A stretch of DNA of 64,000 bases from Ferruginibacter sp. HRS2-29 (lineage in GTDB: Bacteria; Bacteroidota; Bacteroidia; Chitinophagales; Chitinophagaceae): the NCBI RefSeq assembly GCF_024343615.1, contig NZ_RJUB01000162.1, positions 62,001 to 126,000 on the forward strand. Reading direction: 5' to 3'. This document shows, in pieces, positions 1 through 64,000 of the stretch; position 1 is the first letter of the stretch, and each line of letters begins with the position of its first letter. Under the pieces are notes generated by a model that was given only the letters and a program-made list of their open reading frames with translations, was not told the origin of the DNA and did not search any database. A program made the translations under genes and the position numbers.

Positions 1-285
1 GTAAAAGCATTCAAGCTTTTTTTGAAACAGGCACAGCTTTGGATCATGGATAACGACAAGCAAAAACTGGCTTCAATTGTACGTTATCCCTTAAAGAATA
101 TCAAAACTCCTGAAGAACTGGTAGAAAAATACGACGCGGTTTTTACCAAGGATGTAAAACTTTCTTTCGCCACGATCAACTTCAATCAGATCTTCCGCAA
201 CCAGCAGGGTGCCAGCACGGAAGGTGGCAAAGTCTGGTTTGCGCAGCAGGGAAAAGATTTTAAGATCATCGCCGTTAATTACTGA
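1..285 (+). CDS. C-terminal part of an unknown protein (5' end outside window)
   Basis: The frame is open from the first base to a TGA at 283-285, so about 94 residues of a longer protein are visible and the true start lies upstream. An internal TTG at 22 is unlikely to be the start. The fragment is mixed polar/hydrophobic, with a basic centre and no membrane segment. I do not recognise the family. It ends five bases before the TTG start of the efflux pump, so the two genes are probably cotranscribed. Confidence 0.6.
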   Translation, partial: VKAFKLFLKQAQLWIMDNDKQKLASIVRYPLKNIKTPEELVEKYDAVFTKDVKLSFATINFNQIFRNQQGASTEGGKVWFAQQGKDFKIIAVNY

Positions 286-290
286 GCTTA

Positions 291-1700
291 TTGAAGAAAA
301 ACACCTGGATACTGATCACCCTTATGTTGGGCACAATGATGGCCGCACTCGACAGCAGCATTGTTAATGTGTCCTTGCCCGTCATCCGTAACGAATTCCG
401 GGAATCACTTTCAAATATCGAATGGGTCGTTACGGCATACATGATCTGTTTCTGTCTCTTCATTCCGCTTACCAACTGGCTCAAGCTCCGCATCGGTTAT
501 TACAACCTTTTTCTTTTCAGCGTGATCATGTTCACATCGGGCTCCCTGCTTTGCAGCCTTTCGCAAAGCCTGCCCATGCTTGTTACAGCCAGGGTGATAC
601 AAGCCACCGGCGGAGCCCTGATCTCTCCGGTTTCTCTTGCCATACTCAGCGAAAATTATCCACCCGAAAAACGAGGCAGCGCCATCGGCTGGTGGGGTAT
701 CGGAAACGTAATGGGGCCTGCACTGGGGCCTACTTTGGGCGGACTGCTCACCAACCTGCTGGGATGGCAATCCATTTTTTACATCAATATCCCGCTGGGA
801 ATACTCACCATTTTTCTTACCATACGTCATTTAGGGTTTCTAAAAGCGCAACCAGTTTCAAATACGAAATTCGACCTGGCAGGATATTTCTTTTTCGCCG
901 TATTTATCCTGTCGTTACAATATATGGTCACCGCCATTTCCAGCTTTGGTATTTCCTGGCAACTGGCTGCAGGAGTGGCCGGCACAGGCATATTCCTGTT
1001 CCTGTTTCTCCGGTCGTCCACCAGGACGTTTCCATTACTGGACCTTACCGTTTTCAAATCCCGGGTTTTCCGCAAATCGGCCATCATCGTGGTCATTCGT
1101 TCGCTGGCATTGTACGGCGGATTATTCTTTCTGCCCTTTTTATTACAGGGGGTGATGGGGTTCACTTCGCTGGAATCCGGGCTCATATTGCTGCCCAATG
1201 CGCTGATGATGCTTTTCACCCGCCCGCTGGCGGGAAAACTGGCCGATAAAGGCATGGTGCGGAATGTGTCCATCACCGGGATCATTATCGTAGCGGCATC
1301 TTTTGTGCTGTTTGCTTTTGTAGAAAAAGGGGTTCCGCTCTGGTTCATCATACTGCCGATGGTCATACGTGGATTGGGGATGAGCCTGCTGGTGGCGCCG
1401 GTTTCCACGGCATTGCTCAATTCGGTTACCGCGGCGCAAACCAGCACTTCCACAGCCATCAACAGCCTGCTGCAGCAGATCGGTGGTTCCATCGGTATCG
1501 CATTGAGCGGCGTGATCCATACTTTTATCAATGATCATTATATCAGTAAACAGCATACTGCGGAAGTGGCCGAACATTTTGCTTTGCAGGATGGATTTTT
1601 CATTTCCGCTTTCATCATTGCTTTGGCGATCATCCCGGCGTTGGGATTGCCGGAGAAACAGGCGGTCAAAAATGCCGTGAGAACTTCAGTAGCAAATTGA
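291..1700 (+). CDS. DHA2-type (14-TM) MFS drug/H+ antiporter
   Basis: A proton-driven multidrug efflux permease of the inner membrane, in the EmrB/QacA branch of the major facilitator superfamily. The start is a TTG; no in-frame ATG is closer to the first helix. Family signatures seen are the D1 motif LDSSIVNVSLP at residues 20-30, the antiporter motif C (GPALGPTLGG) near 140-151, and WQSIFYINIPLG shortly after. Length (469 aa) and the many hydrophobic segments fit a 14-helix member. It follows the upstream partial gene by five bases. No outer-membrane or adaptor partner is visible. The substrate cannot be told from sequence. Confidence 0.9.
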   Translation: MKKNTWILITLMLGTMMAALDSSIVNVSLPVIRNEFRESLSNIEWVVTAYMICFCLFIPLTNWLKLRIGYYNLFLFSVIMFTSGSLLCSLSQSLPMLVTARVIQATGGALISPVSLAILSENYPPEKRGSAIGWWGIGNVMGPALGPTLGGLLTNLLGWQSIFYINIPLGILTIFLTIRHLGFLKAQPVSNTKFDLAGYFFFAVFILSLQYMVTAISSFGISWQLAAGVAGTGIFLFLFLRSSTRTFPLLDLTVFKSRVFRKSAIIVVIRSLALYGGLFFLPFLLQGVMGFTSLESGLILLPNALMMLFTRPLAGKLADKGMVRNVSITGIIIVAASFVLFAFVEKGVPLWFIILPMVIRGLGMSLLVAPVSTALLNSVTAAQTSTSTAINSLLQQIGGSIGIALSGVIHTFINDHYISKQHTAEVAEHFALQDGFFISAFIIALAIIPALGLPEKQAVKNAVRTSVAN

Positions 1701-1793
1701 GATCAGAGATTAGGGATTAGACTTTGGATGGAATAAGTTTGAACCTAAATCCTGGTCTCTGATCACTAAACCCTAATCTCTAATCTCTAATCC
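1701..1793 (+). repeat. Word-repeat hairpin spacer (GATTAGGG family)
   Basis: The left arm at 1701-1720 (GATCAGAG then ATTAGGGATTAG) faces a right arm at 1757-1793 made of CTCTGATC, CTAAACCCTAAT and repeated CTCTAATC words. About 36 bp of unrelated sequence forms the loop. The right arm ends at the promoter box of pruA. It may end transcription of the efflux gene, but there is no T-run of the usual kind. The same words return at 25.6, 32.4, 33.5 and 43.0 kb. Confidence 0.75.
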
Positions 1794-1794
1794 T

Positions 1795-1802
1795 TATTTT
1801 TG
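1795..1802 (+). promoter_or_regulatory. Bacteroidota -7 box TATTTTTG of pruA
   Basis: A perfect TAnnTTTG element sits directly after the repeat arm and 19 bp before the pruA ATG, so the leader would be about 12-15 nt. The place of the -33 TTTG element is filled by repeat words. Confidence 0.55.
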
Positions 1803-1821
1803 CCATCTAAAAATTACCATT

Positions 1822-3456
1822 ATGCAATACGGAGATTTTTATTACCCGATGCCGGTCAATGAGCCTGTTCTTAACTACGCTCCCGGTAGTAAGGAAAAAT
1901 TAGCCCTTAAAGCGGCATTGAAAGAATTGAAAAGCACCAAAACGGACGTTCCGATGTACATCGGCTCGGAACAAGTTCGCACCGGAAATACAGTAGAAAT
2001 CCGTCCGCCGCACGAGCGTAAACATGTGCTGGGACAATTTCACCTGGGTGAAGCAAAACACGTGACCAAAGCCATCAACGCCGCATTGAAAGTGAAAGAT
2101 AAATGGGCGAACATGAGCTGGGAAAACCGTGCAAATATATTCCTGAAAGCTGCCGATCTGCTGGCAACCAAGTACCGGCCTTACATCAATGGAACAACGA
2201 TGCTCGGGCAAAGCAAGAATGCATACCAGGCTGAGATCGATGCTGCCTGCGAGCTCATCGATTTCCTGCGTTTCAACGTGCACTTCCTGAGTGATATCTA
2301 TCGCCAGCAGCCTATCAGCGGCGCGGGTATGTACAACCGCCTGGAATACCGTCCGCTCGAAGGGTTCGTATTCGCATTGACCCCCTTCAATTTTACGGCT
2401 ATAGGCGGAAACCTGCCTACCAGCGCCGCCATGTGCGGCAATGTGGTGATCTGGAAATGCGCCAATACACAGGTATACAGCGCACAGCTTTTCATGAAAG
2501 TATTAAAGGAAGCGGGTTTGCCGGATGGCGTCATCAACCTCGTATTCATCGACGGGCCAACGATCGGCGAAGTCATTTTCAATCACCCCGATTTTGCCGG
2601 GATACATTTTACCGGAAGCACCGGCGTATTCAATGGCATGTGGGCTACCATCGGGAAGAATATGAATACTTACAAAACTTATCCGAGGATCGTTGGCGAA
2701 ACCGGCGGTAAAGATTTTGTGATCGCTCACAGATCGGCCAATCCCGATGTAGTGGTGACCGCACTTGCCCGTGGTGCTTTTGAGTACCAGGGACAAAAAT
2801 GTTCTGCGGCTTCAAGGGCGTATATCCCTTCCAATATCGCAGCAGAAGTGAAGAAAAAACTGGTAGAGCAGGTGAAGACCATGAAAATGGGAACGGTGGA
2901 AGATTTTACCAACTTTATCAACGCGGTGATCGATGAAAAGAGTTTTGATAAACTGGAAGGATACATCAAAAATTCACGCAAGCGTGATAGCGGCGCCAAA
3001 ATATGGGTAGGGGGAAAATGCGATAAGACCGAAGGTTATTTCATCGAACCAACCATCATCGAAGCCAGCGATCCGCATTATGTAACGATGTGTGATGAAC
3101 TGTTTGGCCCGGTACTGACTGTTTACATTTATGATGAAAACAAATTTGAAGAAACCCTGAAGCTGGTAGACACCACTTCTTCTTATGCACTTACCGGTGC
3201 GGTGATAGCACAGGACCGCTTTGCGGTGGAACTGGCTACCAACAGGCTACGCAACAGCGCCGGTAATTTTTACATCAACGATAAGCCAACGGGTGCAGTA
3301 GTAGGGCAGCAACCATTCGGCGGTGCCCGTGCCAGCGGTACAAACGACAAGGCCGGCAGCCAGCTGAACCTTTATCGTTGGTTGAGTGCAAGGACAATTA
3401 AAGAAACATTCAATCCGCCAACGGAATATGGTTATCCGTTCATGCAGGAAAAGTAA
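1822..3456 (+). CDS. pruA: L-glutamate gamma-semialdehyde (P5C) dehydrogenase
   Basis: NAD-dependent aldehyde dehydrogenase for the second step of proline catabolism: it oxidises glutamate semialdehyde (from P5C) to glutamate in the cytoplasm. The 544-aa length matches the stand-alone ALDH4-type enzyme, not the bifunctional PutA. The general base lies in VGETGGKDFV (Glu-293) and the catalytic thiol in GQKCSAASRA (Cys-327). The N-terminal extension before the Rossmann core is typical of this subgroup. A TAnnTTTG box stands 19 bp before the ATG. No proline dehydrogenase gene is in the window. Confidence 0.93.
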   Translation: MQYGDFYYPMPVNEPVLNYAPGSKEKLALKAALKELKSTKTDVPMYIGSEQVRTGNTVEIRPPHERKHVLGQFHLGEAKHVTKAINAALKVKDKWANMSWENRANIFLKAADLLATKYRPYINGTTMLGQSKNAYQAEIDAACELIDFLRFNVHFLSDIYRQQPISGAGMYNRLEYRPLEGFVFALTPFNFTAIGGNLPTSAAMCGNVVIWKCANTQVYSAQLFMKVLKEAGLPDGVINLVFIDGPTIGEVIFNHPDFAGIHFTGSTGVFNGMWATIGKNMNTYKTYPRIVGETGGKDFVIAHRSANPDVVVTALARGAFEYQGQKCSAASRAYIPSNIAAEVKKKLVEQVKTMKMGTVEDFTNFINAVIDEKSFDKLEGYIKNSRKRDSGAKIWVGGKCDKTEGYFIEPTIIEASDPHYVTMCDELFGPVLTVYIYDENKFEETLKLVDTTSSYALTGAVIAQDRFAVELATNRLRNSAGNFYINDKPTGAVVGQQPFGGARASGTNDKAGSQLNLYRWLSARTIKETFNPPTEYGYPFMQEK

Positions 3457-3459
3457 GGG

Positions 3460-3545
3460 TAAATAAGGAATGAAAAATAAGGAATAAGGAAGTTGGATAT
3501 CTCATGATGACACTTTTTTTATTCCTTATTTTATGTTTCTTATTA
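3460..3545 (+). repeat. Word-repeat hairpin spacer (ATAAGGAATAAG family)
   Basis: Left words AATAAGGAATGAAAAATAAG and AATAAGGAA at 3463-3490 are answered by TTATTCCTTATTTT and TTTCTTATT at 3519-3545 around a 28-bp loop. The right arm runs into the first in-frame ATG (3533) of the next gene, which is therefore probably not its real start. Confidence 0.7.
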
Positions 3546-3574
3546 TTTATAAAAAAAACGTAACCATTGCCTAT

Positions 3575-4228
3575 ATGAAGATGTTATTGCTTTTAGTATC
3601 GCTTTTTTATCTCAATGATGCAAGTGCTCAATCATCCATCAATATAGATTATGTAAGTATCGCTACAGTTCCATCGGATTCTGTGATCACCGAAGTATTT
3701 AAAGACCGTTTTCCGCCGTATATCCGAATGGTGATCAACGATTCATTTTCGCTTTCCTTTTTTTTATCTCACATTGAAAAAAAAGTCTACCGGAAAGCCA
3801 TTATCGGCGATAAGCTGATCCATCATGCCGAATTCTCAAATTACATCACCGGCGAAACATTTTCTGAAAGTGACTGGCCGAAAAATAAACGATATCTCAT
3901 CCGTTACGATTCTTCCCGCATAAATAAATGGGAAATGATGGCCGGGGAGAAAATGATCCTTAATTACAGGTGTAAAGCGGTAACATCTGTCAATAAGAAT
4001 AATACAACAACCATCGTCTGGTATACAACTGAAATGAAGTTCAAACGGGGAGATCTGTTTTATCCTGGAGTTCCGGGTGTTGTACTTGAAGTGTACGATT
4101 ATGGATGGAACGGGACCGGTCAGTATATCCGGGCAATCTCTGCCAAAGAGAGTGGGCAGGTACTGGTAGCTCCGAAACATACAAAAATTGTAACATTTGA
4201 AGAAATAGGGATAAGAAATAAGAAATAA
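3575..4228 (+). CDS. GLPGLI family secreted protein
   Basis: An envelope protein of unknown role found in Bacteroidota. The family signature is near residue 165 as PGVPGVVLEV, a variant of GLPGLILE. I place the start at ATG 3575 because it opens a clean signal peptide (MKMLLLLVSLFYL, cut after SAQ). An in-frame ATG at 3533 would add 14 residues that are largely encoded by the upstream repeat arm. The last residues (IRNKK) and the stop are encoded by the ATAAGAAATAAG words of the next spacer, so the native C-terminus seems to have been replaced. Related proteins are often near TonB-dependent receptors; none is adjacent here. Confidence 0.72.
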   Translation: MKMLLLLVSLFYLNDASAQSSINIDYVSIATVPSDSVITEVFKDRFPPYIRMVINDSFSLSFFLSHIEKKVYRKAIIGDKLIHHAEFSNYITGETFSESDWPKNKRYLIRYDSSRINKWEMMAGEKMILNYRCKAVTSVNKNNTTTIVWYTTEMKFKRGDLFYPGVPGVVLEVYDYGWNGTGQYIRAISAKESGQVLVAPKHTKIVTFEEIGIRNKK

Positions 4229-4318
4229 GAAATGTTTAATAAGGAATAAGGAAGCAGGGCATCTTACAGGATGCACTTTCTTATTCCTTATTTTATATTT
4301 CTTATTCCTTATTTTCGT
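4207..4318 (+). repeat. Word-repeat hairpin spacer (ATAAGGAATAAG family)
   Basis: Tandem ATAAGAA and ATAAGGA words at 4210-4250 pair with TTCTTATTCCTTATTTTAT words at 4278-4315. The loop contains a second small inverted repeat (GCATC-TTACAG-GATGC). The left arm overlaps the 3' end of the GLPGLI gene and the right arm ends 10 bp before pyrR. Confidence 0.72.
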
Positions 4319-4326
4319 GTTTACAA

Positions 4327-4836
4327 ATGAAAACGATCTTAGATAAGCAACAACTTCAGTTAACCATTCTCCGGCTGGCGCACCAGTTGCTGGAAAACAA
4401 CGACGATCTTTCCCAGGTGGTCTTCCTGGGTATTCAGCCAAGGGGTGTGCAGGTGAGCCAGCGGATCGCGACTCATATACAACTGCTCAGTAAAAATACA
4501 GAAGTGCAATACGGCGTGCTCGATATCACTTTTTACCGCGATGATGTGCGTGATGAATTGCATGTAGCCGGCAAGACCGATATTAATTTTTCCATTGAAG
4601 GGAAACGCGTGGTGCTGATCGACGATGTATTGTACACGGGCCGTACCATCAGGGCCGCATTGGACGCACTACAGGATTTTGGCCGGCCAAGTAAAGTTGA
4701 ACTTGCCGTGCTGGTCGACAGGCGCTTCAACCGCGAATTACCCATCCAACCCGATTTTTGCGGCATCGCCATCGATACGGTGGCTTCGCAAAAAGTAAAG
4801 CTGGAGTGGGACAAGGAGGAAGTTGTTCTTTATTAA
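4327..4836 (+). CDS. pyrR: PyrR: uracil phosphoribosyltransferase / pyr mRNA-binding regulator
   Basis: A type-I phosphoribosyltransferase of 169 aa, the standard PyrR length. The PRPP loop is VLIDDVLYTGRT at residues 96-107, and the N-terminal part FLGIQPRG is the usual PyrR substrate segment. In Firmicutes the protein binds pyr mRNA attenuators and also converts uracil plus PRPP to UMP. pyrB follows on the same strand and pyrE lies 3 kb further on, which supports a pyrimidine role. I see no obvious PyrR-binding anti-antiterminator in the spacer to pyrB, so regulation here is unproven. Confidence 0.92.
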   Translation: MKTILDKQQLQLTILRLAHQLLENNDDLSQVVFLGIQPRGVQVSQRIATHIQLLSKNTEVQYGVLDITFYRDDVRDELHVAGKTDINFSIEGKRVVLIDDVLYTGRTIRAALDALQDFGRPSKVELAVLVDRRFNRELPIQPDFCGIAIDTVASQKVKLEWDKEEVVLY

Positions 4837-4838
4837 AT

Positions 4839-4993
4839 TACGAATTATCAATTACGAATTATCAATTACGAATTACGAATTACGAATTTTTTCATACTAT
4901 CTTGGAATATTATTTACCGATCAGAAGATGGAATTGAGTAGAAAAAAGAAGCCAATAACAAAATTCGTAATTCGTAATTCGTAATTCTTAATT
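4839..4993 (+). repeat. Word-repeat hairpin spacer (AATTACGAATT family)
   Basis: Five to six copies of (A)ATTACGAATT / ATCAATTACG at 4841-4888 are mirrored by CGTAATTCGTAATT words at 4964-4992. The central ~75 bp is unrelated. The right arm leads directly into the pyrB promoter box. Confidence 0.78.
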
Positions 4994-5001
4994 ATTTGCC
5001 C

Positions 5002-5009
5002 TAGTTTTG
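5002..5009 (+). promoter_or_regulatory. Bacteroidota -7 box TAGTTTTG of pyrB
   Basis: A perfect TAnnTTTG match whose last base is 7 nt before the pyrB ATG. Transcription would start almost at the start codon, implying a very short leader or a leaderless mRNA. No -33 TTTG is seen at the usual 17-23 bp distance. Confidence 0.5.
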
Positions 5010-5016
5010 TTCCTTA

Positions 5017-5946
5017 ATGCAACTATCCACAAAACATTTACTCGGCATTAAAGACCTTTCCCCGAAAGACATTTCCCTTATTTTATCTACCGCTCAGCAA
5101 TTCAAGGAAGTATTACAACGTCCTGTGAAGAAGGTTCCATCGTTACGGGATGTCACCATCGTCAATCTTTTTTATGAAAATTCCACGCGTACACGCATCT
5201 CTTTTGAGCTGGCGGAAAAGCGGTTGGGAGCCGATACGATCAATTTTGCGGCTTCCGCTTCTTCTGTAAAAAAGGGCGAGACATTGCTCGATACCGTCAA
5301 CAATATCCTCAGTATGAAAGTGGATATGGTGGTGATGCGGCATAGCGCCAGCGGCGCCCCCCATTTCCTGGCGAAACACCTGCCCAACACCGGCATCGTG
5401 AACGCAGGCGACGGCATCAATGAACATCCTACCCAGGCTTTGCTGGACGCATTTTCCATTACAGAAAAAACCGGTGGACTTGAAGGAAAAAAGATATTGC
5501 TTATCGGGGATATCATGCACTCACGGGTTGCGCTCAGCAATATTTACCTGCTGAATAAAATGGGCGCCGAAGTGATGCTTTCCGGTCCGCCGACACTTAT
5601 ACCACCTTATATCAAAGAAGCGATGGGCGTGCAGGTAGAATACGATCTTAAAAAAGCCCTCAAATGGTGCGATGTAGCCAACGTATTGCGCATACAGCTT
5701 GAAAGGCAGAACCAGGTATTGTTTTCTTCCCTTCGGGAATACAATCTTTCTTACGGGGTAACAAAAAAACTGCTGCAGGAAGTGGATAAGGATATTGTGA
5801 TCATGCACCCGGGGCCAATCAACCGTGGGGTGGAAATAGACAGTGATGTGGCGGATGGCAACCAATCGATCATATTGCAGCAGGTGGAAAACGGGGTGGC
5901 AGTGAGGATGGCAGCGTTGTATCTGCTGGCGGGAACAGCGAATTAA
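5017..5946 (+). CDS. pyrB: Aspartate carbamoyltransferase, catalytic chain
   Basis: Condenses carbamoyl phosphate and aspartate to carbamoyl-aspartate, the committed step of pyrimidine synthesis. The carbamoyl-phosphate loop STRTR is at residues 56-60, HPTQ at 137-140, and HPGPINRG near 264. The length of 309 aa is typical. No regulatory chain (pyrI) follows, as in many Bacteroidota. The stop codon merges into the GGATAA repeat words that follow. Confidence 0.96.
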   Translation: MQLSTKHLLGIKDLSPKDISLILSTAQQFKEVLQRPVKKVPSLRDVTIVNLFYENSTRTRISFELAEKRLGADTINFAASASSVKKGETLLDTVNNILSMKVDMVVMRHSASGAPHFLAKHLPNTGIVNAGDGINEHPTQALLDAFSITEKTGGLEGKKILLIGDIMHSRVALSNIYLLNKMGAEVMLSGPPTLIPPYIKEAMGVQVEYDLKKALKWCDVANVLRIQLERQNQVLFSSLREYNLSYGVTKKLLQEVDKDIVIMHPGPINRGVEIDSDVADGNQSIILQQVENGVAVRMAALYLLAGTAN

Positions 5947-6059
5947 TGGATAACGGGACAATGGATAATGGATAAATCCTTTAACTTGTATAATATTCAG
6001 ATATTCGGATAACATTTAAACCGAAAACATTATCCATTATCAATTATAAAATTATCCAT
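5945..6059 (+). repeat. Word-repeat hairpin spacer (GGATAATGGATAAT family)
   Basis: Left words GGATAACGG and AATGGATAATGGATAA at 5948-5974 face ATTATCCATTATC, AATTATAAAATTATCCATT at 6029-6059. The right arm ends directly at the coaD start codon. Confidence 0.7.
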
Positions 6060-6061
6060 TC

Positions 6062-6547
6062 ATGAGAATCTGTCTCTTTCCCGGAACCTTCGATCCCGTA
6101 ACGCTGGGCCACATCGATATCATCAACAGGGCGCTTCCTTTATTTGATAAAGTGATCATCGGCATCGGCCGCAATGTAAACAAGCAACCGATGTTCAGCG
6201 AACAGCAAAGGCTGCAATGGCTCAAAGATATTTACCGCAATAACAACAAGGTGCAGGCGGTGGTTTACGAAGGGCTTACTGTTGATTGCTGCAAAGAATA
6301 CAATGCCAATTTCATCCTCCGCGGCATCCGTTATGTGAATGATTTCGAATACGAAAAAGCCATCGCCGATATGAACCGCAGCCTTGCAGAACACATCGAA
6401 ACGATCTTCCTTACCTGCCTGCCGCAATACACTTCCGTAGCAAGTACGCTGGTACGCGATGTGCTCAAGAATGGCGGCGATGTAGCGCAGTTTTTACCAG
6501 AAGAAGTGAATCACTCTATTTTTAAAGACAAGAATGGCGCAGAATAA
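6062..6547 (+). CDS. coaD: Phosphopantetheine adenylyltransferase
   Basis: Catalyses the penultimate step of coenzyme A synthesis, the adenylation of 4'-phosphopantetheine. The nucleotidyltransferase signature GTFDPVTLGH is at residues 8-17, and the C-terminal TSVASTLVRDV segment is the other family hallmark. Length (161 aa) is standard. The last 14 bases overlap the start of the hotdog-fold gene, which suggests translational coupling. Confidence 0.95.
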   Translation: MRICLFPGTFDPVTLGHIDIINRALPLFDKVIIGIGRNVNKQPMFSEQQRLQWLKDIYRNNNKVQAVVYEGLTVDCCKEYNANFILRGIRYVNDFEYEKAIADMNRSLAEHIETIFLTCLPQYTSVASTLVRDVLKNGGDVAQFLPEEVNHSIFKDKNGAE

Positions 6548-6998
6548 TAATGAGCCGATCTGGTTCAATAAACAACTCTCTACAAAAGATCTTTCTGGCG
6601 TTACACCCGATACCATGGGGCAGCACCTGGGCATGGAATTCGTGGATATCGGCGTGGATTTTTTAAAGATGCGCATGCCGGTCGATCAGCGTACCCATCA
6701 GCCTTACGGTTTATTACATGGCGGCGCCAGTTGCGCCCTCGCCGAAACCGTCGGCAGCGTAGCCTCTTTTTTGGTGATCGATACCTCAAAATTCATCTGT
6801 GTAGGATTGGAAATAAATGCCAATCACCTGCGGGGCATCCGCACAGGATTTGTTACCGCAACGGCCACACCTTTACATCTTGGCGGTACCACGCATGTGT
6901 GGGATATCAAAATTCAGGATGAGGAAGAAAAACTGGTTTGTGTAAGCAGGCTTACGGTGGCGATTTTGGTGAAAAAGTCAATAGTCAATAGTCAATAG
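6534..6998 (+). CDS. Hotdog-fold thioesterase (PaaI / 4HBT type)
   Basis: A small cytoplasmic acyl-CoA thioesterase of 154 aa. The PaaI-type active-site helix HGGASCALAE begins at His-62. The substrate is unknown; DHNA-CoA, phenylacetyl-CoA or a housekeeping acyl-CoA are possible. It overlaps coaD by 14 bp, so the pair could link CoA synthesis with CoA-ester turnover. The C-terminal SIVNSQ and stop codon are encoded by a run of AGTCAAT words belonging to the next spacer, so part of the original tail is probably lost. Confidence 0.82.
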   Translation: MAQNNNEPIWFNKQLSTKDLSGVTPDTMGQHLGMEFVDIGVDFLKMRMPVDQRTHQPYGLLHGGASCALAETVGSVASFLVIDTSKFICVGLEINANHLRGIRTGFVTATATPLHLGGTTHVWDIKIQDEEEKLVCVSRLTVAILVKKSIVNSQ

Positions 6999-7080
6999 TG
7001 AAACCTTCAACGTTCATACTGCCTGGCAGTTCTGTAAAAACTGCAGTTCAATTCGTGTAATCCGTAATAATTCGTGTAAT
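6976..7080 (+). repeat. Word-repeat spacer (GTCAATAGTCAATAG and ATTCGTGTAAT families)
   Basis: Three AGTCAAT words (6978-6999) form the gene end. They are followed by a small hairpin (CTGCCTGGCAG) and by two ATTCGTGTAAT words with one CCGTAAT at 7053-7080. It lies between convergent genes. Two word families are combined here and the arms do not match each other. Confidence 0.55.
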
Positions 7081-7086
7081 TGGTGC

Positions 7087-7716
7087 TTATGGGGCATCAA
7101 AAAAACAATGCATAATATCCTTTATCGATGCATAGGTAGTTTCCATCGGTGTCTTGATATCCTTCGTTTTGATCCATTTTATTAACGTGATGTTTTCTTC
7201 CAGCTGGGGTTGCAGTTTCTGATGGCTGTCGCTGGTGAAGTAAAACCAATGCGTGGTTTTCAGGTAATGTTTGCCGTAGGCATTATAAGTATGGTAGGTT
7301 TCGCCGATCTTTTTCTTCAGTATGATGTCTTTCAACCCGGTTTCTTCTTCAATTTCCCGGGCAGCAGCTACCTCGATCTCTTCGTTTTCCTCCACTTTCC
7401 CTTTAGGCAGGTCCCATTTGTCAAGGCGGTAAATGAACAACAATTCTTTTTTATCATTCTGCACAATCCCGCCTGCAGCTTCTATAGTGGTGAAATGTTT
7501 GAAAAAGCTTTTCCTCAGCTTTTCCAGGTCATCGCTTAAGATCACACCGGCATGAAAATCTTCTTTTTTGATCTCATGCAGCAGCGAATTGATGGCCGGT
7601 GTGGAAAATTCATCGATAAACACCGCATCAGGATGATGAAGGATCTCTTTCAATTCTTCGCTCAGTTCGTCACACAGGTAAACCGGCTTTTCATCGAAAT
7701 AGATCTTTAACTGCAT
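7087..7716 (-). CDS. Nudix hydrolase
   Basis: Hydrolyses a nucleoside diphosphate linked to another group. The Nudix box GX5EX7REUXEEXGU is complete at residues 106-128. I start the gene at the ATG on 7716 (209 aa); the longer frame to 7767 would add 17 residues encoded mostly by the neighbouring GGATAAT repeat. The first ~85 residues form an unassigned N-terminal domain. It is convergent with the coaD pair and divergent from pyrE. The substrate is not predictable. Confidence 0.85.
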   Translation of the reverse strand: MQLKIYFDEKPVYLCDELSEELKEILHHPDAVFIDEFSTPAINSLLHEIKKEDFHAGVILSDDLEKLRKSFFKHFTTIEAAGGIVQNDKKELLFIYRLDKWDLPKGKVEENEEIEVAAAREIEEETGLKDIILKKKIGETYHTYNAYGKHYLKTTHWFYFTSDSHQKLQPQLEENITLIKWIKTKDIKTPMETTYASIKDIMHCFFDAP

Positions 7717-7737
7717 GGGAGAAGTTTTTGTAAAAAT

Positions 7738-7875
7738 AATACTAATGGATAATAGTATAATGGACAATGGACAATGTTTTCAAAATGAAAATTGTAATGA
7801 GTGGTTAGCAATTATAATCCTGACCTTCGTAAAACAATTTATCCATTATCCATTATACTATTATCCATTATAAAC
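7738..7875 (+). repeat. Word-repeat hairpin spacer (GGATAATGGATAAT family)
   Basis: Words ATGGATAATAG, TATAATGGACAATGG at 7744-7773 face CCATTATCCATTATACTA and TTATCCATTATAA at 7842-7873. This is the second copy of the family seen before coaD. Here it separates two divergent starts, so it cannot serve only as a terminator. Confidence 0.72.
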
Positions 7876-7883
7876 TATTTTTG
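7876..7883 (+). promoter_or_regulatory. Bacteroidota -7 box TATTTTTG of pyrE
   Basis: A perfect TAnnTTTG ending 4 nt before the ATG at 7888, so the transcript would begin at or inside the start codon (leaderless). Confidence 0.5.
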
Positions 7884-7887
7884 CCGC

Positions 7888-8517
7888 ATGACAAACGAAA
7901 CTGTTGTAGCCGAAAAATTATTACAGGTAAATGCCGTAAAATTGAGCCCGGATACCCCTTATACCTGGGCGAGTGGCTGGAAAAGCCCTATCTATTGCGA
8001 TAACAGGAAAGTGCTTTCCCATCCTTACGAGCGTGATTTCATCAAAAGCGAACTTTGCAGCGTAATTTTCGAGCAGTTTCCGGAGGTGGATGCTCTTGCC
8101 GGCGTGGCCACGGCCGGTATCGCCTGGGGCGCCATGGCGGCGGATCAGTTGAAATACCCTTACATGTATGTGCGCCCAAAGCCTAAAGAGCATGGGATGG
8201 GCAACCAGATAGAGGGGGATTTTACCGCGGGACAACGCATCCTGGTGATCGAAGACCTTATTTCTACCGGGAAAAGCAGCCTGCAGGTATGTGAAGTATT
8301 ACGTAATGCAGGGATGGAAGTGGCCGGAATGGTCTCCATATTTAACTATGGTTTTCCGCAGGCGGTCAGCGCTTTTGAAGCCGCGGGGGTGCGTTTTCAT
8401 TCGCTCACCAACTACGAAATACTCATCGAACTGGCCGTGAAGAAGGGCATCGTTTCGGCAGAGCAGTTAAATACATTGTTAAACTGGCGCAACAATCCTT
8501 CAGAATGGGGCAGATAA
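7888..8517 (+). CDS. pyrE: Orotate phosphoribosyltransferase
   Basis: Converts orotate and PRPP to OMP in pyrimidine synthesis. The PRPP motif VLVIEDLISTGKSS is near residues 121-134, and the early segment SPIYCDNRK matches the family's substrate loop. An in-frame GTG at 7801 would give 29 extra residues encoded by repeat words, so ATG 7888 (209 aa) is preferred. pyrR and pyrB lie 3 kb upstream on the same strand but are not in one operon with it. Confidence 0.95.
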   Translation: MTNETVVAEKLLQVNAVKLSPDTPYTWASGWKSPIYCDNRKVLSHPYERDFIKSELCSVIFEQFPEVDALAGVATAGIAWGAMAADQLKYPYMYVRPKPKEHGMGNQIEGDFTAGQRILVIEDLISTGKSSLQVCEVLRNAGMEVAGMVSIFNYGFPQAVSAFEAAGVRFHSLTNYEILIELAVKKGIVSAEQLNTLLNWRNNPSEWGR

Positions 8518-8548
8518 AATATCTTTATAAAAAATAACCTATATAAAT

Positions 8549-8905
8549 ATGAAAAAGTTTCAAATGACCATTTTCGCGCTGCTCGGACTGCTCATGGTGT
8601 CTTTTGCGCAGCAAAAAGCGGTGCAGAAAGCGGTAATTAAGACGCCTACGGTGCAATGCGACATGTGTAAGGACAAGATTGAAAAATACCTTTTCCGCAC
8701 AGAAGGGGTGACGGCCGCCAAAGTGGATGTAAAGAAAAAGACTACCACAGTGACTTACATTACGGATCGTACCAACGTTGAAAACATCAAAGCAGCCATT
8801 GCAAATGCAGGGTTTGATGCAGATGATGTTGCTGCGGAAGAAGCCGCTTACAAGAAATTACCTAAATGTTGCCAGAAACCGGAAGAGGTGAAGGCTAACA
8901 AATAA
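8549..8905 (+). CDS. Secreted heavy-metal-associated (HMA) domain protein
   Basis: A 118-aa protein with a signal peptide (hydrophobic stretch to about residue 20) and one ferredoxin-like HMA domain. Metal-site cysteines are Cys-37 and Cys-40 in VQCDMCKDK. A second CC pair (KCCQK) near residues 107-108 may add a ligand. It resembles periplasmic MerP/copper chaperones. No metal transporter is adjacent; it stands 31 bp after pyrE. The stop codon lies in the first word of the following repeat. Confidence 0.85.
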   Translation: MKKFQMTIFALLGLLMVSFAQQKAVQKAVIKTPTVQCDMCKDKIEKYLFRTEGVTAAKVDVKKKTTTVTYITDRTNVENIKAAIANAGFDADDVAAEEAAYKKLPKCCQKPEEVKANK

Positions 8906-9172
8906 GGAATAAGAAAGGTAAAATAAGGATAAGAAAGTGGGAGCTTTGAACGGTTTAGGCTGGTTTGAAGCTCCCCATTTCATTTAAATAAGGAATAAGA
9001 AAAGTAGAATAAGGAATACAAAAGTGGGGAGTTTTGAACGGTTGCTGAACCGTATCAAAACTCCCCACTTTTGTATTCAGCAGGTTCAGGAGGGTGGAAC
9101 TGCTACGGAATTTACTTTCTTATTTCTTATTTTATCTTCCTTATTTCAAATTTATCTTCCTTATTTTCTATT
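8900..9172 (+). repeat. Compound word-repeat spacer with a 30-bp hairpin
   Basis: ATAAGGAATAAGAAA words recur at 8901-8936, 8988-9018 and, as TTCTTATTTCTTATTTTATC, at 9117-9170. Between them lie two related stem-loops. The second, 9015-9079, is a 30-bp stem (GAATACAAAAGTGGGGAG... with its complement) broken by one bulged base around a GCTG loop. The first, 8938-8978, repeats the theme more loosely (GGGAGCTT/AAGCTCCC). The element separates convergent genes. Confidence 0.8.
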
Positions 9173-9626
9173 TAAAAAGAGAAAAATTCTGCCTCGTGGT
9201 GTAATCCACATTAAAACTTTTGTACACTCCGGCCTTCCCGATCTTCACTTTTCCCAACAAACGTACCCCGATCTCTTTGCTGAAAAGACTGTTCAAACCA
9301 TTTTTCAGCAGGTTTTTCATGTCCAGATCCACCTGTAGCGGAAGGGTAAAAACATTCCTGCGGGGGATGGCTACCTGGATATTCTGGCTCGAATGGCCAA
9401 GAAAACTGCTATCCACATAAAGGTCGAGATCGGTGCGATTAAGCTCCAAACCGAAATTATTCGGGTTGTAATAAACCAGGTCGACCTTCAGGATGGCCTT
9501 CGAAAAACTCAGGTTCTCGATGGTAAGGTTTTTAAATTCTCGGAATTCGAGGTCCTTTGGCTCACGACAGGATGTCATAAAAAGGATAGTGAGAACGATG
9601 AGGGAGAGATAGGTGAGTAGCTTCAT
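9168..9626 (-). CDS. LEA14-like (WHy domain) lipoprotein
   Basis: A 152-aa envelope lipoprotein starting at ATG 9626, where a signal peptide leads to a lipobox cysteine (FMTSC, Cys-20). The remainder alternates beta-strand-like segments with YNPNNFGLEL and LPLQVDLDM, typical of the LEA type-2/WHy fold. The role is unknown; related proteins are envelope stress or desiccation proteins. Extending to the ATG at 9722 would bury the signal peptide inside the chain and is rejected. The stop lies against the ATAAGGAA words. Confidence 0.68.
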   Translation of the reverse strand: MKLLTYLSLIVLTILFMTSCREPKDLEFREFKNLTIENLSFSKAILKVDLVYYNPNNFGLELNRTDLDLYVDSSFLGHSSQNIQVAIPRRNVFTLPLQVDLDMKNLLKNGLNSLFSKEIGVRLLGKVKIGKAGVYKSFNVDYTTRQNFSLFK

Positions 9627-9876
9627 TTTACCTTGGTTATTTTCTATTGCAATATAGGCAAGAGGAGTGAACTGTGAAAAATTCAGGCGACTATATACTT
9701 GTTGACACAAGGTAATTAACATTCAATTGATTAATGATTTTTGGTATTATAGGGATTTGCGATTTGTTTTAGGGAAAGTGAGGAGGAAGAAATGGAAATT
9801 TAGCCGGGAAGAAAAAAGGCGGCGGGGATGTGATATTTTACTTTAGATAAGATTATTATTGGGTATTTAAGGGAAT

Positions 9877-9903
9877 AAAAAAAGCACCTATTTATCGATG
9901 CTT
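9877..9903 (-). terminator. Rho-independent terminator of the unknown gene pair
   Basis: Read on the minus strand, AAGCATC-gataaata-GGTGCTT forms a 7-bp stem (one G.U pair) followed by seven T. It stands 20 bp after the stop of the gene at 9924. The rest of 9627-9923 contains nothing I can support as a gene. Confidence 0.65.
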
Positions 9904-9923
9904 ATAATTCTTTAATTTTCCTA

Positions 9924-10307
9924 TTACCCAGCTATCATTTTATGTAGGGATTCGGTTATACCATTAATTATCGGTGCAGACTTTTTGTTTTCTTCTGTCG
10001 AAACAATTTCGTCAACTGTAAAATACAAATCCCTTAGGATGTTATACTCTTCCGTTTCATCAGAACTATCGCATCTTACTATTTCGTCTACCAGTTTTCC
10101 CTCTCCTGTAAATATTGAAAAATTCAAACATGGAATTTCTTTATCTTCCTCTTGGGCGAAATATTTATCCAGAAGCATTTTGCTATTATCTGGGGTAAGG
10201 GAAAAATATAGGTAACTATTGGTTAATTCCCTTTGCCAAGATAATTTATTCGCTTTTGTAGCATCTAGCAATACGGATAATAGGCTTTTATAATCGGGAG
10301 TACTCAT
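9924..10307 (-). CDS. Unknown 127-aa soluble protein, second gene of a coupled pair
   Basis: Not recognised. It is acidic and appears soluble, with a beta-rich middle (SYLYFSLTPDNSKM, IPCLNFSIFTGEG) ending in a short amphipathic helix. No catalytic motif or membrane segment is visible. Its ATG shares one base with the stop of the upstream 2-TM gene (TAATG), so translation is coupled and the products probably act together. Base composition is clearly more AT-rich than in the surrounding core genes, which suggests acquisition by transfer. Confidence 0.72.
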   Translation of the reverse strand: MSTPDYKSLLSVLLDATKANKLSWQRELTNSYLYFSLTPDNSKMLLDKYFAQEEDKEIPCLNFSIFTGEGKLVDEIVRCDSSDETEEYNILRDLYFTVDEIVSTEENKKSAPIINGITESLHKMIAG

Positions 10308-10933
10308 TATATAGTTATTTTACTTTCACAATTTGATAATTCAGTAATTAGCTGATTAATGTCAGAACTTATACTTTGGCGCTGAAATTTTTTATATGAT
10401 TTTTCAGTATCAATTTTCTGTAATCTCTGTAAAATTGCTTGATGTAAAGTTAGCGAATTAGTACAGTCTATTAGATTGTTGCCTGTTAAATTATCTTGTT
10501 GGATTTTTATAGATGATATGGTTGTTTCTGTCTTGTAAAAAGTAGATATACAGTCACTTAAAAGCTGGTCATCTATCAAAGGATGCCTTAAAATCTTGTC
10601 CCTGATAGTCATCAGATCCGCTTTTATTCCTGCAAGAGTACTGAGTGTCATCTTTTTAAAAGTGTTGGTTTCCGTTTGAGCTATAGTTTCTTTTTGGAAA
10701 TCTTTACGACTTTTTAAGGCTGCAAGCTGATATATGGTTAGTAATAATGCAATAATCGTAAAAAGCCCGCATACCGTATTAAAGAAATTAATTTCTAAAG
10801 TGCCGAAGTGAACATATATGTCTTCATCAAACCATTTCCAAAGTAATAAAGAAAGCACTATGCTAGTTACTGCTATAACTAATAACTGTATAGAAAACTT
10901 AACCCAGGTACGGCGTAAAAAAGGGATCATCAA
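10307..10933 (-). CDS. Unknown two-TM membrane protein, first gene of a coupled pair
   Basis: A 208-aa protein with two N-terminal membrane helices (about residues 14-33 and 48-70) and a ~140-residue cytoplasmic part predicted to be almost all helical. That part contains FKKMTLSTLAGIKADLMTIR and an LQRLQKID stretch with coiled-coil character. I do not recognise the family. A two-TM protein plus a small soluble partner in an AT-rich island next to a transposase resembles the layout of small defence or stress modules, but this is inference only. Confidence 0.7.
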   Translation of the reverse strand: MMIPFLRRTWVKFSIQLLVIAVTSIVLSLLLWKWFDEDIYVHFGTLEINFFNTVCGLFTIIALLLTIYQLAALKSRKDFQKETIAQTETNTFKKMTLSTLAGIKADLMTIRDKILRHPLIDDQLLSDCISTFYKTETTISSIKIQQDNLTGNNLIDCTNSLTLHQAILQRLQKIDTEKSYKKFQRQSISSDINQLITELSNCESKITI

Positions 10934-10996
10934 TAAATATAAATAGTTTTTTTATATCTTACAAGTGTAAAACATATTAGCGTTTAGCTTCTTCTT

Positions 10997-11155
10997 GCTT
11001 TTTCAAAACTTGGCAGTTAAAAAATAAGCAGTACAGGAAGACAATAATAAACGCCTACGCTAAAAAGCGTGGGCTATTTATTTTGTCCCATTGTGCTGTA
11101 AGGTCTGCCAAGTACCTGAAAAAGCGATGTGGCTGATAAGTCCCACGCTTTTTTT
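10997..11155 (+). ncRNA. Candidate structured RNA: long bulged hairpin with a competing terminator pairing
   Basis: Arms 10997-11016 and 11105-11125 are complementary (gctttttca.ACTTGGCAG with CTGCCAAGT..tgaaaaagc). Inside them CAGTACA/TGTGCTG and AATAAA/TTTATT pair again, capped by the stem GCCTACGCT-aaaa-AGCGTGGGC at 11053-11074. The 3' half of that cap (11062-11073) can instead pair perfectly over 12 bp with CCCACGCTTTTT at 11142-11153, giving a terminator-like stem ending in T. The region lies between divergent genes. A 6S-like RNA (Bacteroidota 6S-flavo is a long bulged hairpin) or an mRNA leader switch are both possible. Confidence 0.5.
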
Positions 11156-11197
11156 ATTCGACCTGCCTATAGGGATACAAGCAGACTATCTGTTCTT

Positions 11198-11914
11198 ATG
11201 AGAGTACAAATAACGTTGGCTGTTATAATTGTTTTAAGTTTTCTTCTTGCTTTATGGGGAGGTAAGAAAAGAATTGGAGTATGGTATTCGCTTTTGATAA
11301 GCCTTTTTTTATCTCCCCTGGTTGCTGCTGTTTTAATATCAATCAGCCCGTCTTTAAAAAGTTACAAAGCGTATTTGCCAAATAGTGAGGGAAATCGTGT
11401 ACTAGGGATTATTTGTTACGTGATCGCAGGGTTCATTACTGTTGCAATAGGCTATTCGTATTGGCGTTCATATGATAATGAAATTTTAAAGGAGAACTTA
11501 AACGTATGGCCTTCAATTGCAGTTGCATTAGGGTTTTATATTTTGGGTGATTATCTGTGTAGAATGCCGTTACCTGAAGGAGAACCTGTATCGAAACCTA
11601 TTATACAAGAACCAATAAAAGAAATATTAGAAAAGCCCAGAAGAATAGATTATCAACCGGGAGGCAAGTATAATTCAGAAACAAAAAGCGTTGAAGTTAA
11701 GAGGTGGAATTTTAAATATTTAAAATCTGCATTAGCCGTTCTTCTTATAGTACTTCTAATTACAAACCCAGGCGTAAAACGATTTAAAGACTTTAGCGGA
11801 GATAGCAGCTATTCAGATTTTAAACGTACTCAGAATTGGTTTTTATTTTCAATTTATGAAGATTACGATCATACTGAATACATAGGAATTCTTTTTAATT
11901 CCTTTAAAACTTGA
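11198..11914 (+). CDS. Unknown five-TM membrane protein
   Basis: I choose ATG 11198 (238 aa); the longer GTG frame from 11129 would translate the structured RNA region. Four membrane helices lie in the first ~140 residues, then a polar loop rich in Pro/Glu/Lys (PIIQEPIKEILEKPRR), then a fifth helix (SALAVLLIVLLIT) and a short C-terminal tail. No family or active-site motif is recognised. It is AT-rich like its neighbours, and the candidate RNA in front may regulate it. Confidence 0.66.
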   Translation: MRVQITLAVIIVLSFLLALWGGKKRIGVWYSLLISLFLSPLVAAVLISISPSLKSYKAYLPNSEGNRVLGIICYVIAGFITVAIGYSYWRSYDNEILKENLNVWPSIAVALGFYILGDYLCRMPLPEGEPVSKPIIQEPIKEILEKPRRIDYQPGGKYNSETKSVEVKRWNFKYLKSALAVLLIVLLITNPGVKRFKDFSGDSSYSDFKRTQNWFLFSIYEDYDHTEYIGILFNSFKT

Positions 11915-11953
11915 TTCCATGAAAATTTAGGGATATGAGCCAGTTGAGTGTAA

Positions 11954-12112
11954 TTAATTTTTTGAATCCTTGTCCTTTTTTACTAGCTTTTTCGGCAATG
12001 GTGTAGAGAGTGCTTTTTTCATAGCATTTGTAAAAGACATGGCAAGTCTAACGTTTTGCTGTGAATTTCTTGGATTTTCACCATTTGGAGCTGTATTCTT
12101 ACTGTTAGCCAT
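11954..12112 (-). CDS. Small basic protein of 52 aa (hypothetical)
   Basis: A short frame from ATG (12112-12110) to TAA (11954-11956). It begins MANSKNTAPNGENPRNSQQ, a polar Asn/Gln-rich head, then NVRLAMSFTNAMKKAL, which can form an amphipathic helix, then a lysine-rich tail. The composition looks protein-like, and the opposite strand has only a less plausible 66-aa frame. No homologue is known to me. Confidence 0.42.
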   Translation of the reverse strand: MANSKNTAPNGENPRNSQQNVRLAMSFTNAMKKALSTPLPKKLVKKDKDSKN

Positions 12113-12196
12113 GATTGTAAATTTAAGGATATTCCTTGTACTTTACGGAGTATATGGTTATCATTGTTGATAGGTTGTTTCCAAAACTATCAACGT

Positions 12197-12784
12197 ATGA
12201 TCCCAAAAGCTATTACACAGTCTGAATTTGATGAATTTATCGATGGATTGTTACGAATGACTGGCGAAACCTCTCGTAATAGAATTGATTTAGTTAAAAT
12301 CATAGCTGAATTTTCCGACACAAAAGACCTGGGTTGGACAAAACGACAACAGGGAGTTTTCAAAGAACGTATCTATGCTACGAAATTATTCAGGAGGTTT
12401 TTTAATGAAGGATTACCTGCTTTGACAGACGAGATATTTCTAAGTGACGAAGGGATTAAAGTTTTAGAAGAATATGATATGTATAAACAATATAGGAAGC
12501 AAATTGAATGGAAGGGGCGGAAGAAAAAATGGGCTGGAGTATTCCCTCATTTATTCAGAAGGGGGCGCAGGATTTTGGAATCTGGCTCATATTTGATAAC
12601 TATCATTTTAGGAATAATAACAATATCGACCCTAGTAATAGGATCACACGAATTAACACAATTAAACCGGCGAGTAAAATTGTTGGAAGACAAAGCCAAT
12701 GCAGTTCGGGTAAAACAGAATCCGATACTAGACACGCCCAAAGTAAAACCACATCCCGAACCAGTAAAAGGAACATCTCAATAA
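12197..12784 (+). CDS. Unknown tail-anchored-like membrane protein
   Basis: A 195-aa protein from ATG 12197 (a TTG at 12164 would add 11 residues). About 135 residues of charged, helical N-terminal domain (MIPKAITQSEFDEFIDGLL) are followed by one membrane helix near 140-160 (YLITIILGIITISTLVIG). A short coiled-coil-like stretch (LTQLNRRVKLLEDKANAV) and a Pro-rich tail come last. The arrangement suggests a membrane-anchored cytoplasmic domain. The function is unknown. It belongs to the AT-rich island beside the IS. Confidence 0.66.
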   Translation: MIPKAITQSEFDEFIDGLLRMTGETSRNRIDLVKIIAEFSDTKDLGWTKRQQGVFKERIYATKLFRRFFNEGLPALTDEIFLSDEGIKVLEEYDMYKQYRKQIEWKGRKKKWAGVFPHLFRRGRRILESGSYLITIILGIITISTLVIGSHELTQLNRRVKLLEDKANAVRVKQNPILDTPKVKPHPEPVKGTSQ

Positions 12785-12886
12785 TTTCTATTTTTTCTTC
12801 TTCTTTTTCCATTTTCGTTTAATTTTTAAGTTTGGTTTTGGATATAACAGTTTCCAGTATTCAGGGAAAGGAATCTGCATTTGTTT

Positions 12887-13822
12887 TCATTCAGGATTTG
12901 CCTTTGGTTCATAAGTCAAGTCAGCATATTTTAATCTGCCTTCTACGTTTTGTAACGTTTGATTAAAACGCTCCTTGTCGGTTATTTTACGGGTATTGTA
13001 GCGATAGGAGGTTTCAATACAATATCGTTGAAGGTGTTTCGGACTTACGGTGTGGTAAACACCAATGATCGACCGTTTGAGGCATGAAAAGAACCCTTCC
13101 ACGCTGTTTGTGTAAGCTAAACCGTCCCTGAACTGCATCTGTGAGTGATTTACGGTCATGTGTCCGCCAAATTCCTCTGAAAGACCTACCTAACCCAGAT
13201 GGCTATCGGTCATAACGGTGGCTTTTTTGTTCACGTTCTGCCTCACTACATCCTTAAAGCTGCTTTCTCCGATAACGGTCAGCCTACCTTTACCGTCCCT
13301 TTCTACAAATCCCATCACGGCAGTTTTGTTATCAATGCACTGTTCCTGGTATTTTTTACGCCTTCCCCGGTTCATATTGGCGAACTTTCCGCCCACATAA
13401 GTTTCGTCCACTTCTACGATATTTTCCATTGGAGCGGGGGCAGGATCTGACATGATTAGCCTAACACGGTGCAAAACGAACCACGCCGTTTTCTGGGTAA
13501 TCCCTAAATCACGGCTCAATTGGAGGCTGCTCACGCCTTTTTTGTGAGCGGTGCAGAGATAAATTGCCGCCATCCAGGTCGATAATTTGACCTTTGAATT
13601 TTCAAAAACCGTCCCGACCGTCACCGTAAAATTCTTCCGGCAACCTTTATTTGAGCAGCGAAATGTCTTTCCGTCTTTCAAACGATACGGTTTTGTGGAG
13701 TTACAGTGAGGGCAAAACGGCGCTCCCTGCCATCTCATTTCTTCCATATAACTCCGGCAAACATCCTCATTGGACATTTTCTGCATCAATTCTTTTAAGT
13801 TTTTGAACTCTAACATTTTCAT
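12887..13822 (-). pseudogene. IS1595-type (ISXO2-like) transposase interrupted by one amber codon
   Basis: Both halves lie in the same frame and are separated only by a TAG at 13192-13190. A zinc ribbon is at the N-terminus (Cys-37, Cys-40, Cys-56, Cys-61), followed by a helix-turn-helix region (SSLQLSRDLGITQKTAWFVL). The DDE-type domain has Asp-139 (EVDETYVGG), Asp-206 (MTDSHLG) and Glu-242 (NSVEGFF) after the stop. The family normally has a tyrosine-type residue at the stop position, so a single TAC/TAT to TAG change is the simplest explanation. No internal frameshift is seen. I could not define terminal inverted repeats or a target duplication. Confidence 0.85.
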
Positions 13823-14227
13823 TTTTCCTCACCAAAAAGGTGGAAGTGTTAATACAGTTGTGAAAAAAATGTAACCCTAAGATTTTTAGAAAACTGCCAT
13901 AACGGCAATAATATCTTCCAATCGGTAAAGCTAAAGCCGTTGGGAAAGTGGGAGAGAACTGGCTAAGATTTTTAAATCAGTTTGTGTGAAGACGCATATA
14001 CTAGCCAAAATTCATTTTTAAATGTATGGAAAAATACTACTAAAAAAAGTAGTATTTTGATGCAAAGGGCAATATTTAAATACCGGAAATTCGAACTATT
14101 ATACTTAGTGAATAACTTATAGTATAATTTACTGTTTAACAAAATTTAATTTACTTTAAATTAAATTTAAAATAATTATATTTACATGAAAAAAAGAACA
14201 AAACCCTAGTTTTTTGGAAAAGTATAT

Positions 14228-14257
14228 TTTGAAGATACATTTGTTTTAATATCTTTG
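14228..14257 (+). promoter_or_regulatory. Full Bacteroidota promoter TTTG-N18-TATCTTTG
   Basis: TTTG at 14228-14231 and TATCTTTG at 14250-14257 with the ideal 18-bp spacing. The predicted start is near 14262. No gene of normal length follows within 400 bp. Confidence 0.55.
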
Positions 14258-14656
14258 TTAGTTTACTGATTATTAACTTATTATGAGTTATAAATGAAAT
14301 TTTAATTTATGAAATAAAATGAATTTTATAAAATATTAATACATCAATTCAACAAATCTTCATTTTTGGCTGTTTTTTGACTTGCCGGACAACTATGCCA
14401 GCCAGTGTCAAAACTCGAATAGCAGGTCTTAAAATGACACAAACGGAAGGATGAGTCTAGGAGGGAGAAAAGACGGACATTAAGGCAGTAAGTATAAAAT
14501 TTCTTAAAAAACCGGCTCTTTTTTAAAGTTTTCAAAAAAATATGGTGCTGGATTGTGTTTTTGTGGGTTAAATTGATTTTTTATTGAATTTATTTCAAAA
14601 AAATACAAAAAAATGGATATTTTACCCAAATGATGTGGAAATTACGGTGGAGGCAT

Positions 14657-14687
14657 TTTGATTTTAAAAAAACGCATATTATGTTTG
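14657..14687 (+). promoter_or_regulatory. Full Bacteroidota promoter TTTG-N19-TATGTTTG
   Basis: TTTG at 14657-14660 and TATGTTTG at 14680-14687, spacing 19 bp. The predicted start is near 14692. It could drive the short frame at 14808 and, through a leader of about 370 nt, the secreted protein at 15061. Confidence 0.55.
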
Positions 14688-14807
14688 CATCAGAAATCAG
14701 GAAATGGCTGTTACCTCTGTCATCCCGGTTTTCTTACCTCTCCAATTTTCTGCGATCAGATACAGATGTATCTGCATAACCGACCCAAACACCCAAACCG
14801 CAACGAA

Positions 14808-14948
14808 ATGAGAAAATTTTACATATATCTTCAGGCTTTATCAAGCTCAACTATCAATCTTATCCATGTGCATTTTTTTCCAATGCATCAACCGGACAAA
14901 TTAGAGAAAGTATATGTCTACAACAGAGATTACAAAAATCTCCCATAA
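14808..14948 (+). CDS. Possible 46-aa peptide
   Basis: A short frame beginning MRKFYIYLQALSSS and ending in a polar tail (VYVYNRDYKNLP), about 115 bp downstream of the second promoter. The start resembles a weak signal sequence. It could be a leader peptide, the remnant of a secreted protein, or chance. The downstream gene at 15061 is on the same strand. Confidence 0.25.
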   Translation: MRKFYIYLQALSSSTINLIHVHFFPMHQPDKLEKVYVYNRDYKNLP

Positions 14949-14957
14949 GATCGGTTG

Positions 14958-14971
14958 CCGATGATCATCGG
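14958..14971. other. 14-bp perfect palindrome CCGATGATCATCGG
   Basis: A perfect dyad ten bases after the possible peptide gene and 90 bp before the start at 15061. It could be a protein-binding site or a short stem; no T-run follows. Confidence 0.35.
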
Positions 14972-15060
14972 TTCTCCCTCATTTTTATCCATTATTCATT
15001 AAAAAACTTTATATCCGGAAAAACTGGTAAACCCAGTCGTATATTCAAAAGTTATATATA

Positions 15061-15411
15061 ATGAAAAAGTTTTTTTTAGCAGTCGTAGTAATCGTAATGG
15101 TTAACTCAGGAGTTTTTGCCCAAAAAGCAACTATTGAAAGTGTGGTGGCAAAAGTTGATAAGGGGCATTTAATCGTCAACTGGAGCAGCAATCAGCAGGC
15201 AAATGCTTACTGGCAGATACAGGGTAGTGTAGACGGGAAAAATTACAGCACCATCGGTTTTGTAATGGGAAATGATCCTGCTGCGCAAAATAATTTTAAG
15301 TTCAAACAGCCGATGGCCAAGCTAAAGCCCGGTTTGAAATATTTCAGGGTATTGCTGATGGAAGATGCCGAAAACGGTATTGCCAGCAACAGCATACAGC
15401 TGACAAAATAA
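15061..15411 (+). CDS. Small secreted fibronectin-III-like protein
   Basis: A 116-aa protein with a signal peptide (MKKFFLAVVVIVMVNSG, cut after FAQ). The single remaining domain has the strand pattern and W/Y spacing of a fibronectin type III fold (IVNWSSNQQANAYWQIQGS, then KYFRVLLMEDAENG). No catalytic residues are evident. It lies upstream of the giant surface protein, separated by a strong terminator, so it is probably an independent unit. Such modules in Bacteroidota are usually surface or adhesion parts. Confidence 0.62.
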   Translation: MKKFFLAVVVIVMVNSGVFAQKATIESVVAKVDKGHLIVNWSSNQQANAYWQIQGSVDGKNYSTIGFVMGNDPAAQNNFKFKQPMAKLKPGLKYFRVLLMEDAENGIASNSIQLTK

Positions 15412-15477
15412 TTCGCCAATCCTTCGGGAAGGTAAAGATGTTTTCTTTGGGGGTTACAGAACCAAAAGGTTCTTAAC

Positions 15478-15507
15478 AAGGGCTGTATTTCTATACAGCC
15501 CTTTTCT
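15478..15507 (+). terminator. Rho-independent terminator after the secreted FnIII-like gene
   Basis: AAGGGCTGTAT-ttct-ATACAGCCCTT is an 11-bp perfect stem followed by TTCTTTT. A weaker hairpin (AGAACC-AAAA-GGTTCT) lies just before it. Confidence 0.85.
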
Positions 15508-15608
15508 TTTACAATCACACAGGTTTTCTGAAAGCGTTCAATATATGACCCACTTCTTTAATGTGTAATAAAAAGCCGCTTCCGGCATCATTTATCACGT
15601 ATTTTCAT

Positions 15609-15616
15609 TAGATTTG
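15609..15616 (+). promoter_or_regulatory. Bacteroidota -7 box TAGATTTG of the giant surface gene
   Basis: A perfect TAnnTTTG 59 bp before the ATG at 15676. A loose -33 element (TTTA) is near 15588. Confidence 0.45.
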
Positions 15617-15675
15617 GTTCCATTTTTCCAATACCTGCCTCTACTATCACTACCACCAAAACTAGTATTACACGC

Positions 15676-18600
15676 ATGAGAAAATATTTACTCCTGGTTA
15701 CCAGTTTGTTTATTATAGAAGCAGCTTTTGCGCAGGATTTTTCCAATAAGGGGAAAGATTTCTATCTATGCTTTCCGCAGCATGTGGCAAACTCGACTCA
15801 AAATCTGGCGGTACTCAGTATATATATCACTTCCGATAAAGCAAGTTCGGGAACGATAACAATGGCCAACGGTCAATTTTCTGCCACCTTCAACATTGCA
15901 GCCAATGGGATCCAGGAGATACGCATACCCTTTAACGTAAACATTCACATTTCGAACAGTGAATCCAATACAGTAATAAAAAAATCCATCCGCATACAAA
16001 CTGATCCGGGCAAACCTGCGGTGGTAGCATATGCGCAGCAATGGGCAGGTGCAAGAAGCGCCGCTACTTTATTATTGCCGGTAAATGTATTGGGGAAAAA
16101 ATATTACGCAACGGCTTTCAATCAGTCAGGTGCCGATTTCAGTACGTACTCGTCCAGGTCGCAATTCCAGATCATTGCCGTTAAAAATAATACTACCGTA
16201 AATATCACTCCCAGGAAAAATGGGGTATTGGAGCCAACTTTCACCATCACTTTACCACTTGCCGGTGATATGTACCAGTATCAGTCTACTGATGCGAATG
16301 CGGCTACCCAGGATATTACGGGAACGTTGATCGAATCGGTAGCTTCCGGAGCCGGCGCTTGTCTGCCCATCGCGGTTTTTTCCGGTAGCTCCAATATTAC
16401 GATCGGTGCCAATGCGGGCTGTGTTGCCGGTCAATCATCTTATGATCCCTTATTTCAGCAATTATATCCTGCCAGCACCTGGGGGAAAAATTTCGGTTTC
16501 ATTCCTTTCGACGATTACCCGGGCGGGAATCCATACAGGATAATGGCTTCTGAAAATAATACACAGGTAAATATCAACGGGCTGCCGACAGTTGTACTGA
16601 ATGCAGGAGAAATATATCCTGCAGAATATACGCTTACTCCAAAACTGTTGAGTGTGCCTACCAGCATCACTGCCAATAAACCTATTTGTGTTACGCAGTA
16701 TATGCAACGAAATGGTTGCTCCGGACGTCCTGTCACCAGTACATTGGGGGATCCCGACATGGTGGTGCTCAACCCGATCGAACAGAATATCAGTGATATC
16801 AACATATTTTCATCTACCAACCAGGCCATTACCAAACAGGTAGTGAATGTATTGATCAAGACAAACGCTACGGCCAGTTTTAAAATAAATGGTGTGGCCC
16901 CATCGGCCGCCTGGCAAACTTTTACCAATTTGTCCGGTTATTCTTACCTCCGCCAGACCTTGTCGGGAAGTTCTGCACGACTTACAGCCGATAGCGGCTT
17001 CAATGCGATCGCTTATGGGATGGGAGCAAATGAATCTTATGCTTATTCTGCAGGTACAAACGTAAAAGATCTTTACCAGCAGATCGGTGTATCAAGCCTC
17101 TACGGAATTGAAACGACCCCATCGGTTTGTACCGGGTCTCCATTTAAATTCAAGATATCGCTTCCATACCAGCCGGATTCCATGTACTGGGACCTGAGCC
17201 CGCAGCATACCCCGGTATGGTTGAAAAGGGTAGCACCGGCGGTATTGGCTTTTGACTCCACCACTAATTTGAATGGTAAACAGCTGTGGTGGTATTCTTT
17301 ACCATTGCTGTACACATACAATACTATTGGAGAATACCCGATTACGATCACTACCTATAATTCTAATTCAGATGGTTGTGGTAGTCAGCAGGAGATTGAT
17401 TTCGAGTTGGAAGTATCCGATCCGCCGGTAGCTGGATTTACCTGGGTAGCGCCGCGGTGTGTAGCCGAAACGGTACAGTTCAATGATGCATCCACTACCG
17501 TAAAACCGACATATCATTGGTGGTGGGATTTTAATGACCCTGCCAGTGGTGCTGCGAACAACACTTCCAACCTGAAAAATCCTGCACATAAATTTACCAC
17601 TCCGGGCACTTACAGGGTGCGCTATTCTAATATTACCACGCCGGGTTGTCTGAGTGATACGTTATTTCATGATGTGGTAGTACCGGCTATGCCAACAGCT
17701 ACTATTACCGGTAATACATCTGTTTGCCAGAACGCACCTTCTCCCAATATCACTTTCACCGGTGCCGGTGGTTCTGCTCCTTATACTTTTTCTTACAGGA
17801 TAAATGGAGGCGCTGTGCAAACGATCACTACCGTAACAGGTAACAGTATCACCGTTGCGGTGCCAACCACCACGCCCGGTAGTTACATTTATACACTTAC
17901 GAATATTCAGAACACAGGTTCTACTTTGTGTACACAGGCTCAGACCGGCATAGCTACCGTTTTGGTGAGGCCACTGCCAACTGCAACCATTGCTGGTACC
18001 ATCGCGGTCTGCCAGACCGGAACCTCTCCGAACGTTACCTTTACTGGTGCCGGCGCAACGGCTCCTTATACATTTACCTACACCATCAATGGTGGGGCGC
18101 CGCTCACGGTCACCACCGTTACGGGTAATTCGGTAAATGTACCGGCACCAACCAATACGGTGGGAGTGTTTACCTATACTCTTACCAATGTTGAAGACGC
18201 CAGCAGCAACACCTGCAGCCGTGCCATCACCGGCGCATCTGCTGTGATTACTATCCGGCAATTGCCAACAGCAACCATCAGCGGTACTACGGCTGCCTGC
18301 CAGAACGGAGCTGCACCCAACATTACTTTTACCGGAACCGGCGGCGTAACGCCCTATACTTTCACCTATAATATTAATGGCGGGGCAAACCAACTCATTA
18401 CCAGCACCGGGAATTCAGTGACGGTACCTGTACCAACTGCCGCAACCGGCACCTTCACTTACACCCTCACCAGTGTACGCGATGCCAGTCCGAATATATG
18501 TACCAATGCAGTTGCGGGCGCAACAGCGGTTGTAACCATTCGTCCATTGCCAACGGCCACCATCGCGGGTACCACTTCCGTGTGTGAAAGCAGTACATCG

Positions 18601-21021
18601 CCGGCGATCACATTTACCGGTGCCGGAACCACCAATCCTTACAAATTCACTTATACCATCAATGGCGGCGCGCCGCAAACGGTGACTTCCACCGGCAACG
18701 TTGCTACGGTAAATGTGCCTACCAACGTGCCCGGCACTTTTGTATATAACCTTACATCGGTAGAAGATGCTACTTCTACATTGTGCAGCCGAACAATCAC
18801 CGGTGCAAGCTCAACTGTGATCGTTCGTCCGTTGCCAACGGCCACCATTACGGGAGCTACTACAGTTTGTCTGAATTCAACAGCGCCCATCATCACACTT
18901 ACGGGGGCTACCGGCACAGCGCCATATCGTTTTACTTATACTATCAACGGTGGAGCACCAATAACGCTCGTATCGGGAGCGGGCGGTGCTGTCACCGTGC
19001 CTGTACCTACCAATACCGCTGGTACATTCGTCTATGCCCTTACCAGTGTGACGGATGCCAGCAGCAATACCTGCAGCCGCATCAATCTTACAACCAGTGC
19101 AAGTGTAGTGGTAAAACCATTGCCTACGGCCACAATAACTACTTCATCAAGCGAGTTATGCCTGAACGCGGCCGCGCCGAATATCATTTTCACCGGTGCA
19201 GGTGGTGCCCCGCCTTATCGCTTTACGTATAAGATCAATGGCGGACCGGATCTTTTTGTTACCACTTCAAATACCAGCAGCAGCGTAAACGTTCCTGTGC
19301 CGACCGCTACCGCAGGAACTTTCAACTATACACTCGTAAATGTGCGGGAAGGAAGTGCCAGTCTTTGTGCAAGTGCCGCTACCGGATCCGCAAGTGTATT
19401 GGTAAATCCGCTTCCTTCACCGGGCTTTACCTATACGGTTCCTTCCTGTGATACGAGAAGGATCAGTTTCAACTCTTCCACTTCGGTGGCGAATGCCGGA
19501 ACGATCACTGCCTGGCGCTGGAGTTTTGGCGATGCGGCCAGTGGTGCGGCTAACAATACTTCTACGGCTCCAAACCCGGATCACGTGTTTTCGGGCGCAG
19601 GAACGTTTACCGTTACCTTGACCATTACCACGAATAAAGGCTGTGTAAGCGCTGTATTTCCAAGGCAGGTGATCATCACCCCAAGACCGAAAGCAGGGTT
19701 CGTGGTACCGGAAGTTTGTCTGAATGATCCGTTCGCACTTTTGACCGATACCAGCAAGATTGCGGCTCCGGGCAGCATCACCGCCTGGGAATGGAATTTT
19801 GGCGACGCGGCCAATTCTACACCGGGTAACCCGAATACTTCCACGCAAAAAGACGGCCGCCATAAATACACGGCGGTAGGTGATTATACGGTACGATTGA
19901 TCGCCATCAGCAACAGCGGTTGTCGTGATACCACCGAGAGCATACTTACGATCAACGGTGGCAACCCGGTATCAAACTTCATACCCGTTGCCACCAACAG
20001 GTATTGTGGAAATGATACGATCAGGATCCAGAATAAATCCACTATCGCTTCTGGTAAGATCACCAGGCTGGAGATATTCTGGGATGATGTTGCGGCGCCA
20101 ACTGTTTTTGAAGCAGATGAAACTGCTACACCGGATAGTATTTTCAAACATAAATATCCGGAGTTTCAGAGCCCCGCTACCAAACAATATGTCATACGGG
20201 TGAGGGCTTATTCGGGCGCTACCTGCTTTAGCGACAGCAGGAGAACGATCGTGCTCAATGCTACGCCTGAAGTTGCTTTTGCAGCGATACCAAATGGTTG
20301 TATCGATGTACCTCCTTATCGCATCACGCAGGCAACCGAAACTGGTGGAGTAGCCGGAACAGGCGTATACAGCGGCCCCGGCATCATAGCGGTAAGTCCG
20401 GGAGTGTATAATTTCAGTCCGGCACTTGCAGGGCAGGGCACGCACACCATCAAATACGTGTATACATCAACCGCCGGCGGTTGCGTGGATTCCGCCAGCC
20501 AGCAGGTAACGGTATATCCTAACCCGGTGGTGAATGCCGGCCCGGACCTTACCATCCTGGAAGGGGGAAGCATCACGATTCAACCGACGGTAACCGGTAA
20601 CGATCTGCGTTATTTATGGACAGTCAATCAATATCTAAATAACAACACCTTGAAAAATCCATTGGCGAGCCCGCCGGTAGATTTCACTTATACACTAACG
20701 GTAACGGCCAGGGGCGGATGTACGGCATCAGACCAGGTGTTCATCAAAGTATTGATGGCACCTAAGATCCCGAATACCATCACGCCTAACAATGATGGTA
20801 AACATGATACATGGAAAATAGAATACCTGGATACCTATCCGAATTGCAGGGTGAAAGTGTTCACCCGTACCGGTAAACTGGTATTCGAATCTATCGGCTA
20901 TAAGAAACCGTGGGATGGAAATATGAATGGAAAATCATTACCGGTGGATACTTATTATTATATCATCGAACCGGAAAGCGGAAGAGCGCCGATCACAGGG
21001 TATGTGCAGATCATCAAATAA
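15676..21021 (+). CDS. Giant T9SS type-B sorted surface protein with IgGFc-binding-like, PKD and six tandem modules
   Basis: 1781 aa, secreted and probably attached to the cell surface. A signal peptide (cut after FAQ) is followed by an IgGFc-binding-protein-like N-terminal domain (roughly residues 25-450). A PKD domain (586-671) has the WWDFNDPASGAANN signature. Six tandem modules of 95-97 residues (672-1245) each open with LPTATI and a conserved Cys. Further PKD-like domains (from 1246) carry WRWSFGDAASG and WEWNFGDAAN. The last ~85 residues (from 1696) are the gliding-motility/CHU_C type-B sorting domain (TITPNNDGKHDTW, KPWDGNMNGK, VDTYYYII). It is likely an adhesin. A PorP/SprF gene follows 59 bp later. 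Confidence 0.9.
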   Translation: MRKYLLLVTSLFIIEAAFAQDFSNKGKDFYLCFPQHVANSTQNLAVLSIYITSDKASSGTITMANGQFSATFNIAANGIQEIRIPFNVNIHISNSESNTVIKKSIRIQTDPGKPAVVAYAQQWAGARSAATLLLPVNVLGKKYYATAFNQSGADFSTYSSRSQFQIIAVKNNTTVNITPRKNGVLEPTFTITLPLAGDMYQYQSTDANAATQDITGTLIESVASGAGACLPIAVFSGSSNITIGANAGCVAGQSSYDPLFQQLYPASTWGKNFGFIPFDDYPGGNPYRIMASENNTQVNINGLPTVVLNAGEIYPAEYTLTPKLLSVPTSITANKPICVTQYMQRNGCSGRPVTSTLGDPDMVVLNPIEQNISDINIFSSTNQAITKQVVNVLIKTNATASFKINGVAPSAAWQTFTNLSGYSYLRQTLSGSSARLTADSGFNAIAYGMGANESYAYSAGTNVKDLYQQIGVSSLYGIETTPSVCTGSPFKFKISLPYQPDSMYWDLSPQHTPVWLKRVAPAVLAFDSTTNLNGKQLWWYSLPLLYTYNTIGEYPITITTYNSNSDGCGSQQEIDFELEVSDPPVAGFTWVAPRCVAETVQFNDASTTVKPTYHWWWDFNDPASGAANNTSNLKNPAHKFTTPGTYRVRYSNITTPGCLSDTLFHDVVVPAMPTATITGNTSVCQNAPSPNITFTGAGGSAPYTFSYRINGGAVQTITTVTGNSITVAVPTTTPGSYIYTLTNIQNTGSTLCTQAQTGIATVLVRPLPTATIAGTIAVCQTGTSPNVTFTGAGATAPYTFTYTINGGAPLTVTTVTGNSVNVPAPTNTVGVFTYTLTNVEDASSNTCSRAITGASAVITIRQLPTATISGTTAACQNGAAPNITFTGTGGVTPYTFTYNINGGANQLITSTGNSVTVPVPTAATGTFTYTLTSVRDASPNICTNAVAGATAVVTIRPLPTATIAGTTSVCESSTSPAITFTGAGTTNPYKFTYTINGGAPQTVTSTGNVATVNVPTNVPGTFVYNLTSVEDATSTLCSRTITGASSTVIVRPLPTATITGATTVCLNSTAPIITLTGATGTAPYRFTYTINGGAPITLVSGAGGAVTVPVPTNTAGTFVYALTSVTDASSNTCSRINLTTSASVVVKPLPTATITTSSSELCLNAAAPNIIFTGAGGAPPYRFTYKINGGPDLFVTTSNTSSSVNVPVPTATAGTFNYTLVNVREGSASLCASAATGSASVLVNPLPSPGFTYTVPSCDTRRISFNSSTSVANAGTITAWRWSFGDAASGAANNTSTAPNPDHVFSGAGTFTVTLTITTNKGCVSAVFPRQVIITPRPKAGFVVPEVCLNDPFALLTDTSKIAAPGSITAWEWNFGDAANSTPGNPNTSTQKDGRHKYTAVGDYTVRLIAISNSGCRDTTESILTINGGNPVSNFIPVATNRYCGNDTIRIQNKSTIASGKITRLEIFWDDVAAPTVFEADETATPDSIFKHKYPEFQSPATKQYVIRVRAYSGATCFSDSRRTIVLNATPEVAFAAIPNGCIDVPPYRITQATETGGVAGTGVYSGPGIIAVSPGVYNFSPALAGQGTHTIKYVYTSTAGGCVDSASQQVTVYPNPVVNAGPDLTILEGGSITIQPTVTGNDLRYLWTVNQYLNNNTLKNPLASPPVDFTYTLTVTARGGCTASDQVFIKVLMAPKIPNTITPNNDGKHDTWKIEYLDTYPNCRVKVFTRTGKLVFESIGYKKPWDGNMNGKSLPVDTYYYIIEPESGRAPITGYVQIIK
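17689..19410 (+). repeat. Six tandem ~288-bp coding modules
   Basis: Units begin at 17689, 17974, 18262, 18547, 18832 and 19120 and end at 19410 (95, 96, 95, 95, 96 and 97 codons). Each encodes an Ig-like domain with LPTATI, a VC pair, TFTGAGG, PYTFTYTINGGA, VTVPVPT, GTFTYTLT and a second Cys. The paired cysteines suggest one disulfide per module. Units are diverged but alignable over their full length. Confidence 0.9.
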
Positions 21022-21080
21022 CAGCATGCTGTTGAACTTATAAACCGATTGTTGCGAAGCAGCAAAGAAATGCAGGAAAC

Positions 21081-22112
21081 ATGAAGAAGACCTTTTTTTT
21101 TATCGTAGGAATATGCGCCGGCATTGCTGGTTTCGGGCAGGCCAAACCTTCTTATACCCAATACGTACTCAATAATTATATTTTAAATCCTGCGGTTACG
21201 GGTATTGAAAATTACGTGGATGTAAAATTCAGCAACCGCAACCAATGGACAGGGATCGCGGGTGCGCCGGTGACCACGTATGTGAGCATACATGGGCCTA
21301 TCGGCAAATCAGACCTTCGTACCAGCGCCACTTCTTTCCAGGTACCGGGTGAAAATCCGCGGGGAAAACAATACTGGGAAGAATACACCGCTCCTGCGCC
21401 ACATCATGGCATCGGTTTCATGGCGATGAACGATAAAGCCGGGTATGTCAGCCGATGGTCGTTGGCGGCTTCTTACGCATATCACAAGCCATTGGGTGTA
21501 AAAACTACGCTGGCCGCGGGAATCAATGCAGGCTTTAACAGTGTGAATGTGGATCAGTCTAAAATTGATTTTGCAGATCTGGATCAGAACGACCCGGCGA
21601 TCGGTATTACCAGTGGCGAGCTGAAAAAAATAAAACCGGAAATAGGAGTGGGGCTTTGGCTGTATTCCGCAAAGTATTTTGCAGGCATATCTGTATTGAA
21701 CATTATTCCCGGCAAATTCAAATTTGTGAAAAATGATAAATACGGAACTTATTATACGCCCAATTATTTCCTGACGGCCGGTTACAGGGTCAACCTGGAT
21801 GATAATTTCAATTTTATCCCTTCGGTGATGGTGCAGTACTGGGAACCTCAATTGCTGGGGCTGCATGCCAATGCAAAACTGCAGTACCAGGACAAAGCGT
21901 GGATCGGTGCCAGCTACCGTTATGGGGATCTGATCTCCGGCTATTCGGCAATGGCCGGGGTGAATGTAGCCAACTTCTTCAATGTGAGTTATTCCTACGA
22001 AGTAGCCACCACGGGCAAACTACGGGCATACACCGGTAATACCCACGAGATCATGATCGGGTTCATCATAGGGAATAAATATGGTGATACTTGTCCGAGG
22101 AATGTATGGTAA
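21081..22112 (+). CDS. PorP/SprF family type IX secretion-associated outer-membrane protein
   Basis: 343 aa with a signal peptide and the family opening YTQYVLNNYILNPAVTG, followed by NRNQWTGIAGAP. PorP/SprF proteins are outer-membrane beta-barrels; SprF is needed for secretion of the adhesin SprB. It stands right after a protein with a type-B sorting domain, and such pairs recur across Bacteroidota, so it is probably the dedicated export or anchoring partner. Core T9SS genes (gldKLMN, sov) are not in the window. Confidence 0.9.
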   Translation: MKKTFFFIVGICAGIAGFGQAKPSYTQYVLNNYILNPAVTGIENYVDVKFSNRNQWTGIAGAPVTTYVSIHGPIGKSDLRTSATSFQVPGENPRGKQYWEEYTAPAPHHGIGFMAMNDKAGYVSRWSLAASYAYHKPLGVKTTLAAGINAGFNSVNVDQSKIDFADLDQNDPAIGITSGELKKIKPEIGVGLWLYSAKYFAGISVLNIIPGKFKFVKNDKYGTYYTPNYFLTAGYRVNLDDNFNFIPSVMVQYWEPQLLGLHANAKLQYQDKAWIGASYRYGDLISGYSAMAGVNVANFFNVSYSYEVATTGKLRAYTGNTHEIMIGFIIGNKYGDTCPRNVW

Positions 22113-22257
22113 GGCAATTACGGATTAAGAATGAAGGAATCTCCGTGATTTTGTATTCAGATGTAGGGTTATCGGAGTAGCAATAATAAAAGTTATACCT
22201 CATCAGGCAATTTCACTACTTGAGAAGTAATTCGAAAAATTCGTGTAATTAAAAAAT
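22113..22257 (+). repeat. Spacer with ATTCGTGTAATT word
   Basis: Between convergent genes. GCAATTACGGATTAAGAAT at the left and AGTAATTCG with AATTCGTGTAATT at the right (22220-22248) are loosely complementary word remnants. No clear terminator is seen. Confidence 0.35.
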
Positions 22258-23694
22258 TTATTGGGCCAGCGGAACCAGTTTCAATTTCCAGGTTGTATCC
22301 GCTACCTTCTTCAGCAAAGAATCCTTCGGTTTTGTTTCAGCGATCACCCAGAGTGGTTCACTCACCCAAACATCCCCTTTCAATTTTACGCGATAAGCAC
22401 GGGTGATCATTTTACCGGTAGAACTTTCTTCATTGATGATCACTTCTTTTCCTTCATTGGCGGGCTCTGTGCTGGTAGTTAACGATACAGGAACTACTTT
22501 TATCTCCTGTATATGTGCAGGGGAGATATCATTCAGCGCTACGGCATCATCTTCGGTTAGGGCAGTTTCGTCTGTAACCATTGCTTTTTTCATCGCAACC
22601 GCAGCAGGTTTTATTGGCATAGGTTTATTTATTACCGGTTCGCTTGCATAAGCTACCGACTCAGGCAGGGCAGGGGCTTCGCTGGTAGTGATGATAGAAT
22701 TGGCCGTTTCTTTTTGCAGCAGTATTTCCTTTACAGGGTCACTTAAAAGCGATACGGTGAAAAACAATAACAATAATAATCCCGCAAATGAAAAAGGCAT
22801 GCTGGGGCGATTGCGCATGCTGAGTTTTTGCTCCACAGAAAAAAAACGGATACGGGTAAGCAACTGCGAATGGTTGAATACAGCGGCCAGCTGAAATGCT
22901 TTTACACGTTGCCTGAGCCTGGCAGTTTTCAAAAGTGCATCTGCGTAACCGATCGTGCAGTAATTGAATTGTAATACCTGTATATCACAATTTTTCTCCC
23001 GCTCCAGTTTTATTTTCCCAGCCATGATACGGAGGAAGGGGTTGAAAAAGTAAACCGTTTCCGTAGCCAGCAACAACCAGTTAAGGAGATAATCGTTGTA
23101 ACGGATATGCGTAAGTTCATGAATGATGAGCGCTTCTGTTTCTGATACACTCAGTTGATTTACCAACGCCACCGGCAACAATATCACCGGTTTGAAAAAC
23201 CCGAATACGATAGGTGTTTGTATGTTGGTACTGTACCAGAGCGTGACTTTTTTGACGATGCCAAACTGGTGCGCTTTCGACGTAGTGAACATCCTGGTAT
23301 CTACAGGCGGTTTTACTAACGACAACGAATAGTTGCTTTTGAAATCGAGCCAGCTGCGCAATTGAATGGCTGATCTGATGATCACCACCACTACATATAA
23401 ATAGAATATCCAGGGAGCGTACTGCTGCAACCATTGCCTGGCGGGCATTTCGGAAGGTAATAACTTGTAGAGGCCGCTTTGCAGCGAGGCGAACGAACCA
23501 TTGTAATAAAAGCTGAAAGTAGCCAGCGAAGCCATCAGTTGTACTGCTATCATCCCGAAAAGAAGATTGCGTTTGAACAACGGGTGTGGGTTTCTCAACA
23601 GCAGGATGATCGCATAATACAGTCCCAGCAGTACGGCAGATTGCCATATACTGTGCATCATACTTACAGCGAAACTATAAGAGAATTGTCCCAT
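22258..23694 (-). CDS. M56 (BlaR1/MecR1-type) membrane metallopeptidase
   Basis: 478 aa. N-terminal membrane helices surround a cytoplasmic zinc protease domain with HELTH (His-192, Glu-193, His-196) and a downstream EREKNCD acidic ligand. The final helix (FAGLLLLLFFTVSLLS) is followed by a ~150-residue periplasmic tail. Unlike true BlaR1 the tail has no penicillin-binding fold or SxxK motif, so the inducing signal is unknown and need not be a beta-lactam. In the known systems the activated protease leads to loss of BlaI repression. It starts 11 bp after the blaI stop. Confidence 0.88.
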   Translation of the reverse strand: MGQFSYSFAVSMMHSIWQSAVLLGLYYAIILLLRNPHPLFKRNLLFGMIAVQLMASLATFSFYYNGSFASLQSGLYKLLPSEMPARQWLQQYAPWIFYLYVVVVIIRSAIQLRSWLDFKSNYSLSLVKPPVDTRMFTTSKAHQFGIVKKVTLWYSTNIQTPIVFGFFKPVILLPVALVNQLSVSETEALIIHELTHIRYNDYLLNWLLLATETVYFFNPFLRIMAGKIKLEREKNCDIQVLQFNYCTIGYADALLKTARLRQRVKAFQLAAVFNHSQLLTRIRFFSVEQKLSMRNRPSMPFSFAGLLLLLFFTVSLLSDPVKEILLQKETANSIITTSEAPALPESVAYASEPVINKPMPIKPAAVAMKKAMVTDETALTEDDAVALNDISPAHIQEIKVVPVSLTTSTEPANEGKEVIINEESSTGKMITRAYRVKLKGDVWVSEPLWVIAETKPKDSLLKKVADTTWKLKLVPLAQ

Positions 23695-23705
23695 GTATCA
23701 GTCGG

Positions 23706-24092
23706 TTATTTTTTGGCTTTTAATTCCGCTATCAGCGATTCGATCTTTTCCAGTTCAGCATTGCTGGCTTTATGGCCCCCCAATGCCTGCAGCACCAGGT
23801 CCGCAGATGACCCGGCAAAAAGTCCGTTGATCATCTTATTCAAAAACTGCTTCTGTGTTTTTTCCTTTGTTACCGCAGCCTGGTAAATATGTGTCTTGCT
23901 GCTGCTGTCACGCGTTACCAGTTCTTTCTCAAACATGATCTGCATGAGCTTAAGGGTAGTGGTATAACCGCTGTCTTTTGTTTTGCACAGCTCTTCATAA
24001 ACGGTCCGAACGGTAGCTTCGCCTTTTTCCCACAGCACCCCCAGTATTTCCAACTCGCCTTCTGTAGGTTTAATTACTTTGTTCTTTAGCAT
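23706..24092 (-). CDS. BlaI/MecI/CopY family repressor (locus 1)
   Basis: A 128-aa winged-helix repressor from ATG 24092 (an ATG at 24116 lies inside the operator region and is less likely). The family opening is KPTEGELEILGVLWEKGEATVRTVYEEL, interrupted here only for citation; the wing region has GYTTTLKLMQIM and the C-terminal dimerisation helix follows. It is cotranscribed with the M56 peptidase. A palindrome at 24094-24111 directly before the start is the likely autoregulatory operator, shared with locus 2 at 46.7 kb. Confidence 0.9.
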   Translation of the reverse strand: MLKNKVIKPTEGELEILGVLWEKGEATVRTVYEELCKTKDSGYTTTLKLMQIMFEKELVTRDSSSKTHIYQAAVTKEKTQKQFLNKMINGLFAGSSADLVLQALGGHKASNAELEKIESLIAELKAKK

Positions 24093-24093
24093 A

Positions 24094-24111
24094 ATACGAT
24101 GTGTTTCGTAT
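24094..24111 (-). promoter_or_regulatory. BlaI operator ATACGA-N6-TCGTAT (locus 1)
   Basis: A perfect 6+6 bp inverted repeat one base upstream of the blaI ATG. A half site TTCGTAA is at 24129-24135. Between them, on the minus strand, TACTTTG resembles a -7 box one base short of consensus, so the palindrome would cover the transcription start. Confidence 0.6.
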
Positions 24112-24190
24112 GGCAAAGTAGGAAATTATTCGTAAATGAGATGTAAAAATTTTGTTAAGAGGAGAATTGGGATGATGGCTGGAGAATAGG

Positions 24191-24374
24191 GATCACAGAT
24201 TACAGAAGGATGAAGGGGATTACACAGATCATTTTTACCTCGTAAAAATGGAAATACAGTTTGTAAAAATCTCAATTCGATAATAAATATGAAATTCTTA
24301 CAAACTGCATTTTCATTTCCTGCTTGCAGGAAATAATCTGTGTAATCCCCTTCATCCTTCTGTAATCTGTGATC
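24191..24374 (+). repeat. Long cruciform-forming inverted repeat
   Basis: Arms 24191-24229 and 24336-24374 are perfect complements over 39 bp. Inside, each side carries its own small palindrome at the same height (atttttac..gtaaaaat on the left, atttcctg..caggaaat on the right), and then GGAAATACAGTTTGTAA pairs with TTACAAACTGCATTTTCATTTCC. The whole 184 bp can fold as a stem with two side hairpins. It lies between a stop codon and the blaI promoter on the same strand. Confidence 0.85.
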
Positions 24375-24377
24375 TTC

Positions 24378-25535
24378 TTATTTAACGCGGTTATATTTCT
24401 TCAGCACCTCCATCACCAGCTTGTGCGGCAATCCATAAGCTTTATTGCTGTTGATGCCCTCCATCGTTTCCGCGGCCACCATCGCGTTGATGATCGCTTC
24501 TTCCACGGCCTGCACGGTTGCTTCAAATAATGGATTGATGAGGTCGTTCGGCAGTTGTTCTACTTTTGTAAAATCTTCCCGCTGAAACGCAGAAGGATTG
24601 GCGGTAGAGAAAGCGATGAAAATGTCACCGGAGCCATTCTCCCCACGTCCGCCTACTTTGCCCACACCTATCGGTATCCTGGCAGTGATACGCTTCAGCT
24701 GGTGCGGCAACAAAGGTGCATCAGTAGCTACCACCACAATGATGGAGCCATCCCCAGGCTGATAGGAGGGCGGCGCTTTGAATTCGTAATTCATAGTATC
24801 CTTCAACTCTTTTCCCACCGGTACACCGGCGATCGTGAGATTTCTTTTGGCGCCAAAATTCGACTGCACCAGTACCCCAACGGTATAGGCAGAATCTTTG
24901 ATCTTCACTTTTCTCGATGATGTGCCCGTACCACCTTTGAAACCGAGGCACATCATGCCGGTGCCACCGCCAACATTTCCTTCTTTGATAAAACCGCTTC
25001 TGGCGCTGTCCAGCGCTTCATAAGCATTGCTCTCTTTTACATGAAAACCGTAGATATCATTCAGGAAACCGTCGTACGTTTCGGCTACTACCGGGTACGT
25101 ATACCAGAAATCTTCTTTGTACCAGCCGGTCTTTACAAACCATTTCAATACGGCATCCCTTACCACACCTACGCTGTTGGTATTAGTGATCATGATCGGC
25201 GTTTCCAGGAAACCCGATTCCGTGATCCAGGTGGTGCCGGTCATTTCACCATTGCCATTGAGGGAATACCAGTTGGCAAAAACAGGATTGTTGTTGCGGC
25301 CTCTCGGCAAAATGGCTGTAACTCCCGTGCGTACCGGTCCCTGCCCGCGAACATTTTTTCCCTTGCCCGAAATGATCGTGCTATACCCAACTTCAACTCC
25401 CCTCACATCCGTGATAGCATTGAATGGCCCCGGGGTTCCGTCAAATGGAATACCGATATCTCTGGCCCTTGGTTTTTGGGCGAATGAAATTGTGCAGATG
25501 AGCAGCAGTAAGGCTGTGATTGGAAATTTGTACAT
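24378..25535 (-). CDS. P1 family (DmpA-like) aminopeptidase/amidase, secreted
   Basis: 385 aa with a signal peptide (MYKFPITALLLLICTISFAQ). DmpA/BapA-type enzymes are Ntn-hydrolases that cut themselves before a Ser and then release N-terminal D- or L- or beta-amino acids. The characteristic block NVGGGTGMMCLGFKGGTGTSSR region is at about 187-208, with Ser-206/207 as the likely self-cleavage nucleophile. The N-terminal FDGTPGPFNAITDVRGVEVG matches the family. It is probably periplasmic. The stop lies 4 bp from the long inverted repeat. Confidence 0.88.
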   Translation of the reverse strand: MYKFPITALLLLICTISFAQKPRARDIGIPFDGTPGPFNAITDVRGVEVGYSTIISGKGKNVRGQGPVRTGVTAILPRGRNNNPVFANWYSLNGNGEMTGTTWITESGFLETPIMITNTNSVGVVRDAVLKWFVKTGWYKEDFWYTYPVVAETYDGFLNDIYGFHVKESNAYEALDSARSGFIKEGNVGGGTGMMCLGFKGGTGTSSRKVKIKDSAYTVGVLVQSNFGAKRNLTIAGVPVGKELKDTMNYEFKAPPSYQPGDGSIIVVVATDAPLLPHQLKRITARIPIGVGKVGGRGENGSGDIFIAFSTANPSAFQREDFTKVEQLPNDLINPLFEATVQAVEEAIINAMVAAETMEGINSNKAYGLPHKLVMEVLKKYNRVK

Positions 25536-25539
25536 GGGT

Positions 25540-25690
25540 GGTGAATGGTGAATGGTGAATAGTGAATGGTGAATAGTGAATGGTGAATAGTGAATGGTGA
25601 AAATAGGAAGTTTAATACATAAATGAAACTATGGCCTGACTAAACCCCTAAACCTCTCCTAAACCCTAAACCCTAATCCCTAAACCCTGA
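25540..25690 (+). repeat. Word-repeat spacer (GTGAATGGTGAATA plus CCCTAAACC families)
   Basis: About eight tandem GTGAATGG/GTGAATAG words at 25540-25600 have no complementary arm. After a short unique stretch come CTAAACCCC, CTAAACCCTAAACC and CTAATCCCTAAACC words (25637-25689). Two families meet in one gap, and each seems to keep only one arm. Confidence 0.65.
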
Positions 25691-25713
25691 AAGTACGCAC
25701 CACAGGCACGACC

Positions 25714-26988
25714 CTACACCATCCAATCCACGATGCGGTTCTCATAATCCTTTTGATGCGGGATCGTGATCTTGATGTAATTATCCGTATATCCATCCAT
25801 CATGCCATTTTTATTGGCGATCTCGAAGAGAGTCCGGCGGCTCTGCCCGATATGTTGCGCAGTGAAAGCCTGCATTTTAGTGTAACTCAGGCTGCGGAGC
25901 ATTTTGTTGCGCTCATGGCGCACGCTCATCGGCACTACCGGGCCAAGTGTAAGCGCATGTGTATTGTCCCTTTCGGAATAGGTGAAAACGTGGAGGTAGG
26001 AAATGTCCAGTCCCTGTAGGAAATCCATCGTTTCTTTAAAATGCTCCTCCGTTTCGCCGGGAAAACCAACGATCACATCCACACCGATGCAGCAATGCGC
26101 CATGAATTGTTTGATGAGCTGCACTTTTTCGGCATACAGTTCCCTTTTATAACGCCTCCGCATAGCCGCGAGGGTAGTGTTGCTGCCGCTTTGCAGCGGA
26201 ATGTGAAAATGCGGCATGAACTTTTTGCTGTTGCTTACGAATTCGATGATCTCGTTGCCCAGCAGGTTCGGTTCTATGGAAGATATCCTGAAACGGTCGA
26301 TGCCGTAAGGGTTGTTATCCAGTTCTTTTATAAGGTCGAAAAAATTCTCTTCATGTTTGCGGCCGCCGCTTTTGGCGCCTTTTCCAAAATCTCCAAGGTT
26401 GATGCCGGTGAGCACGATCTCTTTTGTTCCGCCTTCGGCGATAGCCTTCACACTGTTCAGCACGTTGTCGATACTGTCGCTGCGGCTTTTTCCGCGTGCC
26501 ATCGGGATGGTACAGAAACTGCAATTGTAATCACAGCCATCCTGCACTTTCAAAAAAGTACGGGTGCGTTCCTTGATGGAATGAGATGCTTCAAAAATGT
26601 TGACTTCCTCAATATCGCAGCTGCAGATTTTAGCCGCATCGTTTTTACTGATCTCTTTAAGGTGAGCCGAAATATTGAATTTTTCGGCAGCGCCGAGCAC
26701 CAGGTTCACCCCGGGAATGGCGGCAATTTCGGCTGGTTTCAGTTGGGCATAACAGCCGGTGATCACCACAAGCGCTTCCGGCGCCTGGCGGTTGATACGC
26801 CGTACCAGGTGACGGCATTCCTTATCGGCATTTTCGGTAACCGAACAGGTATTGATCACATATACGTCGGCCACTTCGTCAAATTCTTTTTTGACAAAGC
26901 CATCATTCTCCAGCAAACGGCCGATGGCGGTGGTTTCGCTGAAGTTGAGCTTGCACCCGAGGGTGTGGAGGGCGACTGTTTTTTGCAT
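25714..26988 (-). CDS. mtaB: tRNA t6A37 methylthiotransferase MtaB
   Basis: A radical-SAM enzyme of 424 aa that converts t6A37 to ms2t6A37 in ANN-decoding tRNAs. The N-terminal cluster cysteines are Cys-12, Cys-48 and Cys-79. The radical-SAM motif CxxxCxxC is Cys-152, Cys-156 and Cys-159 in GCDYNCSFCT. The opening ALHTLGCKLNFSET is typical of MtaB rather than MiaB or RimO. A TRAM-like C-terminus follows. A TAnnTTTG box stands 7 bp before the ATG. Confidence 0.93.
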   Translation of the reverse strand: MQKTVALHTLGCKLNFSETTAIGRLLENDGFVKKEFDEVADVYVINTCSVTENADKECRHLVRRINRQAPEALVVITGCYAQLKPAEIAAIPGVNLVLGAAEKFNISAHLKEISKNDAAKICSCDIEEVNIFEASHSIKERTRTFLKVQDGCDYNCSFCTIPMARGKSRSDSIDNVLNSVKAIAEGGTKEIVLTGINLGDFGKGAKSGGRKHEENFFDLIKELDNNPYGIDRFRISSIEPNLLGNEIIEFVSNSKKFMPHFHIPLQSGSNTTLAAMRRRYKRELYAEKVQLIKQFMAHCCIGVDVIVGFPGETEEHFKETMDFLQGLDISYLHVFTYSERDNTHALTLGPVVPMSVRHERNKMLRSLSYTKMQAFTAQHIGQSRRTLFEIANKNGMMDGYTDNYIKITIPHQKDYENRIVDWMV

Positions 26989-26995
26989 CGGGGGG

Positions 26996-27003
26996 CAAAA
27001 TTA
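26996..27003 (-). promoter_or_regulatory. Bacteroidota -7 box TAATTTTG of mtaB
   Basis: A perfect TAnnTTTG on the minus strand, 7 nt from the ATG at 26988, implying a very short leader or leaderless mRNA. The neighbouring AGTCAAT words occupy the -33 region. Confidence 0.5.
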
Positions 27004-27013
27004 CGTTTTTTTA

Positions 27014-27163
27014 AGTCAATAGTGAATAGTCAATAGTCAAAGTATGAGGTTTTTGGTGTATTGGAAAGACCCAATATCAGGCGTAAAACCTTCTTAGTGA
27101 ACAAACTTCAATATCTCTGAAACCTTCAATGATTTGACTATTCACTATTGACTATTCACTATT
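27014..27163 (+). repeat. Word-repeat hairpin spacer (GTCAATAGTGAATA family)
   Basis: AGTCAATAGTGAATAGTCAA at 27014-27040 is mirrored by TTTGACTATTCACTATTGAC words at 27131-27163. About 90 bp of unrelated sequence lies between. It separates the divergent mtaB and rnr genes, so both arms face gene starts. Confidence 0.78.
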
Positions 27164-27192
27164 TCGCTTAAATTGCATTCAGAAATATACAT

Positions 27193-29247
27193 ATGAGTAA
27201 AAAGCAACAAGGAAATTCCCCGCAAAAGAAATCTTCGCAAACGCAGATCTTGAAGGGAAAACTCGACATCAGCCGCAGCGGGATGGGGTTTGTAATGGTA
27301 GAAGGGCAGGAAAAAGACATCATGGTTAAACCGAACGATTTCGGTAAAGCGTTTCATGGCGATACTGTAAGAGTAGAGATACCCAAACATGCCGGGTTCG
27401 GCAAAAGGGTGGAAGGTAAAGTAATAGATGTGGCCGAAAGGAAACAGACAGAATTTGTGGGTAATGTGGAAGTAAATGGCAATATCGCGTTTTTTGTGGC
27501 CGGTGGCGAAAAGCCGGTGCCCGATTTTTATATACCCATCGAAAAATTGAATGGCGCTGCCAATGGCGACAGGGTGGTGGTAAAACTTACCCGCTGGGAT
27601 AAGAATGATAAAAAACCTCAGGGTGAAGTCATCACGGTAATAAAAGCAGAAGACGAAGGCGATCTCGCCATGAAAGAGATCATCATCCAGGCAGGGTTCC
27701 CCTTGAAGTTTGAAGACGAGATATTAAAAATTGCGGCAGCCCTTCCTGATACGATCAGCCGGGAAGAAACCAAGAAAAGAAAAGATTGCCGCGACATTCT
27801 CACCTTTACCATCGATCCCGCTGATGCGAAGGATTTTGATGATGCCATTTCTATCCGCAACCTCGATAACGGTAATTATGAAATTGGTGTACACATCGCC
27901 GATGTGAGCCATTTTGTTACACCCGATAGTCCGCTCGATAAGGCCGCTTATGCCCGTGCCACCAGCGTTTACCTGCCAGACAGGGTGAACCCGATGCTGC
28001 CGGAAAGGATATCCAATGAGCTTTGTTCGCTGAGGCCGAATGAAGATAAATATACCTTCTCTGTCATTTTCCAGATCAACAACAGGGCGGAGATAAAGCA
28101 CAAATGGATCGGCCGTACGATCATTCACAGCAATCACCGCTTTACGTACGAAGAAGTGCAGGAGACAATAGAAACCAGGGATGGCCTGCATTTCAAGCCA
28201 TTGCTGCTGCTGAACGACCTGGCTAAAAAATTCCGTAAGGAAAGATTCGATAATGGGGCGATCAATTTTTCTTCTACCGAAGTAAAATTCCAGTTGGATG
28301 AAAAAGGAAAACCTGTCGGCATCGTAGTGAAAGAGAGTAAAGATGCACATAAACTGATCGAAGAGTTCATGCTGCTGGCTAACAGGACAGTGGCGGAGTA
28401 TGTTTCCAAGATAAAGATCAACAAAGAACCCATTCCCTTTCCCTATCGTATTCACGATACCCCCGATGATGAAAAACTGGCGCCGTTTGTGGCTTTTGCA
28501 AGAAAGTTCGGGTACACTTTCAACATGAAAGATGAGAACCAGGTGGCGGCATCTTTCAACAAACTATTGAAAGATGTGCAGGGCAAACCGGAGCAGCATG
28601 TGCTGGAGCAACTCGGCATCCGTACCATGGCGAAAGCGGTGTATACGACCGAAAATATCGGTCATTATGGATTAGGTTTTGAAAATTATTGCCATTTTAC
28701 TTCGCCGATACGCCGCTACCCGGATGTGCTGGTGCATCGTGTTTTGCAACAATGCCTGGATAAAAATGTGAAGATCGATAAGAAGATGGAAGAAAAATGC
28801 AAGCATTGCAGCGATCGCGAAAGATCGGCTATGGAAGCGGAGCGTGCCGGAAATAAATACAAGCAGGTGGAATATATGCAGCAGTTCATCGGCGACGAAT
28901 TTGAAGCAGTGGTGAGCGGCGTTTCTACCTTCGGTTTCTGGACGGAAACAGTGGCGCACAAATGTGAAGGGCTGGTGAGCATCCGCGACCTGGTGGATTA
29001 CGATGAATTCCGCCTCGATGAAACAGACTACTGCCTCGTAGGCCAACGTACCGGCACACGCTTCAGGATAGGAGATAAAGTGATGATAAAAGTGGTGTCG
29101 GCCAACCTTGCCAAACGCCAGCTGGATTATCATTGGATCCCTTCAAAGCCAGATAGGGCGGCACCTGCAGGAAAGGTTAAGAAAACACCTGCGGCACCTG
29201 CGGCTAAAAAAGCTGCTCCTAAAAAACAAACGAAAAACAAAAAATAA
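27193..29247 (+). CDS. rnr: Ribonuclease R
   Basis: A processive 3'-5' exoribonuclease of the RNase II/R family, 684 aa, acting in mRNA and structured RNA decay. N-terminal cold-shock/OB domains precede the RNB catalytic core, whose metal-binding motif is DPADAKDFDDAI near residues 206-217. The HFTSPIRRYPDV block and a C-terminal S1 domain follow. The tail is lysine-rich (from about 655), as usual for RNase R. The frame ends at the first word of an ATAAG repeat. Confidence 0.94.
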   Translation: MSKKQQGNSPQKKSSQTQILKGKLDISRSGMGFVMVEGQEKDIMVKPNDFGKAFHGDTVRVEIPKHAGFGKRVEGKVIDVAERKQTEFVGNVEVNGNIAFFVAGGEKPVPDFYIPIEKLNGAANGDRVVVKLTRWDKNDKKPQGEVITVIKAEDEGDLAMKEIIIQAGFPLKFEDEILKIAAALPDTISREETKKRKDCRDILTFTIDPADAKDFDDAISIRNLDNGNYEIGVHIADVSHFVTPDSPLDKAAYARATSVYLPDRVNPMLPERISNELCSLRPNEDKYTFSVIFQINNRAEIKHKWIGRTIIHSNHRFTYEEVQETIETRDGLHFKPLLLLNDLAKKFRKERFDNGAINFSSTEVKFQLDEKGKPVGIVVKESKDAHKLIEEFMLLANRTVAEYVSKIKINKEPIPFPYRIHDTPDDEKLAPFVAFARKFGYTFNMKDENQVAASFNKLLKDVQGKPEQHVLEQLGIRTMAKAVYTTENIGHYGLGFENYCHFTSPIRRYPDVLVHRVLQQCLDKNVKIDKKMEEKCKHCSDRERSAMEAERAGNKYKQVEYMQQFIGDEFEAVVSGVSTFGFWTETVAHKCEGLVSIRDLVDYDEFRLDETDYCLVGQRTGTRFRIGDKVMIKVVSANLAKRQLDYHWIPSKPDRAAPAGKVKKTPAAPAAKKAAPKKQTKNKK

Positions 29248-29346
29248 GAAATAATAAATAAGGAATAAGAAAGTGAGTTCGCATTTTCGGACGCTGCTTG
29301 TTTATTCCATTGTTAATTATTAATTATAATTATTAATTATTAATTG
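29248..29346 (+). repeat. Word-repeat spacer (ATAAGGAATAAG and TTAATTATTAATT families)
   Basis: AAATAAGGAATAAGAAA words follow the rnr stop. After a short GC-richer middle come TTAATTATTAATTATAATT words at 29312-29345, a nearly self-complementary run ending 6 bp before the next start. Confidence 0.62.
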
Positions 29347-29351
29347 TCTCA

Positions 29352-30317
29352 ATGTTCTCTTTCACCGAGCTCTCTTCCTTATTCGAACAACATTTCAATA
29401 AGCGGCAATTCCCGGTTTCTCCCGCCAATCTTTACGATCCTGCGCAATACATTCTGCAGATCGGTGGAAAAAGGGTGCGGCCGGTATGTGTGCTGATGGG
29501 GAACGAATTGTTTGGAGAGATCGACCCGGATGCATATCATGTGGCGACTGCTATCGAGTTGTTTCACAATTTCAGCCTTATTCACGATGACATCATGGAC
29601 AAAGCGCCACTGCGGCGGGGCATGGAAACCGTGCACAGCAAATATGGCGAGTCTACCGCATTACTGGCCGGCGATGTGATGATGGTGCAGGCATACGATA
29701 ATCTCAACCAGATAAAACCACTTCATCTTCAGAAGATATTATTTCATTTCAATAAGAGTGCGAAAGAAGTATGCGAAGGGCAGCAGCTCGATATGGATTT
29801 TGAGCAGCGCGATAACGTAACTATGGAAGAATATGTGAACATGATCACGCTGAAAACTTCCGTGTTGCTGGCCGGCAGCATGCAGGTAGGCGCCATCCTG
29901 GGGGGCGCCGGCGAAGGTAACCAGCAACATATCTACAATTTTGGCAAAAACCTCGGCATAGCCTTCCAGGTGCAGGATGATTATCTCGACGCATTTGGCG
30001 ACCCGGAAAAATTCGGCAAGCAGGTAGGGGGGGATATCTTATCCAATAAAAAGACATTCCTGCTGATACATGCGCTGGACGTGGCTTCTGCTACGCAAAA
30101 AGAGGAACTGAAAAATTTGCTTTCCGGCAATGCGCCCGATAAAGTAGCCAGCGTATTACAGATCTTCCGCGATTGCAAAGTGGATGAATGGGCAGCGGAA
30201 TTGAAAGAAAAATATTTCCAGGAAGCATTGAAAAACCTGGAAGATATCGCGGTCTCTTCTTCCCGTAAGAACGAATTGCGCAAGCTGGCGGAGTATCTTT
30301 TGCAACGCGAATCTTAA
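29352..30317 (+). CDS. Trans-isoprenyl diphosphate synthase
   Basis: Elongates allylic diphosphates with IPP in the cytoplasm; 321 aa. The first aspartate-rich motif DDIMD is at residues 79-83 in LIHDDIMDKAPLRRG, and the second, DDYLD, is near 210 in FQVQDDYLDAFGD. GGKRVRP at 38-44 binds IPP. The product length (farnesyl, geranylgeranyl or the octaprenyl side chain of menaquinone) cannot be fixed by eye. The residues before the first DDxxD (Phe, Leu) do not exclude a C20 product. Confidence 0.9.
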   Translation: MFSFTELSSLFEQHFNKRQFPVSPANLYDPAQYILQIGGKRVRPVCVLMGNELFGEIDPDAYHVATAIELFHNFSLIHDDIMDKAPLRRGMETVHSKYGESTALLAGDVMMVQAYDNLNQIKPLHLQKILFHFNKSAKEVCEGQQLDMDFEQRDNVTMEEYVNMITLKTSVLLAGSMQVGAILGGAGEGNQQHIYNFGKNLGIAFQVQDDYLDAFGDPEKFGKQVGGDILSNKKTFLLIHALDVASATQKEELKNLLSGNAPDKVASVLQIFRDCKVDEWAAELKEKYFQEALKNLEDIAVSSSRKNELRKLAEYLLQRES

Positions 30318-30319
30318 TT

Positions 30320-30421
30320 TTACCACAAAGACCCAAAGCGACAAAGAAGCACAAAGGATTTCTATTGACTCTTTTGTTTTTATTCTTCGTGAACCTTTGT
30401 GTCTTCGGGCCTTCGTGGTCG
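30320..30421 (+). repeat. Word-repeat hairpin spacer (ACCACAAAGACCCAAAG family)
   Basis: ACCACAAAGACCCAAAGCG and AAGCACAAAGG at 30320-30357 face CCTTTGTGTCTTCGGGCC and TTCGTGGT at 30392-30420. The words (ACAAAG, GACCCAAAG) differ from those of all other spacers in the window, but the architecture is the same. Confidence 0.72.
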
Positions 30422-30467
30422 AATCCCAAAAAATTTCCCTATTTTAGTTCGCACAAAACAAACTGAC

Positions 30468-32393
30468 ATGTCTACTTCCTTATTCAGAAAAAAATCTATT
30501 GATGTAATATTGAAAGACGCGGCCGCAGGGCTGGGGGATGGAGAACATGGCGGTGGCGGGCTCAAAAAAGTATTGGGCGTTAAAGATCTTACTTTCTTTG
30601 GTGTGGCCGCGGTTATTGGTGCCGGGGTATTCAGCAGCATTGGCAAAGCCAGCTACGATGGCGGTCCCGGCGTGATCTATCTTTATATTTTTACGGCTAT
30701 CGCCTGCGGGTTTGCAGCGCTTTGTTATGCGGAGTTCGCCAGCACGGTGCCGGTCAGCGGCAGCGCTTATACTTATTCTTATGTCGCCTTCGGCGAAATA
30801 TTCGCCTGGATCATCGGGTGGGATCTGTTGATGGAATATGCCATCGGCAACATCGCGGTAGCGATCAGCTGGAGTGATTATTTTACCAACCTGATGAACA
30901 AAGCCGGCCTGCACATCGCTGACTGGCTTACGATGGATTATACAACGGCGCATCATGGTTTTACTGCCGTAACCGAAGAACTTGCCAAAGGTTCTACCCT
31001 GGCTTCACTCGATCCGGCGATGGTAGAAAAATACAATGCCTGGATCACTTCACCGACAATAGGCGGGTTGCATTGCATCATGGATCTTCCGGCGTTTTGC
31101 ATCGTAGGACTTATTACAGCCGTGGTATTCGTAGGAATAAAAGAAAGCCGGTCACTCAGCAACATCATGGTGATGATCAAACTGGCCGTGATATTCCTCG
31201 TGGTAGTGGTGGGGGCAAGTTATGTAAATACAGACAACTGGTCGCCCTTTACACCTAACGGTATCGGTGGTATCTTAAAAGGGGTATCGGCTGTATTCTT
31301 TGCCTATATTGGTTTTGATGCCATCAGCACTACTGCCGAAGAGTGTAAGGATCCGCAGAGGGATCTGCCGCGTGGCATGATCTATTCATTAATCATTTGT
31401 ACTATATTATATGTGTTGCTCGGGTTGGTCCTGACGGGCATGGTGCGTTATACTTCTCTCAACGTTGGCGATCCGCTTGCACTGGTATTCGATCAGCGTG
31501 GATTGAAATGGATCGGAGCCATCGTTGCGTTCAGTGCCATAATCGCCACAGCAAGCGTGTTGCTTGTTTTCCAGATGGGGCAACCGCGTATCTGGATGAG
31601 CATGAGCCGCGATGGTCTGCTGCCGAAAATATTTTCCCGTATCCATCCGAAATTTCATACACCTTCTTTTTCTACCATACTCACCGGCCTGGTAGTGGCG
31701 ATCCCTGCATTGTTCCTCAACCTGGAAGTGGTATTGGCGCTTACGAGTATCGGGACACTGTTCGCTTTCATATTGGTATGCGGTGGTATCCTCGTATTGC
31801 AGGGAAGAAAAGACAAGGCTGAAAGCAAATTCAAAGTACCTTATATCAACGGAAGATTCATTCTTCCCGTATTGTTTATTCTTGCCCTTTTTCTTGGCTG
31901 GAAATATAACAACGACAGCATGAAAGAGTTTTTTAACAACAAATTGCTGGTGGCAAAAGAAAATATGTATGACAGGCTGGGAGCAGATAGCGTGCAGTTG
32001 AAGACGAGTTTGCTGCAACTGGATGGCGACCATTTCAATCAATATGGCGGCAATGTGAAACAATACCTCGACAGCAGTTTTACCACTAAGTACCGCCCGG
32101 TTATACGTAAATCGGGTTTGCCGGAAAAGACAATTTACTACACCGGTTCGGAAGCTTTCCTGCTCAATTTTCCGCAATGGCTTTTTGTTATCGTGGCGCT
32201 GATATTTGTAATACTCACTTTTGTGAAAAAATTCTCGCTGATACCCGTACTTGGGCTCGTCAGCTGTTTTTACCTGATGGCGCAGGAAAGCCATACTAAC
32301 TGGCTCCGGTTTTTGATTTGGCTGATAATAGGGTTGATGGTGTATTTTGTTTACAGTTATAAGAATAGTAAACTTTCGCCAAAAAAAGTTTAG
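30468..32393 (+). CDS. APC superfamily amino acid permease with two soluble insertions
   Basis: 641 aa from ATG 30468; the longer frame would translate repeat arm and promoter sequence. It resembles cationic or branched amino acid permeases: GVAAVIGAGVFSSIGKAS is the helix-1 substrate loop, and GFDAISTTAEECKDPQRDLP is the conserved helix 6-7 segment. Two insertions stand out: a ~50-residue loop after helix 4 (about 155-205) and a ~110-residue soluble stretch (about 485-575) between the late helices. These lengthen it well beyond the usual 450-500 aa. The substrate is unknown. Confidence 0.85.
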   Translation: MSTSLFRKKSIDVILKDAAAGLGDGEHGGGGLKKVLGVKDLTFFGVAAVIGAGVFSSIGKASYDGGPGVIYLYIFTAIACGFAALCYAEFASTVPVSGSAYTYSYVAFGEIFAWIIGWDLLMEYAIGNIAVAISWSDYFTNLMNKAGLHIADWLTMDYTTAHHGFTAVTEELAKGSTLASLDPAMVEKYNAWITSPTIGGLHCIMDLPAFCIVGLITAVVFVGIKESRSLSNIMVMIKLAVIFLVVVVGASYVNTDNWSPFTPNGIGGILKGVSAVFFAYIGFDAISTTAEECKDPQRDLPRGMIYSLIICTILYVLLGLVLTGMVRYTSLNVGDPLALVFDQRGLKWIGAIVAFSAIIATASVLLVFQMGQPRIWMSMSRDGLLPKIFSRIHPKFHTPSFSTILTGLVVAIPALFLNLEVVLALTSIGTLFAFILVCGGILVLQGRKDKAESKFKVPYINGRFILPVLFILALFLGWKYNNDSMKEFFNNKLLVAKENMYDRLGADSVQLKTSLLQLDGDHFNQYGGNVKQYLDSSFTTKYRPVIRKSGLPEKTIYYTGSEAFLLNFPQWLFVIVALIFVILTFVKKFSLIPVLGLVSCFYLMAQESHTNWLRFLIWLIIGLMVYFVYSYKNSKLSPKKV

Positions 32394-32395
32394 AG

Positions 32396-32492
32396 ATGAG
32401 CGATCAGGGTTGAATAAGTCTTAATGATTTGAAAAATTTCAAAAAGATACACCTAAACCCTCCACCCTAATCTCTAATCCCAAACCTGAAAC
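32396..32492 (+). repeat. Word-repeat spacer (CCCTAATCTCTAATCC family)
   Basis: The left side (GATCAGGGTTGAATAAG) is a weak remnant. The right side (ACCTAAACCCT, CACCCTAATCTCTAATCCC at 32451-32480) is clear and runs into the promoter box of the next gene. Confidence 0.55.
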
Positions 32493-32495
32493 CTG

Positions 32496-32503
32496 TACTT
32501 TTG
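32496..32503 (+). promoter_or_regulatory. Bacteroidota -7 box TACTTTTG of the Smr gene
   Basis: A perfect TAnnTTTG ending 4 bp before the ATG at 32508. The start of transcription would fall at the start codon. No -33 element is visible; repeat words occupy that place. Confidence 0.5.
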
Positions 32504-32507
32504 CAAA

Positions 32508-33518
32508 ATGAAATACGAAATAGGAGACAAGATCATTGTGCTGCACTCCGATGAAGAAGGAAAAGTGGTAGAGATCATTAATGAAAAAATGGTGATGATC
32601 GAAGTAAGGGGCGTAAAATTTCCTGCTTACATGGATCAGATAGATTTCCCTTATTTTAAAATGTTCTCCCAGAAAAAAGTAGTGGAGAAAAAGAAAATTT
32701 ATGTGGATGATATCCGCAAGGAAAAGCCGGTGGCGAGAAAGAAAGTAGGCGATGGCGTTTTCCTGAGTTTCATCCCGGTATTCGATAAGGATATTTTTGA
32801 AGATGATGTGGTGGATAAACTCAAGATCTATCTTATCAATCAGAATGAAGAAGGCTATCATTTTACCTACAACCTTTTATTTTCCGGGGAAAGCAATTTT
32901 CAGCTGAAGAACAATATCGACGGGCTTTCCGAATTCTACCTGCATGATATCGCGTTTGAAGATGTAAGCGATAATCCACGTTTTGAATTTGAATTTTCAC
33001 TGGTGAATGAACACAAGAAGAAAGCCCCTTTTTTTGAAGCATCGCTGAAAGTAAGCGGTAAAAAATTATTCAAAAGGGTAGAAGAACTGCAGGAAAAAAA
33101 TGAAGCTTCTTTTAAATATGAATTGTTTACACATTATCCCGATAAAGTAGAAGAAGAACGTGTAGACCTCTCAAGCCTTGGTAATGCCGGCTTTAGGGTG
33201 TACGACGCCGGTAAAGGCCGTCAGCATTTACCGCCGGCAAGATCGGTGGTGGATCTTCACATCGACAAACTTACCAATGATTGGAAACATCTTTCCAACT
33301 TTGAAATACTCACCATTCAGCTCAATGAATTTGAAAAGTATTACGACCTAGCGGTAGCGCACAAACAGCCTACGCTCATCATCATCCACGGTGTGGGGGA
33401 AGGGAAATTACGTGATGAGATCCATGAAAGCCTGCGGTTGAAAAACGAAGTAAAATCATTTGTAAACCAGTTTCACCCGTTGTATGGATATGGGGCAACG
33501 GAAATATACTTTAAGTAG
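32508..33518 (+). CDS. DUF2027/Smr-domain protein
   Basis: 336 aa, cytoplasmic. An N-terminal small beta domain (MKYEIGDKIIVLHSDEEGKVVEI), reminiscent of the MutS2/Smr-associated KOW-like fold, is followed by a lysine-rich linker and the DUF2027 middle. The C-terminal Smr domain opens VDLHIDKL and holds the IIIHGVGEGKLRDEI motif near 298-312. Smr domains are nickases or RNases, recently linked to ribosome rescue. The stop is followed at once by the inverted repeat at 33519. Confidence 0.85.
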   Translation: MKYEIGDKIIVLHSDEEGKVVEIINEKMVMIEVRGVKFPAYMDQIDFPYFKMFSQKKVVEKKKIYVDDIRKEKPVARKKVGDGVFLSFIPVFDKDIFEDDVVDKLKIYLINQNEEGYHFTYNLLFSGESNFQLKNNIDGLSEFYLHDIAFEDVSDNPRFEFEFSLVNEHKKKAPFFEASLKVSGKKLFKRVEELQEKNEASFKYELFTHYPDKVEEERVDLSSLGNAGFRVYDAGKGRQHLPPARSVVDLHIDKLTNDWKHLSNFEILTIQLNEFEKYYDLAVAHKQPTLIIIHGVGEGKLRDEIHESLRLKNEVKSFVNQFHPLYGYGATEIYFK

Positions 33519-33598
33519 TTTAGGGATCAGGGTTTAGGTATCTTTCGGTTCAACGTCTAAACCCTGATCCCTAAACCCTAATCTTTAATCTTTAACTA
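33519..33598 (+). repeat. Word-repeat hairpin (TTTAGGGATCAGGGTTTA, perfect 18-bp stem)
   Basis: The arms at 33519-33536 and 33558-33575 are perfect complements. A further CCTAATCTTTAATCTTTAAC tail reaches into the nhaA 3' end (stop 33585-33587) and encodes its last residues. It lies between convergent genes and could act as a bidirectional terminator. Confidence 0.85.
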
Positions 33599-34733
33599 CA
33601 GATTCCTTTAAAATGATGCGTAGGAAAACCAGTCCGCTGATCGCGGTGATCAGTGATGCAGCGATGATGGCGATCTTGGCGGTGGAGATATGATGCTGAT
33701 CCGTAAACGCGAGCAATGTTACGAATATACTCATCGTGAAGCCGATACCTGCCAGCAAGCCTGCGCCCAGTAAGTGTTTCCAGCGTAGATCGGAGGGAAG
33801 TGCACAAATGCCGGCGGTTACTGCCAGGAAGGAAAACAATAAGATCCCTACCGGCTTGCCGATCCCAAGTCCTGCGATGATGCCCATACTTTCTGTCGAG
33901 AACAGGCCATTTGTCCAACCAGCTTCAAAAACGATGGCGGTATTTGCCAGTGCAAACAGCGGCACAATGAAGAATGCGACAGGTTTATGCAGAAAATGCT
34001 GCAGGCGGTAAGAGACAGACCGTTCGTTGCCATCGCCGAAAGGGATAGCGAATGCAAGCAGTACGCCGGAAATAGTAGCGTGTACGCCCGATTGCAGCAT
34101 GCAATACCACATGGCTACCCCGGCCAGGAGATAGATTGGAAGCCAGTTTACCTTCAGCCTGTTGAGCACACATAAAAAGGCAAATATGGCTAATGCGATT
34201 CCAAGATAAAGCAAGGAAATGCCGGAAGAATAAAAAATGGCTATCACAAGAATGGCGCAGAGGTCGTCGATCACCGCCAATGCAGTAAGAAATATCTTCA
34301 GAGAGGTTGGCACTTTGCTTCCCAACAAGGCCAGTACACCGATAGCAAAGGCTATATCAGTTGCCATAGGGATCCCTGCACCGCTTTGTGTAGGTGTTCC
34401 GTAATTGAGCACCAGGTATATTCCCGCAGGCACCAGTACCCCGCCGATTGCGGCTACGATGGGCAGCAAGGCATTTTTCAGTTCGGATAATTCACCTTTA
34501 TAGATCTCTCTTTCGAGTTCCAGCCCGATCAACAGGAAAAATATTGACATCAGGCCATCATTGATCCAATGGGTGATGGAATGCCCAAAAGCCTGTAATT
34601 GCCAGAAGGAAGTGTAATCCTGGCTAAACCCGCTGTTGGCAAGTATCATAGACAAAACCGTACACACTATCAGGATAATACCACCGGCTTTTTCACTGTT
34701 GAAAAATTCGGAGAAAAGACGGGAAAGGGGCAT
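33585..34733 (-). CDS. nhaA: Na+/H+ antiporter NhaA
   Basis: An inner-membrane electrogenic antiporter, 382 aa, twelve hydrophobic helices. The ion-binding aspartates are present as Asp-156/Asp-157 in LAVIDDLCA, and ATDIAFAIG contains the helix-4 aspartate (Asp-126). GLELEREI near 70-77 is the other strong family block. The last residues (VKD) and the stop are encoded by AAAGATTAA words of the adjoining repeat. It is followed on the same strand only by convergent DNA, so it is likely monocistronic. Confidence 0.95.
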   Translation of the reverse strand: MPLSRLFSEFFNSEKAGGIILIVCTVLSMILANSGFSQDYTSFWQLQAFGHSITHWINDGLMSIFFLLIGLELEREIYKGELSELKNALLPIVAAIGGVLVPAGIYLVLNYGTPTQSGAGIPMATDIAFAIGVLALLGSKVPTSLKIFLTALAVIDDLCAILVIAIFYSSGISLLYLGIALAIFAFLCVLNRLKVNWLPIYLLAGVAMWYCMLQSGVHATISGVLLAFAIPFGDGNERSVSYRLQHFLHKPVAFFIVPLFALANTAIVFEAGWTNGLFSTESMGIIAGLGIGKPVGILLFSFLAVTAGICALPSDLRWKHLLGAGLLAGIGFTMSIFVTLLAFTDQHHISTAKIAIIAASLITAISGLVFLRIILKESVVKD

Positions 34734-34735
34734 GA

Positions 34736-34862
34736 GATATGAGTTATAAGTTATAAGTTATGAGTTGCGGACACTATGGGATTAGAAATCGGAATTTAAG
34801 AAGATAATCAGGAATTCATCGCTAAGTGTAATTCGTTACTCCTCACTTATCACTTATCACTC
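34736..34862 (+). repeat. Word-repeat hairpin spacer (GAGTTATAAGTTAT family)
   Basis: ATGAGTTATAAGTTATAAG and TTATGAG at 34739-34765 are partly mirrored by CTCACTTATCACTTATCAC at 34842-34862. The stop codon of the YitT gene falls in the last word. Confidence 0.6.
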
Positions 34863-35831
34863 TTACCCCTGCAACCTCCGTTTCTTGATCATCCCTCCCT
34901 TCATATCCTTCACGCTGCTCATCACCACAAAAGCATTCGGATCTATCTTTTCCACTTCGAGCTTCAGCTTGCTTACTTCAAGACGGGTGATGATGGTATA
35001 CACGATCTTCATTTCATATAAAAATTTTTCGCCGCTTTTGCCATAACCACGTTCGCCTTTGTAAACCGTAATGCCCCGGCCGAGTTTTTCGGTGATCATG
35101 CGGGTGATCTTATCCGCTTTTACAGAAATGATGGTAACACCGGTATATTCTTCGATGCCTTCTATGATGAAATCGACCGTTTTGGAAGCTGCAAGATACG
35201 TCAGCATGGCGTATAGCGCTGTTTCGACGCTCAGCAACCAGGCGGAAGACGCAAAGATAATGATGTTGACGATCAGGATCACATCGCCGATGGTAAGCCC
35301 CGAGCGTTTGCTGATGCCGATGGCCAGTACTTCGGTGCCATCGATCACGGCTCCGCCGCGAACAGATAAGCCGATGCCTGCTCCAAGGAAGAAACCACCA
35401 AATACCGCTACGAGTAATTTATCATGCGTCACTTCGGGATAGGGGATGAACGCGACAGCCAGCGCAAGCCCGGTGATAGCGAAAGCCGTCTTGATCGCGA
35501 ATTTTCGGTCGATGATCGTATAACCCAACAAGATGAACGGAACGTTGATGAGTATGATGAGCATTGATAAGCTGATGCCGGTGAGTTGTGATATCAGTAA
35601 TGAAATACCGGTGGCGCCGCCATCGAGAAAGTGATTGGGAAGGAGGAAGCCGCGTAAGCCAAAACCCGCTGCCAGTATTCCCAATGTGATGAGGAAAAGA
35701 TCTTCGAGAAATTCGCGGACTTCAAGCCTGCGTTCTTTACTGCGTCGGGCATTGCTCAGCTTCGATAGTTCGGTATCTTCATTTTCCTTACCAAAAATGA
35801 GATCGAATAATATAGATCGTTTTCTGCCCAT
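34863..35831 (-). CDS. YitT family membrane protein (DUF161 + DUF2179)
   Basis: 322 aa. A charged N-terminal stretch of ~50 residues precedes five to six membrane helices (from about 50 to 215). A C-terminal cytoplasmic DUF2179 domain follows (TGVTIISVKADKITRMITEK, GRGITVYKGERGYG). YitT proteins are widespread and poorly characterised; transport is suspected. The stop codon is the first codon inside the GTGATAAG word spacer. It is probably a single gene unit. Confidence 0.85.
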   Translation of the reverse strand: MGRKRSILFDLIFGKENEDTELSKLSNARRSKERRLEVREFLEDLFLITLGILAAGFGLRGFLLPNHFLDGGATGISLLISQLTGISLSMLIILINVPFILLGYTIIDRKFAIKTAFAITGLALAVAFIPYPEVTHDKLLVAVFGGFFLGAGIGLSVRGGAVIDGTEVLAIGISKRSGLTIGDVILIVNIIIFASSAWLLSVETALYAMLTYLAASKTVDFIIEGIEEYTGVTIISVKADKITRMITEKLGRGITVYKGERGYGKSGEKFLYEMKIVYTIITRLEVSKLKLEVEKIDPNAFVVMSSVKDMKGGMIKKRRLQG

Positions 35832-35899
35832 GTTTTAAATTTAAGTTTTTTTAAATAAACCTGAAATCCTCAGCCGGGCAAGCAATCGAAATCATATCA

Positions 35900-36289
35900 T
35901 CAGAGTTCTTTTTTTCTTTTCTCTACCAGGGTACCAACACGATCAAGAAATATATCCATGTCAAATGGTTTACCCAAGAAATCATCAGCACCTGCTTCCC
36001 TGCAGGAGATCTCGGCATCGGGGTGTGCGGAGATCATCATTACGGGAATATCTTTTGTAGCTTCATTGGCTTTTAATGCCGTGCATATCTCGCGGCCATC
36101 GCTACCCGATAAAAGCATATCCATCAGTATCACCCGCGGCATCACCTGCGATAATTTCTCTTCGAGAAAAACAGGATTGGTCATACGTTGCACATCGTGC
36201 CCGGCAAATTTCAATAATGATTCCATCAGCAGGCAAAGATCAGGATCGTCATCTATCACCAGTACATCTATGATTTGTTTATTCTTCAT
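35900..36289 (-). CDS. Single-domain response regulator (CheY-like)
   Basis: 129 aa, receiver domain only. Acidic pocket residues are Asp-13 to Asp-15, the phosphoacceptor is Asp-57 (VILMDMLL), and Lys-107 lies in DDFLGKPFD. The switch Ser/Thr is Ser-87 (MMISAHP). No output domain is present, so it must act through protein contacts or a phosphorelay. It begins 8 bp after the stop of the multi-PAS kinase, which is its obvious partner. Confidence 0.9.
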   Translation of the reverse strand: MKNKQIIDVLVIDDDPDLCLLMESLLKFAGHDVQRMTNPVFLEEKLSQVMPRVILMDMLLSGSDGREICTALKANEATKDIPVMMISAHPDAEISCREAGADDFLGKPFDMDIFLDRVGTLVEKRKKEL

Positions 36290-36297
36290 GCAGTTTT

Positions 36298-39200
36298 TTA
36301 TTTTGATTGAATGGGCAATGAAAAATAAAAGGTCGACCCTTTATCTTTTTCGCTTTTTACCCAGAGTTTTCCCTCATGCAGGGACATGATCTCGTTTACG
36401 ATGAACAACCCGATGCCAAAGCCGGGAAATGTTTTTTCATCTTTACCTGATACTCTATAAAAACGTTCGAATATTTTTCCCTGGTCTTCTTCCGCAATTC
36501 CGATACCATAATCCTTTATCGAAACAACGGCCATGTTATTTTCATCTTTCTCCAGCCTTACCAATACTTCATCAGCTTTGGGCGAATACTTGAAGGCGTT
36601 GGTAAAAAGATTCAGCAATACCTGAGAGATCCTTTCCCTGTCTGCATTTACGGGCACTTTTAAATCCCGTTCGAAAATGATGCGATGGCTTTTGGAAGCG
36701 GCTTCCATATCCATGATCGTATCTTTTATAAGATCGTTTAATAAAAAAGATTCCTTGTTGAGTGGAAGGCTTCCGCGTTCGATCTTGGTTACATCCAGGA
36801 GATCGGAAACAAGGTTGGTCAATTTTGTTACCTGTTTATCTACCGTCGCCAGCGCATCTTCACTGTTCGCATGGGTTTTCATCAGCAACTGCACATATCC
36901 TTTGATGGTGGTCACCGGTGTTTTCAATTCATGGTTGGCCATTTTGATGAAATCATTTTTTTGCTGCTCATGCTTTTTGATCTCATCGATATCCGTGCTG
37001 GTGCCCACCCACATGGTGATCCTGTCATCTTCATCTTTTTGCGCCGTGGCCCGGCTCAGCTGCCAACGGTAGATACCATCCTTTCTCCTGAACCTGTGCT
37101 CAAATAAGAACGGCTCACCTGTATTGACACAATGCATCCATTTGCGGATATTCTCCTGCCTGTCATCAGGATGGATAACGCTGAGCCAGCCACCGGCCGA
37201 CATCTCCTCCGGTGTGAGCCCTGTATATTCGAATACCGCATCATTGAAATAAGACAATATCCCATCCGGGCCGCCGGTCCACACAAACTGCGGCATCGAG
37301 TTGGCGAGGAAGCGGTAGCGTTGCTCATTTCTTTCCAGTTCTTCGAGCGCCAGTTTTTTCTCCGTAATATCCAGGACGGTTCCGGAAAACCTGTACGCTG
37401 TTTTTTCTTCTGTAAACTGCGCTTTGCCTTTGGCATGTACCCAGCGGAGTTTATTGCCGGGCAAACCCACGATACGATATTCCGCATCATAATTTTCAGC
37501 GATCGCGGGATCGAGTGCACGTTGCATTTTTTCCAGCGCAACAGGCATATCATCCGGATGAATTCTTGAAAAGAAAAGTTCGGTGGTGATCATTTCTTCC
37601 GGGGGCACGCCAAACAAGTCGCGGGAAGCGTTGTCCCATATCATCACACCCGTAGCAGGCGTGTAATCCCAGGTGCCGAGTTCGCTGGATAAAGCGGCGA
37701 TGCGCAACCTGCTTTCACTTTCTTCAATCATTTGCTGGTACTGCTTTTGAGCGGTAAGGTCGCGGAGCGTACCGATGAACTTCAACGGTTGTTCCTTTTC
37801 ATCGTAAAATAATTTTCCTGTAGCTTCCACCCAATGAATACTTCCATCTTTCCAGTTGATGCGGGTAGAGTAGTGCATCAGGCCGGTTTCCAAACCTTTT
37901 TTAAAAGCTTCGTCCCTGATCGCTCTATCCTCGGGATGCAGCGTCGCCAATAGTTCTTCATGAGTAGGCCTGGCATTTTTATCAAGGCCGACTATTTCCA
38001 GGTATCTTGAAGAATAATTGATCTCTCCTGTTTGCAAATTTATTTCCCAGGTACCAAGATCGCTGGCATTGAGGACGATATTGAGTTGTTCATTGTTTTC
38101 AGCGATCAGCCGTTCGCTTTGTTTTTGCCGGCTGATATCACGTGCTATCTTGGAAGCGCCGATCACTTCGCCCTGGGAATTTTTAACCGGTGAAGTGGTC
38201 AGGGAAATATCCAGCAGCTGACCATCTTTGGTCACCCTTTGTGTTTCAAAATGATGAATGAGGTTGCCCTGGCGTAACTGCTCCACGATAAGTGCTTCTT
38301 CATCCAGTTTATGGGGTGGTACAAGCACCGTGATCGATTTGCCGATGATATCTTCGGCTTTGTACCCGAATATCCTTTCGGCAGCACCGTTCCAGCTGGT
38401 GACGGTACCGTCCAGCAATTTGCTGATGATAGCATCATCGGAATGGCGTACGATGGACGCCAGCCGGGCACTTTGTTCTTCGGCATTTTTTTGTTGTGTG
38501 ATATCGGCCAATGTTCCCAGCATACGCACGGGCTGTTGATTTTCATCAAATATCACTTTGCCGCTGGTGCGTATCCAGCGGATAGGGCCGTCAACAGGCA
38601 GTATACGGGCTTCGTAAGAATAATTACCTGTTTTAAATGCTTTCTCAAAAGCAGGTTCAACAAGAGCGATGCGGTCGCCGGGATGTATGATCTTTCGCAT
38701 AGCCGCGTGCGTTAGCCGCGTGGAAGGATCGTGCCCGAAAATGACGGCTAGCCTCGGCGAATGAATCACTTCATAGGTGAGGAGGTTGAGATCCCAGGTG
38801 GCCAGCTGTGTTCCTTCGGTTGCCAGCAGGAGACGGTCGGCCGCATCTTTTATCTGCTGCCGCGTTTCTACTTTTTCAGTCACATCATTTACTGTGACCA
38901 TGATGCCTGAAATTTTTTTATCGGCATCAAACAGTGGCGCATATTCATAATCCAGGTAAAAATTTCTCATTCCGCCCGGTCCGTTTACCAGGGCGAGTGC
39001 TTCGTTAGCCTTGTGAGGAGTTCCTGTTTCCAGCACTTCGTTCATCAGGATGGGAAATTCCTGTCCCTTCAGCTCGGGAAATATTTCGAGCAGCGGTTTG
39101 CCCTGTACTTCTTCCAGCGTGCGGCGCCAGATATTGCGCAGTAACGTGTTATTGGCCAGTTCTACAATCAGCTCTTTTCCTCTGAAAATAGCCATGGCTA

Positions 39201-40536
39201 CGGGTGATTGGGTGACGAGGTCGCGAAATTGTTTTTCACTTTCCTGTAACTCCTGTTTTGCCCGTACCTGCCCGGTAACTTCAGTAGCGATCACGATGAT
39301 GCCACTGATACTGTTGTCAGAATCTTTCAGCGGGTGATAAACAAAATTGAAATACGTGGTTTCTTTTTTACCATGGCGATGGAGCGGCACTTCAAATTCA
39401 ATCCCGTAATACGGTTCACCGGTAAGTAATATTTGGGTGAGCAAACTGCCCACTTTATCTTTCACTTCGGGCATGGAATAAAACAAGGATCGGCCGATGA
39501 AATTTTCTTTTTTTCGGTCAACGATCTGCAGGTAGGTTTCGTTGGCCATTTCCACAATAAAATCTTTCCCCTGGAGGATGACGATGCCGATGGGGGCCTG
39601 CGAAACAATGTTGCGGAATTTTTCATCGCTCCTGCGTAATGCCAGTTCAATGTTCCTGCGCTCGTTCACATCCTGGAGAATGCCGCTGAATTTATAGGGG
39701 ATTCCCTCTTCGTTGAACAATGCTTTTCCTTTTGCCAGCACCGTGCGTACCTCGCTGGTGCCGGTTTTTTTGATGCTGTATTCGAGTTCGTAATTGCCAC
39801 CCGACGAAGGCCTTAATGCCTCGCTGATGGCATCGGTTACTTTTTCCACATCTCCCGGAATGATGGCATCGAGTGCATCTTTGAGGTCTATTTCATCCTG
39901 GGGTTGCAGCCCGAACCACTTTTTGAGGCGGTCGTTCCCCACAAAACGGTTGGTTTCCGGATTCAGGTCCCAGGTACCCAGTTCGGCGGAATCGATGGTA
40001 AATTGCAGCTGGTGACTATCGTCGGCGATCTTTTTAACAGCCTTTACCTTTTCGGTAGTTTCGTTACATACTACCAGTACGCCGTTTATAGCGCCTGTTT
40101 CGTCCATTACCGGGCTATAGCTGAAAGTCCAGTATACATCATCCAGTTTTCCATTACGGTAAATGGGGATGAACTGGTCTTCGTTCCAGGTAGCTTCGCC
40201 GGTATTCAGCACCTGGTCTATGAGTGGCTGGATGACGGGCCATATTTCCGGCCAGCAGTCTTTTCCCTTCTGGCCCAGTGCCCGCGGGTGTTTGCCTTCA
40301 ATACCAAGGCTGGGGTGGTAGGCGTCGTTGTAAAACTGTATGAGGTCTTTTCCCCACCATAAAAACATCGGGAACCTGGAATTGAGTAAAATGCTGAGGG
40401 TGGTACGCAGGCTTTGCGGCCAGCCAGAGGGATGCCCGAGGGGCGTTTGAGTCCAGTCTTTTTCTCTGGTAAGGCTTCCCATTTCCCCGCCACCGGATAA
40501 AAATGGATAGTCTTTTTCAGGAAACAGTTTATGCAT
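36298..40536 (-). CDS. Histidine kinase with nine PAS-type sensor modules, no transmembrane segment
   Basis: 1412 aa and apparently cytoplasmic. A GAF/PAS-like first module (about 1-170) is followed by eight PAS/PAC units. These open with sequences such as IDSAELGTWDLNP, IVSQAPIGIVILQG, LVTQSPVAMAIFRG, ATEGTQLATWDLNL, IVRHSDDAIISK, VLNASDLGTWEIN, LSSELGTWDY and FLANSMPQFVWTGG. The HisKA box ANHELKTPVTTIKG (phospho-His near 1200) and the ATPase domain (NAFKYSP, KDYGIGIAEED, GFGIGLFIV) close the protein. The signals are unknown; none of the PAS units shows an obvious haem or flavin signature. It forms an operon with the CheY-like gene. Confidence 0.9.
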   Translation of the reverse strand: MHKLFPEKDYPFLSGGGEMGSLTREKDWTQTPLGHPSGWPQSLRTTLSILLNSRFPMFLWWGKDLIQFYNDAYHPSLGIEGKHPRALGQKGKDCWPEIWPVIQPLIDQVLNTGEATWNEDQFIPIYRNGKLDDVYWTFSYSPVMDETGAINGVLVVCNETTEKVKAVKKIADDSHQLQFTIDSAELGTWDLNPETNRFVGNDRLKKWFGLQPQDEIDLKDALDAIIPGDVEKVTDAISEALRPSSGGNYELEYSIKKTGTSEVRTVLAKGKALFNEEGIPYKFSGILQDVNERRNIELALRRSDEKFRNIVSQAPIGIVILQGKDFIVEMANETYLQIVDRKKENFIGRSLFYSMPEVKDKVGSLLTQILLTGEPYYGIEFEVPLHRHGKKETTYFNFVYHPLKDSDNSISGIIVIATEVTGQVRAKQELQESEKQFRDLVTQSPVAMAIFRGKELIVELANNTLLRNIWRRTLEEVQGKPLLEIFPELKGQEFPILMNEVLETGTPHKANEALALVNGPGGMRNFYLDYEYAPLFDADKKISGIMVTVNDVTEKVETRQQIKDAADRLLLATEGTQLATWDLNLLTYEVIHSPRLAVIFGHDPSTRLTHAAMRKIIHPGDRIALVEPAFEKAFKTGNYSYEARILPVDGPIRWIRTSGKVIFDENQQPVRMLGTLADITQQKNAEEQSARLASIVRHSDDAIISKLLDGTVTSWNGAAERIFGYKAEDIIGKSITVLVPPHKLDEEALIVEQLRQGNLIHHFETQRVTKDGQLLDISLTTSPVKNSQGEVIGASKIARDISRQKQSERLIAENNEQLNIVLNASDLGTWEINLQTGEINYSSRYLEIVGLDKNARPTHEELLATLHPEDRAIRDEAFKKGLETGLMHYSTRINWKDGSIHWVEATGKLFYDEKEQPLKFIGTLRDLTAQKQYQQMIEESESRLRIAALSSELGTWDYTPATGVMIWDNASRDLFGVPPEEMITTELFFSRIHPDDMPVALEKMQRALDPAIAENYDAEYRIVGLPGNKLRWVHAKGKAQFTEEKTAYRFSGTVLDITEKKLALEELERNEQRYRFLANSMPQFVWTGGPDGILSYFNDAVFEYTGLTPEEMSAGGWLSVIHPDDRQENIRKWMHCVNTGEPFLFEHRFRRKDGIYRWQLSRATAQKDEDDRITMWVGTSTDIDEIKKHEQQKNDFIKMANHELKTPVTTIKGYVQLLMKTHANSEDALATVDKQVTKLTNLVSDLLDVTKIERGSLPLNKESFLLNDLIKDTIMDMEAASKSHRIIFERDLKVPVNADRERISQVLLNLFTNAFKYSPKADEVLVRLEKDENNMAVVSIKDYGIGIAEEDQGKIFERFYRVSGKDEKTFPGFGIGLFIVNEIMSLHEGKLWVKSEKDKGSTFYFSLPIQSK

Positions 40537-40651
40537 GTAACATTGGCTTTGCAGTAAGTTTTTTTTATGGATACTTTCCCTTTAAAGATAGCGCATAAAA
40601 AATGAAAATGCGGTCGTAAAGGGAGTTGTAGCAAATTGTGTGCCTGTTGGA

Positions 40652-40762
40652 GTTATAAGTTCTGAGTTATAAGTGATAAGTTGCGGGTGGCGGAACTTGC
40701 AATTCATAGCCTATAACTTCTTACTTATAACTCATAACTTAAAACTCCCAACTTATAACTAT
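40652..40762 (+). repeat. Word-repeat hairpin spacer (GAGTTATAAGTTAT family)
   Basis: GTTATAAGTTCTGAGTTATAAG and TGATAAG at 40652-40682 face CTATAACTTCTTACTTATAA, CTCATAAC, TTATAAC words at 40711-40760. The right arm ends at the 5' end of rnpB. Confidence 0.72.
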
Positions 40763-40770
40763 TTTCGCTT

Positions 40771-41161
40771 TTCTATCAGCCGGCTATCGTTCCAACCCCG
40801 GTTGGAAAGGAAAGTCCGGACAGCAAAGGGCGACACACCGGTTAAGCGCCGGCTTCCCGCGAAGGCGGGAAAGAGAAAGTGCCACAGAAAATAACTACCT
40901 CCTCAGTAATGTGGGGGAAAAGGTGAAAATGTGAGGTAAAAGCTCACGGTCCCGGATAGTAATATCGGGGATGGGTAAACCTTGTGTGCTGTAATGCCAC
41001 GTATATCAACGTTCGAGGGCGGCTCGTCCGATCCCCGCAGTATTGTGGGGAACGTTGAAGGGTAGGCAGCAAGATTGTAACAGTAATGTTGCAGCTAGAT
41101 AAATGATGGCCGTTCTCACAGTAATGTGAGGATAACAGAATCCGGCTTATGGCTGATAGAA
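40771..41161 (+). ncRNA. rnpB: RNase P RNA, class A
   Basis: The catalytic RNA of tRNA 5'-end processing. The universal GGAAAGTCCGGACA is at 40808-40821 and its 3' counterpart ACAGAATCCGGCTTAT at 41135-41150. The terminal helix P1 is formed by TTCTATCAGCC (40771) with GGCTGATAGAA (ending 41161). Several helices are capped by a GUAA tetraloop in the context CAGTAATG (40911, 41083 and 41120 regions), the GNRA loops expected in class A RNase P. TATTTTCG just upstream is a near-match to the -7 box. Confidence 0.95.
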
Positions 41162-41174
41162 TTTTTAAACACTA

Positions 41175-41239
41175 ATTACACGAATTATCTAAGAAACCCC
41201 GGAGGTTTTCAAAACCTCCGGGGTTTTAATTCGTGTAAT
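41175..41239 (+). terminator. rnpB terminator nested in an ATTACACGAATT repeat
   Basis: AAACCCCGGAGGTTTT-c-AAAACCTCCGGGGTTTT is a 16-bp perfect stem (41194-41227). It is framed by the perfect 12-bp inverted repeat ATTACACGAATT (41175-41186) / AATTCGTGTAAT (41228-41239). A near-copy of stem and left word is at 44456-44525. Confidence 0.9.
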
Positions 41240-41248
41240 CCCTTTTGG

Positions 41249-42262
41249 TTATTGTTTTAAGAATTTGATCAATCCTGTCATGTAAGTTTGCTGGTCATCG
41301 TACATCGACATATGGCTTCCATTCGCACATAATAAAAATTGCCCGTGTTGCACCTGGGTACTCATCCATTTCATGTGTTCGGGATCCATGGTGTCGAAAG
41401 ACCCGCCGATAGTAAGGGTGGACACTTTTATCCGGGGAAGTTCTGCCTTCACATCCCACTTCAATAATTTACCCGCCACGCCAAACTCACTGGGGCCCTG
41501 CATTGTAACGTACAAGGAATGGTTCATTTTAGAGAAAGAACGGTTCACCGGTTCAGGCCATTGGCTTGCCGGACGGCGAAGAACATGTTGTTCATAAAAG
41601 TTGGGAATTAGTAATTCCATGTATTTCGGATTTTCAAAATCGGCTTTCGCTTCTATGCTGCGGATACTGTCGAGCACTTTCGGATCCATTTGTTTCGCTA
41701 ACACTTCTTCGGCATATTTTCCATAATCCGGGGCGCTGCTCATCATATTTGAAATGATCAGTCCTTTCAGGTTGTCCTGGTATTTGAATGCATACTCCAT
41801 GGCCAATATGCCACCCCAGGAATGCCCGAGCAGATAAAAATTATCTTTTGTAAGATTGAGTGCTTTCCGCACCTGTTCCAGTTCGTCCACATATCTCGGC
41901 AAATCCCACATAGAGGTGTCTTTCGGGTCATCAGAAAAACCTGTGCCCAACTGGTCATAATAAATAAATTCGATGCCTTCGGCAGGAAGAAAACTTTCCA
42001 TGCATTCAAAATACTCATGTGTGGCACCGGGACCGCCATTGAGCAGGAGTAATTTTATTTTCGGATTGTTGCCGAAACGTTTGGTCCACACATTGAATTT
42101 CCCTTTCGGTGTTTCAATGCTGATCACTTTTACACCACCATTCAGCATGCCGGTATCAGTACTTTTGAAATAGGAAGAAGTGTCCGGATTGGCAGCTTGT
42201 TTATTTTCCCTGCAGGCGATGAAGAAGATCATCGCAGACAGCAAAAGACAAAATTTTCTCAT
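41249..42262 (-). CDS. Alpha/beta-hydrolase lipoprotein, proline iminopeptidase-like (S33)
   Basis: 337 aa from ATG 42262, which opens a lipoprotein signal (LSAMIFFIAC). The oxyanion block LLNGGPGATHEY, the nucleophile elbow GHSWGG and the histidine in NGSHMSMYDD are those of S33 proline iminopeptidases, which remove N-terminal proline from peptides. The catalytic Asp is probably in GGSFDTMDPEH. Export to the envelope suggests a role in peptide scavenging. An extension to 42304 would add 14 residues before the signal and is rejected. Confidence 0.85.
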   Translation of the reverse strand: MRKFCLLLSAMIFFIACRENKQAANPDTSSYFKSTDTGMLNGGVKVISIETPKGKFNVWTKRFGNNPKIKLLLLNGGPGATHEYFECMESFLPAEGIEFIYYDQLGTGFSDDPKDTSMWDLPRYVDELEQVRKALNLTKDNFYLLGHSWGGILAMEYAFKYQDNLKGLIISNMMSSAPDYGKYAEEVLAKQMDPKVLDSIRSIEAKADFENPKYMELLIPNFYEQHVLRRPASQWPEPVNRSFSKMNHSLYVTMQGPSEFGVAGKLLKWDVKAELPRIKVSTLTIGGSFDTMDPEHMKWMSTQVQHGQFLLCANGSHMSMYDDQQTYMTGLIKFLKQ

Positions 42263-42284
42263 AGCAATTACATTTAGATATAAT

Positions 42285-42370
42285 AATAAATAAGAAAGAT
42301 ACAATAAGGAATAAGGAAGTTAAACGTTTCACGAAATTTACTTACTCACTTCTATTTTCTTATTACTTAT
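42285..42370 (+). repeat. Word-repeat hairpin spacer (ATAAGGAATAAG family)
   Basis: AATAAATAAGAAAG and AATAAGGAATAAGGAAG at 42285-42319 face CTATTTTCTTATTACTTATT at 42352-42371. The right arm encodes the last residues (FNK) and stop codon of the acetyltransferase on the minus strand. Confidence 0.72.
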
Positions 42371-42953
42371 TAAATATCCTTTCTTTGATTTCCGGCCATT
42401 CTTGCTTTATCATCCCAAAATAAACGGTATCCCTTACAAAACCATTTTCGGCAATCATGTGCTGGCGCAATATTCCTTCTTTGGTAGCGCCGATCCCTTC
42501 AATGGCTTTTTGAGATTTCAGGTTGAGGTGGCTGGTGCGGAGTTCGATACGATTGAGCTGCAATTCTTCAAAACCATACGAAAGCAACAAAAGTTTACAA
42601 TTGCGGTTGAGCCCGGTGCGTTGCAAGGAGGGATCGTACCATGTCCAGCCAATCTCTACACGTTTGTGCAACAGGCTGATGTTACCGTAGCGGGTGCAAC
42701 CACCGTATTTGTTTTGTTCTTTATCGAATATAGCCCAAACGTATGACAGGCCATCCTTCATTTCCTGCAAGGCAGTATCAACATATCGCCTGAAAGCTGC
42801 CTCCGAATTTATTTTCGCCGTAGTGAATTCCCACAATTCTTCCTGCTTTGCAATTTCCCACAACGGAATAAAATGTTTTTCTTCCAAAGGCTCCAGGCGG
42901 GCACGGTGGTTTTCAAGGATGATAGTTTGTTTTGTGAAGTCGGTCATACTCAT
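42363..42953 (-). CDS. GNAT family N-acetyltransferase (RimJ/RimL type)
   Basis: 196 aa, cytoplasmic. The acetyl-CoA fold is recognisable in VEIGWTWYDPSLQRTGLNRNCK and SYGFEELQLNRIELRT, with LKSQKAIEGIGATKEGILR as the C-terminal block of RimJ/RimL-like enzymes. These usually acetylate protein N-termini or small amines; the target here is unknown. The C-terminal FNK and stop derive from a repeat word. A second ATG two codons downstream of the first could also be used. Confidence 0.82.
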   Translation of the reverse strand: MSMTDFTKQTIILENHRARLEPLEEKHFIPLWEIAKQEELWEFTTAKINSEAAFRRYVDTALQEMKDGLSYVWAIFDKEQNKYGGCTRYGNISLLHKRVEIGWTWYDPSLQRTGLNRNCKLLLLSYGFEELQLNRIELRTSHLNLKSQKAIEGIGATKEGILRQHMIAENGFVRDTVYFGMIKQEWPEIKERIFNK

Positions 42954-42959
42954 GAAGGA

Positions 42960-43060
42960 GATTAGAGATTAGAGATTAGAGATTAGGGTTTAGGAAGTTT
43001 AGAGAGTTTAGGAGGTTTAGTGTTTTCAACTTAACCCTAATCCCTAAACCCTAAACTCTT
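42960..43060 (+). repeat. Word-repeat hairpin spacer (GATTAGAGATTAG family)
   Basis: Four AGATTAG words and TAGGGTTTAGG at 42960-42996 are answered by TTAACCCTAATCCCTAAACC and CTAAACT at 43030-43057. The right arm contains the stop codon and last six codons of the next minus-strand gene. Confidence 0.78.
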
Positions 43061-43510
43061 CACCATTGCAGCTACAATTTTATCGATGGGCAATGTTACA
43101 GATGCTTCTGAAAAATCATCCCAATCAATGAACCGGAAGGTTTCTGTTTCACCGGTTTCTGTGTACACCCGCATTTGCGCATCGTCGAAGTCGAATGCTG
43201 AAAGCCTTAACGGGACTGCAATCGGCGCCAATGGTTTTACATAATAATAAATAGAGATGATCTGGTGATCGGGATTGAAGGCGCTCTGCTGGTAAAAATC
43301 GGTGGTATACAGATGGCCGGTAATTTCTACCGGGAGGTTCATTTCTTCCATGAATTCACGCCTGAGGCAATCGATGGTTCCTTCGCCGATCTCTAATCCG
43401 CCGCCGCAAAATTTGGTGATATAACTGCCGCGGATAAATTCGTCGCTTACCAGCACCTGCTTTTGTTCATTGATCAATATCCCATAAACACGTATGTTGA
43501 ATGAAGGCAT
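43037..43510 (-). CDS. Nudix hydrolase
   Basis: 157 aa. The Nudix box runs from Gly-37 to Leu-59 (GGLEIGEG...RREFMEEMNL), with all acidic residues kept but Asn in place of the penultimate Gly. It follows corA with a single base between stop and start, so the two are coexpressed. The C-terminal SLGFRD and stop are encoded entirely by GTTTAGGGATTAG repeat words, so the original end is missing or the frame was extended into the repeat. The substrate is unknown. Confidence 0.85.
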   Translation of the reverse strand: MPSFNIRVYGILINEQKQVLVSDEFIRGSYITKFCGGGLEIGEGTIDCLRREFMEEMNLPVEITGHLYTTDFYQQSAFNPDHQIISIYYYVKPLAPIAVPLRLSAFDFDDAQMRVYTETGETETFRFIDWDDFSEASVTLPIDKIVAAMVKSLGFRD

Positions 43511-43511
43511 G

Positions 43512-44450
43512 TTATCTTTTATTTCTGCGTATATAATTCGCGATCACAAAACCGAGGATGATCAGGCAGATGGCTACCGGGATCCAGAAAGCGTAATGCG
43601 ATTCCTGGAAGGGGAGTGGTACGTTCATTCCGTAAATGCTGGCGATCAACACCGGCACGCTCAAAAAGATGGTGAGTGTTGATAATCGCTTCAATACCTG
43701 GTTCTGGTTATTGCTGATGATACTGGCATATGCATCGAGCGTACTTACGAGAATGTTGGTGTAAGTATTCGCGGTTTCCAATGCCTGTGAGGTTTCGATA
43801 ACAAGATCTTCAAGAAAATCTCTTTCATCTTCGTTCATGTGCAGGAAATTGGTACGGGCGAGTTTCATCATCAGGAGTTCGTTGCTGCGCAAGGCCGTAA
43901 CAAAATACACCAGGCTTTTCTGGATGCGCATCAGCTCGAACAATTCTTCATTCCCGTTGGAGTCATACAGTTTTTGTTCCAACGCATTCCTGCGCTGATT
44001 GATCTCTTTCAGATGCTCCTGGAAATTGGTGGTGATCTTTTCAAATATTTTCAGCACCATCATATTTTTCTTATCCGGATTGCGGTTTTGAAAACTGTTG
44101 AGGAATTTTTTGATGGCTTCGTTTTCAAATGAATTTACGGTAACGATCTGGCCTGTTGTAAGAATGATACAAATGGGAATGGTGATGTAAAACGCATCAC
44201 TTTCGTTGAACGAATTATTTTCTGTGGGTGTTTTGATCACGATCAGTTTTACATCGTCTTCAATTTCATAACGGCTCCTTTCATCAATATCCAATGAATC
44301 TTTGAGGAAGTCGATCGGGATATTCAAGGCATTGCTCAGCTCGGTAAATTCTTCCTGTTTGAGCGGGGGCAATACATTCACCCAACTGCCGGAAACAGGT
44401 TTGTCGATGGCGAGTGTTTTACGTTCCTCTATTTTGAAGTATTGAATCAT
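43512..44450 (-). CDS. corA: CorA family divalent cation (Mg2+) channel
   Basis: 312 aa. A long N-terminal cytoplasmic funnel domain is followed by two C-terminal membrane helices, with the selectivity motif YGMNVPLP near residue 275 between them. CorA forms a pentamer in the inner membrane and imports Mg2+ or other divalent ions. It is the first gene of a pair with the Nudix hydrolase, whose reaction would need Mg2+. ATTACACGAATT words lie just before the start. Confidence 0.92.
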   Translation of the reverse strand: MIQYFKIEERKTLAIDKPVSGSWVNVLPPLKQEEFTELSNALNIPIDFLKDSLDIDERSRYEIEDDVKLIVIKTPTENNSFNESDAFYITIPICIILTTGQIVTVNSFENEAIKKFLNSFQNRNPDKKNMMVLKIFEKITTNFQEHLKEINQRRNALEQKLYDSNGNEELFELMRIQKSLVYFVTALRSNELLMMKLARTNFLHMNEDERDFLEDLVIETSQALETANTYTNILVSTLDAYASIISNNQNQVLKRLSTLTIFLSVPVLIASIYGMNVPLPFQESHYAFWIPVAICLIILGFVIANYIRRNKR

Positions 44451-44455
44451 TTTGG

Positions 44456-44526
44456 ATTACACGAATTTTTACGAATTACACGAATTATGCCCCCAACCCC
44501 GGAGGTTTTCTAAACTTCCGGGGTTT
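44456..44526 (-). terminator. Terminator-like copy of the CCCCGGAGG element with ACACGAATT words
   Basis: AACCCCGGAGGTTT (44495-44508) pairs with AAACTTCCGGGGTT (44512-44525) with one G.U, and is nearly identical to the rnpB terminator stem. Three ACGAATT/ATTACACGAATT words (44457-44488) lie on the corA side. It follows the dapF stop by 7 bp and so ends the dapF unit. Confidence 0.8.
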
Positions 44527-44532
44527 TATCAA

Positions 44533-45324
44533 TCAATGACCATTCACACTTATTGCTCCTTTGTATACCAGTTCTGCAGGGCCGCAAAGCCATATGTTAT
44601 TAAAATGTGTTTCACTCACTTTGTTGTATTCTACGCTGAGCGGGCCTCCCGGTGTTTTTACTTCTACCCGGTTGAAGCCACGGTCGTTGTGGGCGCTTAC
44701 GAGTGCGGCAGCGGTTACCCCGGTGCCACAGCTTAACGTTTCGTCTTCCACACCCCGTTCGTAGGTGCGTACAAAAATGGAATCTTCTCCGGTTCCTTCC
44801 ACAAAATTCACATTGATGCCTTGTTCATGATAACGGCTGCTGTTGCGGATCGCCCGGCCATCATGCACTACGTCTGCGGCTTCCACATCGTTTACAAATT
44901 TTACATAATGCGGCGAACCTGTATTGAGTACGGCATGCGAATTATGTGATTCCACGTAATTTACATCTTTCATCTTCAGCCGCACGATACCGTTCATTTC
45001 TATTTCCGCTTCATGCGGGCCATCCACAGCCAGGAAGTTGTAAGTGTATTGGTGCATTCCCAGGTGATACGCAAATTTTACAAGGCACCTTCCGCCATTG
45101 CCACACATGCTGCTGGGGTGGCCATCGGAATTATAATAGACCATTTCAAAATCGAACCCTTCTTTCTGCTGCAGCAACATCAGGCCATCGGCGCCTATTC
45201 CAAACCTGCGGTGGCAAAGGGTTTTCACCTGTTTGTCGGTGATGCCGGAATATTCCCCGGTGCGGTTATCGATGATCACAAAATCGTTGCCCGTGCCCTG
45301 GTATTTATGAAATGCTATTGTCAT
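44533..45324 (-). CDS. dapF: Diaminopimelate epimerase
   Basis: Interconverts LL- and meso-DAP for lysine and peptidoglycan. 263 aa from ATG 45324, which overlaps the upstream stop as TGATG; the longer frame to 45444 would only translate the neighbour out of frame. The two catalytic cysteines are Cys-74 (SSMCGNGGRC) and Cys-199 (LSCGTGVTA). The opening FHKYQGTGNDFVIIDN is the family signature. Confidence 0.95.
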   Translation of the reverse strand: MTIAFHKYQGTGNDFVIIDNRTGEYSGITDKQVKTLCHRRFGIGADGLMLLQQKEGFDFEMVYYNSDGHPSSMCGNGGRCLVKFAYHLGMHQYTYNFLAVDGPHEAEIEMNGIVRLKMKDVNYVESHNSHAVLNTGSPHYVKFVNDVEAADVVHDGRAIRNSSRYHEQGINVNFVEGTGEDSIFVRTYERGVEDETLSCGTGVTAAALVSAHNDRGFNRVEVKTPGGPLSVEYNKVSETHFNNIWLCGPAELVYKGAISVNGH

Positions 45325-46202
45325 CAGATGGAAGCTGAAATATTTTCTAAGGTTTTTACGATCAGGTTTTCTACAGCGGCACCACCATCCTTGCTGAATT
45401 CCTTGGTGATGCGGTTGGCTACAATGGCGCTCAATGACAGGCAATGATGCCCTAGTATTTTGCCCATACCATAAATAGCTGATGTTTCCATTTCGAAATT
45501 ACTCACGCGATGGTTGCCAAAACTGAAGCTGGTCAGCCTGTCGATCAGTTGCGGGTGCGTGAGCCCCATGCGCAACACCCTTCCCTGCGGGCCATAAAAC
45601 CCTGGACAGGTAACGGTGATACCGTGATGGAAACCATCTACAAATTCTTTCAGCAGCGATACTCCTGCGCCTGTGATGTAAGGGGAGGAGATGCCCTGGT
45701 GTAATTGTGTATGAGTATCGAAAGCCTGGAGGAGCTGTTTTTCCTCTTCGTTGCTGTCGTGTGTGTAAAAATTCAGGAGGTTGTCGAGCCCGAGGCCATG
45801 TGTGCTTGCCACAAAACTATCCACCGGGATTTCCTGCTGCAGAGAACCCGAAGTACCGACGCGGATGATATTGAGCGAAGTCAGTTTTTCTTTGATGGTA
45901 CGGGTTTCAAAATCGATGTTGACCAGTGCATCCAGTTCGTTGAGCACGATATCGATATTATCGGGGCCGATGCCGGTGCTGGTTACGGAGATCCTTTTTT
46001 TGCCCAGGTAGCCGGTATGGGTCACAAACTCGCGGTGATTATTTTTAAATTCGATGCTGTCGAAATGTTTACTTACTTCTTTCACGCGATCGGGGTCGCC
46101 TACGGTGATGATGGTGTTGGCTATTTCTTCGGGGCGGCAGTTTACGTGATAAATGGCGCCGCGGTCGTTGATGATCAGTTCGGATGCTGCAATCGTACCC
46201 AT
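45324..46202 (-). CDS. Nucleoside phosphorylase (uridine phosphorylase-like)
   Basis: 292 aa, PNP/UDP phosphorylase fold: phosphorolysis of a nucleoside to base plus ribose-1-phosphate. Phosphate-binding GDPDRV (about 35-40) and RVGTSGSLQ (about 115-123) are typical, and FEMETSAIYGM holds the ribose-contacting Glu/Met pair. The spacing fits the uridine phosphorylase branch better than DeoD. It is translationally coupled to dapF through TGATG, a combination without an obvious metabolic link. Confidence 0.85.
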   Translation of the reverse strand: MGTIAASELIINDRGAIYHVNCRPEEIANTIITVGDPDRVKEVSKHFDSIEFKNNHREFVTHTGYLGKKRISVTSTGIGPDNIDIVLNELDALVNIDFETRTIKEKLTSLNIIRVGTSGSLQQEIPVDSFVASTHGLGLDNLLNFYTHDSNEEEKQLLQAFDTHTQLHQGISSPYITGAGVSLLKEFVDGFHHGITVTCPGFYGPQGRVLRMGLTHPQLIDRLTSFSFGNHRVSNFEMETSAIYGMGKILGHHCLSLSAIVANRITKEFSKDGGAAVENLIVKTLENISASI

Positions 46203-46236
46203 ATCTTTCTCAGAATTTTAATTTTAAAGCTTCAAA

Positions 46237-46269
46237 TTTGAAATTATGGCTAAAAATACCCTATTTTTG
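46237..46269 (+). promoter_or_regulatory. Promoter of tRNA-Cys: TTTG-N21-TATTTTTG
   Basis: TTTG at 46237-46240 and a perfect -7 box at 46262-46269. The predicted start near 46275 gives a ~50-nt 5' leader on the tRNA precursor. Confidence 0.6.
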
Positions 46270-46324
46270 CAAACCAAAATAATAATGACGTATCTATTTG
46301 ATATTTATTACGTTATTAAATTAT

Positions 46325-46395
46325 GGTCCTTTGGCCGAGTGGCTAGGCAAAGCTCTGCAAAAGCTTGTACAGCGGTTCGAATCCGCTAGGGACCT
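46325..46395 (+). tRNA. tRNA-Cys (anticodon GCA)
   Basis: The acceptor stem GGTCCTT pairs with AGGGACC and is followed by the discriminator U that is a major CysRS determinant. The anticodon stem AAGCT/AGCTT carries the loop CTGCAAA, and the T arm is AGCGG-TTCGAAT-CCGCT. CCA is not fully encoded. It marks the border between core genes on the left and accessory genes on the right. Confidence 0.95.
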
Positions 46396-46401
46396 CCGAA
46401 A

Positions 46402-46428
46402 GGGGCTATCCATGCGATAGCCCTTTTT
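46402..46428 (+). terminator. Rho-independent terminator of tRNA-Cys
   Basis: GGGCTATC-catgc-GATAGCCC followed by TTTTT, six bases after the tRNA. The remaining ~270 bp to the next promoter hold nothing I can assign. Confidence 0.88.
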
Positions 46429-46699
46429 CTATTTTTACCTGGCCTTACTGTTAGTCCTTTGTTTGCAGAAGATAGTAACAGTTTTCCTTCTTTCTGCATT
46501 TACCTTCGGCTGCCCTTGCCCATAACACGAATTTTTGGAAACTTTTATCCTTGTTTTCTATAGCATTCAGAAGCGTTATTTTTTATAAATCATCTTCGGT
46601 AATTTTTTGTCTATCCCGAAATTAATCCACAATGCATAAGATTTTCTCTAAAGTGCTAAAAGGATCTTAAATAAATTTTTTAAAAAAAAGCAATGAAAA

Positions 46700-46730
46700 T
46701 TTGGTGGAATACGAAATGTTCGTACATTTA
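46700..46730 (+). promoter_or_regulatory. Promoter of blaI locus 2: TTTG-N19-TACATTTA
   Basis: TTTG at 46700-46703, then TACATTTA at 46723-46730, a one-base variant of TAnnTTTG with 19-bp spacing. The predicted start is near 46735, inside the second operator. Confidence 0.55.
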
Positions 46731-46743
46731 CGAAAATATCGTA
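46710..46743 (+). promoter_or_regulatory. Double BlaI operator (locus 2)
   Basis: Two 15-bp palindromes of the form TACGA-N5-TCGTA, at 46710-46724 (TACGAAATGTTCGTA) and 46729-46743 (TACGAAAATATCGTA), are separated by four bases and bracket the -7 box. The second ends three bases before the blaI ATG. The motif matches the palindrome before blaI locus 1. Confidence 0.7.
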
Positions 46744-46746
46744 GAT

Positions 46747-47103
46747 ATGGAAAAACTTACAGCGCAGGAAGAAGAAACGATGCTGGCCGTATGGCGTACA
46801 GGGGAGGGCACAGTTAAAGCTTTTGTTCAATTGATCAATGGAAACCTGCCATACACCACGGTGGCTTCAACCATTAAAAACCTGGAGAAGAAAGGCTACC
46901 TGCAAAGCCAAATGGTGGGCAACACCTACTTATACAAACCTGTCGTTTCAGAGGAGGAATATAAAAATAAGTTTATGGGCAATGTAGTAAAGGACTACTT
47001 TGATAATTCCTATAAAGCATTGGTTAGCTTTTTTGTAGACCAGAAAAAATTATCTGCAAAAGAGCTGAAAGAAGTAATACGGATGATAGAAAAAGAAAAA
47101 TAA
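46747..47103 (+). CDS. BlaI/MecI/CopY family repressor (locus 2)
   Basis: A 118-aa winged-helix repressor from ATG 46747; the longer frame from 46693 would translate the operators. The family pattern is MEKLTAQEEETMLAVW, then PYTTVASTIKNLEKKGYL as the recognition region and a C-terminal dimerisation helix. The M56 peptidase follows after 18 bp. Operators overlapping its own promoter predict autorepression that is lifted when the peptidase is activated. Confidence 0.9.
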   Translation: MEKLTAQEEETMLAVWRTGEGTVKAFVQLINGNLPYTTVASTIKNLEKKGYLQSQMVGNTYLYKPVVSEEEYKNKFMGNVVKDYFDNSYKALVSFFVDQKKLSAKELKEVIRMIEKEK

Positions 47104-47121
47104 ATTTCCAAAGGATCTTTT

Positions 47122-48483
47122 ATGCTGCCAGATATGTTATATTTTTTGAAACTTTCGGTAAACATTGCCGTAGTCTTCCTGTTTTATTATCTGGTATTAC
47201 GCAGGTTGACGTTTTATAACTGGAACAGGGTTTACCTGGTCGCTTGCACTGCTTTGAGCTTTGTTATTCCTTTGATCAATGTCACCCCTGTTGTACAACG
47301 TAATCGTGTTGCCAGCGACCTGGTAAACTGGGTTCCACCGATTCCGACGGGTAAATGGAGGTTTTCAGATCCGGGTATTGTGCCGCAGATTAATTCTTTT
47401 TGGAATGGCGGCGGGTGGCTACTCCTGATTATGTTGACCGGGATAGTAATATTATTCTTACGGTTTGTGATCCAGATAATCTCCGTTCGCCGGATGATGG
47501 CTGCTGCTGAAAAGATTTCAGACCATGGAATTAATGTTTACCAGGTAAATGATCACATCATTCCTTTTTCCTTCGGCAATTCCGTTTTTGTAAACAAGGA
47601 CCTGCATACCGAAAGCGAGTTAGAGAAGATCATCGGGCATGAGTTTGTGCATGCAAAGCAAAAACACAGTGTTGATATCTTTTGGGCGGAGCTTTTATGC
47701 ATGATCAACTGGTACAATCCCTTTGCCTGGCTGATCAGGAAAACAATTCGCCAAAACCTGGAGTTTATTGCAGATGATAACATGCTGCGATCCGGCATCG
47801 AAAAAAAACAATATCAGTATCTCTTATTACAAGTAATCGGCAATAATACATTCAGTATTGTTCCACAATTCAACTTTACTTCCCTGAAAGCCAGGATTGA
47901 AATGATGAACAAAAATAAAACAGCAAAAAAGCATCTTGTGAAATTTATTTTTATGCTTCCCGTATTTGTTTTCCTGCTGCTGGCATTCCGCAAATATGAT
48001 CCTCTTCGAAGGGGTTCGGGTAGTGTCGTGAAAAGTATTTCTTCAAAGGTTGCCGGTCTACTCGATACGACGACCTCTATAAAAGCATCACAGCAGTTGC
48101 CGGTGTTAAAAATGCATCCAAATACACAGCCCCGGTCATCGTCCCCTGCCAAGCCGCTGCCGGAAACGGCAATAGCTACGGCTGATGTTAACGACGGTTT
48201 TACAGGACTAGAGGGTATCATCTTATACGACGATCACAACAGCGAAATCCTTACGACAAAGTTTGTAAAAATTAACGGAGCAGATCATTATTATACGAAA
48301 CTCGGAGATCAGATCACTTACTATAATTTAAACGGCCAGGTAATTGACAGGGATGGTAACCTGCTCTCCGCGGTGCAAACCAATGCCTCCGGGGTTTTAC
48401 CTAAACAATACATCCGGAATGTATATAAAAATGGTAAGATCGTCTGCGCCTTTCAGGATGATCTGCCACGCTCATCAAAATAA
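47122..48483 (+). CDS. M56 (BlaR1-type) membrane metallopeptidase (locus 2)
   Basis: 453 aa. Membrane helices lie near 8-27, 36-53 and 99-120. The cytoplasmic zinc protease has HEFVH (His-173, Glu-174, His-177) and EFIADD as the downstream ligand region. A fourth helix (FIFMLPVFVFLLLAF) leads to a ~170-residue periplasmic tail. The tail is low in complexity in its first half and lacks any penicillin-binding motif, so the signal is open. The arrangement with blaI in front and a thioredoxin-like protein behind suggests an envelope-stress response rather than classical beta-lactam sensing. Confidence 0.88.
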   Translation: MLPDMLYFLKLSVNIAVVFLFYYLVLRRLTFYNWNRVYLVACTALSFVIPLINVTPVVQRNRVASDLVNWVPPIPTGKWRFSDPGIVPQINSFWNGGGWLLLIMLTGIVILFLRFVIQIISVRRMMAAAEKISDHGINVYQVNDHIIPFSFGNSVFVNKDLHTESELEKIIGHEFVHAKQKHSVDIFWAELLCMINWYNPFAWLIRKTIRQNLEFIADDNMLRSGIEKKQYQYLLLQVIGNNTFSIVPQFNFTSLKARIEMMNKNKTAKKHLVKFIFMLPVFVFLLLAFRKYDPLRRGSGSVVKSISSKVAGLLDTTTSIKASQQLPVLKMHPNTQPRSSSPAKPLPETAIATADVNDGFTGLEGIILYDDHNSEILTTKFVKINGADHYYTKLGDQITYYNLNGQVIDRDGNLLSAVQTNASGVLPKQYIRNVYKNGKIVCAFQDDLPRSSK

Positions 48484-48516
48484 ACCAATTATTTTATCAC
48501 TTTTTAATCGTTAATC

Positions 48517-49692
48517 ATGAAGTATTTACAAGTGCTTTTACTAGCCTTATGTGCCTATACCGGCGCATTTGCACAACATCTGAAGATGGTAGACCAAAAT
48601 TATAAACAGGCATTAAACCTGGCATTACAGGAAAACAAATTGGTATTAATTGATTTTTATACTACCTGGTGTGTGCCTTGTAAAAAACTTGACAGATTGG
48701 TCTTTCAGAATGATAGTGTTCAGCAGCTATTGGGAAAAGATTTTATATTATTAAGATACAATGCTGAAAACGACAGTGTTTTTAATTTATCCAAAAAGCA
48801 CCACATCTTTATTTATCCTTCAGCAGTTGTTCTCAATAAAAATGGATATGTAGTCAACAGGAATTACGGATTTTCGGGTGAAGACTTTTCGTCGTTAAGT
48901 AAAAGTGTTTTTGAATTTACCGGTCAAAGCCTTCAAATCAACCGGGAAAATAGTTTTATAAAAGGATATTCGAATACAATTGATATGAATGCTTATCCAA
49001 AATTCTATATCGACTATGTAAACCGCACCAATACAAAGCCTGCTCCGGCAGATATCAAAAAATATTTCGATGAACAACAACATAACCTTCTGAAAGAAGG
49101 CTATTTTTCTACCCTTTTACAATTTGGGTCTGAAAATGTCCCCTCAACTGTTATCGACAGTGTTCTCGTAAATAAAGACAAATTCATTGAGCTGTATGGT
49201 AAAAAGGATATTGATGCATTACTGTATATTTTCGCACGTAGTAAGTTTGATAACGCTATTGAAAAAAAGAATCAGGCAGACTTTGATGACGCTATCCTCT
49301 TTGTAGTAAAGACTTTGGATATGAACTATGCCTCCACAATACAATACTTTAAAACGGATTTTTTACAAGCCCAGGGTAAATGGAATGAAGTTCTTAAAGT
49401 GAACCAGGACCTCAAGAATAAGGGCGAATTCAGTGATGAAGCGGTAAATAATTTTTGTTGGGAAGTGTATAAAAAATGTGATGATAGGCAGGTAATTGAA
49501 CAATGCATTTCCTGGATGAAAGAACTCACCGTACGGCGACCTGAATATGCGTATTTAGACACATATGCCTTTCTTTCTTACAAATCCGGAAATGCCGTGG
49601 AAACAAAAAAGATCGTTCAGCTGGCTATTGAAGCTGCCAGGAAAGAAAAGGAGAACTCTAAAAACCTGGAGAACCTGTTAAAAAAACTTTGA
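48517..49692 (+). CDS. Secreted thioredoxin-fold protein with helical C-terminal domain
   Basis: 391 aa with a signal peptide (MKYLQVLLLALCAYTGAFAQ). The thioredoxin domain contains the active site WCVPCKK (Cys-52, Cys-55), followed by a ~250-residue region with TPR-like helical pairs. Its place directly after blaI-M56 (33 bp) suggests it is part of the regulon. It may reduce or isomerise disulfides in the periplasm. A fragment of another thioredoxin-type gene lies just downstream. Confidence 0.82.
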   Translation: MKYLQVLLLALCAYTGAFAQHLKMVDQNYKQALNLALQENKLVLIDFYTTWCVPCKKLDRLVFQNDSVQQLLGKDFILLRYNAENDSVFNLSKKHHIFIYPSAVVLNKNGYVVNRNYGFSGEDFSSLSKSVFEFTGQSLQINRENSFIKGYSNTIDMNAYPKFYIDYVNRTNTKPAPADIKKYFDEQQHNLLKEGYFSTLLQFGSENVPSTVIDSVLVNKDKFIELYGKKDIDALLYIFARSKFDNAIEKKNQADFDDAILFVVKTLDMNYASTIQYFKTDFLQAQGKWNEVLKVNQDLKNKGEFSDEAVNNFCWEVYKKCDDRQVIEQCISWMKELTVRRPEYAYLDTYAFLSYKSGNAVETKKIVQLAIEAARKEKENSKNLENLLKKL

Positions 49693-49885
49693 TGTGCTGA
49701 AAGTAGCCTAGAAAAAATAAAAATTGGTTCGTTTGAGTAAACGTTTTATACCGAATCCGATATGAACCGTAAAGCCCGACTTCACACTAAGTTTAAAAAT
49801 TTCGAATATGGTCCGGCAGCGCGTTATAGAGTATCGAATTAATCAAACACAGAACTGGCATATTTGGACTGAAGCCGGAACACGG

Positions 49886-50262
49886 TTATTTTTAAGGCTA
49901 TAGAAATCGCCAGGAAAGAAAATAGACCTGCACTGATCGATTTTGCAGGATGTGGTTGTGAAACTTGCCGAAATATGGACGGGTTTCTGTGGGGTGAACC
50001 TGTTGTACAGCCTCTTGTCCGGGATGAACTGGTTCTGGCCTCCCTTTATGTCGATGACAGGGTAGATTCCCCCAGGTTGCTGCAAGCTGGGGGAACAGTT
50101 ATCATTACCGCAAGGAACGCCCCCGAAAAAGAGAATAACAAACTGCATTTTATTCCTGCCGATCTGAGTAAGGCAGAAGGAACAAAAGTAGCCGATGAAC
50201 CCCGGCGGAATAAAGGAGTTGTAGTGCCCGTGTTTTTGAGGGATACTGGGGCATTGTCTTAA
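49886..50262 (+). pseudogene. Fused remnants of a DsbD-type thioredoxin domain and a short-chain dehydrogenase
   Basis: One open frame (no good start; the first ATG is 49975) contains two unrelated relics. Up to about 50058 it reads ENRPALIDFAGCGCETCRNM and then VLASLYVDDR, the C-terminal thioredoxin domain of DsbD-like reductases with its CxxC. From about 50070 it reads LLQAGGTVIITARN and LHFIPADLSKAEGTKVADE, the early part of an SDR oxidoreductase lacking both its glycine-rich start and its catalytic half. A deletion seems to have joined two dead genes. Confidence 0.65.
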
Positions 50263-50298
50263 TCCTAAAGAGATCAGTTAGGAGGCAGCCGGGTGGAA

Positions 50299-51891
50299 TT
50301 ATTTGGGTGAACCAATGGTCTGATCGGCACTTGTTATTCTCTTTAAATCCAGATCCTGGAAATCAAAACTAAAATCAATACCCGGCGAAATGCCTCTCAT
50401 TTTTATGGACGTTGCTTTTCCGCCTTCCGCCGACGAGAACGTAGCAAATACGTCACAGTTCATGTCCCGGTACTGCCACTTTACGGCAAAAGTATTTGAA
50501 CTGTAGAAATGCATAGGCCCGGTCAATTTTGGTGAGCGCAGGCTTTTCATCCAGAGTTGTTTGCCTTTTAAGAAGACCTCGATTTTTCCAAACCACTTAT
50601 CTTCATACATACCTGTGTAGTCACTACTTTCGATCTTAGTATTTTTTACAGAATCCACTTTTCCCCAAACCTTTTTTGTCACTTCATCTACATAGTTCGC
50701 ATTTTTAGCAAAATTCTTCGCCCTGCTATCCACCCATCCTGCATCATCCAGGCCCCAATAGCTGTCCATGATTGCTCTTGTAACTGCAAAAGTAAGACCA
50801 GCCCCGCCGCTTTCTGTATTGGTTAAAATGATAATACCCAAATTCAAATCCGGGATCAGTGTGACCTGCGACAACATACCGGGTAAGCCACCAGTATGCG
50901 TAGCGACCAGATTACCTCTCATATCATTTAAAAGCCAGCCTAAACCATATCCGTTAAAATGCGTATTATATCTTTCAGATACATAATTTGGCAGTACTGT
51001 TTGTATAGTCCACATTTTACCGCTGTTAGCGGAAGAAAATAAGGAAGATTTCAAACTGTCTCCATATTTACCCCTGTTAAGTTGCATGATTGCCCATTTA
51101 GACATATCAGACACATTGGAATACATCCCTCCGGCTGCACTGATCATTCCGATTTTGAAACGATTGATCGCCTTTAACGAGCCTGTTGCAGAAGAATGCG
51201 GTGTAGCCAGATCCATTACTTCACTAACAGATCGATCTCCTACAAATGAATTTTCCATTTGCAATGGTTGCAGGATGCGCTTTTGAATAAAATCCTCGTA
51301 ACTCATATTGCTCACTCTTGCTATTATTTCTCCGGCAATGATGTAAAGCAAATTATCATAGTTATATTTTGTTCGGAATGCAGATACCGGTTTAAAATGC
51401 TGGAAAAGGGTTACAACATCATTCACCGTAAAATCCGCTCCGTCGGGGTAAAATGTCAAATCGCCCGCTCCAAGGCCCAAGCCGCTTCTATGGGTTAAAA
51501 GATCAACAATATTAAAATTGTCAGTGACATACTCGTTATACATTTTAAATTCCGGGATATATTCTTTTACCTTATCGTCCCATTTTATTTTTTTTTCATC
51601 AACGAGTATAGATAATGCAGCCGTGGTAAATGCTTTGGTGTTGGAAGCAATTTGAAAGTTCGTACGCACGGTAACCGGCGTTTTGGTATCAATAGAACTA
51701 ACCCCATAACCTTTTTGATGAATCACTTTCCCGTCTTTCACAATAGCTATTGCAGCTCCCGCTACCTTCAATTTGGTCAGCCCTTCTTCCATAAGCGAGT
51801 CAATTTTGCTGGAAGAAACCTGTGCAACACATGCCAGTGTTAAAAAGAAAAAAAATGAGGTCGATATAGCAAGATGGATTGTTTTTGTCAT
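50299..51891 (-). CDS. Serine beta-lactamase-like hydrolase (class C / PBP4* type)
   Basis: 530 aa with a signal peptide. The beta-lactamase fold has SxxK at Ser-83/Lys-86 (ASNTKAFT) and the YxN element at Tyr-177/Asn-179. HTGGLPGM is the third box region. A C-terminal ~110-residue beta domain (DUF3471-like) follows. Such proteins are D-amino-acid or peptide esterases/amidases, rarely true beta-lactamases. It is convergent with the M56/thioredoxin locus, so a functional link to that regulator is possible but not shown. No BlaI palindrome is seen before its start. Confidence 0.85.
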   Translation of the reverse strand: MTKTIHLAISTSFFFFLTLACVAQVSSSKIDSLMEEGLTKLKVAGAAIAIVKDGKVIHQKGYGVSSIDTKTPVTVRTNFQIASNTKAFTTAALSILVDEKKIKWDDKVKEYIPEFKMYNEYVTDNFNIVDLLTHRSGLGLGAGDLTFYPDGADFTVNDVVTLFQHFKPVSAFRTKYNYDNLLYIIAGEIIARVSNMSYEDFIQKRILQPLQMENSFVGDRSVSEVMDLATPHSSATGSLKAINRFKIGMISAAGGMYSNVSDMSKWAIMQLNRGKYGDSLKSSLFSSANSGKMWTIQTVLPNYVSERYNTHFNGYGLGWLLNDMRGNLVATHTGGLPGMLSQVTLIPDLNLGIIILTNTESGGAGLTFAVTRAIMDSYWGLDDAGWVDSRAKNFAKNANYVDEVTKKVWGKVDSVKNTKIESSDYTGMYEDKWFGKIEVFLKGKQLWMKSLRSPKLTGPMHFYSSNTFAVKWQYRDMNCDVFATFSSAEGGKATSIKMRGISPGIDFSFDFQDLDLKRITSADQTIGSPK

Positions 51892-52006
51892 GTCGGTTAA
51901 CTTTTTAAAACAGATGATTACCCTTAAAGATGCCCTGTAAGAAGAACGGGGTATTAAAGCAAAGAAAGTTCAAAAGTTATCGCCAAAATTGTAAAATTGT
52001 TACCGG

Positions 52007-52816
52007 CTAGATAAAAAGCCAGACATTCTTTTGATGGGTATCCACATTTTTAAAAAAACTTTTAGGGCTACTATTTGTCAGTGCCCTGAAGTCTTTAATA
52101 AGATGTGATTGATCGTAGAAGTAATTCTCATAGGCCAGTTCTGTTAGGCTGCGTATGCCGCTTTTATTACTTATCGCCTGCCGAAAACGGTATATTTTCT
52201 GGTATTCACCCGGCGGTTTTCCTAAATGTCGGAGAAACAGCGTATTCAAATGTTTCCTGGACATATCATATTTTCTGGCAACGGCCTCTATTTTCATGTT
52301 GGATTCAATATCTTTCAATATGTTTCTCATGAACTCCAGATCTTTTTCGGCGAAATTCAGCAGCCAGAATTTCTCCAGTTGTTGTATCTGCGCCTCGCGA
52401 TCCTTCTCTGCAAATATTTTAAACATTTCTGTTTCAAAATTGGCCAGGGTAGCTGAAAAGCCAGCCATCCTTTTTTCCAAAAACAATGTCTCTATATTCT
52501 TAACAAAATGGTTCAACCCCAGTGGCTTGAAATAGATAGTCAGCTCGTGAATGGGCTTTTTATAATAAATTTCAATGGGATTGATGTATCGATGTACTAC
52601 ACTGGTGTGAATGTTTTCTTTCTTTGAAGGGAAAAACTTTATACTGTTTTCTGAAAGCAGCACGCGGGAGTTAAGGTTAATTGATACAATGCAAAAATTA
52701 TTCGGGAAAGTCCAGTATTTTTCTGTTCCGCCCTTTTGATTATCTACGATAAAATAATACCCTTCTATTAGCTGTTGTAACAGTTTGTTTTTAGGGGTAT
52801 AAAATTTTAGATTCAT
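52007..52816 (-). CDS. AraC family transcriptional regulator
   Basis: 269 aa from ATG 52816 (MNLKFYTPKNKLLQ); an in-frame ATG at 52873 would add a non-homologous 19 residues. The N-terminal part is a cupin-like sensory domain typical of DUF6597-type AraC proteins. The C-terminal double helix-turn-helix includes KIEAVARKYDMSRKHLNTLF and LTELAYENYFYDQSHLIKDF, then SPKSFFK. The target is unknown; the serine hydrolase 115 bp downstream on the same strand is a candidate. Confidence 0.85.
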   Translation of the reverse strand: MNLKFYTPKNKLLQQLIEGYYFIVDNQKGGTEKYWTFPNNFCIVSINLNSRVLLSENSIKFFPSKKENIHTSVVHRYINPIEIYYKKPIHELTIYFKPLGLNHFVKNIETLFLEKRMAGFSATLANFETEMFKIFAEKDREAQIQQLEKFWLLNFAEKDLEFMRNILKDIESNMKIEAVARKYDMSRKHLNTLFLRHLGKPPGEYQKIYRFRQAISNKSGIRSLTELAYENYFYDQSHLIKDFRALTNSSPKSFFKNVDTHQKNVWLFI

Positions 52817-53090
52817 TGCAACCTTCTTGAATGTTGTAAAATTACAGATAATAAGGGAGTATGTATTAGCCATCTTATTTGTTCGGTCGCTATCTCTGAA
52901 ACCCGTGCGCCCGTTGAGAATAACAATTCAGTTACTACAATATTTTGAAGGGCTTCAAAAAAGGTGAAGCTGTGGGCATTGGGAATCACTTCTTTGGTAG
53001 ACGACTTTTAGGATTTTCTCTATTCCCCTTAACTCCATTAGACAAAGTAAATGCTTCACTGAAAGGTACTGGGGATCCCAGCCTGATCAC

Positions 53091-53393
53091 GTGCTGATTA
53101 AAATGGAGCAGGCATATGTAAAGTTCATGTTTGATGATATTCTTTATCTCGAAGGGCATGACGATTACGTGAAAATACACATGAAGGTAAAAAAGCCGGT
53201 GCCGGTAAGGATGACATTAAAAAAGCTAACAGAAATACTTACTCCCGATTTTATAAGAGTTCAACGATCATATATTGTAAATGTAAAAAAGATCACCTCC
53301 GTTAAAGGCAAGAGTATTTTTTTAGGTGATACGGAAATTCCGATCCGGAATCTTTATGAAACTGAATTTTTTAAAGCTTTTAAGATTAAGTAG
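53091..53393 (+). CDS. Orphan LytTR DNA-binding domain (probable remnant of a response regulator)
   Basis: About 100 aa with a nearly complete LytTR domain: FDDILYLEGHDDYVKIHM, RMTLKKLTEIL, FIRVQRSYIVNVKKI and IPIRNLYE. Normally this is fused behind a receiver domain, which is missing. The frame stays open about 90 bp upstream of the GTG at 53091 but only with unrelated residues, so the 5' part has probably been lost. Starts at GTG 53091 or ATG 53103 would give a free DNA-binding domain that might still work. Confidence 0.6.
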   Translation: MLIKMEQAYVKFMFDDILYLEGHDDYVKIHMKVKKPVPVRMTLKKLTEILTPDFIRVQRSYIVNVKKITSVKGKSIFLGDTEIPIRNLYETEFFKAFKIK

Positions 53394-53536
53394 TTATCAG
53401 GAACCAGGCAAAATTGTAATTACCATTTAAGGTAATTGTGGGTGGAAGAGGAAATATACTTTTCTCGGGGGATCAGGCTTTTAACAATAGTTGAAAATAA
53501 CTCAGATGGTTCTTTTTTCTATACAGGCTTGTGTTT

Positions 53537-54847
53537 CTAAATAAATATATCGAGGACGAGGATGCCCAGCAATCCAAGAATGGAGATGATAGTTTCCATA
53601 ATGGTCCAGGACAAAAAAGTTTGTTTCAGGGAAAGTTTAAAAAACTCTTTGAACATCCAAAACCCGGAGTCATTTATATGGGAACCAAATACACTTCCAG
53701 CTCCCACTGCCAATACCATCAGTTCGGGTGAAACAGCACTGGTGACTACCAGCGGAGTTACCACGGCTGCTGCTGTAATGCCGGCCACGGTGGCGGATCC
53801 AATGGCAACACGCAACAATGCGGCAATAGCCCAGGCAAAAATGAGTGGCGGCATTTGCCACTTACCGCTAAACGATGCGATGTATTTATCCGTACCGCTA
53901 TCCTGCAACACCTGTTTGAAAATACCGCCTGCAGTAATGATCAGCAGAATAACGGCAATTCCTGAAATGGCTTGGTTGAGCCAACCCGTGGTGGTACTTA
54001 CGGAGTGGCCGGCCCTGAGCCCGAAATACCACATCGCGACTATTACAGATATGAGGAGGGCTATAGTAGAGTCACCGATGAAGAGGATCACTTTTTTTAA
54101 AACCTGGTCGGGCAAAAAAATGTCAGCCACTACAGATAATGTTATCAAAATAACGGGTAACAAACCTATTAAAAAACTAGGCAATGCTGCCGGCAGTTTT
54201 TTCCCGGTATCGGTGTCATCAGACGTAAATAAAGATATTGGTGCTGTCTCCATACGTTTCAGCATTCTGCCCAAAACAGGCCCTGCCACTATTACTGCGG
54301 GTATGGTAATGATTAATCCGTATAAAAGTGTTTTTCCCATATTGGCGTTGAATGCGTTTACCAGAAATGCGGGACTGGGATGGGGTGGAAGAAAACAATG
54401 TGTAGTGGATAAGGATGCTGCCATTGGAATGGCCACATAGAGTAAAGGAAGTTTTGCTTTGCCGGCGATCGAAAAAACGAGCGGAACCAGTATCACAAAA
54501 CCCGCATTATAATACAGCGGGATACCGATGAGGAAACCTGTAAGTAACACGGCCCACTGGATATTTTTCGGGCCGAAGCCATTGATCAGGGTAGTGGATA
54601 TTTTTTCCGCCGCACCACCAACTTCGAGTATCCTGCCCAACACCGCACCGAGGCAAATGATCATGACAAGTCCGCCCAAAGTACTGCCCACGCCATTTTT
54701 AATAGATTCGAGGATGGCGGCGGGTGTCATGCCTAAAAAAAAACCGGTAATGATGGCAACGATCAGGAGGGATAAAAAAGGGCTTACCTTTTTATAGGTT
54801 AAAAAGATCTGCAGCACAATCGCTAAAACAATGATGACTAACTGCAT
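53537..54847 (-). CDS. GntP family gluconate/aldonate:H+ symporter
   Basis: 436 aa, about twelve membrane helices, inner membrane. GntP hallmarks are YYNAGFVILVPLVFSIA, the re-entrant STTHCFLPPHPSPA region and HINDSGFWMFKEF near the C-terminus. It is the last gene of the pentonate operon and its ATG is 1 bp after the GH10 stop. Given the downstream enzymes, its substrate is more likely a pentonate (xylonate or arabinonate) than gluconate; this is inference. Confidence 0.9.
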   Translation of the reverse strand: MQLVIIVLAIVLQIFLTYKKVSPFLSLLIVAIITGFFLGMTPAAILESIKNGVGSTLGGLVMIICLGAVLGRILEVGGAAEKISTTLINGFGPKNIQWAVLLTGFLIGIPLYYNAGFVILVPLVFSIAGKAKLPLLYVAIPMAASLSTTHCFLPPHPSPAFLVNAFNANMGKTLLYGLIITIPAVIVAGPVLGRMLKRMETAPISLFTSDDTDTGKKLPAALPSFLIGLLPVILITLSVVADIFLPDQVLKKVILFIGDSTIALLISVIVAMWYFGLRAGHSVSTTTGWLNQAISGIAVILLIITAGGIFKQVLQDSGTDKYIASFSGKWQMPPLIFAWAIAALLRVAIGSATVAGITAAAVVTPLVVTSAVSPELMVLAVGAGSVFGSHINDSGFWMFKEFFKLSLKQTFLSWTIMETIISILGLLGILVLDIFI

Positions 54848-54848
54848 A

Positions 54849-56024
54849 TCACTTGATTTTTAAGGGGACTGATAATACTGCATTCAATGCAGGTTTAGGC
54901 GTCAGATCCCTGTTCCACAACAAAGGATAATCTGTACGGCCGGGTATGGGATAATCGTTTTTCCAGCTCATGCCGTCTTCTACGCCCCAAAGGGTTACCC
55001 TGCTGATCTTATCCCGCCTTTTGTAAAAAATAGTAAAAAGTTCCTGATAGCGGTTGGTCAATAAAGTCTGTACACTATCAGGCAACCCGTTGATATAAGG
55101 ATCAAAAAATTTCTTAAATTCTTCCAGTTGAAATTGTTTGTCACTCATGGCCTGGCCGATGACCTGGCCTTCTTTGGTCAATGGCAACACATCAACATCC
55201 AGTTCCGTGATCATTACTTTAACACCGCAGGCTGCATATGCGTCAATAGCGGCTTCAATGTATTTTGTTTCAGGAAAATTGAGTCCCCAATGGCCTTGTA
55301 TACCTACGCCATCGATCCTTATCCCTTCTTTTTGCAGTATTTTCACCATACGCACGATACCATCTCTTTTGGTGGGCCGCCAGGCATTGAAATCGTTGTA
55401 GTATAATTCTGTGTCGGGTGCAAATTCCTGTGCAAATTTAAAGGCATATTTTACCAGTGTATCACCGTTGCCTATGGCATTTACCCATGTAGTATGCCTG
55501 TAATTACCATCCTCGTCTATCACTTCATTCACCACATCCCATGCGTTTACGCTGCCTGCATAGCGGCCGGCAACGGTTTTGATATGTGTACGGAGCCGCT
55601 CGATCTGTTCTTCTTTTGTATTAGGTTTTCCGCTTGCATTGGTAAAGAACCATGCGGGCACCTGGTTGTGCCACACGAGCGTATGGCCGATGATGAACAT
55701 CTTGTTTTTTTTACCAAACTCAACAAAAGCGTCTGCTGGCCCAAAGTTGAACACGCCGGGCTGAGGATTTATGAGCGCAGCCTTCATTACATTTTCCGGC
55801 GTAATGGTATTGAACTGCGCCAGTACAATATCCTGCAATGGTTTGTTACTGCCGGATACAATGCCGGCGTTTACGGCAGTACCTAACAAAAAAGCATCCT
55901 TGTAAGCTTCTTTTAACGTGGCAGGAAGGGGAGTGAGGGAAGCTGTTTTTTTTGTCTGCGCAAAACTTTGAAAACACAAAAGCATACAAAATCCTGCCAG
56001 CAATTTTACTGTTGTTTGTTTCAC
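54849..56024 (-). CDS. GH10 endo-1,4-beta-xylanase
   Basis: 391 aa with a signal peptide (cut after FAQ). The GH10 catalytic pair is Glu-167 (acid/base, WDVVNEV) and Glu-274 (nucleophile, ITELDVD); GHTLVWHNQVPAWF near 113-126 is the family's substrate-binding block. There is no carbohydrate-binding module and no T9SS tail, so it is probably periplasmic and acts on imported xylo-oligosaccharides. It sits between the FAH gene (12 bp upstream) and the GntP gene. Confidence 0.94.
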   Translation of the reverse strand: MKQTTVKLLAGFCMLLCFQSFAQTKKTASLTPLPATLKEAYKDAFLLGTAVNAGIVSGSNKPLQDIVLAQFNTITPENVMKAALINPQPGVFNFGPADAFVEFGKKNKMFIIGHTLVWHNQVPAWFFTNASGKPNTKEEQIERLRTHIKTVAGRYAGSVNAWDVVNEVIDEDGNYRHTTWVNAIGNGDTLVKYAFKFAQEFAPDTELYYNDFNAWRPTKRDGIVRMVKILQKEGIRIDGVGIQGHWGLNFPETKYIEAAIDAYAACGVKVMITELDVDVLPLTKEGQVIGQAMSDKQFQLEEFKKFFDPYINGLPDSVQTLLTNRYQELFTIFYKRRDKISRVTLWGVEDGMSWKNDYPIPGRTDYPLLWNRDLTPKPALNAVLSVPLKIK

Positions 56025-56036
56025 CTGTTGTGTTTT

Positions 56037-56864
56037 TTATGCTACATGATTTACCAGTTGGCCAATTCCTTCGATGGATATTTTTATCTCGTCTGCCTGT
56101 TGAAGTGTAAAATCATTTCCCGGAACGATGCCTGTTCCTGTCATGATCAAACAACCATGCGGAAAACTACATTCCCGGTATACATAGGAGGCAAGTTCTT
56201 TAACAGTTCTTTTCATCTGATGGATAGCAACATTTCCTTCGAAAACTTTTTCGTTATTTCTGTTGATCACCAGGCTGATCATAGTCTCCGGCGGTAAAGG
56301 TTCTTCTGTCAGATAAATGCAAGGGCCCAACGCTGCGCAGGCATCATAGGTTTTTGCCTGTGGCAGGTACAAAGGGTTTTCTCCTTCGATGCTGCGGCTG
56401 CTCATGTCGTTGCCGATGGTATAGCCGATAATTTTCCCGGAAGATGTTACCACTAACGTAAGTTCCGGTTCCGGTACATCCCAGGTAGAATCCTTGCGGA
56501 TATTTACTTTTTCACCCGGGCCCACGATCCGGTGCGCCGTGGCTTTGAAGAATACTTCCGGTCTTTCGGCGTCATATACTTTTGCGTAAAAGTCAGCACC
56601 GCCTGATAGCTTTGATTCTTCCTGCCGGCCTACTTTGCTTCTCATATAAGTAACGCCGCACGCCCAGAGTTCCTGGTTGCCTACCGGGGCCATCACATCT
56701 TGTATTAATTCGCTGCCACCCGCGGTTAGCGAAGCAATAAGCGAAGAGGCCGTTTGCAAAATAGTATCGTCATTGATAAAGCTGTCCCAGTTTTGATCTT
56801 TTATCAAATAAAATTTTTCCTCTTTTTCAATTACTATACCGGCGGTGGTTTTAAAAATTTTCAT
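56037..56864 (-). CDS. FAH family 2-keto-3-deoxy-pentonate dehydratase (probable)
   Basis: 275 aa, fumarylacetoacetate hydrolase fold. The metal ligands are Glu-132 and Glu-134 (VPEPELTLV) and Asp-153 (IGNDMSSRS), with MTGTGIVPG near the C-terminus. In the Weimberg pathway an FAH-family enzyme (Sulfolobus KdaD, Caulobacter XylX) removes water from 2-keto-3-deoxy-xylonate/arabinonate to give 2-ketoglutarate semialdehyde. Flanking pentonate dehydratase and KGSA dehydrogenase genes supply the preceding and following steps, which makes this assignment likely. Confidence 0.8.
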   Translation of the reverse strand: MKIFKTTAGIVIEKEEKFYLIKDQNWDSFINDDTILQTASSLIASLTAGGSELIQDVMAPVGNQELWACGVTYMRSKVGRQEESKLSGGADFYAKVYDAERPEVFFKATAHRIVGPGEKVNIRKDSTWDVPEPELTLVVTSSGKIIGYTIGNDMSSRSIEGENPLYLPQAKTYDACAALGPCIYLTEEPLPPETMISLVINRNNEKVFEGNVAIHQMKRTVKELASYVYRECSFPHGCLIMTGTGIVPGNDFTLQQADEIKISIEGIGQLVNHVA

Positions 56865-56924
56865 CTTCTGTTGTTTAAGTGATAAGGTATTGCGGGGATG
56901 TGTATTTCCAGGCTTCCACTCACA

Positions 56925-58643
56925 TCAGTGAGAATCCCTGGTAACCTCTGAGCCTGAACTTCCCTGCAGAAAGTCAAGATCTGCTCCCATGTCTGCGCCC
57001 ATCACGTGTTTGATATACATGCTTACATAACCACGGGTAGCGGCAGGTTTGGGTACCTGCCACGCGGCCCTTCTTTTCTCCAGTTCTTCATTGGAAACGT
57101 GTAAATGTAATTTCCGCTGAGCCACATCCAGTTCGATCATATCGCCATTTTGCACCAATGCCAGGTTTCCGCCGATGGCAGATTCCGGAGATACATGCAG
57201 TACAGCCGTTCCGTAGGCGGTGCCGCTCATTCTTCCATCAGAAATACGGATCATATCTTTGATGCCTTTTTCCAATACTTTTTTCGGCAGCGCCATGTTA
57301 CCTACTTCCGGCATCCCCGGATAACCAACAGGGCCAACATATTTTAAAACCATTACGCAGTTTTCGTCGATATCCAGGTCGGGCAGATCAATCCTTGCGT
57401 GATAATCTTCAATGCTTTCAAATACCACTGCCCGGCCTTTGTGTTTCATTAAAGCCGGAGTGGCTGCAGAGGGTTTGATCACCGCACCATTTTCGGCCAG
57501 GTTGCCTTTTACCACCACACAACCTGCTTCGGGTATCAATGGATCCTGATAAGTAGCAATTACATCGTTGTTATAACATTCGGTATGGCCGCTTATATTT
57601 TCATGGTGATTTTTACCGGTAACAGTGATGATATTTTTATGGAGTTTATCTTTTAATTCATTCAGGATAACCGGTAGCCCGCCTGCATAATAAAAATCTT
57701 CCATCAGGTATTTACCGGATGGCATCAGGTTAAGCAATAGCGGGATCTTACTTCCGAGGTTGTCAAAATCGTCGAGGTTCACTTTCACACCAATCCTTCC
57801 TGCAATAGCGGTAAGGTGAATGATGAAGTTGGAAGAGCCACCCACGGCGGCATTCACCATGATGGCATTTTCAAATGCTTCCCTGGTAAGTATTTTATCG
57901 ATGGTAAGGTTTTCTCTCACCATTTCCACAATCCTCCTTCCGCTGAGCTGCGCCATTTGTTTTTTTCTGGAATCTGCCGCAGGGATAGCGGAGGCGCCTG
58001 ACAGCGTAAGCCCCAGCGATTCCACCATGCAGGCCATGGTACTTGCTGTGCCCATGGTCATGCAATGGCCGATACTGCGGCTCATGCAACTTTCGGCCAG
58101 TTCACATTCCTCACCGGTCATTTTACCGGTTTTCATGTCTTCATCAAATTTCCACACATGCGTGCCGCTTCCAATGGTTTGTCCTTTATATCTTCCGTTG
58201 AGCATTGGCCCTCCGGGAACTACGATTGTTGGTAAGCCTACGCTTGCAGCCCCCATCACGGTAGATGGGGTGGTTTTATCGCAGCCGGTGAGCAGCACCA
58301 CGCCATCGATAGGGTTGCCGCGGATGGATTCTTCCGCATCCATACTCGCCAGGTTCCTGAACAGCATGGCAGTAGGTTTAAGCAGTGTTTCGCCCAGGCT
58401 CATGATGGGGAATTCCAGCGGAAAACCACCGGCTTCCAGCACACCACGTTTCACCATTTCGGCATGTTCTCTGAAATGTGCATTGCACGGGGTAAGTTCG
58501 CTGAATGTATTACAGATACCGATCACCGGCCTGCCATCAAACATGTCGGTAGGCATGCCCTGGTTTTTCATCCAGCTGCGGTAAATAATTCCGTCTTTAT
58601 CTTTTCTGCCAAACCAGTCGTGACTTCTTAAGCTTTTGCCCAT
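56925..58643 (-). CDS. IlvD/Edd family pentonate dehydratase (L-arabinonate/D-xylonate dehydratase type)
   Basis: 572 aa. Three iron-sulfur cysteines are at Cys-53 (ELTPCN), Cys-121 (LTGCDKTTPS) and Cys-194 (IGHCMTMGTAST), spaced as in the [2Fe-2S] L-arabinonate dehydratases. The catalytic serine region SDGRMSGTAYG is near 480. The N-terminal RSHDWFGRKDKDG and C-terminal GADMGADLDFLQG match that subgroup rather than IlvD or Edd. It dehydrates a C5 sugar acid to the 2-keto-3-deoxy acid. It lies 43 bp after the semialdehyde dehydrogenase. Confidence 0.9.
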   Translation of the reverse strand: MGKSLRSHDWFGRKDKDGIIYRSWMKNQGMPTDMFDGRPVIGICNTFSELTPCNAHFREHAEMVKRGVLEAGGFPLEFPIMSLGETLLKPTAMLFRNLASMDAEESIRGNPIDGVVLLTGCDKTTPSTVMGAASVGLPTIVVPGGPMLNGRYKGQTIGSGTHVWKFDEDMKTGKMTGEECELAESCMSRSIGHCMTMGTASTMACMVESLGLTLSGASAIPAADSRKKQMAQLSGRRIVEMVRENLTIDKILTREAFENAIMVNAAVGGSSNFIIHLTAIAGRIGVKVNLDDFDNLGSKIPLLLNLMPSGKYLMEDFYYAGGLPVILNELKDKLHKNIITVTGKNHHENISGHTECYNNDVIATYQDPLIPEAGCVVVKGNLAENGAVIKPSAATPALMKHKGRAVVFESIEDYHARIDLPDLDIDENCVMVLKYVGPVGYPGMPEVGNMALPKKVLEKGIKDMIRISDGRMSGTAYGTAVLHVSPESAIGGNLALVQNGDMIELDVAQRKLHLHVSNEELEKRRAAWQVPKPAATRGYVSMYIKHVMGADMGADLDFLQGSSGSEVTRDSH

Positions 58644-58686
58644 CGTATACTATTTTATTAATTCTGTACTATCTTTTTCTTAGGGA

Positions 58687-60273
58687 CTAATTTATGTCTT
58701 TATTCGTGTTCTCGCCATTTATAAGCCTGTAAATATGCAGGGTGTTTTTATCCTGTAATTCTACAGGCAGCATTTGCTGCGGCATGTTCTGGTAACAGAC
58801 GGGCCGGGTAAACCTGTAAATGGCTGCGGTACCCACGGACGTTGTTTTACTGTCGGTGGTGGAAGGAAACGGCCCTCCGTGTACCATCGCACTGCACACT
58901 TCTACGCCGGTAGGGAAACCGTTGATGATTACCCTGCCCACTTTTTGCTCCAGGATATCCAGCAGATCCTTGTATTCATGCAATTCATCGGCAGTGCCAT
59001 GAACGGTAGCCGTGAGGTGGCCCGAAAGATTGTTGGCAATATCGAGCATTGCTTCTTTCGAATCAACAGGAACCACCATCGCCGTTGGCCCAAAGACCTC
59101 TTCGCTCAGTGAAGGGTTGTTGCTGAATATGCTTTGATCAGTTTTGAGCAATACGGGGGTGGCCCAATTATCCGGTGAAGCATTTCCAGAAGGGGAGAGC
59201 GCAAATTTTTCCACTCCATCAATGGCAAGATGATGGGCAACCCCGCTGTTATAGGCATTTAAAATGCCGGGTGTAAGCATTACCCCGCCGGGCGTTTTTT
59301 CAAATTCGTTTTTGAGTAACTGCGGGAAATCATCTCCTGTATTTTGATGGATCAACATGCCGGGGTTTGTGCAAAATTGACCGACGCCCAATGTTACCGC
59401 TGCGGAATAACCTGCGGCTATTTGTGCGCCGCGTTCTTTCATCGCCTGCGGCAAAATAAATACAGGATTGGTGCTGCCCATTTCTGCATATACAGGAATA
59501 GGTACTGGCCTGCTTACCGCGGCATCGAACAAAGCCTTGCCCGCTTTATAAGAACCTGTGAAACCCACGGCTTTTATAAACGGATGTTTTACGAGTTGTA
59601 TTCCGGAATCAATACCATTATCGAAGAGTAAAGAGAACACACCATCCGGCATGCCTGTTTTTTCAGCGGCGCTTTTTATGGCCTTTCCTACCAATGCCGA
59701 CGTGGCGGGATGTGCAGGATGGGCTTTTACAACTACCGGGCATCCGGCGGCAAGGGCCGATGCTGTATCACCTCCGGCCACTGAAAAGGCGAGGGGAAAA
59801 TTACTTGCGCCAAAAACTGCTACCGGGCCGATTGCGATATGCATAAACCGGATATCCGGTCTTGGTAAAGGCGCTCTTTCGGGCAGGGCCGTGTCGATCC
59901 GGGCATCCACCCACGAGCCTTCCTTCAATAACTCCGCAAACATTTTTAACTGGTTGACCGTTCTCATCCGTTCGCCTTCGATCCTGGCTTTTGGCAGGCC
60001 GGATTCTTCACAACAAACGGTGATCAGTTCATCTCCTGCGTTTAAGAGTTCTTCTGCAACAGCATATAAAAAATCCGCTTTTTCGGCCCCGCTTTTTTTT
60101 CTGTAAAACTGAAAAGCAGTGGCTGCTTTTTCTACAGCAGCATTCACTTCTTCAGGCGTCACTTTAAAAAAAACATATCCGTTGTTCTGTTGCGTTGTGG
60201 GATTATACGAATGAAAGGTCTCCGTTCCTGAAGCAGAATTTTCAAATCCGATAATATGCTGTCCTGTTGTCAT
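58687..60273 (-). CDS. 2-Ketoglutarate semialdehyde dehydrogenase
   Basis: 528 aa, NAD(P)-dependent aldehyde dehydrogenase that yields 2-ketoglutarate for the TCA cycle. The catalytic residues are Glu-264 (YAEMGSTNPVF) and Cys-301 (VGQFCTNPG); the GQFCTNPG context and the long (~525 aa) chain are those of the KGSA dehydrogenase types II/III in sugar-acid catabolism, distinct from pruA. It follows susD after about 100 bp. Confidence 0.9.
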   Translation of the reverse strand: MTTGQHIIGFENSASGTETFHSYNPTTQQNNGYVFFKVTPEEVNAAVEKAATAFQFYRKKSGAEKADFLYAVAEELLNAGDELITVCCEESGLPKARIEGERMRTVNQLKMFAELLKEGSWVDARIDTALPERAPLPRPDIRFMHIAIGPVAVFGASNFPLAFSVAGGDTASALAAGCPVVVKAHPAHPATSALVGKAIKSAAEKTGMPDGVFSLLFDNGIDSGIQLVKHPFIKAVGFTGSYKAGKALFDAAVSRPVPIPVYAEMGSTNPVFILPQAMKERGAQIAAGYSAAVTLGVGQFCTNPGMLIHQNTGDDFPQLLKNEFEKTPGGVMLTPGILNAYNSGVAHHLAIDGVEKFALSPSGNASPDNWATPVLLKTDQSIFSNNPSLSEEVFGPTAMVVPVDSKEAMLDIANNLSGHLTATVHGTADELHEYKDLLDILEQKVGRVIINGFPTGVEVCSAMVHGGPFPSTTDSKTTSVGTAAIYRFTRPVCYQNMPQQMLPVELQDKNTLHIYRLINGENTNKDIN

Positions 60274-60374
60274 TAAAAATGGGCTTATTGGTTATAGAGA
60301 TAATGGATGTTGAATAAATACCTGATGTAGACACAAAAGGTCTTAACTATGAGAACGCTGATACTATTTATTTT

Positions 60375-61970
60375 TTAGGGCTTGTCCCAGAATACTCTTG
60401 TCGTTAAGTTGTCGGTGCCTCCGATAGCCTGAACGGCAGCAGTATAATTGGCCCTGTTGTTGGAAGACTCGTAATCCGGATAAGACAATCTTCTTATAAA
60501 GCCACCGCTGAGGTTATTATTGTACAGGTTTGGGCTGAGAACCGGGAAACCCGACCTTCTGAAGTTAGCCCATGCTTCTGTTCCATTGGCGATATTTACT
60601 ATCCAGTATTGCGTGTTGATCAATCTCAGCGCATCAGCGGGATTGTATAAAACTGCCGGATCGGCAAGGTAGGCGGCTTTTGCCACGCCTGAAATTGTTC
60701 CACCATTTGGATATAATGCATAAGTATCCATATTGGCCGTTATGCCGGCTTCGTAGTAAGTTTTAGCTGCAGCATCACCTCCGGGGATCCAGCCCATTTT
60801 TGCCGCCTCTGCCAGGAGCAGTGATGTTTGTCCGTAAGTTACCCAAAACGTAGGGGCAGTCTGGGATGCTACCGTTTTTACATTTAGCTGCGAATAATTA
60901 TATCCGCCGCCCCGTGTACCCCTGTAAGGGGGATTAGAAAGTGCATCGCTTATAACACCTACCGGAACCCCAAACTGGCTTGCTATAGTGAGATCCGGAT
61001 TTGGATCGGCCAGGGGATTGGAAGGGTCTGCAAATTTTGCAACGATAAACGGGCTACGGGGGTCGTTGGTATTTTTAAGCTGGTTTACAAACGGCTCGGC
61101 CGCGTAGTAAAAACGTGGATTATTATTTACCAGGTTAACATTGGGGACATTGGTGGCGATCGTACCATCATACTTCACAAAAACATTGTCGGCATTAGAC
61201 GTCATTACACCGCCTGCAAATGCTTCGGCCGCTAATGCCTGTGCCTTTGCCGGGTTGATCTTTGAGTAACGCATCCCTAATCTCAACAATATAGAGTAGC
61301 CTAATTTTTTCCATTTTGCCACCTGGTCGGTCGCGTTGGTGATAGGTATAACAGCATGCGACCCAAAGAACAGATCTGCAGATACATAATCACCTGCAGG
61401 ACTCAAGGCAGCGGTAGCTTCTTTTAATTCCTTTTCAAGATCTGCATAGATGGCCGCATCATCGTCGTATTTAGGATAAGGGATATTTTCCGTATAAGCT
61501 TTTCCTGCATCGAAATACGGTACATCGCCATAAGTATCCGTCAACTCCATGAACCCGTATGCTTTCCAGATGCGGATCATACTTTTTAAATTGGTGAGCT
61601 TTGGATTATCACCAATAACATACAGCGCCTGGATCAGGCTTTTTACGCCGCCCGTGGTGGGGTTATTGAGCGGAGCGGTACCAACATAGGTATTCTCCCA
61701 TCTTGCATTGTTGAAGTTGTCGATATCCGCATTAAAATTCGGGCCCTTCGTAGCTCCTGCGTCGAACGGGTTAACAAACTGCTGAACGATCGTGTTTTCT
61801 GTTTCCCAGCCAGCCCCAACGAATGAACGTTGCGCACCGGCAAAAAGCAATTGCGGCTCTACGCTGGTGATGGCGTAGGGATTGGTATTTACCTCTACAA
61901 AATCCTTATCGCATCCCGCAAAAAGGAAGATTGAGCTGATAAGGAAAATCTGATTGATTATTTTTTTCAT
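60375..61970 (-). CDS. SusD/RagB-like outer-membrane glycan-binding lipoprotein
   Basis: 531 aa with a lipoprotein signal and lipobox Cys-20 (SSIFLFAGC). The early TNPYAITSVEPQLLF and MIRIWKAYGFMELTDTYGDVPY blocks place it in the SusD-like group 2 (nutrient-binding). It forms the lid of the SusC porin and binds oligosaccharides at the cell surface; here these are presumably xylan fragments. It begins 4 bp after the susC stop. Confidence 0.92.
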   Translation of the reverse strand: MKKIINQIFLISSIFLFAGCDKDFVEVNTNPYAITSVEPQLLFAGAQRSFVGAGWETENTIVQQFVNPFDAGATKGPNFNADIDNFNNARWENTYVGTAPLNNPTTGGVKSLIQALYVIGDNPKLTNLKSMIRIWKAYGFMELTDTYGDVPYFDAGKAYTENIPYPKYDDDAAIYADLEKELKEATAALSPAGDYVSADLFFGSHAVIPITNATDQVAKWKKLGYSILLRLGMRYSKINPAKAQALAAEAFAGGVMTSNADNVFVKYDGTIATNVPNVNLVNNNPRFYYAAEPFVNQLKNTNDPRSPFIVAKFADPSNPLADPNPDLTIASQFGVPVGVISDALSNPPYRGTRGGGYNYSQLNVKTVASQTAPTFWVTYGQTSLLLAEAAKMGWIPGGDAAAKTYYEAGITANMDTYALYPNGGTISGVAKAAYLADPAVLYNPADALRLINTQYWIVNIANGTEAWANFRRSGFPVLSPNLYNNNLSGGFIRRLSYPDYESSNNRANYTAAVQAIGGTDNLTTRVFWDKP

Positions 61971-61974
61971 ACAA

Positions 61975-64000
61975 TTAGAATTTTACGTTTAAACTTAAAT
62001 TATAACTGCGTGTTGTAGGCAACGCAGCATTTTCATAACCTGCCCTTGTATCCCCTGAGGAAGGGAGTGCTTCGGGGTCAAGGCCCGGAAGATCTTTATA
62101 CAAGATGGCCAGGTTGCGCACAGAGGCTGATAATGTAAGCCCTTTGAAGAATCTCAGGTAAGACACTTTATTTACAAGGCTGGTCAGGTTATAAGATAAA
62201 GAGACATTCCTCAACTTGATAAAATCTGATTTGAAAACGAATGGGTCACCGATCTGAAGATTCCTGTAATCTGCATAAAACCCTTGCAGGTCGGTAACAG
62301 CGACAGTATTTGGCTGCCCGGTGGCTTCATCGATACCGGGAAATACGATCCCGTTTTCACCATCGCGGCGCCCGGCCAGTGATGCTTTGGATAACCCCTG
62401 CCGCAACATATTCAATGCAGTAGCAGACATGATCTTGCCGCCGAATTTATAATCTACAAATATGGTGAGGTTAAGGTTTCTGTGGGTAAAACTGTTCGAC
62501 CAGCCACCGGTGAATTTGGGAATGGAACTGCCCATCGGCACATAATTGGTTGTTGCCTGTAAACGGCCATTTTTAACGAGTATGTTGCCTGCGGCATCCC
62601 TCTTATAAGTCCTGGTGTACAATTGGTTGATGGCCATACCTTCGGTGTAATGCACCTGCCCGAGGAATTCATTGCCGGTGCCGTTGAAATAGATCAACAG
62701 AAAATCTTTTACACCCGGGGCAATGGATAGTACTTTAGTATCGAGGTAGGCATTGTTCCACGAACTCGTCCAGGTAAGATTGCGGTGTTTGATCGGTGTA
62801 TACTCGATCAATGTTTCGATACCACTATTTCTCAAAGATGCAAGATTATCTTTCGAAGTAAGGTAACCTGACGCATTGGAAAGTGTTACGGGCAATACCT
62901 GGTCGGTAGTCACTTTTTTAAATGCAGAAATGTCGACCAGCAACTTGTTCTGGAACATCCTCATTTCCAGTCCCAGTTCCTGTTCTTTTACACTGTAGGG
63001 AACCAGTAAGGCATTGGGCGCAATACTTCCATCGACGGTTGCGGTTGGTTGGTTATTGAAATTATTCGGACTGATGGCGTAGTTCAGGATCCCTTCATAA
63101 GGGCTCACTCCATTGGCGCTGCCCGTTCTTGAAAAGGCCAGTCTCAGTTTACCAAAATTCAGCCACGTTTGTTTCTTCATCAATTCGGAGAAAACAAAAC
63201 TGGTGGAAACGGAAGGGTAGAAGACATGGTTGTTCTTTGGGTTATAAACCGAGAACCAATCTTCCCGCCCGGTGAAATTAACGTAGATCAGCCTGTTGTA
63301 ACCAAACTCTGCCAATCCATACAACGAATTGACGCGGCTTCGGCCATAAGTGTAGCTTTGTGTCTTAACATTACCGTTGGCAATTGAATAAAGATCCTTC
63401 ACTAAAAAATTGGTCGTGGTCTGTAAAAGATTGTCTCCTTCAGAACGGTAAGTATTTCCGCCGAAACTTGCTTCCACAGAGAACTTCCCAAACTGGTGAT
63501 CGCCACCCACAAGGAAGTCAGCATTTATTTCTGTTCCCTTGCCCTGTGATACGCTATAGTTTCCTTTATACGTTCCGTCAGCATTTGTAGGAATGCTCGT
63601 TCCGATGCCGTAGGGCGTGTGATTTTCATTTTTTGCGATCGTATAATTGTAATTATATCTTCCCTGGATGTATAACCAGTCTTTGATATCATATCTTAAA
63701 GTAGCCGTTCCCAGTATCCTGTCTCTTTTGGTTTCCCAATTTTGTCCGGCCTGGTTGGCATAATACGGATTGAGCACCGTACCCTGGAACCCGGAGGTTT
63801 GTGCTTCGGTGCCGGTGGTGGGGTTCACCGCACTGTTTTTGTATGCAGAAGAAGGAGTAGAAATAGCCAGCCTGGTGAAAAAATTCACTGATCCTGCTCC
63901 CTGTACACCCACCTGTGGCGGGTTGCTTTGTATTTCATTCGCCCAGTTGATGTTGACAAGTAATTTGAGCTTTTTAGTCACATTCTGGGTAAGGCCGATA
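61975..64000 (-). CDS. SusC/RagA TonB-dependent oligosaccharide transporter (5' end outside window)
   Basis: The frame is open to the right edge, so only about the last 675 residues are visible. The GTG at 63981 is internal. The barrel pattern and the C-terminal end (YENAALPTTRSYNLSLNVKF) are those of SusC proteins. GREDWFS and the RLAFSRTGSANG block lie in the barrel. The plug and carboxypeptidase-like N-terminus must be upstream. It is the first visible gene of the pentose operon. Confidence 0.93.
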   Translation of the reverse strand, partial: IGLTQNVTKKLKLLVNINWANEIQSNPPQVGVQGAGSVNFFTRLAISTPSSAYKNSAVNPTTGTEAQTSGFQGTVLNPYYANQAGQNWETKRDRILGTATLRYDIKDWLYIQGRYNYNYTIAKNENHTPYGIGTSIPTNADGTYKGNYSVSQGKGTEINADFLVGGDHQFGKFSVEASFGGNTYRSEGDNLLQTTTNFLVKDLYSIANGNVKTQSYTYGRSRVNSLYGLAEFGYNRLIYVNFTGREDWFSVYNPKNNHVFYPSVSTSFVFSELMKKQTWLNFGKLRLAFSRTGSANGVSPYEGILNYAISPNNFNNQPTATVDGSIAPNALLVPYSVKEQELGLEMRMFQNKLLVDISAFKKVTTDQVLPVTLSNASGYLTSKDNLASLRNSGIETLIEYTPIKHRNLTWTSSWNNAYLDTKVLSIAPGVKDFLLIYFNGTGNEFLGQVHYTEGMAINQLYTRTYKRDAAGNILVKNGRLQATTNYVPMGSSIPKFTGGWSNSFTHRNLNLTIFVDYKFGGKIMSATALNMLRQGLSKASLAGRRDGENGIVFPGIDEATGQPNTVAVTDLQGFYADYRNLQIGDPFVFKSDFIKLRNVSLSYNLTSLVNKVSYLRFFKGLTLSASVRNLAILYKDLPGLDPEALPSSGDTRAGYENAALPTTRSYNLSLNVKF

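Follow-up and report, generated by a model that had tools for sequence, protein, structure and literature searches.

Probable dispersed fold-back elements with tandem heptamer arms in the gene gaps of a Ferruginibacter genome

Why would the gaps between the genes of one bacterium carry hairpins built from many different short words in a single shape? The question is raised by the window, the 64,000-nt stretch of DNA analysed here, whose positions serve as coordinates for all features below. The initial annotation described such hairpins in about 20 gaps and sorted them into at least ten families of unrelated words. We propose, with moderate confidence, that they are dispersed fold-back, REPIN-like elements, each with a core between two arms, tandem heptamers (W) and their inverted copy (rcW), and that these arms drift in sequence. 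Related copies carry different words, and therefore one kind of repeat with changing arms may account for most of them better than ten families would. Bacterial heptamer repeats are so far unexplained, and their origin becomes testable within one organism.

The elements of the window

Inverted repeats and tandem words are present as described, in about 20 gaps from 1694 to 44487. Period-7 arrays number 29 in the window, whereas 30 Markov shuffles gave 1.0 on average and at most 5; periods 5, 6 and 8-11 have only 0-2 each. The scan of the rest of the window, beyond 44526, found no period-7 array. The arrays form 16 clusters, about 13 of them with inverted arms as judged by eye, the exceptions being 25539-25688, 6976-6999 and 29228-29345, and positions 1-46000 contain 38 inverted-repeat pairs, of which 25 were listed. 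RNase P and one tRNA were the sole Rfam matches in the window.

The fold-back element at 1694-1799 (arms GATTAGG/GAGATTA) has tandem genes on either side. AATAAGG arms with 85% complementarity follow at 3462-3544, AATAAGA/AATAAGG arms with a small inner hairpin at 4200-4314, and AATTACG arms of 7.6 and 4.6 units at 4836-4993, with a left arm that starts at the upstream gene's stop codon. The AATGGAT element at 5942-6063 has a core whose right end is TTTTCGGTTT, and the AATGGAC/AATGGAT element at 7743-7870 has divergent genes on either side. At 8983-9149, AATAAGG arms pair weakly (71%) and enclose a perfect inner hairpin (9014-9078). Further fold-back elements lie at 33518-33595 (GTTTAGG/GATTAGA, with TTTCGGTT inside the core), 40650-40760 (AGTTATA), 42958-43059 (GAGATTA/GTTTAGG; the gap of the nearest relative, L009, is without a heptamer element) and, between divergent genes, 27014-27163 (AGTCAAT/AGTGAAT; L009 keeps both arms, not the core).

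Other features are incomplete or mixed. Arm pairing is partial at 34732-34861 (ATGAGTT left, TCACTTA right), the right arm is weak at 42276-42318 (left arm AATAAGA/AATAAGG), and a lone left AGTCAAT arm at 6976-6999 (+ strand) overlaps into a stop codon, with AAACCTTCAACG on its core side and no right-hand array. The hybrid at 25539-25688 joins nine copies of TGGTGAA on the left to 4.4 of CCTAAAC on the right, the arms lacking complementarity; that at 29228-29345 joins AAATAAG, kept in L009, to AATTATT/ATTATTA, in whose place L009 has another word. The arrays of ATTACACGA (9 bp) and ACCACAAAG are not heptameric, and neither are the arms of the inverted repeat GATCACAGATT...GGGGATTACACAGAT at 24191-24374, which are 98% complementary; a module resembling this repeat was found after several AATTANN arms at other loci. 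The ATTACACGA array, at 44456-44487 (+ strand), lacks a clear right arm, and the L009 gap holds a different element. Short ATTACACGAATT arms, also of a 9-bp word, enclose a GC-rich inner hairpin at 41174-41241, and the non-heptamer inverted words ACCACAAAGACCC...CTTTGTGTC...GGCCTTCGTGGTC lie at 30322-30420, their pairing being judged by eye.

Periodicity, polarity and gene edges

The genome sample comprised 1.264 Mb (25% of the genome), that is, the first 864 kb and a held-out 400 kb. Arrays whose unit has an inner period of 1-3 were excluded throughout, and genes were crude longest-ORF calls. One contig-end copy (L135:572, core identical to L064:300) was left out of the arm-length and variant, whole-copy, core-end, mismatch and 84-pair duplication tests; it was retained in the array total and in the inversion, polarity, gene-edge, gap-orientation, remnant and word-link counts. 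The sample contains 318 period-7 arrays. In the first 864 kb, period 7 accounts for 144 of the 236 arrays of periods 4-15 and period 14 for a further 44, giving 188 against 48 at the remaining periods, and a Markov control of 464 kb held no period-7 array. The arrays are heptameric simple sequence repeats of the LSSR/STRR type, with a 7-nt tandem unit far above chance; STRR is the name for the tandem heptamers of cyanobacteria (Calothrix). They are mainly intergenic, 201 of 230 lying outside the called genes in a sample that is 88% called coding DNA. The genome-wide word count proposed earlier agrees: ATAAGGAATAAG has 39 matches against 4 for its reversed control, and an AATTACG 24-mer has 356 overlapping matches against 0.

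The shared layout was borne out by the arm-symmetry count. Neighbouring arrays are inverted in 88 of 98 pairs (65/70 in the first 864 kb, 23/28 in the held-out set), as in a REPIN-type doublet. End-to-end length is 50-192 bp with a median of 113 (84 pairs), and the loops, which had been given as unrelated and of 20-90 bp, range over 12-150 nt in 64 inverted pairs; core ends recur between loci, and a few entire cores recur elsewhere. Each word has one polarity, with no exception among words occurring more than once. Genome-wide, overlapping matches to the AATTACG hairpin number 115, against 3 in the opposite order, all 3 from one place, and the 23 held-out inverted pairs comprise 17 of W then rcW, none in reverse order, 2 with W and W listed and 4 with one unlisted word. 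Array ends are also phased: 19 of 26 AATTACG arrays start exactly with AATTACG, and 23 of 26 end in GAAT or GAATT.

The word's 5' side faces the gene. W reads away from the nearer gene, by purine content, in 169 of 208 arrays (held-out 47 of 61), and the median distance to stop codons is 2 nt (n=127) in the first sample and 3 nt (n=37) in the held-out set; to starts it is 23 nt (n=81) and 24 nt (n=38). Convergent gaps were occupied more often than divergent ones in the first sample (35/94 versus 18/105); this enrichment was dropped, as it is gone in the held-out set (11/34 versus 11/36). Singlets look like remnants: among 84 unpaired arrays, defined as those whose word belongs to a list of 27, a decayed partner lies on the core side in 36, on the gene side in 1, and as a reversed word in 1.

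Unit number falls off after four. The classes of 2-3, 3-4, 4-5 and 5-6 units hold 81, 88, 100 and 22 arrays, the shortest class being clipped by the detection limit. The same preference for about four units marks the Xanthomonas GGGAATC-type repeats, where it was earlier linked to G-quadruplexes; here it appears, together with the gene-edge rule, in words incapable of forming them. As the drop is the same although the word lacks GG or CC, and with it the G-tract of the Xanthomonas type, in 237 of 318 arrays, G-quadruplexes are therefore not the reason here.

Copies, changing words and the nearest relative

The words are not unrelated, as had been stated: almost every one has a length of 7 bp, and one-base steps link the 61 words found in the 1.264-Mb sample 97 times, compared with 61 +/- 6 after letter shuffling. 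Shuffled words do give clusters as large as the biggest one here (49 of 61), with a mean of 40 and up to 51. Six loci show a way in which word families may form. TTCTTCGCTACGATA has 11 matches at up to 2 mismatches, and six of these are homologous fold-back elements that share one core end and differ in the words of their right arms. Four have right arms of the CCAGCAT/CCAGCAA/CCAGTAA type; L061 appears caught in mid-replacement, with two CCATTAT units, then CCAGCCT and CCAGCAT; and L070 has six CCATTAT units, its two arms no longer matching each other. The flanks of two of the six loci share one 23-letter match.

Whole elements also recur at unrelated loci, namely L067/L068 (80%) and L073/L056 (77%), whose flanking proteins are without significant matches. 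MITE-type homologous copies with terminal inverted repeats are found as these two pairs and the group of six, and the description applies to these named cases. Near-full-length core matches are limited to the same cases; searched against the first 864 kb, 23 of 61 cores have some non-self match at E <= 0.05, for the most part to a short fragment or a residual word. A core-end motif common to different words, picked post hoc, occurs in 11 of 203 cases against 0.8 expected, and in 2 of 71 against 0.19 in the held-out set. Direct repeats of 3-7 nt flanking 84 pairs are not above shuffled flanks, so that a target-site duplication was not seen, and slippage may blur the ends.

In L009, whose coding DNA is about 80% identical, 23 kb contain 7 arrays of period 7/14, so that it is as rich in them as the window's genome. 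Between two genes that lie 1 bp apart at 43511, L009 has a complete GTTTAG/GATTAG element about 130 bp in length. In the gap at 26989-27192, the arms are 23/27 and 29/29 identical beside genes at 81% and 80%, and the core alignment is not above shuffles (p 0.07). The proposed comparison of orthologous gaps gave a divided answer: arms are kept in that gap, while several gaps are without an element or have another word. Among ten gaps compared by eye, the word is kept in both arms in two and partly in two, and is different or absent in the rest.

Competing explanations and known systems

Spread of a palindromic unit and slippage, both suggested at the outset, are supported by the copies at unrelated loci, the filled and empty site in L009, the decayed partners, the independently varying arm lengths and the word replaced inside one arm. 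We envisage that the elements are copied as units and may persist in gaps because insertions in genes would be removed. The core would then decay through mutation, with the tandem arm staying coherent longer, most simply if slippage continually homogenises each arm. Occasional slippage may spread one mutated unit across an arm, making the word drift by single bases, and the many words in one shape would for the most part show drifting arms at different moments. This reading neither requires a host function nor conflicts with one. In its favour, arms of one locus share rare variants beyond within-word permutation (p 0.0012), whereas the coupling of arms by alignment score, at p = 0.27, counts against it. 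An extension of this reading that we think unlikely is a class of mobile fold-back DNA whose copying machinery recognises the shape and 7-bp periodicity rather than the sequence; one lineage would then yield dozens of word families, and the heptamers of Xanthomonas, cyanobacteria and Beggiatoa would be frozen single-word stages. At the least, caution is called for, as repeat families defined by a word may be stages of a single lineage.

A tentative and rather less probable explanation is that the hairpins are selected cis-elements, i.e. bidirectional 3'-end structures, terminators, insulators or protein-bound gene borders, with words that are partly interchangeable because shape or spacing alone would matter. 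The arrays that hug stop codons, the outward reading of W and the convergent excess of the first sample point this way, as do the rare variants shared by arms of one locus. The identical right arm at 26989-27192 could mean selection, set against about 80% identity in coding DNA. However, in co-directional gaps the mismatches between arms, taken along the transcribed strand, comprise 7 G-T, 16 A-C and 60 other pairs, with no sign of the tolerance of G-U over A-C that marks an intrinsic terminator or a selected RNA hairpin. The convergent excess failed to return in the held-out set, the arms of L070 and of the hybrid at 25539 no longer match, and several orthologous L009 gaps lack the element or carry another word. 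The terminator or insulator role suggested earlier is thus unsupported by these tests, given the missing G-T excess, the arms with diverged words and the presence between divergent genes.

Local origin of each hairpin by polymerase slippage and template switching, with no dispersal and with 7 bp as a property of the polymerase, appears improbable as a full account; a polymerase source of the 7-bp unit is a proposal of others for heptamer repeats, told in excerpts of PMC4679880 and PMC4692102. The dominance of period 7, the near independence of arm lengths within a locus (r = 0.15) and the lack of a full-length second copy for most cores agree with such events. A purely local process is nevertheless insufficient, because many loci have the same word in a single polarity and end phase; whole elements and core ends also recur, and the L009 element occupies a 1-bp junction. 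Still further from the data, and scarcely credible, is a templated repeat-adding enzyme of the telomerase-like reverse transcriptase kind: the fixed start and end phase would suit it, but units vary and alternate inside single arrays, and homologous elements carry different words.

We also consider it very unlikely that the elements are REPINs proper, inverted REP doublets mobilised by the genome's own Y1/RAYT transposases; the REPIN paper is reportedly that of Bertels and Rainey from 2011. The excerpts of PMC3116915 give 93% of doublets as inverted, and the doublet layout, the variable, degenerate spacer and the singlet remnants are alike here. The elements differ in having tandem-heptamer arms instead of REP palindromes. 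Moreover, a cognate RAYT gene flanked by the same repeat was not seen at two of the three Y1 matches, inspected with about 1.4 kb per side: their own unrelated palindromes, GTTCCTACGGAAC and GGGTTGCAACCC, adjoin them, and the heptamer arrays in these stretches are about 780 bp (L259) and about 450-490 bp (L260) from the Y1 gene. There are 3 Y1 matches in this genome and between 0 and 6 in the ten genus relatives, with no relation to array density. A Y1/RAYT link is accordingly unsupported.

The earlier statement that no named element has this shape does not hold, since REPINs and the Xanthomonas GGGAATC repeats both have the layout. As the excerpts of Rehm et al. 2015 (PMC4692102) describe them, the GGGAATC and GGGGA(C/T)T heptamers of Xanthomonas and Nostoc are gap-located, mostly four units long and paired in inverted convergent orientation (70 such pairs in Xcc and 75 in Xac), with the gene on the word's 5' side, flush with or overlapping stop codons. 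All of this is found here. Xanthomonas has one G-rich, G-quadruplex-capable word, whereas here there are 61, mostly without GG or CC, and homologous copies bear different words; the elements are a many-word, mostly non-G4 variant of the GGGAATC type. Three tandem heptanucleotides of Calothrix, mentioned in the same excerpts, likewise share one genome, with no mention there of the inverted layout and polarity present here. The TAACTGA heptamers of Beggiatoaceae, cyanobacteria and Bacteroidetes (MacGregor 2015, PMC4679880, in part) are also intergenic and patchy over phyla; they repeat a single word in direct orientation, for the most part ahead of start codons, and related words are rare, in contrast to the many related words and inverted pairs here. 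The BrickBuilt MITE of Porphyromonas gingivalis (19 copies, 23-nt unit; excerpts of PMC4596501) is likewise an intergenic inverted-repeat element of Bacteroidota containing a tandem repeat, but it is one family with the repeat inside, whereas here the repeats form the arms.

Ten genus relatives, each sampled over 20-100 kb, have 0-10 arrays per 100 kb. About 48 gaps from 18 of 20 fetched genus genomes mostly hold other content, as judged by eye in a set with one shifted L122 label, one L121 stretch that is no true gap and one long gap not included; G039 has a GGATACT array within the first gap. Twelve words are common with relatives; shuffled words give 4.0 on average and at most 10, and the reversed control gives 6. 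AATTACG is shared partly by choice, as L174 was fetched for it. The gene-edge rule is weak in relatives (24/40) and absent over all words in three cyanobacteria (36/84), where G-rich words agree with it in 19 of 28 cases. A vocabulary common across phyla was dropped because the 2 words shared with cyanobacteria, one being AATTACG, the word used to select those genomes, do not exceed the controls (reversed 3, letter-shuffled mean 2.4). Of 146 genomes of the cyanobacterial phylum, 13 contain the AATTACG 24-mer, with up to 293 overlapping matches. Among viral contigs, it is found in 29 stretches.

A seven-base period in inverted arms at gene edges

The initial annotation had described intergenic gaps with tandem words in inverted arms, and this description holds: TRF and inverted-repeat searches find such arms from 1.7 to 44.5 kb of the window, in roughly 20 gaps. 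Left unnamed there was the feature common to these words, a length of 7 bp in nearly every one. Period-7 arrays number 29, whereas 30 order-2 Markov shuffles give a mean of 1.0 and a maximum of 5; periods 5, 6 and 8-11 account for 0-2 arrays apiece. Outside the heptamer class stand ATTACACGA (9 bp), ACCACAAAG and the repeat at 24191-24374. Positions 44527-64000 hold zero period-7 arrays, in contrast with the first 44 kb. The window also encodes a 1781-aa protein (15676-21021) whose domains are IgGFc-binding, PKD and type IX secretion (CHU_C) and a 1412-aa multi-PAS histidine kinase (36298-40536).

The genome comprises 5.07 Mb in 161 contigs, and we sampled it as the window plus 60 further 20-kb tiles, drawn non-randomly from long contigs and divided into a first sample (864 kb) and a held-out sample (400 kb). 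At a stricter threshold, period 7 accounts for 144 arrays in the first sample and period 14 for 44, and the remaining periods within 4-15 give 48 together. A looser threshold yields 230 arrays there (201 of them outside crude gene calls) and 88 in the held-out sample, and these 318 arrays form 215 clusters, which extrapolates to about 860 per genome. The density of period 7/14 arrays is 21.8 per 100 kb, compared with 0-10 in ten genus relatives sampled over 20-100 kb each.

Neighbouring arrays (<=200 bp apart) are inverted in 65 of 70 pairs of the first sample, 57 of the 65 with words differing by at most one base, and in 23 of 28 held-out pairs. Polarity is constant in every case for each word occurring more than once: a word W precedes the core and its reverse complement follows. 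The 23 held-out inverted pairs comprise 17 in this order, none in the opposite order, two in which both arms are listed as W and four with one unlisted word. Genome-wide, AATTACG gives 115 overlapping matches in its usual order and 3 in the opposite one, all 3 from a single place. The array ends are phase-locked: of 26 AATTACG arrays, 19 start with precisely this word and 23 have GAAT or GAATT as their core-side end. Judged by purine content, the word points away from the closer gene in 169 of 208 arrays, and in the held-out set 47 of 61 do the same, judged by word list; the median distance is 2 nt to stop codons (n=127) and 23 nt to starts (n=81), and many arrays enter the stop codon itself. 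Unpaired arrays are remnants of paired elements: among 84 with listed words, a decayed inverted partner (score >=9) lies core-side in 36 and gene-side in 1, and the reversed-word control gives 1.

Word replacement, core sharing and orthologous gaps

The words had been taken as mutually unrelated, which is not the case. One-base links among the 61 distinct words number 97, against 61 +/- 6 (maximum 86) for letter-shuffled words; the largest cluster (49) is no different in size from those of the shuffles. Replacement of one word by another is seen in one homologous group. TTCTTCGCTACGATA has 11 matches at <=2 mismatches, six of which form one element group, and the other five fall inside called genes (three) or in gaps without such arms (two). 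Four of the six elements have right arms of CCAGCAT/CCAGCAA/CCAGTAA type; in the stretch L070 the right arm is CCATTAT x6, and in L061 two CCATTAT units adjoin the core, with CCAGCCT and CCAGCAT farther out. The group, with its L061 intermediate, can be read as the spread of a variant unit through an arm. The six loci were compared over 1.2 kb of flank, and the sole match is one of 23 letters, between two of them. Rare variants are common to both arms of one locus beyond within-word permutation (p 0.0012), arm lengths of one locus are nearly uncorrelated (r = 0.15), and a plainer alignment score detects no arm coupling (p 0.27).

The loops, likewise described as unrelated, are not so in every case: 23 of 61 cores have some non-self match at E <=0.05 in the first sample, and most of these are short. 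However, two pairs have arms and core in common, L067:19310 with L068:842 (80% over the core) and L073:9817 with L056:9800 (77%), and the flanking proteins within each pair give no significant matches to each other; these are whole-element copies. Core ends also recur. AATTACG elements group by eye on common core ends, with exact TGAACCC in 5 of 34 and a few each starting the core with GCGNCGCAAG-like or GTCGCACGATC-like sequence; a GATCGCAGATT...AAAGGGATGAAGG module continues several AATTANN arms and resembles the window arms at 24191. A TTCGGTTTG-type motif, picked post hoc, comes after the arm in elements of seven word families (11/203 vs 0.8 expected), and in the held-out set in 2/71 vs 0.19 expected.

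The nearest relative among 93 genus genomes searched is a Chitinophagales metagenome bin (JAATFP010000094.1, here L009; 79% over a 966-bp gene), which carries 7 period 7/14 arrays in 23 kb. It is syntenic with window 22258-46241, with protein identities of 54-96% and DNA identities of 81% and 80% for two genes, and ten gaps could be compared. At 26989-27192 the word is kept in both arms (23/27 and 29/29 identical), whereas the cores align no better than shuffled sequence (p 0.07); at 32394-32507 GTTTAG-type words are kept, with 92/113 aligned over the whole gap. At 29248-29351 L009 retains the AAATAAG arm on the left but has a different word on the right; at 30318 it retains no more than the initial ACCACA, with AATGGTC as its right-hand word. 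At 43511 two genes are separated by 1 bp in the window and by a complete GTTTAG/GATTAG fold-back element in L009, which gives one empty and one filled site. The element at 42954 is confined to the window; at 44451 each genome carries an element of its own, and that of L009 ends its core in AAATCTTCAAAG, as do AATAGTC elements of the window's genome. Words also differ in the gap beside RNase P. From these gaps, we therefore conclude that elements are gained or lost as units, that arms outlive cores and that the two arms can switch word separately.

The RNase P class A RNA gene itself (Rfam RF00010, 236 bits) occupies 40772-41164, immediately to the right of the AGTTATA fold-back element. Two of the ten gaps hold extra genes in the window, at 24378-25535, 33585-34733 and 34863-35831, which lack counterparts in the syntenic gaps of L009. 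They are bounded by inverted-repeat elements at 24191-24374, 25539-25688, 33518-33595 and 34732-34861, as if gene gain and the elements were associated.

Proposed dispersal and slippage, and the question of host function

We lean, with modest confidence, towards dispersal together with slippage, for which a host function would not be needed. Elements would be copied by some machinery and disperse as units, and slippage would act as the homogenising force on the tandem arms; most elements would have this history of dispersal and drift. The fully identical right arm at 26989-27192 is also compatible with selection on the arms. Hairpins kept by selection as RNA, in a terminator-like role, should show more G-T than A-C mismatches on the transcribed strand, but arm mismatches in co-directional gaps number 7 G-T, 16 A-C and 60 other. 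Nor does gap orientation favour the suggested service as terminators or insulators: arrays occupy 47/194 (>>), 35/124 (<<), 35/94 (><) and 18/105 (<>) gaps in the first sample, compared with 12/44, 17/58, 11/34 and 11/36 in the held-out set, where the convergent excess is not repeated. Removal of insertions elsewhere would account equally well for the arrays lying flush with stop codons.

As to the machinery that dispersal would involve, this genome has 3 matches to the REP-type Y1 transposase and the ten genus relatives have 0-6 each, counts that bear no relation to array density. No target-site duplication was found at 84 array pairs. Two of the three Y1 matches, examined over about 1.4 kb on each side, have genes flanked by their own palindromes, GTTCCTACGGAAC and GGGTTGCAACCC (L259 1880-2300 and L260 900-2300), and judging from these flanks they likely belong to a separate REP system.

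Related repeats and the word AATTACG elsewhere

The initial annotation knew of no named element family with many sequences and one shape. The shape itself is known elsewhere; for many-word inverted heptamer elements, no description was found in searches of the open-licence literature. In Rehm et al. (PMC4692102), GGGAATC repeats form inverted convergent pairs under the same gene-edge rule, overlap stop codons and prefer four units, a preference that the authors relate to G-quadruplexes. Words here without GG or CC show the same drop after four units (86 arrays have 4-5 units and 18 have 5-6). REPINs (PMC3116915) have a doublet and singlet logic in common with these elements. TAACTGA repeats (PMC4679880) resemble them in period and in their patchy occurrence, but consist of a single word repeated in direct orientation.

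Within the window's phylum, an AATTACG 24-mer is present in 6 of 296 genomes, this one included. In the phylum of a cyanobacterium, 13 of 146 genomes carry it, with up to 293 overlapping matches and none for its reversed control. In three such cyanobacteria, period 7/14 arrays have a density of 17-34 per 100 kb. Because the heptamer vocabularies, taken as sets, overlap no more than chance, the sharing of AATTACG may be coincidence. The same 24-mer is present in 29 viral-contig stretches (L212-L240). In a further stretch, L115 (G039), long GGATACT/GGATGCT arrays with a stretch of about 32 nt present twice are seen by eye at ~2830-3102, in the gap between orthologues of window 27193-29247 and 29352-30317.
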